This document shows positions 1 through 36,988 of a DNA stretch of 36,988 bases, one piece after another. Under the pieces are notes generated by a model. That model worked only from the letters and a program-made list of their open reading frames with translations, did not search any database and had not been told where the DNA came from. Made by a program: the position numbers and the translations under genes. Numbering within the stretch: position 1 is the stretch's first letter; each line of letters starts with the position of its first letter. Origin of the DNA: Clostridiales bacterium (GTDB taxonomy: Bacteria; Bacillota; Clostridia; Lachnospirales; Lachnospiraceae); assembly GCA_012522735.1 (NCBI GenBank), contig JAAYJU010000097.1, positions 1 through 36,988 on the forward strand, written 5' to 3'.

Positions 1-367
1 AACTGAGGAGTAATTGCCTTTGCAATTTCCTCAGGTGTGTGACTACCCACATAATCCATTCCTCTTTGAATGGCATTAGTGAATTTCTGTATCACATCAG
101 GATTCTTCTCAATATAGCTCTTTTTGGCAGAAAACGCTGTGTATGGTACCTTACCGCTTTCCACACCAAGAGAAGCTACCACTTTTCCCGTGCCTTCCAG
201 CTCCAGAGCTGTAGCTGCCGGTTCAAACTCCATAGTATAGTCACCTTGGCCCGATGCAAATGCTTGTGATGTCAATCCAAAATCAATATTTTGAACAATA
301 GTAAGGTCCTCTTTAGGGTCAATACCCTGCTTCTTCAGAATATATTCAAATACCATCTGGGGCATGC
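1..367 (-). pseudogene. Downstream half of interrupted ABC-transporter substrate-binding protein (partial at left edge)
   Basis: The minus strand is open across this stretch and reads GGMPQMVFEYILKKQG near the junction, followed by a region typical of the NMT1/THI5/SsuA-like periplasmic-binding family (including FGLTSQAFASGQGDYTMEFE). It has no start of its own. Its first residues continue the frame of the N-terminal fragment at 34526-34948, which ends TVLGGRKG, so together they read ...VLGGRKG-GMPQMVF... exactly as expected for one intact gene. The insertion therefore separated one lipoprotein gene into two pieces about 34 kb apart. The 3' end lies beyond position 1. The substrate is not known; members of this family bind thiamine precursors, alkanesulfonates, nitrate or similar small molecules. 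Confidence 0.9.
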
Positions 368-393
368 CACCTGACCGTCATATACTAATGTAA
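346..393. other. attL: left attachment junction of the element
   Basis: Chromosomal coding sequence (up to 367) meets element sequence here. CACC at 368-371 also occurs at the right junction (34522-34525). Inside the element, TGACC (372-376) and CTAATGTAA (385-393) are one arm of an inverted repeat whose partner arm lies at 34502-34519. The CTAATGTAA arm begins on the stop codon of the recombinase gene. The exact crossover within the shared 4 bp cannot be fixed from one sequence. Confidence 0.85.
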
Positions 394-2232
394 TAATCGT
401 ACACATTCTATAATCTTAGATTTATTCATAATAATCGTATATGGCTGTAATTTATTATCAGTTTCATCAAGTATTCCACATGATATAGCAAGCTTAATAT
501 ACGGCATTATGGATTTTTTATTTGTATCATATCCTAGTTCGTTCATTTTTTTAGATAGATACTTAGCAGATGTGTAATCCCTTTCTTCTTCAGAGATCAA
601 TCTAAATACATCTTCTATTTTCTCATTCTCTTCCTTATTTAAAATGTCCTCCATATTAAATGTAAGATAGTCATTCAGATTATACTTTAACTGAATTTCT
701 GGAATGCCATCCTTATCAACAATAATTCTGGAAACAAGGCTTTCAACATTTCGAATAGATAGATTGTCCGTAATCTTTTTTGCAAAATCCATTCCAACTT
801 TTGTATCCTCTATTCTCTCATCGATTGTGTCTTGTAGTTTTTCAGACAGCCTCCCCTTCTCTGCTTTACATACTGATAATTGCTCAGTAATTTCGTGCTG
901 CATTTCGTTATAAGTCTCTTCAATAATATCAATATTTGTAGCATTTTTTAAATCATTTAATTTCAATTTAATTAAGTCTTTCAATTGAGCAGAAAGTTGT
1001 TCTTCCCTTTTTTCTAGTTTCTTTATCTGTTGCCTGGTCTTGTATTTGAAGTTCTCGTAATCGTCCATTCTAAATTCTTTAATTGCTACTTCCCATATCG
1101 GCAGACATGCTTGAAGGAAAGCTTTGAAATATTGTTCAATATCATCTGCATTGATTAGATGAGCTTTTGAACAATACTGATTTCCCTTCGTATTATAGGT
1201 TGAACATATATAATACCTTCTTGTAGTAGTCGTCAGTTTTCTACGTATCAAAACAAGCTTAGCCCCACAATCTTTGCAGAACATGGTACTACTAAACGGT
1301 GGAACAGATCCTTCATTACGTTTGCTCCGAAAGTCATTCTTAGCACGCTCAGACATGATCCTCTTAACAGCCTCAAAATCCTCTTTACTAATAATTGCCT
1401 CATGATGATTTTCGAAAACATACTGTTCTTCCTTTGTTACTCTGTGATCTGTACCATGAATAACCCTTCTTTCGCGTTTACGCAGACGATATGTTCCAAC
1501 ATAAAAGTCGTTCTTCAAAATATCTCTTACAGAATAATCGTTCCATCTGCTCGAAACATTTGATGGACACTTCACTCTGCCCTCTTCTACGTTTAAGGAT
1601 TCACGCATAGCAGCAGACGGGGTAAGAACATGTTGAGAATTTAAAATATCAGCAATTCTCCGATAACCATATCCTTCTAAATAAAGCCTAAAGATTTTTC
1701 CGACTACATCTACGTGGTCTTCATCTATAACAAATTGTTTATTAACGACTTTATAAGCATACGGAGCATGCGATATATAAGTCCCCGCTTTTTGTTTCAT
1801 ACGAATTATTGACTTGATCTTTTTGCTTGCATCCTTGACGTATCGTTCATTAAACCACGATTTAATACCTATGATATCATCATCCTTTAATGTATCATAA
1901 TTATCATCGATAATTATAAGTCTTTTTCCAATTTGGCATATATGATCCAAAAATAATAAAACCTTTGCATTATTTCTCCCAATTCTTGATAAATCCTTTG
2001 CAATAACTACATCTATCTCCCCTGAATCTATTTTATCTAAAAGCTCAGAAAACGACGGTCGATCGAAAATATAGCCCGACACACCATCGTCTTCATAGTA
2101 TTCACTGATCTCCATTCCATTTTCTTTTGCATATCTTTCTATTAGACTTTTTTGGTTTTCGATCGACGAATAATTCTTTTTATCGTCATCCTTTGATAAT
2201 CTTACGTACCCTACAATATTCTTATCGTCCAT
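385..2232 (-). CDS. Large serine recombinase (integrase) of the element
   Basis: This 615-residue protein has the standard large serine recombinase layout. The N-terminal catalytic domain contains GYVRLSKDD, with Ser13 the likely nucleophile, and DVVIAKDLSRIGRNN. A recombinase domain follows at about 160-300 (RRIADILNSQ and RDILKNDFYVGTYR). The zinc ribbon at about 315-360 has paired cysteines (CKDCG, then C...C). A coiled-coil-rich segment spans about 390-480. It resembles the TndX/TnpX group of clostridial transposons. The start is supported by GGAGGG seven bases before ATG. The gene ends 13 bp inside the left junction and its stop codon overlaps an attP arm. It is inferred to integrate and, with a directionality factor, excise the whole island. 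A 60-residue protein lies just upstream in the same direction. Confidence 0.95.
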   Translation of the reverse strand: MDDKNIVGYVRLSKDDDKKNYSSIENQKSLIERYAKENGMEISEYYEDDGVSGYIFDRPSFSELLDKIDSGEIDVVIAKDLSRIGRNNAKVLLFLDHICQIGKRLIIIDDNYDTLKDDDIIGIKSWFNERYVKDASKKIKSIIRMKQKAGTYISHAPYAYKVVNKQFVIDEDHVDVVGKIFRLYLEGYGYRRIADILNSQHVLTPSAAMRESLNVEEGRVKCPSNVSSRWNDYSVRDILKNDFYVGTYRLRKRERRVIHGTDHRVTKEEQYVFENHHEAIISKEDFEAVKRIMSERAKNDFRSKRNEGSVPPFSSTMFCKDCGAKLVLIRRKLTTTTRRYYICSTYNTKGNQYCSKAHLINADDIEQYFKAFLQACLPIWEVAIKEFRMDDYENFKYKTRQQIKKLEKREEQLSAQLKDLIKLKLNDLKNATNIDIIEETYNEMQHEITEQLSVCKAEKGRLSEKLQDTIDERIEDTKVGMDFAKKITDNLSIRNVESLVSRIIVDKDGIPEIQLKYNLNDYLTFNMEDILNKEENEKIEDVFRLISEEERDYTSAKYLSKKMNELGYDTNKKSIMPYIKLAISCGILDETDNKLQPYTIIMNKSKIIECVRLLH

Positions 2233-2286
2233 AAAAAAAGCCCTCCATAAAAATATACACCTTTATCCTTAAAGGCATTTCACCAT

Positions 2287-2469
2287 TTATTTCCACTCAT
2301 GTAAATTAGTGTATATTATTTTTTTTAAACAAGATGATATATCTATTTCTTCGCCATCACTAATAATAACTATCTTAAACCCTACATCCTGAAAAAAACC
2401 AATCTTCTTTTCTATCTCCTCATTTGATTGATTGAGAGCTTTATGTATGTAATATACAGGTTTTGCCAA
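2287..2469 (-). CDS. Small protein upstream of the recombinase, function unknown
   Basis: A 60-residue protein starting at TTG, with GAGGAG nine bases upstream. It is followed after 54 bp by the recombinase gene, so the two are probably cotranscribed. It is mixed in charge, contains no cysteine-rich or membrane segment, and includes KPVYYIHKALNQS and FKIVIISDGEEIDISS. I recognise no family. Position and size would suit a recombination directionality factor or other accessory protein, but nothing in the sequence proves it. Confidence 0.6.
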   Translation of the reverse strand: MAKPVYYIHKALNQSNEEIEKKIGFFQDVGFKIVIISDGEEIDISSCLKKIIYTNLHEWK

Positions 2470-2594
2470 ACTATAACACTCCTCTCGGGAATACCTGATT
2501 AATAAATGCTATGAGCAGATACTAATTAAATATTCTCATTTAGAGTTATTATGCTGGTAAACAACTTGTCCATTATGTATATAAAAGTCGTCTT

Positions 2595-2622
2595 ACTATA
2601 ATATATTGGTAGCTCTATGCAA
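2595..2622 (-). promoter_or_regulatory. Candidate minus-strand promoter for the small ORF and recombinase
   Basis: Read on the minus strand there is TTGCAT (2617-2622), a 16-bp spacer and TATAGT (2595-2600), about 125 bp ahead of the TTG start at 2469. The 374-bp gap 2470-2843 separates two divergent transcription units and appears to hold only this and the plus-strand promoter. Prediction by eye. Confidence 0.4.
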
Positions 2623-2695
2623 ATATGCGATAGGGTAAGCTAAAAGAAGCAAGTATATTATTTTTGAACCTGAAAATCTAACAAAAAAATATGGG

Positions 2696-2725
2696 TTGTT
2701 AAATTATGGTATAATACATTATAAT
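2696..2725 (+). promoter_or_regulatory. Candidate plus-strand promoter for the AraC-type regulator
   Basis: TTGTTA (2696-2701), an 18-bp spacer and TATAAT (2720-2725). A second TATAAT lies at 2710-2715. The leader to the ATG at 2844 is about 110 nt and includes a short GGGT/ACCC inverted repeat near 2798-2813. Prediction by eye. Confidence 0.45.
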
Positions 2726-2843
2726 ATAGATGAAGCACTATCTAAAAGACGGAGGAACTATAAATTATCCCTTTTATAATTGAGTCAGAAATGACGGGTG
2801 GCAAGTTACCCTTAATGATATTATTTAGGAAGAGGTAAATGAT

Positions 2844-3671
2844 ATGAATCAGGTAGAAGTTTTAAACAATTTAGTCGATTATATTGAAGAACATCTTGAC
2901 TCTGACATTGAAATTCATAAGATTGAGCAGTTAACGGCATGTCCTTACCGGATATTCCAAAGAATGTTCTCATTTATTGTGGGAGTTCCGCTCATGGAAT
3001 ATATCAGGCGAAGAAGATTAAGTGAATCAGCTTATGAGCTATTGGTTTTAGACAACAAGGTGATTGATATTGCACTAAAATATGGATATGAATCTGCAGA
3101 TGCATTTACTGTTGCATTTAAGAAACAACACGGTATATCACCATTTTATGCAAAACAACAAAATGTTGAATTGATTTCTTATCCAAGATTATCATTTACT
3201 CTAGAAATTAAAGGAGGAGTAGCTATGAATTATCGAATTGTGGAAAAAAACGAAATGAATGCGTTAGGTGTATTTGGTTCAGTTGAAAATGACATCTGGG
3301 GCAAGGTCAAGGGGGATGGTACCTTGGCAGAGCTACAGAAAATATCGGGCAATGAGTCTTCGTTGGGCTTATGTTTTGGATATGATGACAAAGGAAATAA
3401 CACCTACATGGTTGCAGTAGAGACAGATCAATCTGGGTATAAAGATTACAAGACTTATATTGTACCATCCACGTCCTGGATAGTATTTGAATCTAGGGGA
3501 GCTGTAATTCCAACCTTAGGTGAAACCTGGAAGCGAATATACAGTGAGTTCATGCCATCAAGTAATTATAAACAGGATCCCGATATCCCTACCATAGAGA
3601 AATATTTTAGTAATAATTCTATGGCTAATGATTATCTGGTTGAAATCTGGTTACCTATCCTTAATAAATAA
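2844..3671 (+). CDS. AraC-family regulator with C-terminal GyrI-like effector-binding domain
   Basis: A 275-residue protein. Residues about 1-110 form a two-helix-turn-helix AraC DNA-binding domain, with PYRIFQRMFSFIVGVPLMEY and YGYESADAFTVAFKKQHG as the two recognition-helix regions. Residues about 125-275 (from NYRIVEKNEMNALGVFGSVE) resemble the GyrI-like/AraE-type small-molecule binding domain found in such regulators. AGGAAGAGG precedes the ATG. It is the only plus-strand gene at this end, transcribed away from the recombinase and toward the 3' end of the biosynthetic operon, with a strong hairpin between. It may sense an amphipathic or cationic ligand, as BltR/Rob-like proteins do. Its target is unknown: it could control the cluster, the recombinase or neither. 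Confidence 0.85.
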   Translation: MNQVEVLNNLVDYIEEHLDSDIEIHKIEQLTACPYRIFQRMFSFIVGVPLMEYIRRRRLSESAYELLVLDNKVIDIALKYGYESADAFTVAFKKQHGISPFYAKQQNVELISYPRLSFTLEIKGGVAMNYRIVEKNEMNALGVFGSVENDIWGKVKGDGTLAELQKISGNESSLGLCFGYDDKGNNTYMVAVETDQSGYKDYKTYIVPSTSWIVFESRGAVIPTLGETWKRIYSEFMPSSNYKQDPDIPTIEKYFSNNSMANDYLVEIWLPILNK

Positions 3672-3711
3672 TTACTTATTCTGCCATGCTATATTATTTT
3701 TCCTTCCTATC

Positions 3712-3747
3712 GAAGCTGATAGCAGCTATAAATCTGCTATCAGCTTC
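3712..3747. terminator. Bidirectional terminator between convergent genes
   Basis: Perfect 14-bp stem (GAAGCTGATAGCAG at 3712-3725, complement at 3734-3747) with an 8-nt loop. It lies between the ends of the regulator (3671) and the operon (3804). The run of T after the stem is short in both directions, but position and stem strength make it the likely stop for both transcripts. Confidence 0.75.
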
Positions 3748-3803
3748 TTCCGTTTATCTATTGTTCCGGCGTAGCCTGATAAAGCATTGATTTATTGACG
3801 TCA

Positions 3804-5456
3804 TTAATATCTAAAATTAAAATAATCCTCTGGAGAAAGACCTTCATTATTCAGTTTTATGTATAAACTTAATCTATTTTGCTCTAGCAAGCCACTCATT
3901 CTTTTTATGTATTCTAAATTTAGATATTTCTCTGTAATTGCTTCTGCTTCTTTTTGCTTCCACCTATTTTCAGTCATATCAAGCAATTCTCTAAAGCATG
4001 TGGCATTTGATTTATTTACATCACCAAGTATATTCCATGCTGTCTCCTCATTTTTACTAATTACTTCTTTTATGTTCGGGTATTTTGAAATAAAATCTCT
4101 CTTCAGATAATTGATCAGCTTAAATTCTTCCCTTATAATACTACCAATCTTTTTAGCATAGAAATATACTTTTGAGTCTTCATTTTCATGATATTTATAA
4201 TATAGAAAATCTGATAATTTGCCGATATCTTCATTGACATAACGATATGAATAACATCCCTCGTTGCTTTTATCCTCTATAAGCAATCCATCATTCTTAA
4301 CCTTATAGTATAAGGGTGAAAATTCTGTGATACCGCATCTTTCAACAAGATAATACAGAACAGATGCAAAGCAGGTTTTCTCCAGAAAATCTATATTCGT
4401 ACGTAGCTTATCAAATGTAGAATAAGGGTTGAAGTTAATAAATCCGATATCTACCGCAATATCATTCTCTCTAAAGTATTCAATGGATTTCAGATTATCC
4501 TCAACGGTAGCAATTTTGCGGTACAGTTTTAAATCCTCCTTATTACCTGATTCCGTACCAAAAACAATACCAACCAACCCCGAAGCTTTGATTAACTCCA
4601 TTTTTTCCTTATCAAATTTCTTATATACTTCAGATCTAAAGTATGTTTCATAAGTAATATTTAAACCCGCGTCTACAATCTTACGTGCTATCTTCCACAT
4701 TCTGTCTTGATTATGAGCTTCGTGATCTTCGAAGCTATCGTCTATGAACCAGAATCGGTTTATACCATACTCTCGCACAATTTGTTTAATTTCTTCTACT
4801 ATATTTTCAGGACTTCTGCCCCGCCATCGATTGCTAGAATCCGTTCCCCAGAAATTATGGTGCCAGCAAAAACTGCAATTCCCATTACATCCTCTGCTAG
4901 TTGAAATATATGCATATTTTAGTTTATTGTTCATTAAAAGATCTCTTCTTGGAAATGGTAGCTTGTCAAGATCCTTAATCAGCTTTTCTCTAGGATTCTG
5001 AATTACCATACTCTTATTACGATAAATTAATCCCTTGATTGAACTGATATCCTCATTATTTTCAAGTGCATTAGCGAGATTTTTAAATACCAATTCACCT
5101 TCACCAACTATGGCATAATCAAAAAAAGAATACTTTTCAATCAGCTTTTTTCCATACAGAGTCGGCCAATAACCACCGATAGCAAATATAGCATTTGGTA
5201 ACCTTTCTTTGATTTTTAAACAAGCCTCACAGACAACTTTTTCTGTAGTAGAATACATTGTGACCCCTATGATGTCTGGTTGATCATGATAAATCTTATC
5301 ATAATCCAGATAGGAGCGAGTCGAATTGACTAATGATACATCAAATCCATCTTCTTCTAAGACGGCTGCTATCGAACATAGGCCGATTTCTTCGGTAATA
5401 ATTGCATTTTTTTCAGTTAATATACTTAATAATAGTATTTTCTTTTTCTTTTCCAT
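3804..5456 (-). CDS. B12-binding-domain radical SAM protein
   Basis: A 550-residue protein. Residues 1-150 are a Rossmann-like cobalamin-binding-type domain, with DIIGVTMYSTTEKV, GGYWPTLYG and VGEGE motifs as in BchE/P-methylase-class enzymes. The radical SAM core follows, with C190-x3-C194-x2-C197 (RGCNGNCSFCW) and a downstream GTESG segment. A C-terminal part of about 150 residues is family-specific. Such enzymes use a 4Fe-4S cluster, SAM and often methylcobalamin, for methyl transfer or rearrangement. It is the last gene of the minus-strand run and is separated from the ABC pair by 181 bp. It is related to, but clearly distinct from, the radical SAM protein at 17466. The substrate is unknown. 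Confidence 0.9.
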   Translation of the reverse strand: MEKKKKILLLSILTEKNAIITEEIGLCSIAAVLEEDGFDVSLVNSTRSYLDYDKIYHDQPDIIGVTMYSTTEKVVCEACLKIKERLPNAIFAIGGYWPTLYGKKLIEKYSFFDYAIVGEGELVFKNLANALENNEDISSIKGLIYRNKSMVIQNPREKLIKDLDKLPFPRRDLLMNNKLKYAYISTSRGCNGNCSFCWHHNFWGTDSSNRWRGRSPENIVEEIKQIVREYGINRFWFIDDSFEDHEAHNQDRMWKIARKIVDAGLNITYETYFRSEVYKKFDKEKMELIKASGLVGIVFGTESGNKEDLKLYRKIATVEDNLKSIEYFRENDIAVDIGFINFNPYSTFDKLRTNIDFLEKTCFASVLYYLVERCGITEFSPLYYKVKNDGLLIEDKSNEGCYSYRYVNEDIGKLSDFLYYKYHENEDSKVYFYAKKIGSIIREEFKLINYLKRDFISKYPNIKEVISKNEETAWNILGDVNKSNATCFRELLDMTENRWKQKEAEAITEKYLNLEYIKRMSGLLEQNRLSLYIKLNNEGLSPEDYFNFRY

Positions 5457-5494
5457 AAAGTCACCTTATTATCATACCATTATAGGCATGATAC

Positions 5495-5530
5495 TGCCGC
5501 TACAAATAGTCTATTCTATCTATAGCGGCA
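5495..5530 (-). other. Stem-loop in the 181-bp gap before the last radical SAM gene
   Basis: TGCCGCTA (5495-5502) pairs with TAGCGGCA (5523-5530), with a weak inner ATAG/CTAT stem. There is no U-tract after it in the direction of transcription, so it is unlikely to be an intrinsic terminator. It starts about 40 nt upstream of the ATG at 5456 and could be an RNA processing or regulatory structure. The rest of the gap (5531-5637) shows only a small CATCT/AGATG hairpin. Confidence 0.35.
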
Positions 5531-5637
5531 TACCTTTCTTAAAATTATACTATTGTTCAGAGCCTATAGGACTGCCAACATCTATAAAAAGATGCTTCAC
5601 GATTGCCTAGGATCCTGTGCCTTCCTTTATAGCATAC

Positions 5638-7350
5638 TTATCCCTGCTCTATAATCAGCTGATAGTATACCCCTTTCTTTTCCATCAACTCATCATGATT
5701 TCCTAATTCCACTAATTTCTTATGATCCATGACCAGAATGAGATCAGAGTCCATCACGTTATGGATTCTGTGCGCTACTACAATAAGTGTCTTTCCCTGT
5801 TTTTTTAGTTCATTAAGGCAATCCATAATCTTATCTTCCATGGCTATGTCGAGTGCTGAGGTTGCCTCATCAAGTATTAGAACCTCCGGGTTTCCAACAA
5901 GTAATCTGGCCAATGCCAGCCTTTGTCTTTCTCCACCGGATATGTTGGCTCCTCTATCTACAAGCAAAAAATTATATTCTTTATCAAGCCCAATAATATA
6001 TTCATGTATATTCACTGCGTGGCAAATATTCTCCATGGATTTTTGTGGAACAGCTCTGCCAAACAATATGTTATTTTGAATGGTATCATAAAACATATAT
6101 GGATCTTGCCTGCAACATGCCATTATAGAATATAGCTTTTGGGGATTGATTCTCTGCACCTTATGCCCATTTATTGTAATCTTCCCTTTGTCAGGATACA
6201 TTAAGGATAGCAAAAGCTTTGTTATAGTAGACTTTCCGCTACCACTTTTGCCGACAATTCCCACCTTCATTCCCTGCTTAATCCCAAAACTAATGTCCTC
6301 AATCGCGTAATCGGAATTGTCCTGATACCGATAATAAACATGGTCAAATACAGCCTCATGAAATTCCATAATATCTTCTGTATGCCGCTTTATCCTAATT
6401 GTTCCCGTTATATCATGTAGCCGCTTAATCTTTGAACCGACACTGGATATGCTTACAAGCTCTGAATAGGCCTGCTCCATAGAATTAATCAACATGGAAC
6501 ATAGCTGATATTCTACTACATAGGTTGATATTTCAAGCTTACCCTGCATTGTAAGATATCCTCCGTAAGCCAGTACAGTAAAAGAAATACTCCACTTAAG
6601 AATATTTGTCATAAAATAATTCAGATTACCATATCTGTTTATTCTTTTTGCCTCACTGTAATAGTCGCTAAAATACTTTTCGTACCTATCTTTCTCCCAT
6701 TCTCTCCGATTATAAATAATAATTTCGCGTGTTGCAGATAAACCTTCCTCAATAATAGTATGTAATTTATTAGTTTTTTCCATATATCTGCCAAACTGCC
6801 TCCAAAAAATACCTGTAAAATATCTGCCTATGATGACATAAGCTATGCCCAGCATTAAAATTAACAGAAACATCTGTTTATTAATATTAATCAGAATGAC
6901 TGATATTGCTATAAATTGTATATAGTACTTACAACCTATAAATTTGGCTAATATACCTTCTCCAATTTCATCTGAATAATGGGTAAGCAAATCGATATAG
7001 TACTGTTTATTTTCTTTCTTGATATCCCGTAGCGAGAGCTTATGAATATTATACATCACTGTATCAACTACATTTCGCTTAATTGGATTTTGGATTTGAA
7101 GAATCCCTTGGTACCTTAGTAATATTGAAAAAATAGCGTTTAAAATAATTATGACTGTGAGGATAAACGCAAGGTGGATACTTAAGCTTAAATCGGTATG
7201 CATAAGTGCATCAATAACATATTTCTGCATCCATACTTCTCCTATCCCCAGAAAGGTTGAGATCAATAGAATGATTACCATAATTATAAGTATAGAATAA
7301 ATCTGTACTCTTTTAATAATCCATATAAATTCATCAATACATTTTTTCAT
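5638..7350 (-). CDS. ABC exporter half-transporter (permease-ATPase fusion), second subunit
   Basis: A 570-residue type IV ABC exporter. The first ~300 residues hold about six hydrophobic membrane segments (for example ILIIMVIILLISTFLGIG). The ATPase domain follows with Walker A GKSGSGKST, Q-loop CRQDPYMF, signature ISGGERQR, Walker B VLILDEATSALD and switch histidine VAHRI, all canonical. Its start overlaps the end of the other half-transporter by 17 bp, implying coupled translation and a heterodimer. The context makes export of the cluster's product, and thereby self-protection, the likely role. Lipid or peptide export cannot be excluded. Confidence 0.93.
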   Translation of the reverse strand: MKKCIDEFIWIIKRVQIYSILIIMVIILLISTFLGIGEVWMQKYVIDALMHTDLSLSIHLAFILTVIIILNAIFSILLRYQGILQIQNPIKRNVVDTVMYNIHKLSLRDIKKENKQYYIDLLTHYSDEIGEGILAKFIGCKYYIQFIAISVILININKQMFLLILMLGIAYVIIGRYFTGIFWRQFGRYMEKTNKLHTIIEEGLSATREIIIYNRREWEKDRYEKYFSDYYSEAKRINRYGNLNYFMTNILKWSISFTVLAYGGYLTMQGKLEISTYVVEYQLCSMLINSMEQAYSELVSISSVGSKIKRLHDITGTIRIKRHTEDIMEFHEAVFDHVYYRYQDNSDYAIEDISFGIKQGMKVGIVGKSGSGKSTITKLLLSLMYPDKGKITINGHKVQRINPQKLYSIMACCRQDPYMFYDTIQNNILFGRAVPQKSMENICHAVNIHEYIIGLDKEYNFLLVDRGANISGGERQRLALARLLVGNPEVLILDEATSALDIAMEDKIMDCLNELKKQGKTLIVVAHRIHNVMDSDLILVMDHKKLVELGNHDELMEKKGVYYQLIIEQG

Positions 7351-9097
7351 CCTTCACCACGATTCCTTTACAGATTAGTTTTGTCAGGTAACCATTACGA
7401 CTGATGAGCTCCTCATATCCACCGTCTTCAACAATTCTGCCATTTTCCAGTACAAATATCCGATCAGCGTTTTTGATAACATTCAATCGATGCCCGGCAA
7501 ATATGATGGTCTGCTCCGTCTGTTTTAGTGCAGATAAGATTTTCTTCTCATTCATAAGGTCAAGATTCGCTGTTACTTCATCCAAAAGTAAAACCTTGGG
7601 ATGACGTAATAGCAATCGTGCCAGAGAAATCCGCTGTTTTTCTCCATCTGATAATCCATCACCCCTATCCTTCAAATTTGTATCATATCCATTCGGAAGA
7701 TTTTTTACAAATTCGTCAGCACCTGCAAGCTCTACCACATCCATAATATCCTCATCTGTCGCCTTTATATTGGCAAACCTTAGGTTATCTTTAATTGACA
7801 TGGAAAACAGATAGGTATCTTGAAATGCGATACCGATATCATTGCGCAGCTCCTCCATGCTATACTCATTGACCGGTCGGTCATCTATTAGAATTTCTCC
7901 ACTATTACATTTATAACAGCCTACAATCAGCTCAAGTATTGTCGATTTACCTGAACCGCTCATACCAACAAGCGCCACTTTCTCCCCTTGATTTACTACA
8001 AATGATACATCCGTAAGTACTGGATGGTCCTGATGATATGCAAAGCTGACATTTCTAAATTCTACCTTTCCTTGTGATACTGAAGAGCTTTTTTTGAGCC
8101 CGGTTTGAACTTCATCATCTCTGTTCATGAAATCATACAGTTTGTCAGCCGCAAAGATATGTTTATTCTGTTCAATGATTAAGTGATCCAGATTCTCTAA
8201 AGCGCCAAATGCTATCGACAGATACATAAAGTCTGCTATTAGCACCCCTAAAGTATCTTGACCGTTGATAGCTGATATAGTGCATGTAATAATATATGTC
8301 GTATATGCGACAACCTTACAAGCTAAAAATACATTTGTCTTTAGATACCCTAAGAGAAATAACCGGTTCCCCTTAACCACAGATTTTTCATAGGCTGTAG
8401 TTACCCTGTTCGAATTCCATTCCCCCGCGTCATATACTCTAATTTCATCTATAGCCTCGACAGCATCATAGGCATTTTTATTGTATTCAATAGTTGCTTC
8501 AGCTAAAGCATTACCCGTTGATTCTATTCTGTGTTCAAAAATCTTATTCCATATAACTACCATAATATCGCTAATTATTACGACACCTGCCAGAATTAGG
8601 CTCCCGTTATTCAATAGCATAATAACCGCCAACAGGTTCGATAAAAGGACCATAATAATCTGCGGGACATATTGCTGAAACAAAAAATAGATTGATATAA
8701 CATTATTGGACAGTAAAGACATTACTTCTCCTTTTGCAGTCTGTCCAAAATACGGCAATCCCATCTTACGGGTTTTATTATAGACAGACCACTGTATTTC
8801 TTTTGTGCCCTTTTCTACATATACAACTTCAAAGCATTTTCCAGCCATATAGGATACTATCATAACCACCACCGTCACAGCAGCATAGAATAACAGCTCT
8901 TTGTTCAATATTATTGCATTTTCTGAAACGGTATTATCTATAAATATTTGTATCAGTTTTGGAACAAATACATTACCGATTTCATATATTAGCCTGAAAA
9001 AAATAGCCATGATTACATATAGCAGATATTTTTTCAAATAGGATAAGCTCCAAAAATAGAGCTTTAGATAGTTTACTCTTTTTTTATTTTCACCCAT
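7334..9097 (-). CDS. ABC exporter half-transporter (permease-ATPase fusion), first subunit
   Basis: About 587 residues when started at the ATG at 9097, one base after the metK stop codon; the frame is open to 9124 but that would overlap metK. It has an N-terminal membrane domain with around six segments, then an ATPase with Walker A GMSGSGKST, Q-loop FQDTYLF, signature LSDGEKQR (serine, then aspartate in place of the usual second glycine), Walker B VLLLDEVTANLD and FAGHRL. The Walker B catalytic glutamate is present. Paired with the gene at 5638 it would form a heterodimeric exporter. The tight metK-ABC-ABC spacing indicates one transcript. Confidence 0.92.
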   Translation of the reverse strand: MGENKKRVNYLKLYFWSLSYLKKYLLYVIMAIFFRLIYEIGNVFVPKLIQIFIDNTVSENAIILNKELLFYAAVTVVVMIVSYMAGKCFEVVYVEKGTKEIQWSVYNKTRKMGLPYFGQTAKGEVMSLLSNNVISIYFLFQQYVPQIIMVLLSNLLAVIMLLNNGSLILAGVVIISDIMVVIWNKIFEHRIESTGNALAEATIEYNKNAYDAVEAIDEIRVYDAGEWNSNRVTTAYEKSVVKGNRLFLLGYLKTNVFLACKVVAYTTYIITCTISAINGQDTLGVLIADFMYLSIAFGALENLDHLIIEQNKHIFAADKLYDFMNRDDEVQTGLKKSSSVSQGKVEFRNVSFAYHQDHPVLTDVSFVVNQGEKVALVGMSGSGKSTILELIVGCYKCNSGEILIDDRPVNEYSMEELRNDIGIAFQDTYLFSMSIKDNLRFANIKATDEDIMDVVELAGADEFVKNLPNGYDTNLKDRGDGLSDGEKQRISLARLLLRHPKVLLLDEVTANLDLMNEKKILSALKQTEQTIIFAGHRLNVIKNADRIFVLENGRIVEDGGYEELISRNGYLTKLICKGIVVKDEKMY

Positions 9098-9098
9098 A

Positions 9099-10298
9099 CT
9101 AAACTGTAGCCTCAATCTCTTCAACTCTATTCTTCAATTCCTTTACCTTGTCTTCTCTTTCCCATGGTAAATCCAGATCGCTCCTACCAAAATGTCCATA
9201 AGAGGCTATCCTTCTGTAGATAGGTCTTCTTAAGTCGAATTGACGGATGATTGCGGAAGGACGTAAATCAAACACCTGGTTTATTGCAGCTATAATTACC
9301 TCTTCCGTAACCGTATTTGTACCAAAGGTGTCGATACTTACGGAGACCGGATGCGCTACCCCAATGGCATAAGCCAGCTGAATCTCGCATCTATCTGCAA
9401 TCTTTGCCGCTACAACGTTTTTAGCAACCCAACGAGCAGCATAGGTAGCACTTCTGTCCACCTTTGTAGGATCTTTTCCGGAAAATGCCCCTCCCCCATG
9501 CTTGGCATAGCCGCCATAGGTATCAACGATTATCTTTCTGCCCGTTAATCCACTGTCTGCAAGCGGACCTCCAACTACAAATTTTCCAGTCGGATTGATA
9601 AATATCTTGGTATCCTTTGCTAATAGAACTACAGGGAGAGTCGGTTTGATAACATATTCAACGATATCATTATGTAATCTGTCCATACTTATATCCTCTG
9701 AATGCTGGGAAGATACTATTACTGTGTCAATTCTGACTGGTAGGTTATCTCTGTATTCAACCGTTACCTGAGATTTACCGTCAGGCCCCAAATATGGTAA
9801 TATCCCTTGCTTCCTGACTTCAGCTAATTTTCGGGTAAGCTTATGGGATAGGACTATAGGAAGTGGCATCAACTCAGGTGTTTCATTACAAGCATATCCA
9901 AACATCATTCCCTGATCTCCGGCTCCAATTTCCTTATCATTTACAGCCTTTCCATTTTTGCTTTCCATCGACCGATTTACTCCTATAGCTATATCCTTTG
10001 ACTGTTTACCGATGGAAGTTATTACCCCGCAGGTGCTCCCTTCAAATCCGAATTTATTATTGTCATAACCGATATCCAGTACTACATCTCTGGCAACCTG
10101 CGCTATATCAACATACATTGTACTGCTTATCTCGCCCATTATATTTATAATTCCCCTTGTAATAGTGACTTCACATGCTACTCTGGCTTCCGGGTCATGT
10201 TTTAAGTATTCGTCTAGAATTGCATCCGAAATTTGGTCGCAGATTTTGTCCGGATGCCCTTCAGTTACCGATTCTGACGTAAATAAATATTGCTTCAT
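9099..10298 (-). CDS. metK: S-adenosylmethionine synthetase
   Basis: A 399-residue protein makes SAM from methionine and ATP. All signatures are present: GHPDK near the N-terminus (methionine/ATP site), [12 protein letters not shown], and the glycine-rich [16 protein letters not shown]. The start at 10298 is chosen because GGAGG lies five bases upstream; an alternative in-frame start four codons earlier lacks a site. The length matches the family. A MetK inside a mobile cluster is unlikely to be the only copy in the cell. It probably supplies SAM for the three radical SAM proteins encoded nearby, some of which may use two SAM per turnover. Confidence 0.97.
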
Positions 10299-10368
10299 TA
10301 CAACCTCCAATCCGCTGTCTTACAGCGCCTTTAGTAATTTAATAAAACTACCAGCCTATGTATAGAAT

Positions 10369-10659
10369 TTAGTCTGGCAGATTAAGAATTTTATTCATCC
10401 TTTTCTCTGTATAAGCTACTATTGAAGAAATCTTGTTAAATTGATTCATGTCAAGCATTTCATATTCAAATTCTATTTCTAGTTGTAACTCGATATTCGT
10501 AACAATTTTGACAAACAAAAGTGATGACAATTTCATATGAGCCAGGATGGAATCTATGTCAAGAGTGTCCACATAGGTTATATCTTGCTGGTTTTCACCA
10601 TCATCCTTAATTGCTTTCTTCATTATATCCAAAACAATTTTTGCAACCTGTAAATCCAT
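10369..10659 (-). CDS. Free-standing acyl/peptidyl carrier protein (1 of 3)
   Basis: A 96-residue protein if started at ATG 10659, where AGAGGAG sits six bases upstream; the frame is open to 10701. The helix-loop-helix layout and the motif MKLSSLLFVKIV match the carrier-protein site, where the second serine would take phosphopantetheine. The usual D-S-L is varied to S-S-L, so the fit is weaker than for the other carriers. Acidic residues follow, as expected (ELQLEIEFE). It lies 47 bp after a BtrH-like gene, and the two may work as an acyltransferase-carrier pair. Confidence 0.75.
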   Translation of the reverse strand: MDLQVAKIVLDIMKKAIKDDGENQQDITYVDTLDIDSILAHMKLSSLLFVKIVTNIELQLEIEFEYEMLDMNQFNKISSIVAYTEKRMNKILNLPD

Positions 10660-10705
10660 TCCTAACTCCTCTCTATATAATGCTCTATTCGTTTCAATCA
10701 TTTAT

Positions 10706-11665
10706 TCAATAAACTGTGTTTTTAATAATTGTTAATGCCATGTATTCATCTGATGCCAGTTCATGAATGATTTCTGATATCCTTTCCTGGATTTTACGGG
10801 AGCCCTCCATGTATCGAAGTTTCATAAGCAAAGCCCGTAGCATTCCCCATCTTATACCTGCTTTCTCAATGATTTCGGAAGCTTCAAGGATTGCCTTCTT
10901 ACTCGACCTCTGTGCATATAGGTTAAGATATCCGGCAAAATGTACCCTTCCAATAGATAAAAGTTCGAATTTATGGCATATAGGAGAGAGCCAGACCGCC
11001 TGCTCCTGTGCTTCAGGACATTCTTTCATAATATCCATTTTCTTTACTGCCTCAGCAAAGCTTCTCATTGCTTCGAATGAATTATCATAGTCTATACTGC
11101 TATATCGTTTACTAACAACGGATAATAGATCCGCTTCATAATCGATATCTCCCTCAGCTACGTCGATTTCATAAAAAAGCACAATCGGACCATGATAAGC
11201 CTTTAAAAAAACATCCTTATTTAGTACGATATCACTATCTAGTGTTAGACAGTCACTGCACAGTAAGTCTCCATCAACAGTAATATTATGAACGATTATC
11301 GAATGGGTATCTGCTTGACCTTGTAAAACCTTGATCCAATGATGAAAGCGTATATAATCAACAACCACTACCGGTTTGCCCTGCATAATCTGATTGACGA
11401 TTATGTTGTAGGCTTTGCTGGCTTCATTGATAGATAAATATTGAATATCAATTCCTAAATACTTAAGTGAATTTTCTTCAATACTTCCCCAATCAACCTT
11501 AAGTTGCTCACCAATTAACTGTTTGTCTATATTATTTATAAAATCAAACGACCATTTCGTATAGTAAATCCATCGGTAATCTTCTCTCATGCTGGAAAGA
11601 ATTGATATGAGAGTATCCTCCATACATTCTCTTCCAACCCTTTTCAGCGGGATAATTTTATTCAT
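10706..11665 (-). CDS. BtrH-like (C39-peptidase-fold) protein, candidate acyltransferase (1 of 3)
   Basis: A 319-residue protein. The N-terminal half has the layout of the BtrH N-terminal family: Cys14 in GRECMEDTLIS, then a hydrophobic strand KPVVVVDYIRFHHW and DTHSIIVHNI with His121 as the partner. BtrH, in butirosin biosynthesis, transfers an acyl group from a carrier protein to an amine. The C-terminal half is helical and unassigned. AAGGAG precedes the ATG. It is flanked by an A-T protein (11714) and a carrier protein (10369), which supports acyl transfer from a carrier thioester. Two further relatives lie at 26040 and 29774. Confidence 0.75.
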   Translation of the reverse strand: MNKIIPLKRVGRECMEDTLISILSSMREDYRWIYYTKWSFDFINNIDKQLIGEQLKVDWGSIEENSLKYLGIDIQYLSINEASKAYNIIVNQIMQGKPVVVVDYIRFHHWIKVLQGQADTHSIIVHNITVDGDLLCSDCLTLDSDIVLNKDVFLKAYHGPIVLFYEIDVAEGDIDYEADLLSVVSKRYSSIDYDNSFEAMRSFAEAVKKMDIMKECPEAQEQAVWLSPICHKFELLSIGRVHFAGYLNLYAQRSSKKAILEASEIIEKAGIRWGMLRALLMKLRYMEGSRKIQERISEIIHELASDEYMALTIIKNTVY

Positions 11666-11713
11666 ATAGCTGTACTCCTTTATTTATATGTATATCTTTT
11701 CGTATTTATTATT

Positions 11714-13528
11714 TTATTTCATAGCAATACAGAATATCTTGTCTATTGTTCGATTTGTAAGCAGGCTATTATAATCAATAAGTATGTTATGCTTCTCAAG
11801 CTCAATCTGTAATCTCCCTAAGGCAAGCGAATCTCCTCCGGCATCATAAAAGTCCTGTGTATCAGAAAGCTCATCAGTCGCCAGAATATTTGACCATATT
11901 TTGCGGATAATTTCCTTGAGATTCAGTTCCTTATAGGGTGATTTTTCGCTATCTGTCCTGACGGTTTTATCCTGTTCCCAACATATCAGTCTGCTTCTGT
12001 CAATCTTCCTGTTCACAGTTAATGGAAAGCTATCGATAAATATATATTTTTGAGGTACCATATATTCAGGCAATATTTTACGTAGATATTCTCTTAGCTC
12101 ATATGTATTAACCGAATCGTCCTCCAAATAACATACCAACATATTTTCATCATAGCTGTTAACGACCGCGACTACTGCCACCTGCTGTATTCCTTTATAG
12201 TTCAGAATGCTTTGCTCAACTTCATAGATCTCAACACGATTTCCCCGGATTTTAACTTGGTTATCTTTCCGCCCGGTATACCATATACAGCCATCCTCGT
12301 CAACCCAGCCGATATCTCCTGTTCTATATACGACTCCTTTATGCCAGGGTCTTTGTATGAACTTCTCAGTTGTTAAATCCACATCATTCCAATACCCGTC
12401 TGAGAGGCTTACCCCACTGATACAGATTTCACCCTTTTCGTATGGATTACAGAATGATTCCTCTGTGTTAAGCAAATATATCTTTGTATTTGCTATCGGT
12501 TTTCCGATTGCTACAGAGGTGATTGTGCTATCCGGTTTTTTTTCTACGATATGACAGGTTGCATAAATTGCAGATTCCGTCATACCATATATGTTTGCAA
12601 TTTTGGCATTTGTAAAAACATGGTTGAATTTTTTGGCTAGATTAATTCCAATTTGCTCGCCACCGTTGAAGACCCACTTCAAATCCGGCAGAGGATCTTT
12701 TATGCTCCTGTGTTCGATGTATTCCAGAAATAATTTCATCATGGATGGAACAAATTGTGTATAAGTGACTTTATTATTCCGCATACACTCATAAAGCTTT
12801 CTCGGATCCTTTTCATCATTGCTGCTAATGATGAAAATAGTAGCTCCGTTTATCAGCGGCCAGAAAATCTCCCATATGGAATCCGTAAAGCTTATTGAAG
12901 TCTTAAAGGCAATTATATCTTCTTCCAAACGGAAACAGTCATTCATCCAATATAGTGTATTGGAAATTGCCTTATGGGAAACCTTGACCCCCTTCGGTTT
13001 TCCTGTCGTTCCTGAAGTATAGATGACATAGGCAACAGCATCTATATTACAGTCCCTTATGTCGCATTGCCTATCAATACAATCTAATCTGCTGATTTCA
13101 TCATATGAAAATATCTTCAACTTTGTATTGGTGGATAATTTTAGTTGATCCTTTGATAGATTTATAATTACTCCTGAACCAATATCATTAATTATAGTAA
13201 TTATTCTTTTCTCGGGATAGGATGAGTCAATCGGCACATAGCATGCACCGCATTTTAATATTGCAATTACTGTAACAATTAATTCTATGCTCCTATCGGA
13301 AATAACAACTATCGGATCTTCTTTTTGAATGCCGATTTTCATAAAAAAACTGGCAATCCTATCTGATATCTTTTCTAAGCTGTCATACGATAATCTCCTG
13401 TTATAATCTATAACAGCAACTTTATTTTTTTGCTTTTGGGTCTGTTCACTTATCAATTTATCAATACACTGATAGGCGTAATCTCGTTTTCTCCCGGTAA
13501 TACCGGGATTATTTTCATTCTCCGTCAT
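11714..13528 (-). CDS. NRPS-like adenylation-carrier (A-T) protein
   Basis: About 604 residues from the ATG at 13528 (AGAGGG upstream); the frame is open to 13648 inside the aminotransferase gene. It has an AMP-forming adenylation domain with core motifs VIYTSGTTGKPKG, NIYGMTESA, YRTGD, GRKDNQVKIRG and NRKID, followed by a C-terminal carrier domain with AGGDSLALG. It would activate one substrate and load it on its own carrier. By eye-alignment to GrsA the specificity residues read T-D-W-Q-F-G-I-I-Y-K. The usual Asp235, which holds an alpha-amino group, is Thr, with Asp at the next position; beta-alanine-type pockets have a similar V-D-W start. A beta-amino or otherwise non-standard acid is therefore possible but unproven. 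There is no condensation or thioesterase domain. Confidence 0.92.
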   Translation of the reverse strand: MTENENNPGITGRKRDYAYQCIDKLISEQTQKQKNKVAVIDYNRRLSYDSLEKISDRIASFFMKIGIQKEDPIVVISDRSIELIVTVIAILKCGACYVPIDSSYPEKRIITIINDIGSGVIINLSKDQLKLSTNTKLKIFSYDEISRLDCIDRQCDIRDCNIDAVAYVIYTSGTTGKPKGVKVSHKAISNTLYWMNDCFRLEEDIIAFKTSISFTDSIWEIFWPLINGATIFIISSNDEKDPRKLYECMRNNKVTYTQFVPSMMKLFLEYIEHRSIKDPLPDLKWVFNGGEQIGINLAKKFNHVFTNAKIANIYGMTESAIYATCHIVEKKPDSTITSVAIGKPIANTKIYLLNTEESFCNPYEKGEICISGVSLSDGYWNDVDLTTEKFIQRPWHKGVVYRTGDIGWVDEDGCIWYTGRKDNQVKIRGNRVEIYEVEQSILNYKGIQQVAVVAVVNSYDENMLVCYLEDDSVNTYELREYLRKILPEYMVPQKYIFIDSFPLTVNRKIDRSRLICWEQDKTVRTDSEKSPYKELNLKEIIRKIWSNILATDELSDTQDFYDAGGDSLALGRLQIELEKHNILIDYNSLLTNRTIDKIFCIAMK

Positions 13529-14699
13529 ATGCAATTCCCTCTCGAAAGAATTCAGCCAATAAATCAACTCCCTCTTTATATCGTTTTGATGAAAACGATA
13601 ATCGCAATGTTTTGGGCAAACCAAAATCAGAACCCGGAACGGTTGCAACTAATTTCAATTCTAAAATTCTTTTTGCAAGGTCAAGGCTTGTAGTATAGTT
13701 ATACTTTTCCATATACTCTTCGCAGTCAATGGTAATATAAAATCCTCCCTCTGAGTAAATCGGGCGTATCAGATCAATCCCACTCAGCTTATCCATGGTA
13801 TAGTCTCTGCGTTCCTTATAAAGAGAAACTAGATACCGAACCTCATCCTGATGATGAAGTGCTTCTATGGCCCCAAATTGTACAACAGGATCTACCGTTA
13901 GTAATGTGTGATGCTGAATGACAGTCAGCGGTTCTATCATCTCATCCGGTACAATACAGTAGCCTACCCTTCTGCTATACATCCTAAAGGATTTGGAAAA
14001 TGCATTCGTAGTTATAAAGATTGATTTTGTATCCTTAAGATTCATGACTGATTTATTCTTCTGATCGAAATAAACATTGGAATATATTTCATCATTTATG
14101 ATTACTGCCTGCCCGTTAACAATGCGATCAATCTTGTACAACTCTTCATCCGTCAGTACATTTCCTAAAGGATTTCCTGGTGTATTGATTACAACAATTT
14201 TTGTCTTAGTGGTGAAACCTCTTTGAAAGGATTCAAAATCTAACCTTCTGCTATTGGTGTCGATTTTATAGTATCTAATATTCGCACCTGCAAGTAGTGC
14301 TGAGAACTTATAAAGCGAATAATATGGGTGTGGCAGTAATACCTCATCCTTTTTACAGGATAACAATTCAAATAAATTTCTGAATATACTACTGGTGCCC
14401 GGTGATATTATAAAATTTTTATCAGGGATTTCGACACCAAACTGCTCTTTATAATATATCGATAATTCTTTTTTTAGGGCTGGTAAACCAGCCGGATATA
14501 CTAAGGAGCTTTTTGAGAAATCTGCTAAAGCATCCTGCATAGCATGAATGATATCCTCATGCAAGGCTAATTCCGATTTCCCTAATGTCAGTCGAACAAC
14601 TTCTTTTTTCTCATCATATTCCATATGATTTGCGATATCATCAATTACGAACATTAAAAACCGATTTTCTGTAAAATCAATATTTAAGCGTGATACCAT
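13515..14699 (-). CDS. PLP-dependent aminotransferase, class I/II fold
   Basis: About 394 residues from ATG 14699 (AAAGGAG eight bases upstream). Motifs: NTPGNPLG, INDEIYSNVYF, and the PLP lysine in NAFSKSFRMYSRRVGY. It has the fold-type I layout of aspartate/aromatic aminotransferases, and the length is normal. It overlaps the VOC gene at 14714 only if the earlier start is used, and its end overlaps the start of the A-T gene by 14 bp, so translation is probably coupled. It likely makes or consumes an amino acid building block for the adjoining adenylation protein. The substrate cannot be read from sequence. Confidence 0.9.
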   Translation of the reverse strand: MVSRLNIDFTENRFLMFVIDDIANHMEYDEKKEVVRLTLGKSELALHEDIIHAMQDALADFSKSSLVYPAGLPALKKELSIYYKEQFGVEIPDKNFIISPGTSSIFRNLFELLSCKKDEVLLPHPYYSLYKFSALLAGANIRYYKIDTNSRRLDFESFQRGFTTKTKIVVINTPGNPLGNVLTDEELYKIDRIVNGQAVIINDEIYSNVYFDQKNKSVMNLKDTKSIFITTNAFSKSFRMYSRRVGYCIVPDEMIEPLTVIQHHTLLTVDPVVQFGAIEALHHQDEVRYLVSLYKERRDYTMDKLSGIDLIRPIYSEGGFYITIDCEEYMEKYNYTTSLDLAKRILELKLVATVPGSDFGLPKTLRLSFSSKRYKEGVDLLAEFFREGIAYDGE

Positions 14700-14713
14700 T
14701 ATATACTCTCCTT

Positions 14714-15139
14714 TCAAACTGCCATTTGCAGTAACTCAATCATATTTTTTTCCGGATCCTCATAAAATACAATTTTAGATTTTCCAACTTTGGGAAGCTG
14801 TACTTCGAATATTTGACTTACTGGTTTGATACCCTGGGCTGCCATCTTATTCATACTGTCTTCCAGAGATATGACTAAAAGTGTAATGGTAACCTGTGTC
14901 GTTGGTATATATCCTTTTTCTTTACCATAATCAAGATATTGAATTAATTCTATCATTGATCCCATTCTGGATAATTTCAACAATACGATTCGATAAGCAG
15001 TATACATTCCTTTCGAAACAAAGAAAACCATATCTCCTGAAATAACACTATCCTCTACAATTTCCATACCAAGCTTCCCAACGTAGAATTCAAGCATATG
15101 CTTCATGGATTTTACAAATATATCTACATGTATCAGCAT
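14714..15139 (-). CDS. VOC (glyoxalase/bleomycin-resistance fold) protein A
   Basis: A 141-residue protein with two beta-alpha-beta-beta-beta modules: HVDIFVKSMKHMLEFYVGKLGM at the start and FYEDPEKNMIELLQM at the end. The final ELLQ carries a typical metal-ligand glutamate, and the first histidine is in the usual place. GGAGG lies six bases before the ATG. VOC proteins include epimerases, dioxygenases, lyases and ligand-binding resistance proteins. Being between a carrier protein and an aminotransferase, it could be a tailoring isomerase or bind the product. A second VOC protein at 21474 is only distantly similar. Confidence 0.8.
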   Translation of the reverse strand: MLIHVDIFVKSMKHMLEFYVGKLGMEIVEDSVISGDMVFFVSKGMYTAYRIVLLKLSRMGSMIELIQYLDYGKEKGYIPTTQVTITLLVISLEDSMNKMAAQGIKPVSQIFEVQLPKVGKSKIVFYEDPEKNMIELLQMAV

Positions 15140-15184
15140 ATAAATCCTCCATATTTCTGTAAAAGATTGGACAACCTTAGTTTT

Positions 15185-15439
15185 TCAATATATATGGTAT
15201 TTCTGTGTTTTTTTACTTACTGTATCAACCATAGCCTGAACTGTCTCAAAATTTATGGGTGACATATCCTTTTCTTCAAACGAAATATCAAATTCATTCT
15301 CAAAAAAGATAATCACCTTTACTATACTAATTGAATCAATCAATCCGCTGTCAATCAGCTGCTGATTATCCTCCAAATCCGACATGTCATGTATAACCTC
15401 GTTTAGCAGATATTTTTTTATTGTCTCCTTATAATCCAT
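15185..15439 (-). CDS. Free-standing acyl/peptidyl carrier protein (2 of 3)
   Basis: About 84 residues from ATG 15439 (GGAGG eight bases upstream; a GTG three codons earlier is also possible). It is a classical carrier: LIDSGLIDSISIVKVI places the phosphopantetheine serine in DSIS, followed by the acidic helix FENEFDISFEEKDM. This resembles D-alanyl carrier proteins and the small carriers of NRPS-like clusters. The terminator-like hairpin at 15510-15538 lies about 70 bp upstream, so its expression may depend on readthrough. Confidence 0.9.
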   Translation of the reverse strand: MDYKETIKKYLLNEVIHDMSDLEDNQQLIDSGLIDSISIVKVIIFFENEFDISFEEKDMSPINFETVQAMVDTVSKKTQKYHIY

Positions 15440-15494
15440 CCTATTCACCTCCAGTGTTAGCTTTTATCCATACTACGGTTTTTATAGCTAAATA

Positions 15495-17411
15495 TTATCT
15501 GTCTTTAAAACAGTCGTTTCGGCTGCCGAAACGACTGTATTTCATGTGTTGTTCTATTATTTCATATACATCCTTTGTTCTTTCCAGTATCAAAAGATGG
15601 GAAGCTGCCGGAAAACATATGAATATCGAATCAGATGTTTTACTATAAACCCATTTTGATTGCATATGGGGAGCTACCTGATCACATTCAGCGGAGATTA
15701 GCAATGTCGGTATTGATACCATGCCCAGTAATTCCGTTATATCATGCGAATAGTATTCGATACATAAATTTAAGAAATTAACCATTGTTTCTTTTAGCTT
15801 AAATGGTGCTAGAAGACAATCTCTATGCTTTTCCGGCATAACTTCAAATATGTAATTTTGATTTGCTATGTCGTATTCCTTAATCGGCCTGTTGAACATG
15901 CCGCTATGAATAATCTTCATATAGAAATCCAGCATTTTTTTATCATTCCTTATAATCTCGGCAATCAACTGTATATTTTCTCTGAATTTAGAGTGATAGG
16001 GCTTGCTTCCTTCAAAGGGTGCGAATTCACCACATACAAAAATCTGTGATAGTACCTTATCAGGATGTTTAGTATAATAAAAAAGTGCCGCTTTTGCACC
16101 GGAACACCACGACATAATATGAATTTTATCTAAGCCTTCATTATTTATAATTGCTTCGATATCAGCAACCTGATCATCTACGCCACATATATATTCACGG
16201 CTTCCATCCGGTTTTTGAGCATCATAGATACCTCGGGTATTCCAATAAACAACACGGTAATCAGCTGAGAGCATGATAATCAATTTTGTCCAGGCATCCG
16301 CATCTACGCCATAAGCATTTACGATTACAATTGTCTCTCCTTCACCAGCTGTATAGTATTCAAGCTCTTTACCATTATCTAAATATACGATCTTTTCAGA
16401 CGGAGCGAATTCAACCTCTACCCTGTTGAAGCATGTACTAATCTCATCATTTTTGCATACACAGCTTTTACCTTCACCTTCCTTCATCCACAATCTTGGA
16501 AAATGATATTGATAAATTTTATAAAAGATTGCATCTATGGAATTTAGCTTCTCCTCCACATTGGCAACCTGAACCTTAATTTTATATTGATTTGTAAATA
16601 TGTTGTTCATTATATCCAGAACAGATATTTTCTTATCTCCTATGATAGAATATATTTCATATAATGTGTCCTTTGCGGCATGGTACATCTCAATTATTTT
16701 GGCGATTACAGTTTCAACACTTAGCGAATAGATATCTCCATCAAGTGTCTTTGGAATGTGAATAGAATTCTCCTTAAAGTAATTTGGAATTCTGCTTTCT
16801 ACCCACAGGACATATTCCTGTATCCTATGGGATAATATATTTTCAAAACTGAGATACTGTGCTCCGTCCCTTTGACAATAGAGAATAGGCGTCCGATAGA
16901 TTTTGGTGCTTATATTTTTTTCTTTACCAAGCTGCACTAGATAAGCTTCGTTTATTTCCCTTACATAAAGAAAGATATCACTGTTTTCGTCCCTATATCC
17001 ATGATGATAGTAGGAATAGTAGGAGCTCATATAATTTATTTCTTTGCATTCATAATTCTCAGCAATATATTCTAGCCGATTCATTTGTTCCGTATTATAA
17101 TAAAGGATCTCCTGTTCGTAAGTGTCAGTAGAAAAGTATATGTCATCATATATCCATAAGCTGACTTTCTTATTTTTTAATAGCTCTAGGGATTCCATGG
17201 AACCGCTTAATCTTATAATATTATGAAGGCTTTCTTTAAGTTTATCTTTTTCATCAATTGGTTGAATCGTATCCAAAAGGGAGAATAAATGCTTCTGATT
17301 TTCGTCACTGCCTATATAGTAAATCATCTTCTTACAAGTATCTTTAATGGAGCTCATAAGCTTAATTCCAAATATGTCATGTATTCTGGCAAATAAAATT
17401 ATCTCTTCCAT
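15495..17411 (-). CDS. Degenerate SDR-like domain fused to Cys-type alpha/beta-hydrolase (paralogue 1)
   Basis: A 638-residue protein. Residues 1-330 follow the outline of an extended SDR/thioester-reductase domain (ISTKIYRTPILY and the helical region that follows) but lack a GxxGxxG cofactor loop, so redox activity is doubtful. Residues about 340-620 are an alpha/beta-hydrolase. Its nucleophile elbow reads SWCSG, putting Cys436 where serine normally sits. Asp577 (ECDQVA) and His605 (ASHLLILE) complete a C-D-H triad. Cys versions occur in PHA synthases and in a few NRPS thioesterases that form strained rings, so transfer or cyclisation is more likely than hydrolysis. A full-length paralogue lies at 27722. 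The last ~13 codons are formed by a terminator-like hairpin. Confidence 0.8.
   Translation of the reverse strand: MEEIILFARIHDIFGIKLMSSIKDTCKKMIYYIGSDENQKHLFSLLDTIQPIDEKDKLKESLHNIIRLSGSMESLELLKNKKVSLWIYDDIYFSTDTYEQEILYYNTEQMNRLEYIAENYECKEINYMSSYYSYYHHGYRDENSDIFLYVREINEAYLVQLGKEKNISTKIYRTPILYCQRDGAQYLSFENILSHRIQEYVLWVESRIPNYFKENSIHIPKTLDGDIYSLSVETVIAKIIEMYHAAKDTLYEIYSIIGDKKISVLDIMNNIFTNQYKIKVQVANVEEKLNSIDAIFYKIYQYHFPRLWMKEGEGKSCVCKNDEISTCFNRVEVEFAPSEKIVYLDNGKELEYYTAGEGETIVIVNAYGVDADAWTKLIIMLSADYRVVYWNTRGIYDAQKPDGSREYICGVDDQVADIEAIINNEGLDKIHIMSWCSGAKAALFYYTKHPDKVLSQIFVCGEFAPFEGSKPYHSKFRENIQLIAEIIRNDKKMLDFYMKIIHSGMFNRPIKEYDIANQNYIFEVMPEKHRDCLLAPFKLKETMVNFLNLCIEYYSHDITELLGMVSIPTLLISAECDQVAPHMQSKWVYSKTSDSIFICFPAASHLLILERTKDVYEIIEQHMKYSRFGSRNDCFKDR
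15510..15538 (-). terminator. Intra-operon terminator-like hairpin at the 3' end of the Cys-hydrolase gene
   Basis: Perfect 13-bp GC-rich stem with a 3-nt loop: ACAGTCGTTTCGG at 15510-15522, loop 15523-15525, complement 15526-15538. In the direction of transcription it is followed by TTTTAAAG, a short U-run. It overlaps the last codons of the upstream gene and precedes the carrier-protein gene of the same operon. It would cut or tune downstream expression unless RNA polymerase is modified, for example by the LoaP-like protein at 31905. Confidence 0.6.
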
Positions 17412-17465
17412 AACACCTGTTACCTTTCTATGATGTAATCAATATAAATCAGCCCTTTCTCGTAG

Positions 17466-19097
17466 CTACTTATTGCGCATTTTTAGGTTATCATACAAGG
17501 CTTTATTCCCACTAAATACATTCATAAGTTCATTCATAGATTTAAGATAATTCTCGTCTATATCATCCTTCTCAACACTGGTCAATGTTCCAAATATCTC
17601 CGAAAACCTAATAAACTCTTTTAGTTTTGCACCCTGAGAGATATAGTAGGCTAGTGACCATAGGTTAAAGGAAAGTGACGGCATAAAGCAGGAAGCCTTG
17701 ATTGAGCAAATTGCATTCATGACTATTTCTCCTGCCTGTATACTATTCATATCCTTATGCGACCAGCTGTATCCGTAACCTTCAAGCTTATAGTATTCCC
17801 TTTCATTGTAAATCGGCACCGCATTTTCATAGAACCAGCATTGCAAATCATAAAAGGTTGGGTTTGCATATTCTATGAATTCAATAGTATCCCTTGCAGT
17901 TGTAACCGTTTCCCCCGGAAAACCTATAATGCAGGAAGCATAACTGATAATATTGTGTTTCGTTAATTGCTGTATGCCCCAGTATAGTTTTTCTTTCGTT
18001 ACCCTTTTATCCATATTTTTTAGAATTGTATTATTTCCTGATTCCACTCCTAGGATTACTCCCAAGCATCCCGATTGCTCCATCAGCTCGTATGCCTCTT
18101 CATCCGAATGTGAAATACGGAAAAAAGAGCACCAACAAAAGTTATATTTTTTTCTTATCATAAGTCTTAATATATCCTTAAACCGGTCAAGTGGGATATT
18201 GAATGAATCATCAATAAAGGTAATGTATTTAATTCCGATTGAATGTATATAATCTAAATTCTTTTCGATTGACTTGAGATTCATGTACATCAGTTCCCCA
18301 CCAAGAACCGGATACCGGCAAAATGCACAATGCAAACTACAGCTGATTGCCGTTCTTACATATACAGGCGGTCTGATATGATTTTCATAAAAGGAAAGCT
18401 TTTTAACAGGGTCTTCATCGAGTGATATGTTCTCAGGTTCCTTTACCGTCCGAAAAATTTGATCTTTATCTTTATAGAGGATATTAGGAATTTTCGACAG
18501 ATCCGGTTTTTCTTTACATAGCTCACAATATATTTGATATAAGGTTTTTTCGCCCTGACGTTCATGCACATAGATATCTGCACCAATCCTCTGTAATAAG
18601 TACTTCTGCTGCTCATCCCTGTACTCAAAATTAATACTGTTAATAAATGGGCCTCCTACAATTATTGTAACAGATGAGTTGATGCCGCGTATATAATCAA
18701 CAACCTCCCGTAAGGGTGCAGCTTCTACGATACAAGTTGATGATACTCCTACAAATTTCGGACTACTGTTTTCAAGCAGATACCTTAGACCTAGCCTATC
18801 AAAATTGTAATTATTAACCGGTTCTATCTTAATATTTTTTTTGCCCAGATAATTCATTATGTAGTGTACTGCCATATTGGGCATTCTGTAGACGGACAGG
18901 TCACATGGCATCCCGGTAGACCTTGAGATACTTTCCTTTACAAGTTCAGAATATTTTAACCTTCTTCCGTCAAGAATTGCAGATCTGGATATCATATGTC
19001 CGTAAGCAGTTCCTTTATTTTTATATGGTTCAATCCTCTTTATGGTTGTCTCCATTGCCTCGTCATTGATTCCGATAATGATTCCATCAACTCTCAT
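17466..19097 (-). CDS. B12-binding-domain radical SAM protein (second)
   Basis: A 543-residue protein. An N-terminal cobalamin-binding-type domain spans about 60-190 (SSPKFVGVSSTCIVEAAPLREVV in outline, and VGGPFI). The radical SAM core has C253-x3-C257-x2-C260 (SCSLHCAFCRYP) and then LGVESGNNTIL and SCIIGFPGET, typical of the class that modifies peptides or carrier-bound substrates. It begins two bases after the stop of the A-T gene at 19100, so translation is coupled and the substrate may be the carrier-bound amino acid of that protein (inference). It probably does radical C-methylation or rearrangement. It differs strongly from the paralogue at 3804. Confidence 0.9.
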   Translation of the reverse strand: MRVDGIIIGINDEAMETTIKRIEPYKNKGTAYGHMISRSAILDGRRLKYSELVKESISRSTGMPCDLSVYRMPNMAVHYIMNYLGKKNIKIEPVNNYNFDRLGLRYLLENSSPKFVGVSSTCIVEAAPLREVVDYIRGINSSVTIIVGGPFINSINFEYRDEQQKYLLQRIGADIYVHERQGEKTLYQIYCELCKEKPDLSKIPNILYKDKDQIFRTVKEPENISLDEDPVKKLSFYENHIRPPVYVRTAISCSLHCAFCRYPVLGGELMYMNLKSIEKNLDYIHSIGIKYITFIDDSFNIPLDRFKDILRLMIRKKYNFCWCSFFRISHSDEEAYELMEQSGCLGVILGVESGNNTILKNMDKRVTKEKLYWGIQQLTKHNIISYASCIIGFPGETVTTARDTIEFIEYANPTFYDLQCWFYENAVPIYNEREYYKLEGYGYSWSHKDMNSIQAGEIVMNAICSIKASCFMPSLSFNLWSLAYYISQGAKLKEFIRFSEIFGTLTSVEKDDIDENYLKSMNELMNVFSGNKALYDNLKMRNK

Positions 19098-19099
19098 TT

Positions 19100-21457
19100 T
19101 TAATCAGTTTTCCCCCTCTCTACCTTACTTTTAATAAATCCTGCGGTTGGGTCAGTAAAAAATTCGGTAAAATCAATTTCTATGCCATATACTGATAGAA
19201 TTTCCGCAAGTAGAGTCATAACTCTAAGGCTGTCTCCACCTAATGTCATAAAGTTTTCATTAATACCGATTTTATCTGTCTTAAGTATTTTGGCCATAAT
19301 TCTGCAGATGTTTCGTTCAATTACATTATTTGATTCATTAATTTGCTTTTCCTCTTTTTCGCGTATATCTTCCGGTAATGGTAGTTTTCTTTTATCAATC
19401 TTACTGTTAGCTGTTAATGGCCATTCTTCAATTTCCAGATAATGATTTGGTATCATATACTCTGGTAAATAATTAGCCAAAAAGGTTGATAATTCATCTG
19501 CCTCAGCATGGTATCCTTTTTCAAAAATAACATAAGCAATCAGTTTATCATATCCGGAGCTCTTATCTAATACTACAAGGGAATCCTGAATTATATTGTT
19601 TTTACTCAATGTGGTAGTAATCTCAGCCAATTCAATTCTATGACTTCTAATCTTCACCTGCTGATCCATTCTTCCCAGATATTTTACTGTTCCATCCGGT
19701 AGAAAGTTTCCAAGATCACCTGATTTATATATACGATCAGCCCTTGGGGTTACATTGCTATCATTTAGAAAGCAGGCCTTGTTTTGTTCATCCCTGTTAT
19801 AATATCCTCTTGAAACTCCATGTCCGGATATATATATTTCGCCTACACTTCCTATAGGTATGTCTCGCATATTTTTATCAAGAATATATATTCTTGCATT
19901 ATCAATTGCTTTACCAATTACCGGATAGTCATATATATTTTCATTTATCCTACAAAACGCAGTATCTACCGTGCATTCCGTTGGTCCGTATACATTAAAT
20001 ACCTGTATCCTTCTTTCAGCTCTTAATTTACTCCACATCTTTGGAGGAATTGCTTCTCCACCAACAAGTATTATCTTTAAATTCTCTTTGCACTTGTGTA
20101 AAATTCCTTCATTTAGCAATAGTTCCAACTGTGAAGGTGTGCAGTCAAATACATTAATTCTTTTATCATTGATATATGTAATAATCTGATTGATTGAATT
20201 ACGCGTACGTTCCGGTATAATTGCCACACAGTACCCCTTTAGCAAACCAACCAGCTGCTGCACCGATGCATCAAAACCAAAGGGAGCATTCTGTGAAACG
20301 ATTACCTGTCCTGTAGCAATCAATTCGGAGTAAAAATACTTATCAATGCTATAAAACAGGTTGACAACAGATGCATGCTCGACTGCCGTTATTTTGGGAT
20401 ATCCGGTTGACCCGGATGTGTATATTCCATAAATGAGATTATTACGTAGCACCGGATAGTTTATATTTTCGGTGGGGTAATTACTTATATCAAATTCATC
20501 AACGCTAAGAACCTGAATATCCTGTTTTGGAATAAAATTTATATATTTGGAATTGGATATAATAAGCTGCATCTGCGTATCGTTTAGCATGAACTCCAGT
20601 CGTTTTACCGGAAATCGGTCACGACCTGGATTAAGCGTATCCGGATCAATTGGGACATACCCATTACCAGACTTCATGATTCCTAAAATAGCTATTATAA
20701 AGCTAATAGACCGTTCCATAAAAACTCCGATTAGGTTTTGATTTCCACTGACATTCTCACAGATATAGTGGGCTATCTGATTCGCTTTCGCATTTAGCTC
20801 ACAGTAAGTAATCTTATCATCGCCACAGATAACCGCGACTCTGTCCGGATAATTATCCACTTGCCTTTCAAATATTTCATGAAACGTTATATCCGGTATC
20901 TCATGCTCGGTTCCTGTAGTAAAGCTCTGAATCAATGTCTGCTCGTTTTTACTCATGATGTTGAAGGAATGAATATCATCCTCGGCATTACTTAGAAATA
21001 AGTTGATTATTTTAAGCAAACGCTCTCTCACCAGCATCAGGAATTCATCGCAACTATGATTATGTATTATCTCAAACTCAATGGAAGAATTCTTTTTTAT
21101 ACATGACATTATCCACTGGCTTCCCTGATCGGAACATTTTTCCCCCTGAGTATTCTGTATATTATATTCGAATACAGCGTCATATGATTTATCTTCACTT
21201 ATCACACCCATAGACAGCTTTTTCTCTACATACTCTATGAAGTCTAAAAAACTAATACATTTTGCAATAGAGAAACTTAGAACCATATTTCTCTTTTCAT
21301 CCATGATGAGAATATTTTTACATTCAGTAGGATTTGTTCTGGCTAATAGTACCAAAAAACTACTTATTAAAAATCCCTCCCAGGTAAAAGATTGTTTGGA
21401 AATTTTATTATCAACTCTATCATAGCTTTCCATTATTATCTTCTCTGCTTTACTCAC
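19100..21457 (-). CDS. NRPS-like protein: truncated condensation remnant, glutamine-type adenylation domain, carrier
   Basis: About 785 residues from GTG 21457, chosen because AAAAAAGGAG lies six bases upstream; a TTG at 21487 would add ten residues. Residues about 1-175 look like the C-terminal half of a condensation domain, with no HHxxxDG. An adenylation domain follows (IYTSGSTGYPK, FGFDASVQQL, NVYGPTECT, GRMDQQVKIRSHRIE, NSKIDKRKLP) and then a carrier domain (LGGDSLRVM). Specificity residues aligned by eye to GrsA read D-A-Q-D-L-G-V-V-D-K, which I know as the glutamine code of lichenysin synthetase (glutamate differs by one residue). It would activate L-Gln or L-Glu. With the catalytic half of the condensation domain missing, another protein must make the bond. 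Confidence 0.92.
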   Translation of the reverse strand: MSKAEKIIMESYDRVDNKISKQSFTWEGFLISSFLVLLARTNPTECKNILIMDEKRNMVLSFSIAKCISFLDFIEYVEKKLSMGVISEDKSYDAVFEYNIQNTQGEKCSDQGSQWIMSCIKKNSSIEFEIIHNHSCDEFLMLVRERLLKIINLFLSNAEDDIHSFNIMSKNEQTLIQSFTTGTEHEIPDITFHEIFERQVDNYPDRVAVICGDDKITYCELNAKANQIAHYICENVSGNQNLIGVFMERSISFIIAILGIMKSGNGYVPIDPDTLNPGRDRFPVKRLEFMLNDTQMQLIISNSKYINFIPKQDIQVLSVDEFDISNYPTENINYPVLRNNLIYGIYTSGSTGYPKITAVEHASVVNLFYSIDKYFYSELIATGQVIVSQNAPFGFDASVQQLVGLLKGYCVAIIPERTRNSINQIITYINDKRINVFDCTPSQLELLLNEGILHKCKENLKIILVGGEAIPPKMWSKLRAERRIQVFNVYGPTECTVDTAFCRINENIYDYPVIGKAIDNARIYILDKNMRDIPIGSVGEIYISGHGVSRGYYNRDEQNKACFLNDSNVTPRADRIYKSGDLGNFLPDGTVKYLGRMDQQVKIRSHRIELAEITTTLSKNNIIQDSLVVLDKSSGYDKLIAYVIFEKGYHAEADELSTFLANYLPEYMIPNHYLEIEEWPLTANSKIDKRKLPLPEDIREKEEKQINESNNVIERNICRIMAKILKTDKIGINENFMTLGGDSLRVMTLLAEILSVYGIEIDFTEFFTDPTAGFIKSKVERGKTD

Positions 21458-21473
21458 ATCTTTCTCCTTTTTT

Positions 21474-21899
21474 CTACTTTTTTTCAATTAGCTCAATCAA
21501 TGAAAATCCAATTTCTTCGCTTTTACTAAATAAAAATGCCATTATTCTGTTTTGAAGTCCTGTTACAGGCTTTACTATCAATTTCATACTTCCCTTCAAT
21601 CTTTGAATTTCTTCCTCTACATCCTCGACTTCATAACACAGGTGATGTAATCCTCCGCCGTTTCGTGAAAAATTATAAACCGGTGAATTAGTTCCTATCG
21701 GTTCAATAAACTCAATGTAAGTTCCCTCAGTCAGTGGTACCAGACATACCTTTACTTTCTGTGACCTAACAAATTCTTGGTAATACTCATGATTATTGCT
21801 ACCTAAAAAGGAGTTATATCTGTCTATTGCGGCATTAAGGTCCCTTACAATAATGCCGATATGATGGAACCTAAATTCATTGGTTATTTCTTTGTTCAT
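21474..21899 (-). CDS. VOC (methylmalonyl-CoA-epimerase-like) protein B
   Basis: A 141-residue protein with the two-module VOC fold. It begins FRFHHIGIIVRDLNAAIDRY, has the hallmark GGGLHHLCYEVED in the middle and ends FSLIELIEKK. The histidines and the final glutamate are the ligands expected for a metal-dependent epimerase or related enzyme. It overlaps the radical SAM gene upstream by 4 bp (ATGA), a sign of tight coupling. It may epimerise or otherwise isomerise an intermediate made by that radical SAM enzyme. Methylmalonyl-CoA epimerase itself is unlikely in this setting. Confidence 0.85.
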   Translation of the reverse strand: MNKEITNEFRFHHIGIIVRDLNAAIDRYNSFLGSNNHEYYQEFVRSQKVKVCLVPLTEGTYIEFIEPIGTNSPVYNFSRNGGGLHHLCYEVEDVEEEIQRLKGSMKLIVKPVTGLQNRIMAFLFSKSEEIGFSLIELIEKK

Positions 21900-23209
21900 A
21901 TACTTCCTCTCTTATTGTTCTTAAGCTCTTCCGGAATAATCAGTTCACTGTAAAGCTCTTCCCATTTATCACCCTCTAGACTTTGTGCTACTTTCTTAGC
22001 AACCAGTCTGATTGTACTTGCTAAGTCACCACAATTCTTCTGCTTTGTAAGTAGCTCTGTATAATGATGATAATCAGGATCCTTCTTCATTTTCTTTACC
22101 ATTCCAGGAAGTGAGAAGTACTCTTTATTTATAGCCAATCCATTTACATAATCAATGTATTTTTGGTTACACTGAGTACTATTCAGGTGATTATAGCTAA
22201 TCTGGTTCGTGATACTATTAAAATTAACATCCAACCTGACCATAACTGTCTTTTTATATAAATTGGGGTCCGTTTTATAGACTTCATATAATCCGCGAAT
22301 CATGGTAAACAACCAAGGAATACCTGTATGCTCTCCTTGAGCAAGTCCACATTCCATTAGCTCCTCATCATTGACTAATTTCTGATAGAGGTAACCCTGC
22401 AGTGTATATTTTTTTCTGTTTAGACCGTGAATCACAATTTTATCAATACCAATTCGATCCATCCATACAACGGTGTTAACAAATTCTTCTATCATCTGCT
22501 CCTCTGTCAGACCCGGTAGTCCTAATAATACGTTGCCAACCGCTCTAAAATCATATTCATGTAACAGCTTAACTGCATTAATGATCTGCTGATTTGATAC
22601 ATCTTTATTCAACCACTGATTTCTTAGCCAGTCACTGGATACCTCCACTCCAAAGTCGATTGATACACGTTTCTTGTTTGCAACCGTATTTTTAAATTCC
22701 ATCAACCTTTTTTCATCAATTGTTGATGCTCTTGCTTCAATATTATAAATAAAGGGTGTGTCCTTAAATAAATCTTTCCTAAACAGCTCATCGCAAAGCT
22801 CCTCCGGCACTTCATCATGATTTAGCGAGTCATATCCAGAAACATTTTCTATTACATTACCGGAAGCATCTTCTCCTCTTGAGTTTTGAAATCCCACCCT
22901 GACTGCTTTTGCATACAGAACAGGATCCTTTTCTCTTAAGGCTAGCAAACTTCCCTGCCTTGTTGCATGCTCCGACTGATAATCACACATAGAGCAGCCT
23001 GAAAGCTTACCTCCTCTCATTCTATACGGACAGCCAAGGGTATCGATATAGTTCATATTTACACCTATATATGGGAAGTATTTCATTTTTGTAGTAGTAT
23101 GTCTTTCATACAGTTCTTCTGCACTAAGTTTCTTTGCTTCATTATAAGATCTGCGATACTCCTCTGTTATTGGCGCCCATATTCTGGTCATTACTTTGTC
23201 TATAAACAT
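21896..23209 (-). CDS. Radical SAM protein with unusual cysteine spacing
   Basis: About 437 residues from ATG 23209 (AGGAGG six bases upstream). It has no cobalamin domain. The cluster motif is C60-x11-C72-x2-C75 (GCPYRMRGGKLSGCSMCDY) rather than the common Cx3Cx2C, recalling the Elp3/RaSEA (archaeosine synthase) branch. Later segments such as VSIDFGVEVSSDWLRN, VGNVLLGLPGLTEEQMIEE and KIVIHGLNRK fit the radical SAM barrel. It overlaps the end of the preceding carrier-protein gene by about 68 bp and the following VOC gene by 4 bp. The substrate is unknown; a carrier-bound acyl group is a reasonable guess. Confidence 0.85.
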   Translation of the reverse strand: MFIDKVMTRIWAPITEEYRRSYNEAKKLSAEELYERHTTTKMKYFPYIGVNMNYIDTLGCPYRMRGGKLSGCSMCDYQSEHATRQGSLLALREKDPVLYAKAVRVGFQNSRGEDASGNVIENVSGYDSLNHDEVPEELCDELFRKDLFKDTPFIYNIEARASTIDEKRLMEFKNTVANKKRVSIDFGVEVSSDWLRNQWLNKDVSNQQIINAVKLLHEYDFRAVGNVLLGLPGLTEEQMIEEFVNTVVWMDRIGIDKIVIHGLNRKKYTLQGYLYQKLVNDEELMECGLAQGEHTGIPWLFTMIRGLYEVYKTDPNLYKKTVMVRLDVNFNSITNQISYNHLNSTQCNQKYIDYVNGLAINKEYFSLPGMVKKMKKDPDYHHYTELLTKQKNCGDLASTIRLVAKKVAQSLEGDKWEELYSELIIPEELKNNKRGSI

Positions 23210-23501
23210 TACTTTCCTCCTCTTTCTTTGAATTAAGTTCAACCATATCTGTAACAATGGAAATTAATTGATCTAGATTACCGATATAATTTGAATTAAT
23301 AAGATCCTCTTCGAACTCAATATCCAATTCTGCTTCCAGATTCACAAGTAACTTGATAAATAGCAGTGAATTTAATCCAATATCAATAAGCCCTTTGTAA
23401 TACATAGCTTCATCTTTAATCGATATATTAGCTTTTTCAGACAATATATCCTTTACACAATTCTTAATATCCTGCACTAAAATAACTACCACTCCTTTCA
23501 T
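23142..23501 (-). CDS. Free-standing acyl/peptidyl carrier protein (3 of 3)
   Basis: A carrier protein of about 110-119 residues. The motif GLIDIGLNSLLFIKLLVNLEA marks the phosphopantetheine serine (N-S-L instead of D-S-L), followed by the acidic stretch ELDIEFEEDL. The frame is open upstream to 23651, but that part overlaps the esterase gene. ATG 23501 has no clear ribosome site, and AAAGGAG just inside it suggests that translation may begin at a GTG at 23477 or nearby, so the start is uncertain. The acidic, polar C-terminal tail (KKEEESNVYRQSND) overlaps the start of the radical SAM gene. Confidence 0.8.
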   Translation of the reverse strand: MKGVVVILVQDIKNCVKDILSEKANISIKDEAMYYKGLIDIGLNSLLFIKLLVNLEAELDIEFEEDLINSNYIGNLDQLISIVTDMVELNSKKEEESNVYRQSNDQNMGANNRGVSQIL

Positions 23502-23544
23502 AAACGATACGTATAATAAAGCACTATCTTCCGTATGACATAAG

Positions 23545-25980
23545 CTATATTTCTTCAATGGCATCTCCCCATTCATATATCCTGTAATAAGTATTATTGA
23601 TAAGTATAAGCGCCTCATTATTCCAATACTCGTGTAATCCATTATTAGCAAATGGCAGTACTATCTTACGTATAAACATGTTTTTACGAAGCATTGACGT
23701 ATCATTTGTATGAACCAGCAATATACTCTTATCACTACTATTTGGATTAGGTACAATCTGCATAACACAATATTCCCCATAAAAACGCCTTCCTAGGTAC
23801 TCTATTGAATCATTGAATATACTTATTTTCACCGCAATGCATAATTTTTTTCTTATGCTTTCAACGTCTACGTTTATTAAAACCAAATGCTTATTGAGTT
23901 CACTTTCCGTAATAGTATCTGTATAATAGATAGGATAGTGTACTGCCAATTGTGAATAATATCCATTGCTCTGAGGATTTGCAAAGCTCTTCGCTGCAGC
24001 CAGTATCATTTTATCATCAGTATCAGGTATAATTATTCTCATCGGTCCCGTATATACGTCAAGTAGCCCATTCCCTTTTGCATAATCAATCGTTATATCT
24101 GCTTGGGGATTTACCACTAGCTCGTTTTCTTTGAGAAATAATATATCTATTGTATCCAGTTGATAATTTTTCAATGAAATAATCCTCCCATTGACAAGAA
24201 GAATAAAGTCCCTTTTGTCTATCATAGGAGGAATATCTATTCTGAAACCATCCGTATTCTGAATTTTGACGGATATTTTTCTTTCCGAAATAATATGGGC
24301 TGAAACGCAGGAATATCTAAAGCCATATTTAATTCCATAAAGCCTGATCCAATATGATTTGAGGTATCGGTTTCTTTCAGTACGGTAGTAAATATGTCTT
24401 GGATATTGGCTACGTACCTTATCAATAAATATTTTATACAAGGAATAATTAGAAAAATTAGCAACCACATGGTGAAGTTGGTTTTTTAGCTCTATCTGCT
24501 TATAATTTTTTATATCAATCATTGCGTTTTTAATATTATTCTCATTGTTTCTATAGCAGCTGTCCTTATTAGATACATGATTGATAATAGGTATATTAGT
24601 TACATTGCTGATATTAGGCTCATAAGCATATCCGGATATCGGGCATGCACCTGCTATCATATCAGGATGATTTTGTATTAGTGACCAGACGGCATAGCCT
24701 CCATTACTTTTCCCTGTTAAGTAAATTCGATCTGAATCTATTGAGTAATTGAATTTAATATATTCAATTGCCTCCAAGTAGCAAGCTTCACTTATATAGC
24801 TTCCACCTAAGATGCCCCTTCCTGCACAATTTGCTATCAGGTAGCAATCACTATCATCATAGTAGTATTGTGGAGTAATGTAATCAAAATCCAGAATGCC
24901 TAAACACACGATAAGGGCATATTGTTTCTTTGCATTATAACCAACCGGCAGATGGATAATAAGCTCCTGATACGACATATCAATATCAGAATAATAGTAA
25001 ACAATGTCTCTCCTGCTACTCTTACTAATATTCTCCTTCTTTAGTAAATGCCTAAGTTCTTTTAGTAAAGTGTACCTATCATCTGTAAAAGTCAGCTTAT
25101 TTCTATATTTTTCAATTCTCCCAAGAATTTCACCTTTTCCATAGGTAATATTCTGTGAATAGATGATAGCCTGATTTATTATATCTTCAGCTTCTTTCTC
25201 AGGAATCTGATTATACAGATTTAAGATTCCGGGGCTGATATCAATATGTAACTTAACCTGCTGAAGCGAAGTATTATTTTCTTTTATTTGATAGGTGTAT
25301 TTTTTTCTTGTCTGTAATACAAGCTTCTGACGTATACTTTCCTTTTCTAGTATTGTACTACAACTTTTTAAGATTGCATTATTAGTCAGTAACATAAAAT
25401 CCACTATATTTTGCTGTTTATCATATCTGGTAACCAGCTTAACTTTATCTTCGAGATATTCTTTTTTACGTATTGGCATTTGGATGTTTTTAGCAATCTC
25501 TATATAAGGGAAAAGCTGAATATACATATAGGGAGGAAAGATATTTTTCTGCATAAGCTTATAACCCACAATAAACTCATTCTTTCCCGGCATCAGGTTA
25601 ATTGTAAAATGCTCCACCTCTTGCCTCTTACTGCATATTGAGATACATCTGCTGTTAACCCAGAGCTTGCTGTATCCTGGCAGGTCTGTTTCAATAACAA
25701 TTTTTAAGTCCCTGTCACTTATCACCTGAGCATAAAGATATACTTCATTGTTTGCACCAAAGTCCGATAATTCATTTGCATAATAATTATTTGCTTTATC
25801 AAACAGCTCGTAATCTTTGAATCCATATTGTTCTATTCTCTGTAAACTCATCAAAACACTATCCGGTATATCGAGGTTAAACAAATCATACATCTCATTA
25901 GTGATTTCGCTTGTTGATAGGATCAGGAACTGGCTGATATAATCTGTTACTTCCTTGTAATACAATGGGCTGTACTGCAA
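23545..25980 (-). CDS. Large serine esterase/peptidase-like protein with extra N- and C-terminal regions
   Basis: An 811-residue protein. Residues about 335-520 are an alpha/beta-hydrolase of the prolyl-oligopeptidase/polyhydroxybutyrate-depolymerase type, with nucleophile Ser425 in LTGKSNGGYAVW, an acidic residue near HVSNKDSCY (473) and a histidine at 503/504 (LHHVVANF). The first ~330 residues have a beta-rich beginning (sandwich-like, LYAQVISDRDLKIVIETDL) and a helical linker. The last ~290 are also beta-rich and not recognised. No signal peptide is seen, so it is probably cytoplasmic. It may release, trim or activate the product. TTG is the start codon and the ribosome site is weak. I know no cluster with this exact architecture. 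Confidence 0.8.
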   Translation of the reverse strand: MQYSPLYYKEVTDYISQFLILSTSEITNEMYDLFNLDIPDSVLMSLQRIEQYGFKDYELFDKANNYYANELSDFGANNEVYLYAQVISDRDLKIVIETDLPGYSKLWVNSRCISICSKRQEVEHFTINLMPGKNEFIVGYKLMQKNIFPPYMYIQLFPYIEIAKNIQMPIRKKEYLEDKVKLVTRYDKQQNIVDFMLLTNNAILKSCSTILEKESIRQKLVLQTRKKYTYQIKENNTSLQQVKLHIDISPGILNLYNQIPEKEAEDIINQAIIYSQNITYGKGEILGRIEKYRNKLTFTDDRYTLLKELRHLLKKENISKSSRRDIVYYYSDIDMSYQELIIHLPVGYNAKKQYALIVCLGILDFDYITPQYYYDDSDCYLIANCAGRGILGGSYISEACYLEAIEYIKFNYSIDSDRIYLTGKSNGGYAVWSLIQNHPDMIAGACPISGYAYEPNISNVTNIPIINHVSNKDSCYRNNENNIKNAMIDIKNYKQIELKNQLHHVVANFSNYSLYKIFIDKVRSQYPRHIYYRTERNRYLKSYWIRLYGIKYGFRYSCVSAHIISERKISVKIQNTDGFRIDIPPMIDKRDFILLVNGRIISLKNYQLDTIDILFLKENELVVNPQADITIDYAKGNGLLDVYTGPMRIIIPDTDDKMILAAAKSFANPQSNGYYSQLAVHYPIYYTDTITESELNKHLVLINVDVESIRKKLCIAVKISIFNDSIEYLGRRFYGEYCVMQIVPNPNSSDKSILLVHTNDTSMLRKNMFIRKIVLPFANNGLHEYWNNEALILINNTYYRIYEWGDAIEEI

Positions 25981-26039
25981 TTCATCATCTCACTTTATAT
26001 ATAATCTGGTTTTACAGTGGTGGTAGTTAAGCTTCATTA

Positions 26040-27050
26040 TCAAGTTAGGTCTTTATGATTTGCCAATAAAACAAAGACCGAATAATTCAGTCTTTGTTCA
26101 AGCATTTGATTTTCCCTGAGCCTTCTAATTGTCTTTTCAAATTTGTCCCGTATATTATTACCCCGAAACTTATAGTTTAGTAAAGCCAACCGTATAGACA
26201 GCCAATTACTCAATATTGTATCAGCCAGAGCGGTCATCTCTTCATTTCTTAAAAAGTAATCCACTTTATACTTCTCAACTGTTCTGGCATTCACTATCTC
26301 ATTAAGTTCCTCAATGACATTGTCAATATCATTTTCCAGCTCTCTATAACCGGATAAATAGTTTATCAGTTCATTCACGATTACTTCGAGGGGATCAGCC
26401 TGCTTTAGCATTCTATCCAGACTGCGTAGATAATATAACCGATAATTCATATAAGAGAATTCGTCGGTTGTGCCTTTATTATCAGATAAGCCTGACATAA
26501 AGCCAGTAAGCAGAGCTTCCTCTGGGAATTGTGAATGATAGTGTCTGACATAGCAATCGGCTGCATTTTTTAAGCTTTCATATGATATTACTACCGGGGA
26601 ATAATTCAATATGTTCTTCTGACTTTGCTCAATAATATTGAATTTTTCTTCTATATCATCATATCCATAGATCAGAAGACTGTGGTCTAAATGCTCCTTG
26701 TGGTAAAAATCCTTTCTGATATCTTCCTCATAGCAATCCACCTTTACAATGACGGGTGTCTCATTGACAATAGCCTTTCTTATAGTATCAATCAGAAAAT
26801 CCGTGCTGTAGCTTGTCATATTACTAATATTCATATCTGCCAATACAGCGAATAAAGGAGTTTCAGAATAATAATTTATTTTCCCTCTTAATACCTTATC
26901 TTCCGAATAATCATAAAAAACAGCTTCATGCGCCAGAACATTCCATACACTTCCGCTAAATTTATTTATAACCGAGAATAGGGAATTGTAAAAGCAATCC
27001 TTATAAAAAAATAAATTAAACGGTTCCATATTACTGATTATCTTTTTCAT
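26040..27050 (-). CDS. BtrH-like (C39-peptidase-fold) protein, candidate acyltransferase (2 of 3)
   Basis: A 336-residue protein. Cys19 in FFYKDCFYNSLFSVI and His123 in LDHSLLIYGYDD are placed as in BtrH N-terminal family proteins, where the cysteine carries the acyl group. The strand ETPVIVKVDCYEED matches the family's central sheet. The C-terminal ~150 residues are helical and unassigned. GGAG lies eight bases before the ATG. It is upstream of the 811-residue esterase and downstream of the glycosylase. Compared with the 10706 paralogue it keeps the same catalytic pair but little other identity, so the proteins probably act on different carriers or acceptors. Confidence 0.75.
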   Translation of the reverse strand: MKKIISNMEPFNLFFYKDCFYNSLFSVINKFSGSVWNVLAHEAVFYDYSEDKVLRGKINYYSETPLFAVLADMNISNMTSYSTDFLIDTIRKAIVNETPVIVKVDCYEEDIRKDFYHKEHLDHSLLIYGYDDIEEKFNIIEQSQKNILNYSPVVISYESLKNAADCYVRHYHSQFPEEALLTGFMSGLSDNKGTTDEFSYMNYRLYYLRSLDRMLKQADPLEVIVNELINYLSGYRELENDIDNVIEELNEIVNARTVEKYKVDYFLRNEEMTALADTILSNWLSIRLALLNYKFRGNNIRDKFEKTIRRLRENQMLEQRLNYSVFVLLANHKDLT

Positions 27051-27106
27051 AAACAGTACTCCAACCTAATTAGATCCACCGGCCATTGAGTAAACATGAA
27101 CAACAT

Positions 27107-27673
27107 CTATACACTCCCTTCTTTACTTTTGTAACAGATACTATCATGGTTAATCACAACTCCGATTGCCTGCAAATATGCATATGTAGTTACCTCTCCC
27201 ATAAATTTAAATCCTTTTTTCTTAAGATCCCTTGCTACCGTGGCAGCAAGCTTCTGATGTTCCTCTGGTAAATTGTAATCGTGGATAGTAATCACTTTAT
27301 TATTGGTAAATTTCCATAAATAATTTGAAAAGGATCCATATTCATTTTGAATCCGTAAAAATAATTTTGCATTATTTACGGTGGCTGCAATCTTTGCCTT
27401 GCTTTTTATAATACGGTCATCGTTTTGCAGCTCAGCTATCTTATTATCATCGTAGTTTGCTATAATCTTAGGATTAAAATTATCAAATGCTTTTCGAAAG
27501 CCTTCCCGTTTCTTCAAAACAATTACCCAGGACAATCCTGCCTGAAACGATTCTAAAAGCAGCATCTCAAACAGGAGCTTATCGTCATAAACAGGTATCC
27601 CCCATTCCTCATCATGATATTTTTGTGTGTAATCATCTACCCACATACATCTGCGCAAATTATCTTTACTCAT
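27107..27673 (-). CDS. tag: DNA-3-methyladenine glycosylase I (Tag family)
   Basis: A 188-residue protein. It excises alkylated adenine from DNA to start base-excision repair. It matches E. coli Tag across its length: CMWVDDYTQKYHDEEWG at the start, LLESFQAGLSWVIVLKKRE, KKGFKFMGEVTTYAYLQAIGVV and NHDSICY at the end. The N-terminal Cys and His and the final His and Cys are the structural zinc ligands. ATG 27673 is chosen (AAAGGAG seven bases upstream) over a GTG two codons earlier. It is embedded between pathway genes with normal operon spacing and no promoter of its own that I can see. This placement suggests self-protection against a DNA-damaging product (inference). Confidence 0.93.
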   Translation of the reverse strand: MSKDNLRRCMWVDDYTQKYHDEEWGIPVYDDKLLFEMLLLESFQAGLSWVIVLKKREGFRKAFDNFNPKIIANYDDNKIAELQNDDRIIKSKAKIAATVNNAKLFLRIQNEYGSFSNYLWKFTNNKVITIHDYNLPEEHQKLAATVARDLKKKGFKFMGEVTTYAYLQAIGVVINHDSICYKSKEGSV

Positions 27674-27721
27674 ATCCACTCTCCTTTTTATAATTTAATT
27701 TTTAGTGTTTCCGATTAATCA

Positions 27722-29689
27722 TTAAGAATATGCCATAAATCCAGTAGGACGTTGCTTTTCCATATGCTCATCAATACATCTCATAACATCCTCCGTACGC
27801 TCCAGCATAAGCAAATGAGTTGAGGAGGGAATGCAGTGATATATTGAATGCTCTATAATATCATGTGCCCATAAGGACTGATTTGCTGATGCTACTTGAT
27901 CATATTCTGCAGATATGATGGTTACGGCTTGGGTTAATGTACTCAATATGTCACTAACATCGTATTTGTAATATTCCATACAAATTCTTAAAAAATTTAC
28001 AGTCTGGTTTTCTGATTGGAACAAAGCAAGCAGCTTATCCCGATATATTGTAGGAAGAATTTCAAAAAAAACGGATTCAATATCATCACTTAAATCTACA
28101 GATGGTGTTCGAAACAGACCGCCAAATATCAACTGCATATAAATCCTCAACAGACGGGGCTTCCCATCGACAATCTCCTTAATAAGCGAAATGTTATCTC
28201 TAAATTTTATGTTATTGCTTTCGATTCCATGATATGGTGCATAATCACCTGCCATAAAAATCAGTGATTTTACCTTGTTCTGATGCTTTGACGCATAAAT
28301 AGCAGCTGATTTTATACCCGAGCACCAGGCAAGTATATGAAATTTATCCAACTTCTCATAAGAGACAATACGTTCAATATCTCTTACCTGCGATGAAATA
28401 CCAAATTCCCCTCTCTCAAAAAGCTCTTTGCTTCCTTCCATTACTCCGCGGATTTCCCAAATGATAACGTAATAATTATTAGAGAGCTCATAAATAAGCC
28501 TATCCCATGCTTCCACATATGCTCCGAAGGCATTGACAATAAGAATTGGCTCGCCAGAACCGGTAGAATAGTACACCATCTTCTGTCCCTTATCCAAGGT
28601 AATAGACTTCATCCTTCTGCCCACACTGATTTCATCAATACGTCTCTTTTTCGAAATTATATGTTCCGCAATTAATCTATAGTAATTATCCTTATCTTCC
28701 GCCATACAGTAGTCAATCTGAACTCGTTTTCCGTTATTATTATTATATAATGAGGTTTGGTTTCCGAATATCGGTACATAAAATCCAATCAGGCTATTAA
28801 ACATGATATCTATAAAATTAAGCTTCTCGATATCATCGATAACACGGATAAAGTTGATCTTTTTCCCGCTTACGTTCGATATACTTTTTACCGCACTCTG
28901 TATAAAATCATCAACCCGAGTATTTGAATGATTAAGAATACAGTACTCTGCAATCTGCTCTTTATAGTCCTTTTTATAAGGTCTATTATAATGTAATAGG
29001 ATATTATTGGCAATATTTTCTTTATCCAGCAAATTTATCATTTGATTACTTTTTGCCACAATCAATAAATTATGCGTACTAAAATATTCAGGAATTCTTA
29101 ACTCAATCCATGATACAAAGTCAAGCAGCCGGTAGGCAAACCTTTCACACGGATCGACTGACCCGTTTTTCACATCATTTGTTAAGAGTGGAATATGATA
29201 AATCTTACACGGGATATCAAATGATATTAACATTTTAATTTGGCCTTTATCATCTTCCTCTTCCTCCGAAAAAACCGAACAAATATAATTTAGGTCTGTC
29301 AGCTTAAGATATCTTTTAGTTTTCTCAAGAAAAGACCGCAAATTTTCTATTTCCTTGCTTGTGCTATTGTTAATCTTTACATTCTCTGTCAAACCGCATG
29401 GTTTATAATGCCTTACTTTTGAAAACATACCATCAGTAAACCAGACACTTATTGGTAACTCTCCTAACTGCTCATATAACTGATTCCTATCTATGAAATG
29501 AATTTTATCCAGACAGAGTATATATTGTTTCTTTTTAGGAATATCACTCAACTTATCTATCTGTAAAAAAAGATTGTTTTTTCTATTTTCATCTCCAATA
29601 GAGTAGATCTTTTTCCCCTGAATAATTAGTTGCGAAATTATCTGTATATCAAATAGATCCTGTATATCAAGATACAAAACCCCTTCCAT
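27722..29689 (-). CDS. Degenerate SDR-like domain fused to Cys-type alpha/beta-hydrolase (paralogue 2)
   Basis: A 655-residue protein with the same architecture as the one at 15495. The N-terminal ~340 residues retain only the outline of an SDR/thioester-reductase fold, with no glycine-rich cofactor loop. The hydrolase part is better conserved: WCSG elbow with Cys456 in HILAWCSGIKSA, Asp597 (EYDQVA) and His625 (STHLLMLE). Both paralogues share the Cys nucleophile, so it is not a random change. AAGGAGGTG before the ATG is one of the strongest ribosome sites in the operon. Likely roles are acyl transfer, product release or cyclisation from a carrier. Confidence 0.8.
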   Translation of the reverse strand: MEGVLYLDIQDLFDIQIISQLIIQGKKIYSIGDENRKNNLFLQIDKLSDIPKKKQYILCLDKIHFIDRNQLYEQLGELPISVWFTDGMFSKVRHYKPCGLTENVKINNSTSKEIENLRSFLEKTKRYLKLTDLNYICSVFSEEEEDDKGQIKMLISFDIPCKIYHIPLLTNDVKNGSVDPCERFAYRLLDFVSWIELRIPEYFSTHNLLIVAKSNQMINLLDKENIANNILLHYNRPYKKDYKEQIAEYCILNHSNTRVDDFIQSAVKSISNVSGKKINFIRVIDDIEKLNFIDIMFNSLIGFYVPIFGNQTSLYNNNNGKRVQIDYCMAEDKDNYYRLIAEHIISKKRRIDEISVGRRMKSITLDKGQKMVYYSTGSGEPILIVNAFGAYVEAWDRLIYELSNNYYVIIWEIRGVMEGSKELFERGEFGISSQVRDIERIVSYEKLDKFHILAWCSGIKSAAIYASKHQNKVKSLIFMAGDYAPYHGIESNNIKFRDNISLIKEIVDGKPRLLRIYMQLIFGGLFRTPSVDLSDDIESVFFEILPTIYRDKLLALFQSENQTVNFLRICMEYYKYDVSDILSTLTQAVTIISAEYDQVASANQSLWAHDIIEHSIYHCIPSSTHLLMLERTEDVMRCIDEHMEKQRPTGFMAYS

Positions 29690-29773
29690 TTTTCACCTCC
29701 TTTTAAATCGTGCTATTCCATCATAGAATACCGGTGGTTTTAGTTAGCTATGTTTACTTCTATAGATATCCAC

Positions 29774-30874
29774 CTACCCTAAAAAGCTCTCCAAATATTC
29801 CTTTTCTTCCTTCCATAGTTTCTTAAGCTGAAGTACAATCTCATTCAGAATTTCATCTTTGTGTATTATATTGTATTTTGCAACCATCATCGTAATTATA
29901 TAAGCGATAGAAGCCAGATTATCGTAATTACAGGCCAGTTCCAAATACTTATGTTTTTCATTATCACTCCCTGAATTTTCCAGGAACTTCATTCTTTGTA
30001 TCATAATTTTTTTATGATCATATAGCAGGTAGAATGGACGAATATCAATAAAGCCTTCCCCTTTCGATATTTTTATATAATTAATTAGCACTTCATATAT
30101 ATCCATACCATATACAATCAGTTCACCATTTTTCTGATTATACAGCTTCCAGTATTCCGGCACCACGTTTTGATAATACTGAATAAGCCCGTTAGTAATA
30201 TTTCGCTCATCAAATTCATAATCACATTCTTCATTGAACTGATATAAAAAAATTAAGCCATTAAGATAAGAACAATATTTTTCATATTTTACCTTAAGAA
30301 AAGCCTTCTCCATATCTTCGAAAGATATATCCGCAAATTCATAGTTTGTAGTTTGAAATAAAAAGTCGGCACATTTGAAGGTTTCCTGGCTCCGATCATA
30401 ACCAAAAATTAAAGTATCATGTACATATTCATTCTTTTTATAGAGTCTGCTTTTCTGTATATAATAGAAGTTTATCATCAAATGAACATATTGATTAGAA
30501 TCAATTGCATTTATAATAAATTGCGTAATTGAAATTTTATCCTTTATTGTATCCCATGATATCTTCTGGGTAATCAGCCATTTACAGCAATCTGACGGAC
30601 GTATTTCATATGGCATCGGAAAATAGAAATCGCACCAGGAATTTCTCTTATAGTTACGATTACTGAAAAACAGAATGTAATTACTATAAATCCATGATTC
30701 TGCTTTATCGTATGCTTCCAAAATCGAAAGCAAATGTGCGTGCTGCGTATAGGTTGAGATCATTGGATACTTAATCGGCAAACTTTTTTCATATATACTC
30801 ATATGTTTTTCTGTCATCCCTCCTCTTAATATTTCATAATAAAATAAGCTTCCTTCTGGTGCTTTTCCCTGCAA
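29774..30874 (-). CDS. BtrH-like protein lacking the catalytic cysteine (3 of 3)
   Basis: A 366-residue protein if started at TTG 30874; ATG codons at 30817 and 30802 are alternatives, the first directly behind AGAGGAGGG. The layout follows the other BtrH-like proteins, with the family histidine kept in YVHDTLIFGYDRS (His152). The N-terminal site reads STYTQHAHLLSIL, so the position of the nucleophilic cysteine appears to be histidine. It may be a structural or regulatory partner of the two cysteine-bearing paralogues, or use different chemistry. The C-terminal half is helical. It sits just after the ECF/DUF4430 pair, with a perfect palindrome over its first codons. Confidence 0.6.
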   Translation of the reverse strand: MQGKAPEGSLFYYEILRGGMTEKHMSIYEKSLPIKYPMISTYTQHAHLLSILEAYDKAESWIYSNYILFFSNRNYKRNSWCDFYFPMPYEIRPSDCCKWLITQKISWDTIKDKISITQFIINAIDSNQYVHLMINFYYIQKSRLYKKNEYVHDTLIFGYDRSQETFKCADFLFQTTNYEFADISFEDMEKAFLKVKYEKYCSYLNGLIFLYQFNEECDYEFDERNITNGLIQYYQNVVPEYWKLYNQKNGELIVYGMDIYEVLINYIKISKGEGFIDIRPFYLLYDHKKIMIQRMKFLENSGSDNEKHKYLELACNYDNLASIAYIITMMVAKYNIIHKDEILNEIVLQLKKLWKEEKEYLESFLG

Positions 30875-30887
30875 GGTAAACCTTGCA
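30870..30887. repeat. Perfect 18-bp palindrome at the start of the third BtrH-like gene
   Basis: TGCAAGGT-AA-ACCTTGCA. It covers the TTG start candidate at 30874 and the AAGG that would serve as its ribosome site, 5 bp downstream of the ECF S-component stop. In RNA it could fold with a small loop and hide that site; in DNA it could bind a dimeric protein. It is the longest exact palindrome I noticed in the operon gaps. Confidence 0.5.
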
Positions 30888-30892
30888 ACTAT

Positions 30893-31414
30893 TTACGGCT
30901 CAGTATACATATAACTAATGTACAGTTTACCAAGAAATATATGCAGCTTTTCACCCAATAGCAGCATGATAAAATAATTACTAATCATGTGAACTGTACT
31001 AAACAATATACCGGCTAAAAAATACATAATACCTGTCCAAAATCCCGAAATCATACATATAATTATGGAATAAAACAAATCAAAGCAAAATCCAAAAAGC
31101 GCAGAAAATACTGCCCTAAACAGATTACTCTCATTCATTTTCTTTTTAAATAATACTGTTAGGCAGACTAAAAGTGGCCACATAAATATATAACCACATA
31201 CCCAGAAACCAATTCCATAAAAAAGTATTTCAAGCATAACATATATAAACGCAATATATATCGTTCTTATACCTATTATGCAGGTTAATAAAATCAACAT
31301 GAAAGTCACTAATTCTATATTAGGAAGTGAAGCTAGAGCAATTTTACATGTAAAGACAATCACTGCACACATAGTCAGTATCAACATTTCCTTTACCGTT
31401 AATTTTTTACTCAT
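30893..31414 (-). CDS. ECF transporter S component, probably for cobalamin or a precursor
   Basis: A 173-residue, very hydrophobic protein with about five to six membrane segments and few charged residues between them, starting MSKKLTVKEMLILTMCAV. Size and pattern fit substrate-binding S components of energy-coupling-factor importers, which borrow ATPase and T subunits from the host. Its ATG follows the stop codon of the DUF4430 gene directly. The partner and the B12-type radical SAM enzymes in the same operon point to cobalamin or a relative as substrate (inference). Another vitamin remains possible. Confidence 0.7.
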   Translation of the reverse strand: MSKKLTVKEMLILTMCAVIVFTCKIALASLPNIELVTFMLILLTCIIGIRTIYIAFIYVMLEILFYGIGFWVCGYIFMWPLLVCLTVLFKKKMNESNLFRAVFSALFGFCFDLFYSIIICMISGFWTGIMYFLAGILFSTVHMISNYFIMLLLGEKLHIFLGKLYISYMYTEP

Positions 31415-31831
31415 TTATTGATACCCTACATTGAAAACAAATGTATATTTATCTCCATCCTTTATATTGGTAGAATCCACCCCCGTCTGTGCGAACTCAT
31501 CGTTAATATAAAAGCCCCACCACTCTTTACGTGTTTCATCAGCCTCCATTCCATCAAGTGATGTAATATATCTATTTATCGTGCTGCCGCTGTATTGTAC
31601 AATGCCAAGTTCATCTATGATTTCCCCTAAGGTAATACTTTTCGTCGTTACCTCATATGTATTCGTATAATGCAAAGCATTGTCATTTACTACTTCAATT
31701 GTAATTCTCTTTTCCGTTTGTAGCTGCTCATCCTTTGGATAATTTCTAAATCCAAAAAACATAATAGCTGCCAACACTATAATAAGTAACGAACAAAACG
31801 CTCTTGGATAACTCCTTATTAGCTTTCGCAT
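31415..31831 (-). CDS. Membrane-anchored DUF4430 (transcobalamin C-terminal-like) protein
   Basis: About 138 residues from ATG 31831, which has AAGGAG six bases upstream; an in-frame ATG at 31858 lacks one. An N-terminal hydrophobic anchor (AFCSLLIIVLAAIMFFGF) leads to an extracellular domain with ITLGEIIDELGI, INRYITSLDGMEA and WWGFYINDEFAQTGVDST. These are hallmarks of DUF4430, a domain related to the ligand-binding C-terminal part of transcobalamin. It is often encoded with ECF S components, as here. It probably captures the ligand at the cell surface for the adjoining transporter. Confidence 0.85.
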   Translation of the reverse strand: MRKLIRSYPRAFCSLLIIVLAAIMFFGFRNYPKDEQLQTEKRITIEVVNDNALHYTNTYEVTTKSITLGEIIDELGIVQYSGSTINRYITSLDGMEADETRKEWWGFYINDEFAQTGVDSTNIKDGDKYTFVFNVGYQ

Positions 31832-31904
31832 TTCCTTCTCCTTCCTTACCTTCTCCATTAGATAATAAATTCTATTATGTTTTTAAGTATTCTAATATCT
31901 GCCT

Positions 31905-32417
31905 CTAGGTGTGAATATTAATGCCCAAGTCAATCATTCGGATACTTTCATTGATTGTAAACTCTACTTTTACTCTGCCCTTTCGTTTATCAATCTTCTT
32001 TATGATATGTTCTCTCCCTACTAAAGGACCATCCGTAATTACTAATCTGTCTTGTATAAGATTAGCATGCGATATATCGATTAACCCATCTCGATCTGCC
32101 AGAAGTAAAATCAACTCTATTTCATCAGGCTGAATCTCAAGGAAATCATATCCGTTCTTTAAAAATCGAATAAAATGCGGACCCTCTCTTCCACCATAAG
32201 AGAATTGATATATGCTATCAGTCTGTATCAGAACATACCCCGGAAACATTTTAAGGATAACCTCCTTCCAAATACCATGCTTCCTCTCATATACCTTCCT
32301 TCTTGGAACAAGTAAATTAAACTGAGTATCTCCGAGAAGATATGTTTTAGCCTTATTAATAAATTGACAGAACTCATACTCATATCCGCTTTCCACAAAT
32401 ATTGCATACCAGCTCAT
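31905..32417 (-). CDS. loaP: LoaP-like NusG paralogue, processive antiterminator
   Basis: A 170-residue protein. Its NGN domain starts SWYAIFVESGYEYEFCQFI and includes LLVPRRKVYERKHGIWKEV and KMFPGYVLIQTD; its KOW domain contains ITDGPLVGREHIIKKIDKR. This is the NusG/RfaH/LoaP fold. LoaP-type proteins ride on RNA polymerase and let it pass terminators in long biosynthetic operons of Firmicutes. It is the first gene of a run of about 28.6 kb and is encoded next to what it would control. AGGAG precedes the ATG. A housekeeping NusG is unlikely: there is no secE or ribosomal protein context, and the NGN insert is shorter. A terminator-like hairpin inside the operon (15510-15538) is a possible target. 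Confidence 0.85.
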   Translation of the reverse strand: MSWYAIFVESGYEYEFCQFINKAKTYLLGDTQFNLLVPRRKVYERKHGIWKEVILKMFPGYVLIQTDSIYQFSYGGREGPHFIRFLKNGYDFLEIQPDEIELILLLADRDGLIDISHANLIQDRLVITDGPLVGREHIIKKIDKRKGRVKVEFTINESIRMIDLGINIHT

Positions 32418-32677
32418 TTATCTCCTCCATAATAATTTATACTCTATTTAAAATAACATAGCTTCGCCATTGCGAAACAAACATATTTCGCGATTTCTTC
32501 TTTTTAAGTTGAATTAGTTTTACTAGCCGAAACATAGATAAAACTATACATAATATCTTCAAATACCGTTTATCGGGAAGTATCCGGATGACAAGACTTT
32601 TAACTGACTTTTTGCACTTTATTTCCTACCATTTAGGTGATATATATCCTTTTTATAACTGATAATAGACTTATATA
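32418..32677 (-). promoter_or_regulatory. Leader region of the operon, with a small GC-stem hairpin
   Basis: This 260-bp stretch lies between the XRE gene and the first operon gene. About 46 nt upstream of the ATG at 32417 is an inverted repeat, TTCGC-(4)-GCGAA at 32463-32476, and next to it the palindrome TCGCGA near 32488-32493. Such a short stem in the 5' leader is what a LoaP-type factor could recognise, but I have no proof. No clear -35/-10 pair could be chosen by eye; TATAGT on the minus strand at 32543-32548 is the best -10. Confidence 0.35.
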
Positions 32678-33004
32678 CTAATCTCTCGTACCTAATTCAT
32701 ATACAAGCTTTAGTAATTGATTTACTTTGAGCAGCTGTGAATTATTAAAGAGGTTAAGTGTGTTTATCACCTCCCCATCACATTTGTTCTGATTTATACC
32801 TGTCAAAATATATTCACTCGATACCGCTAATCCCTTTGCTATTTTAAATAAAGTTTCCGCTGAAAAACCCTTTTGACCGGTCTCAATCTCATACAGAAAT
32901 TTTGCTGATATTTCAGCTATTTCAGCAAACCCCTCTCTTGTGTATCCATTGATCTCCCTTAATTCCCTTATTCTGTTCCCTGCACCATCATATATATTCC
33001 CCAT
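32678..33004 (-). CDS. XRE-family helix-turn-helix regulator
   Basis: 108 residues from ATG 33004 (AGGAGG seven bases upstream; the frame opens at 33022). Residues about 8-65 are a Cro/C1-type HTH: GNRIRELREINGYTREGFAEI, then SAKFLYEIETGQKGFSAETLFKIAKGLAVS. A C-terminal helical tail (LKVNQLLKLVYELG) may dimerise. This is the common clostridial form of a single-domain repressor. It lies upstream of the operon in the same direction and divergent from the PPTase gene, so it probably controls one or both promoters. No signal domain is seen. Confidence 0.9.
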   Translation of the reverse strand: MGNIYDGAGNRIRELREINGYTREGFAEIAEISAKFLYEIETGQKGFSAETLFKIAKGLAVSSEYILTGINQNKCDGEVINTLNLFNNSQLLKVNQLLKLVYELGTRD

Positions 33005-33322
33005 TTCTCTCCTCCTATGCATATATTACATCTTATGGTAAAAACAAAAACCCGCGATAGTTATAAAATAGTATACCTAAAGTAGGAATATCTGGTATTA
33101 TAGAAATATATTCCATTATATACCTATTTCTATCATAATTATACTTATTTTCCCCTTTGCTTCGCAATCGTATTTTCGATCCCTATGGTAATTAATTGAA
33201 TTTAACAAAGTATCTGGATTGGCATTATAAATATTTATTTGATTTTATATTTATTTACTGGTAAACTATAAAAACGATAATTAGAGGTAATATAGATTTT
33301 TTGAGTAAAAGGAGATAAAAAG
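33005..33322. promoter_or_regulatory. Divergent promoter/operator region between the XRE regulator and the PPTase
   Basis: 318 bp without genes. It contains a 9-bp perfect inverted repeat, ATAGAAATA (33100-33108) and TATTTCTAT (33125-33133), 16 bp apart, which could be an operator. On the minus strand TATACT (33070-33075) is a candidate -10 for the regulator, with no good -35. On the plus strand the AT-rich segment before AAAGGAG (about 33309) must hold the PPTase promoter, but no single pair stands out. Confidence 0.4.
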
Positions 33323-34009
33323 ATGGCAGATATAATAATTATTGAGAATAAGCCACTAGCGGATGATGAGTTTAGAGCATTTTGCAGCTTGATATCCCCA
33401 GATAGGGTAAAAAAGCTTAATAGTTATTTGAAATATGATGATAAGACCCGTTCATTGCACGCTACACTATTAGCCAGATGTCTCATAAATAAATCGGCTC
33501 ATTTTTCTAACAAACAGATTGTTATCAAAACAACAGAATATGGGAAACCTTATGTAAACTTACCCGATTTATACTTTAACGTTTCACATTCCGGTAATTA
33601 TATATGTTGTATTATTGATAAGAATAATGTTGGAGTAGATATTGAAGAAGTTAGATCCTACGATGAGGCTATTACCAATAGATTTTATACAAAAGAGGAG
33701 ATTGAACTAATAAAATATAGTCCTATAGAGAAAAGAGAAGACTTATTTTATCAAATATGGACAGTGAAAGAGGCTTACCTTAAATATTTAGGAGTTGGAT
33801 TCCATAAATCACTTACTAGTTTTTCTGTTGACATCAGTAATGAGAAGCACATAAAAATTATAGACCCTATGAATATAACAAACAATCTTATAATTCATAT
33901 TAAGCCGTTCAAAAATTACTATATTGCGAGTGTATCTCTATCAGATACCACTTATGAATTTTGGGATAACAATACATACAATGAGAACTTGAAGTTATAT
34001 CTTAGATAA
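33323..34009 (+). CDS. Sfp-type 4'-phosphopantetheinyl transferase
   Basis: A 228-residue protein. It converts apo carrier proteins to their active form by transferring phosphopantetheine from CoA. Motifs: NVGVDIEEVRSYDEAI (magnesium-binding Asp and Glu), FYQIWTVKEAYLKYLGVGF (WxxKEA) and a preceding FNVSHSG strand, in the same order as Sfp. The length is typical of the family. AAAGGAGATAAAAAG precedes the ATG. It is the only plus-strand gene at this end of the element and would activate the five carrier domains encoded in the operon (two fused, three free), making the island self-sufficient for this step. Confidence 0.95.
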   Translation: MADIIIIENKPLADDEFRAFCSLISPDRVKKLNSYLKYDDKTRSLHATLLARCLINKSAHFSNKQIVIKTTEYGKPYVNLPDLYFNVSHSGNYICCIIDKNNVGVDIEEVRSYDEAITNRFYTKEEIELIKYSPIEKREDLFYQIWTVKEAYLKYLGVGFHKSLTSFSVDISNEKHIKIIDPMNITNNLIIHIKPFKNYYIASVSLSDTTYEFWDNNTYNENLKLYLR

Positions 34010-34150
34010 CTAACCGACATGGTATAATTTTCATGGTTTTTGTTAATATCAACATTAACTTGCGCCGACTAATCTCCTCCAATAAGGAGGATCGCGATAT
34101 GGCTTGTCAATAGGAATAATAATTACACAAAATAACACTAATAAACTACA

Positions 34151-34179
34151 TTGTCTTGAATATTTGTATATGCTATACT
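34151..34179 (+). promoter_or_regulatory. Plus-strand promoter in the right-end non-coding region
   Basis: TTGTCT (34151-34156), 17-bp spacer, TATACT (34174-34179), among the best-formed promoters in the window. No gene follows it. Transcription would run toward the right junction. Confidence 0.5.
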
Positions 34180-34185
34180 CGACCT

Positions 34186-34503
34186 AATCCATAGAGGATT
34201 ACTCCTCCTGAATAGCATGGAGGCTTATCCTCCTATAAGAATAAGACAAGGAGAATTAATATGCGTAATAATTTAAATAGCTAACAAGCCAATAAGAATT
34301 TATAGTCGAAGTAACAATTGTATGGTATTTAAAAGCTCCATTGTGCGGTGGATCATTATACATGACGGTAAATATTCATAGCTAGACTTTCACCATTTTG
34401 ATACTATAGTAACACGAGAAAACTCTGTACCTTTTAATATTATTACCTAATTATCTTTGTCAACACCTCTCAAACCCCTTAAGTACAGCTATGTACGTTT
34501 TTT
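34186..34503 (+). ncRNA. Candidate non-coding RNA (about 320 nt) at the right end of the element
   Basis: Bounded by the promoter at 34151-34179 and a terminator at 34483-34503. It begins with an extended stem-loop (34194-34232: GAGGAT pairs with ATCCTC, inner CTCC with GGAG). A good ribosome site (AAGGAG) and ATG at 34261 follow, but the ORF is only seven codons, and no longer frame exists on the plus strand. It could be a regulatory or antisense RNA, a leader remnant of a lost gene, or noise. The preceding 34010-34150 holds small hairpins (34042-34059, 34075-34091) and no gene. Confidence 0.3.
34483..34503 (+). terminator. Intrinsic terminator at the right end of the element
   Basis: GTACA (34483-34487), four-base loop, TGTAC (34492-34496), then G and a run of six T (34498-34503). 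The stem is short but the T-run is good. The T-run touches the attP arm at 34502-34510, so plus-strand transcription would be stopped just before the junction. Confidence 0.55.
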
Positions 34504-34546
34504 ACATTAGTCTAGGTCAATCACCCTTTCTTCCTCCAAGTACAGT
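34502..34546. other. attR: right attachment junction of the element
   Basis: TTACATTAG (34502-34510) and GGTCA (34515-34519) mirror CTAATGTAA (385-393) and TGACC (372-376) at the left end. CACC (34522-34525) is the shared core. From 34526 onward the sequence is the interrupted lipoprotein gene. With CACC as joint, the restored target reads TVLGGRKGGMPQ without a frame change. Confidence 0.85.
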
Positions 34547-34948
34547 CTTTCCCTTTACATTTGCCCATGAAAATTCCTCGCCCATATCTCTGGATACAAG
34601 GAAATTACCGGCACGCTGTGTCAGCTGGGCAAAGTTAATTACATAATCCTCTGCGCCTTGGTTATATACATATATAGATGCCTCAGAGCCCATAAATCCA
34701 ATCTCACATTCACCGGAGATTAGTGCTGTCATAGTCTTGTCGGCTCCCAGTCCGTTCACCAAATTAACCTTTAATCCTTCGTCCTTAAAATATCCTTCTT
34801 CAAAGGCTACATACATAGGAGCATAGAATACCGAGTGTGCAACCTCATTCAGAGTGATTTCTATCATATCGTCCTTTCCTTTACAGCCGGCAAATAAAGT
34901 GGCTGTCATTGCAAGTAAAGCAAGTACACAAATAAGCTTTCTTCTCAT
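34517..34948 (-). pseudogene. N-terminal fragment of the interrupted ABC-transporter substrate-binding lipoprotein
   Basis: 143 codons. A lipoprotein signal peptide comes first (MRRKLICVLALLAM..., lipobox LFAGC), then the first domain of an NMT1/SsuA-like binding protein (MYVAFEEGYFKDEGLKV, LISGECEIGFMGSEASIYVY). Translation continues as VKGKTVLGGRKG and ends two codons into element sequence, with Asp and a stop created by the insertion. GGGAGG precedes the ATG. The rest of the protein is encoded at 1-367 and beyond. A 143-residue secreted stub may still be made but should not bind substrate. Confidence 0.93.
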
Positions 34949-35076
34949 GGATACCTCCCAGAAAAATAATATTACTCTTACTAATATATGGTCTCTGTTA
35001 TGGTTTTGTGATTGTAAGAAAGTACTGATACCTAGTCTGAATACCTCCTGTCTATATGAAAGGTTCCTGTATTAAA

Positions 35077-35117
35077 AATAGGCCTACTATGATTTGATAT
35101 TTCAAAGAAAGCCTATT
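35077..35117 (-). terminator. Probable terminator after the kinase-fold-like gene
   Basis: AATAGGC (35077-35083) pairs with GCCTATT (35111-35117). Read on the minus strand the stem is followed by TTTAATAC, giving five T in a row with the stem end. The loop is 27 nt and has a weak inner TTTGA/TCAAA pair. It lies between the gene ending at 35169 and the lipoprotein gene. The rest of 34949-35168 shows nothing else I can support. Confidence 0.5.
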
Positions 35118-35168
35118 ATCTACTCTCTTATTTACGAATTTTGTTTCATATAACAATTATAGTAATAC

Positions 35169-35639
35169 CTATATCCCAAATATATTATAAAATTTTCTGA
35201 CACCTCTTGTAAAACCATAATCAACTATAACCGGTCTTTCCTTCACAATACCCCAGCTGCTAAGTCTATACAAATCATTTGGTAGCAAATCGTACATAGG
35301 CAGAAGTTTATTAAAAACCTCTAATGAAAATAGTTGTCTGTTATTTCTAACCTTATAATAATCCCATATTACTGAAAAGGAATTTATACGCTGTGCTTTT
35401 TCCATTATTAAATACTTATAATCATCTGAAAGCGCTATTACCTGTGCAAATATATTATTTTGATCCATGTTTGAAATCCGATATTCAGCCTTGCTTTGCT
35501 CGATACCCTTTCTGTTTTTTGCAGCTTTTACAACATAACCATTTTCTAAATCGAATACTGTTCTTCCGGTTCCCCAGCCAATGATACGATAAGCTTTTAT
35601 ATTTATATTATTACGGATAGTATTGAAATCTATCTCCAT
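35169..35639 (-). CDS. Small protein-kinase-fold-like protein, function unknown
   Basis: A 156-residue protein. Its order of motifs recalls a minimal kinase fold: a glycine-containing loop (IIGWGTGRTVFDLENGYVVK, with VVK as the lysine strand), a helix with KAEYRI, then YLIMEKA and, at the end, PVIVDYG in the place of a DFG-like metal motif. There is no clear HxD catalytic loop, so activity is doubtful. AAGGTG precedes the ATG. It lies outside the element, in chromosomal DNA, and is separate from both neighbours. Confidence 0.6.
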   Translation of the reverse strand: MEIDFNTIRNNINIKAYRIIGWGTGRTVFDLENGYVVKAAKNRKGIEQSKAEYRISNMDQNNIFAQVIALSDDYKYLIMEKAQRINSFSVIWDYYKVRNNRQLFSLEVFNKLLPMYDLLPNDLYRLSSWGIVKERPVIVDYGFTRGVRKFYNIFGI

Positions 35640-35787
35640 TACTTCACCTTAAATATTTGCAGTTTCATTATTATTTTATAAACATCTTGATTATTTGTGA
35701 GTATATACTACAAATTATTGAGGTTTTTTACTAGCTTACCTATTTTACCCTATTACCGAGATCGGCAATGATTTTTATTAAACTAAA

Positions 35788-35820
35788 AAGTGTGAACAAA
35801 TTTGATATGCGTTCACACTT
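35788..35820 (-). terminator. Intrinsic terminator of the HtrA gene
   Basis: A 10-bp perfect stem (AAGTGTGAAC at 35788-35797, complement at 35811-35820). On the minus strand the stem is followed by a T-run (five T including the stem end). It lies 70 bp after the protease stop codon at 35891. Confidence 0.75.
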
Positions 35821-35890
35821 CGTAATATAATTATAATCTTTTAGTATTAGTTCATCGTTATGGAACATTACGATTGGCACTGTTATATAA

Positions 35891-36988
35891 TTAATCTGGT
35901 CTTTCGCTTAATATTACTTTAAGTTCTTTATCTATATATTCGCCGTTTTGAAGTTCTTTAATCTTGAGAATGATCTCTTCACCCGGTCTTGAATAGGAAA
36001 GAATGTTAAGCAGGTCCTCTACTGTCTCTACCTTTACATCATTAAAGCCAACGATTATATTGCCGGATTTTAATCCTGCTTGCTCTGCAGGTGATGCAGC
36101 TACTATATCATTTATAAATACTCCGATAGGCATATTAAACTGTAATGATAAATCGCTGGTTACATTCCTAGCTGTCTGAACGTTGACTCCTAAAAATCCC
36201 ATCTCTGTAGCTTCCGTGGCTTTATTATTGATGAGGAGATTAATCATGGGAACAGCATCTGTAATCGGTATTGCATAGCCCATGCCCTCAACAGCGGTAT
36301 CGGCGAATTTCATAGAGTTAATGCCTATTACTTCGCCATTGATATTAATTAGGGCTCCACCACTATTACCGGGATTAATTGCTGCATCCGTCTGAATTAA
36401 GTTCATGGTGACTCCTTGATTAGTAACCTCACGATAAAGGGCACTAACATATCCTACTGTAACAGATTGCCCGTAGCCCAGAGCATTACCTATGGCAATT
36501 ACCATCTCTCCTGCTTTAAGATTCTCAGAATCTCCCAGACGTGCAACCTTAATAGCATTTAATGTATCCTCTGATAAGTCATCTATAGCAATCTCCAGTA
36601 TGGCAAGATCACTTCTTGAGTCTGCACCCTTTATAATCGCATCTACTTTGTTGTCATCTACAAACTCTACTTGTATCTCTTCAGCATCTGCAACAACATG
36701 GTTGTTGGTAACTATCAGGATGGAAGAATCACTCTGACCTATTATTATACCTGAGCCACTTCCCTCGACAGGTTTGCTAAACTGTCTTCCAAAGAATATA
36801 TCATACTGTGTAATAAGATCAGTTGAGCTGATTGAAACTATTGATGGCATTACTTTCTCCACTACGTCAGATACATCAGTGATAATTCCTTCTATCTTTG
36901 TATTAGTAGCGGTAATTGAATTCTCGTCTGATAATTCTATAACCGATCCATCCTCTAAGTTTCTTTTTTCTTCATCTATAACGACTAT
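35891..36988 (-). CDS. HtrA/DegP-type (S1C) serine protease with PDZ domain, N-terminus off the window
   Basis: The frame stays open to the right edge, so at least 365 residues are visible and the start lies outside; the GTG at 36862 is not the real start. The trypsin-like domain has the triad His in VTNNHVV, Asp in SDLAILEI and Ser in NPGNSGGALIN. One PDZ domain follows (about the last 95 residues, from MGFLGVNVQTARN, with AGLKSGNIIVGFND). These membrane-anchored proteases handle damaged proteins at the cell surface. It is chromosomal, unrelated to the element, and ends in a clear terminator. Confidence 0.95.
   Translation of the reverse strand: MVVIDEEKRNLEDGSVIELSDENSITATNTKIEGIITDVSDVVEKVMPSIVSISSTDLITQYDIFFGRQFSKPVEGSGSGIIIGQSDSSILIVTNNHVVADAEEIQVEFVDDNKVDAIIKGADSRSDLAILEIAIDDLSEDTLNAIKVARLGDSENLKAGEMVIAIGNALGYGQSVTVGYVSALYREVTNQGVTMNLIQTDAAINPGNSGGALININGEVIGINSMKFADTAVEGMGYAIPITDAVPMINLLINNKATEATEMGFLGVNVQTARNVTSDLSLQFNMPIGVFINDIVAASPAEQAGLKSGNIIVGFNDVKVETVEDLLNILSYSRPGEEIILKIKELQNGEYIDKELKVILSERPD

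Follow-up and report, generated by a model that had tools for sequence, protein, structure and literature searches.

How an assembly line can join its building blocks without an intact condensation domain is the question raised by the locus analyzed here. The stretch of DNA (36,988 nt from a Clostridiales bacterium of the Lachnospiraceae, in the following called the window) had been described as an NRPS-like cluster in which BtrH-like proteins or Cys-type hydrolases most likely form the amide. By family scans and open reading frames we could confirm nearly all of the described gene set: two A-T proteins, three free carriers, two Cys-type α/β-hydrolases, an 811-residue esterase-like protein, three radical SAM proteins, two VOC proteins, an aminotransferase, metK and two ABC exporters are present (all genes lie on the minus strand unless marked). 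The absence of an intact condensation domain held as well: a search with PF00668 gave no match in the whole genome of the window (completeness 91.99%), while the same search was positive in 4 of 14 control genomes. The condensation domain with HHxxxDG that characterizes a canonical NRPS was not found.

Nine genes of the window were found again in Anaerosporobacter, a Tissierellales MAG, Ruminiclostridium papyrosolvens and [Clostridium] polysaccharolyticum, and the five clusters compared in the following are the window and these four relatives. This rare, conserved core consists of the B12 radical SAM enzyme, both A-T proteins, the aminotransferase, VOC protein 1, the carrier at 15185–15448, Cys-hydrolase 1, the PhpK-family enzyme and the BtrH-like protein at 26040–27050. 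Ordinary condensation domains adjoin the core in two of the five clusters and no such domain lies on the cluster contig in the other three (window, R. papyrosolvens and [C.] polysaccharolyticum); somewhere in the genome they occur in all four relatives. Among the papers listed by our literature searches none describes this gene set, with MIBiG lying outside that comparison.

The only condensation sequence belongs to A-T protein 1 (19100–21487, core; identified by family scan, code extraction and hhalign). Aligned over the five clusters, its residues 1–205 resemble a condensation-domain C-terminal lobe (hhalign probability 97.4, E 5e-11; two control comparisons scored 0.3 and 0.1). As the match covers template columns 215–457 only and HHxxxDG is found at residue 145 in the first of the template sequences, the half carrying this motif is absent, which agrees with the half domain of the original prediction. 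The code of the protein (DAQDLGVVDK) predicts Gln or Glu as first building block. A-T protein 2 (11714–13648, core; AMP-binding 269.5 bits, PP-binding) has the code TDWQFGIIYK, to which no substrate could be assigned and which is common to all five clusters with V replacing I in one; both A-T proteins occur in every cluster and their codes are nearly identical throughout. The free carriers are located at 15185–15448 (core; PP-binding 21.4 versus 20.8 bits), at 23142–23651 (22.2 versus 20.8 bits, Ser in IGLNSLLF, start codon uncertain and overlapping its neighbours) and at 10369–10701 (19.0 versus 20.8 bits, just below the cut-off, Ser in MKLSSLLF).

Of the three BtrH-like proteins counted earlier, the one at 26040–27050 is firm. 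It has the fold of the CcbD, CtaG and AziU2/U3 type, papain-like with a C-terminal helical domain, and its Cys19, His123 and Glu141 are invariant in all five clusters; judged by their position in the sequence these residues would form a Cys-His-acid triad. Because the protein scores 26.1 of the 29.7 bits required for Pfam BtrH_N (a separate BtrH-like protein of R. papyrosolvens, 4709–5734, reaches 43.0 bits), we describe it as a candidate condensing enzyme working like CcbD and CtaG and do not assign it to the BtrH family. A relative of 26040–27050 is encoded at 29774–30874 (hhalign probability 80, E 1.4e-5), but it has its first Cys at residue 81 and therefore no N-terminal Cys. The third, at 10706–11665, is a possible BtrH-like protein with sub-cut-off scores (BtrH_N 17.3 of 29.7 bits, DarH 18.5 of 300 bits) and no match to the profile of 26040–27050. 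BtrH-like amide formation thus keeps one convincing protein, and since two clusters have ordinary condensation domains next to the core, this enzyme does not always replace them.

With the fold and the invariant residues of 26040–27050 the proposed amide formation has precedent. According to excerpts of the source papers, CcbD is a carrier-dependent amide-forming cysteine enzyme and CtaG is proposed to be one. In the lincosamide synthetase (CcbD/LmbD with a stand-alone A domain and a carrier) the excerpts describe a cysteine-protease-like enzyme that makes the amide from a carrier-bound amino acid with no condensation domain, a carrier not fused to the A domain and an aminotransferase-like PLP protein, all of which recall the window; in contrast, this system is actinobacterial, uses an amino-sugar acceptor, appears in the excerpts without mention of radical SAM B12 enzymes, and its enzyme shares about 10% sequence identity with the window protein. 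Closthioamide assembly (CtaG, CtaE, CtaH) is, like the window, clostridial and thiotemplated with free carriers and the CtaG fold, but it makes β-alanine thioamides, and the excerpts do not mention a core of A-T, PhpK-family and Cys-hydrolase proteins; no CtaC-type PP-loop gene was found among the window ORFs scanned for families. The solution is not of a new kind, since the excerpts describe it for lincosamide assembly and propose it for closthioamide assembly, and BtrH-family and α/β-hydrolase transacylases had been predicted in nonribosomal operons as early as 2010 (PMC2922099, in excerpt).

For the Cys-hydrolases, the other proposed amide formers, the idea was not borne out: carrier-to-carrier shuttling of aminoacyl groups fits them better, and in [C.] polysaccharolyticum one is fused to the counterpart of carrier 15185–15448 in a single 676-aa ORF. 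The window encodes two such two-domain enzymes, hydrolase 1 at 15495–17411 (core; Abhydrolase_1; proposed aminoacyl shuttle) and hydrolase 2 at 27722–29689, which is 33% identical to hydrolase 1, and the triad C436, D577 and H605 is present in all eight aligned cluster copies. CmaE and SyrC have an α/β-hydrolase fold with a Cys nucleophile, and the window enzymes likewise combine this fold with Cys-Asp-His. In the excerpts on CmaE and SyrC an aminoacyl group is taken over from an A-T protein and handed to a different carrier; the window enzymes differ by an extra domain of ∼330 residues, and the likeness is one of fold and triad. An NRPS cluster on a Sinorhizobium meliloti plasmid also contains a two-domain α/β-hydrolase (647 residues, Cys in GWC) that aligns with the window hydrolases (hhalign probability 99.6, columns 205–650), but adjoins an ordinary C-A-T NRPS; the N-terminal domain alone gave a non-significant probability of 0.2 against it. 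Fold searches with the whole predicted model of hydrolase 1 (mean pLDDT 72.7, pTM 0.52) returned matches that were all taken by the hydrolase domain. A thioester-reductase/SDR identity of the N-terminal domain, suggested by the start ‘TGIYDLFG’ of the R. papyrosolvens copy, was unsupported by Pfam, by hhalign against an SDR and by PDB sequences (one unrelated match, E 0.09), and a PF07993 search listed nothing at the window's hydrolases. Viral contigs contained no relative of the Cys-hydrolases. On plasmids 29 records match the Cys-hydrolase, none across >80% of its length, and the 8 of 29 listed match essentially the hydrolase half; for the BtrH-like protein no plasmid match was found. The esterase-like protein (23545–25980; peptidase S9 and PHB depolymerase models, both below cut-off) has 31–43% homologues in three of the four relatives.

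Among the tailoring genes, the PhpK-family radical SAM methyltransferase (17466–19097, core) exceeds the TIGR04479 cut-off of 600 bits in the window and its four orthologues (629.5, 656.5, 683.5, 738.2 and 627.2 bits); it carries CxxxCxxC as CSLHCAFC and scores 25.9 of 32.1 bits for B12-binding PF02310. The substrate of PhpK is a glutamate analogue, which fits an A domain loading Gln or Glu. A phosphonate product, as PhpK would suggest, was discarded: PEP mutase (TIGR02320) was above cut-off in none of the five genomes (one at 136.5 of 319.55 bits) and in none of 14 controls, so that this search is without a positive control. P-methylation is for this reason unlikely, and the window enzyme shares the family score with the PhpK of the phosphinothricin pathway but differs in the lack of a detected PEP mutase. 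The B12-binding radical SAM enzyme (3804–5456, core; PF04055 and PF02310 above cut-off, CNGNCSFC) recurs at 63–76% in all four relatives, as do the class I/II aminotransferase (13515–14717, core; Aminotran_1_2 158.7 bits) at 66–75% and VOC protein 1 (14714–15139, core; Glyoxalase 27.8 versus 20.6 bits) at 51–56%. VOC protein 2 (21474–21899; Glyoxalase_4 72.4 versus 27 bits) is methylmalonyl-CoA-epimerase-like, with 72.9 of 114.95 bits below the cut-off of the epimerase model. The third radical SAM protein (21896–23257) carries the CPYRMRGGKLSGCSMC motif and is RaSEA-like (PF04055 23.8 of 29.5 bits, TIGR01210 64.7 of 212 bits, both below cut-off). The metK at 9099–10310 (three SAM synthetase domains) is a second copy, the other lying on contig C60; a second metK is found on the cluster contig in four of the five cases, in Anaerosporobacter ∼30 kb from the core.

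The whole cluster lies within an island of 34.15 kb (372–34523, no strand; ends accurate to ∼2–3 bp, GG core), whose insertion splits a transporter gene for an SsuA/NMT1-like substrate-binding protein. In a sister genome (locus L033) one intact gene aligns with both island flanks with a 2-bp overlap at the junction; the site is empty there, and among 34 genomes from the genus only that of the window contains the cluster. At the left end of the island we found a large serine recombinase (385–2232; Resolvase, Recombinase and Zn_ribbon_recom, each above the Pfam cut-off), which is likely the mobilizer. The recombinase, the interrupted target gene, its uninterrupted counterpart in the sister and the short core indicate, as far as the sequence tells, that the cluster is carried as a movable unit, a large-serine-recombinase integrative element. 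It brings a phosphopantetheinyl transferase (PPTase; 33323–34009, plus strand; ACPS 67.6 versus 25 bits, AASDHPPT_N 51.4 versus 27 bits), two ABC exporter halves (5638–7350 and 7334–9124, both ABC_tran and ABC_membrane), a LoaP antiterminator heading the operon (31905–32417; NF033641 162.3 versus 125 bits) and an HTH regulator (32678–33022; HTH_19, HTH_3). A DUF4430 gene (31415–31858; PF14478 49 versus 23.8 bits) is paired with a membrane protein (30893–31414; no Pfam match, 47% homologue in [C.] polysaccharolyticum), which we take to be possibly an ECF S component; a cobalamin riboswitch for this pair was rejected, with no Rfam match at the gathering score in 136,988 bases and no support among the papers listed by a literature search. 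The AraC-type protein with a GyrI-like ligand-binding domain (2844–3671, plus strand; GyrI-like 70.4 versus 26 bits, HTH_18) has a 49% homologue adjoining the Tissierellales cluster. We call it a regulator and not a cyclopropane hydrolase, because AraC-type GyrI-like members are counted as regulators and Rob is non-hydrolysing in the excerpt of PMC5684135. The PPTase, LoaP, the DNA glycosylase described below, the DUF4430/membrane pair, the AraC-GyrI regulator, the serine recombinase and the island ends extend the earlier gene list.

Taken together, we lean towards a thiotemplated assembly line, mobile and self-contained, in which the amide bond arises with no condensation domain involved. The gene set, island, conserved core, codes, and the fold and invariant residues of 26040–27050 come from sequence or model, and a route built on them might run as follows. 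The PPTase of the island would prime the carriers, and A-T protein 1 would load Gln or Glu, which a Cys-hydrolase could pass via an acyl-cysteine intermediate to the stand-alone carrier 15185–15448. On this carrier the residue would be modified by the PhpK-family and B12 radical SAM enzymes, presumably fed by the extra metK, together with the aminotransferase and the VOC protein. A second acid, probably not an α-amino acid, would be loaded by A-T protein 2, and the BtrH/CcbD/CtaG-like enzyme would take one acyl group onto Cys19 and transfer it to the amine of the partner. LoaP may control the long operon and the ABC exporters may release the product, which is likeliest a small modified glutamine- or glutamate-containing amide.

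Rather unlikely, in our estimate, is that the core makes no amide and its A-T proteins merely tether amino acids for radical SAM, aminotransferase and VOC modification, after which the Cys-hydrolases or the 811-residue esterase would free the modified amino acid, feeding an ordinary NRPS in some genomes. Tailoring of a single carrier-bound amino acid is known for coronamic acid (PMC8748450, in excerpt), full NRPS modules adjoin the core in two of five clusters, and two hydrolases and the esterase-like protein are on hand for release. However, the BtrH/CcbD/CtaG-like gene is kept in all five clusters, including the three without a condensation domain on the cluster contig, and every cluster has two different A-T proteins. 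That an undetected ordinary condensation domain works in trans we regard as improbable: all four relatives have such domains somewhere and the genome of the window is 8% incomplete, but the PF00668 search of this genome found none despite its positive controls, the cluster contigs of R. papyrosolvens and [C.] polysaccharolyticum have none, and the island otherwise brings its needs, PPTase included.

The remaining alternatives concern the Tag-type 3-methyladenine DNA glycosylase (27107–27679; PF03352 219.5 versus 25 bits). It belongs to a cluster-type clade (unrooted tree with six sequences, support 0.99), a second Tag copy lies on contig C64 of the same genome, and the cluster-type enzyme is present in three of the five clusters and absent from two. 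Its presence may point to a DNA-reactive product or to damage by SAM, which is itself able to methylate adenine in DNA. A strict pairing of Tag with metK fails, as Anaerosporobacter has a second metK and no Tag match in its genome. It seems very doubtful that the BtrH-like enzyme makes a strained aziridine-type ring like the AziU2/U3 complex, with no amide formed and the glycosylase guarding against a DNA-alkylating product: Cys19, His123 and Glu141 are of the acyl-transfer triad type seen in CcbD, in a comparison made without the active site of AziU2/U3, two clusters miss the glycosylase, and the second metK on four of five cluster contigs together with methylation by SAM could explain Tag without a reactive product. 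We give equally little credence to the two-domain Cys-hydrolases being a new carrier-to-carrier class that both shuttles and joins aminoacyl groups and leads, with the two B12-type radical SAM enzymes, to a strained DNA-alkylating glutamine derivative against which Tag protects; if true, a mobile element would carry an anaerobic pathway to a DNA-reactive product that dispenses with condensation domains. The class so defined has two members in the window and a relative as distant as Sinorhizobium.

Amide formation by the CcbD/CtaG fold has so far been described in a few pathways. It now becomes testable in a small cluster of which nature offers five versions, three of them without a condensation domain on the cluster contig; strain names are available for two of these three, R. 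papyrosolvens C7 and [C.] polysaccharolyticum DSM 1801. With no PEP mutase detected in the genomes that encode it, the PhpK-family enzyme can be used to ask what its family methylates in the absence of a phosphonate. As an island, the assembly line would travel together with its PPTase, metK, regulators and exporters as a single unit.

In the ORF listing of the window all genes from 3804 to 32417 run in the same direction. Their intergenic gaps do not exceed 84 bases, apart from one of 181 bases ahead of the last gene; the first gene is preceded by 260 bases, and several gene overlaps reflect uncertain start codons. The common direction and the short gaps suggest a single long operon headed by the antiterminator LoaP (31905-32417; 162.3 of 125 bits in the profile search). 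The gene inventory of the original prediction was borne out by the ORF listing and family scans, with the exception of its three BtrH-like proteins: that at 26040-27050 is firm, 29774-30874 is related but has no N-terminal Cys, and 10706-11665 is weak. The DUF4430 gene and the small membrane protein next to it (30893-31858) may serve vitamin uptake for the B12 enzymes; a riboswitch was looked for at this pair and none was found.

The cluster appears to sit on a mobile island. The window spans the whole contig, and near its opposite ends lie the two parts of a split substrate-binding-protein gene, the N-terminal one at 34517-34948 and the C-terminal one at 3-365; the gene is intact in the two closest same-genus sister genomes (frames of 338 and 359 residues). 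At the empty site of a sister genome (L033) the two flanks join in the alignment with a 2-base overlap (GG), which places the island at about 372-34523. It has a large serine recombinase just inside its left end and carries its own PPTase and a second metK. Among 34 genomes from the genus, that of the window alone has the cluster. In three more distant same-genus genomes (G397:C82, G396:C107, G410:C30) the target frame has just 150-173 residues, possibly owing to contig ends or other same-site insertions. Right of the island, the stretch 35018-35784, which holds an orphan 156-residue ORF, does not align to L033 and so seems to have been inserted or replaced independently.

Comparison with the clusters of Anaerosporobacter, a Tissierellales MAG, Ruminiclostridium papyrosolvens and [Clostridium] polysaccharolyticum revealed nine genes common to all five (identity to the window in brackets): A-T 1 (19100-21487; 49-51%), the PhpK-family radical SAM protein (17466-19097; 65-75%), Cys-hydrolase 1 (15495-17411; 40-49%), the carrier at 15185-15448 (54-74%), VOC 1 (51-56%), the aminotransferase (66-75%), A-T 2 (11714-13648; 46-49%), the B12 radical SAM protein (3804-5456; 63-76%) and the BtrH-like protein (26040-27050; 32-41%). 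The order A-T 1, PhpK, hydrolase, carrier is kept throughout. In the regions compared, VOC 2 and the third radical SAM protein (21896-23257) have counterparts in Tissierellales and [C.] polysaccharolyticum only. LoaP-like (NusG-family) genes lie close to four of the five clusters; none was found within the 40 kb examined in R. papyrosolvens. A pattern search of 84,980 species genomes gave 104 pattern matches, four of them relatives of Cys-hydrolase 1, a number that is a minimum. At E 0.001 this hydrolase had matches in 44 of 391 class genomes, two of them (the window's own included) with a full-length homologue; the other 42 matches are partial, at E 2e-12 or weaker and nearly all within the generic hydrolase region, and a single one (E 8.6e-4) falls within residues 2-117. 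In 398 phylum genomes no match beyond the window's own genome was observed at E 1e-30.

In Anaerosporobacter a second PhpK-like radical SAM protein (L021:1195-4575; 451 of 600 bits) adjoins an asparagine synthase, with two U32 peptidase-like proteins farther along, and in Tissierellales a NodU-like carbamoyltransferase (L024:17066-18820; 176.5 of 1000 bits) adjoins the BtrH-like gene. R. papyrosolvens has a second BtrH-like protein (L015:4709-5734; 43.0 bits, BtrH_N cut-off 29.7) and, near the cluster, a WbuX/LarE-like PP-loop enzyme (L015:1871-2800) for which every model is below cut-off except QueC and Asn_synthase, both marginal, and which resembles the sulfur-inserting CtaC of closthioamide. 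On Sinorhizobium meliloti plasmid pSmeRU11d a two-domain Cys-hydrolase (L046:8011-9954) lies within an NRPS cluster that also has an MbtH gene and a class I tRNA-ligase-like gene.

The original prediction of an NRPS-like cluster with five carriers and no intact condensation domain withstood a search for such a domain elsewhere: PF00668 has zero matches in the window's genome (2.82 Mb, 259 contigs, completeness 91.99%; 8% may be missing). The N-terminal part of A-T 1 aligns with the C-terminal lobe of condensation domains (probability 97.4; two control comparisons, 0.3 and 0.1). Condensation domains occur in the genomes of all four relatives; none lies on the cluster contig of R. papyrosolvens (C63) or [C.] polysaccharolyticum (C35), while in Anaerosporobacter they adjoin the core (for example, a 1479-residue protein neighbouring the BtrH-like gene carries two) and in Tissierellales they lie beside it (contig C7, 46-53 kb). 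The core is found both with and without an ordinary NRPS, and its occurrence with one makes it less likely that the BtrH-like enzyme is a plain substitute for condensation domains.

The A-domain codes, with positions placed by motif, are DAQDLGVVDK for A-T 1 and TDWQFGI(I/V)YK for A-T 2 in all five clusters. The A-T 1 code is reported to recognize both Glu and Gln (PMC12283262). A-T 2 lacks the usual Asp at position 235 and has one at 236 instead, an arrangement that may point to a beta-amino acid. The PhpK family acts on a glutamate analogue, which fits a Gln/Glu building block. Methylation of carbon is likelier than that of phosphorus, since a PEP mutase above cut-off was found in none of the five genomes.

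A Tag-type DNA glycosylase is encoded inside the cluster in the window (27107-27679), [C.] polysaccharolyticum and Tissierellales. DNA glycosylases in biosynthetic clusters are reported to guard against DNA-alkylating products (PMC5684135, PMC9570651); by analogy, the in-cluster Tag may be a hint of the product's activity. An unrooted six-sequence tree places the three in-cluster copies in one group (support 0.99), separate from the other copies of the window's genome and Tissierellales, and the R. papyrosolvens Tag near the cluster groups with a housekeeping copy at lower support (0.73). The in-cluster Tag of [C.] polysaccharolyticum is the sole copy found. Extra SAM can also methylate adenine, which a glycosylase would repair, so that Tag may have this duller role; Anaerosporobacter, with a second metK yet no Tag found, counts against a strict form of this reading. 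That metK lies on the cluster contig (G391:C15:247183-248373) outside the 50 kb first examined, and the Anaerosporobacter cluster may therefore reach further.

No description of this cluster was found in titles and abstract openings (MIBiG not covered) of the literature on BtrH/nonribosomal, PhpK/Clostridia, R. papyrosolvens clusters and closthioamide/CtaG. The assembly principle is already known from lincosamides and has been proposed for closthioamide; the gene combination and its conserved core are new to us.
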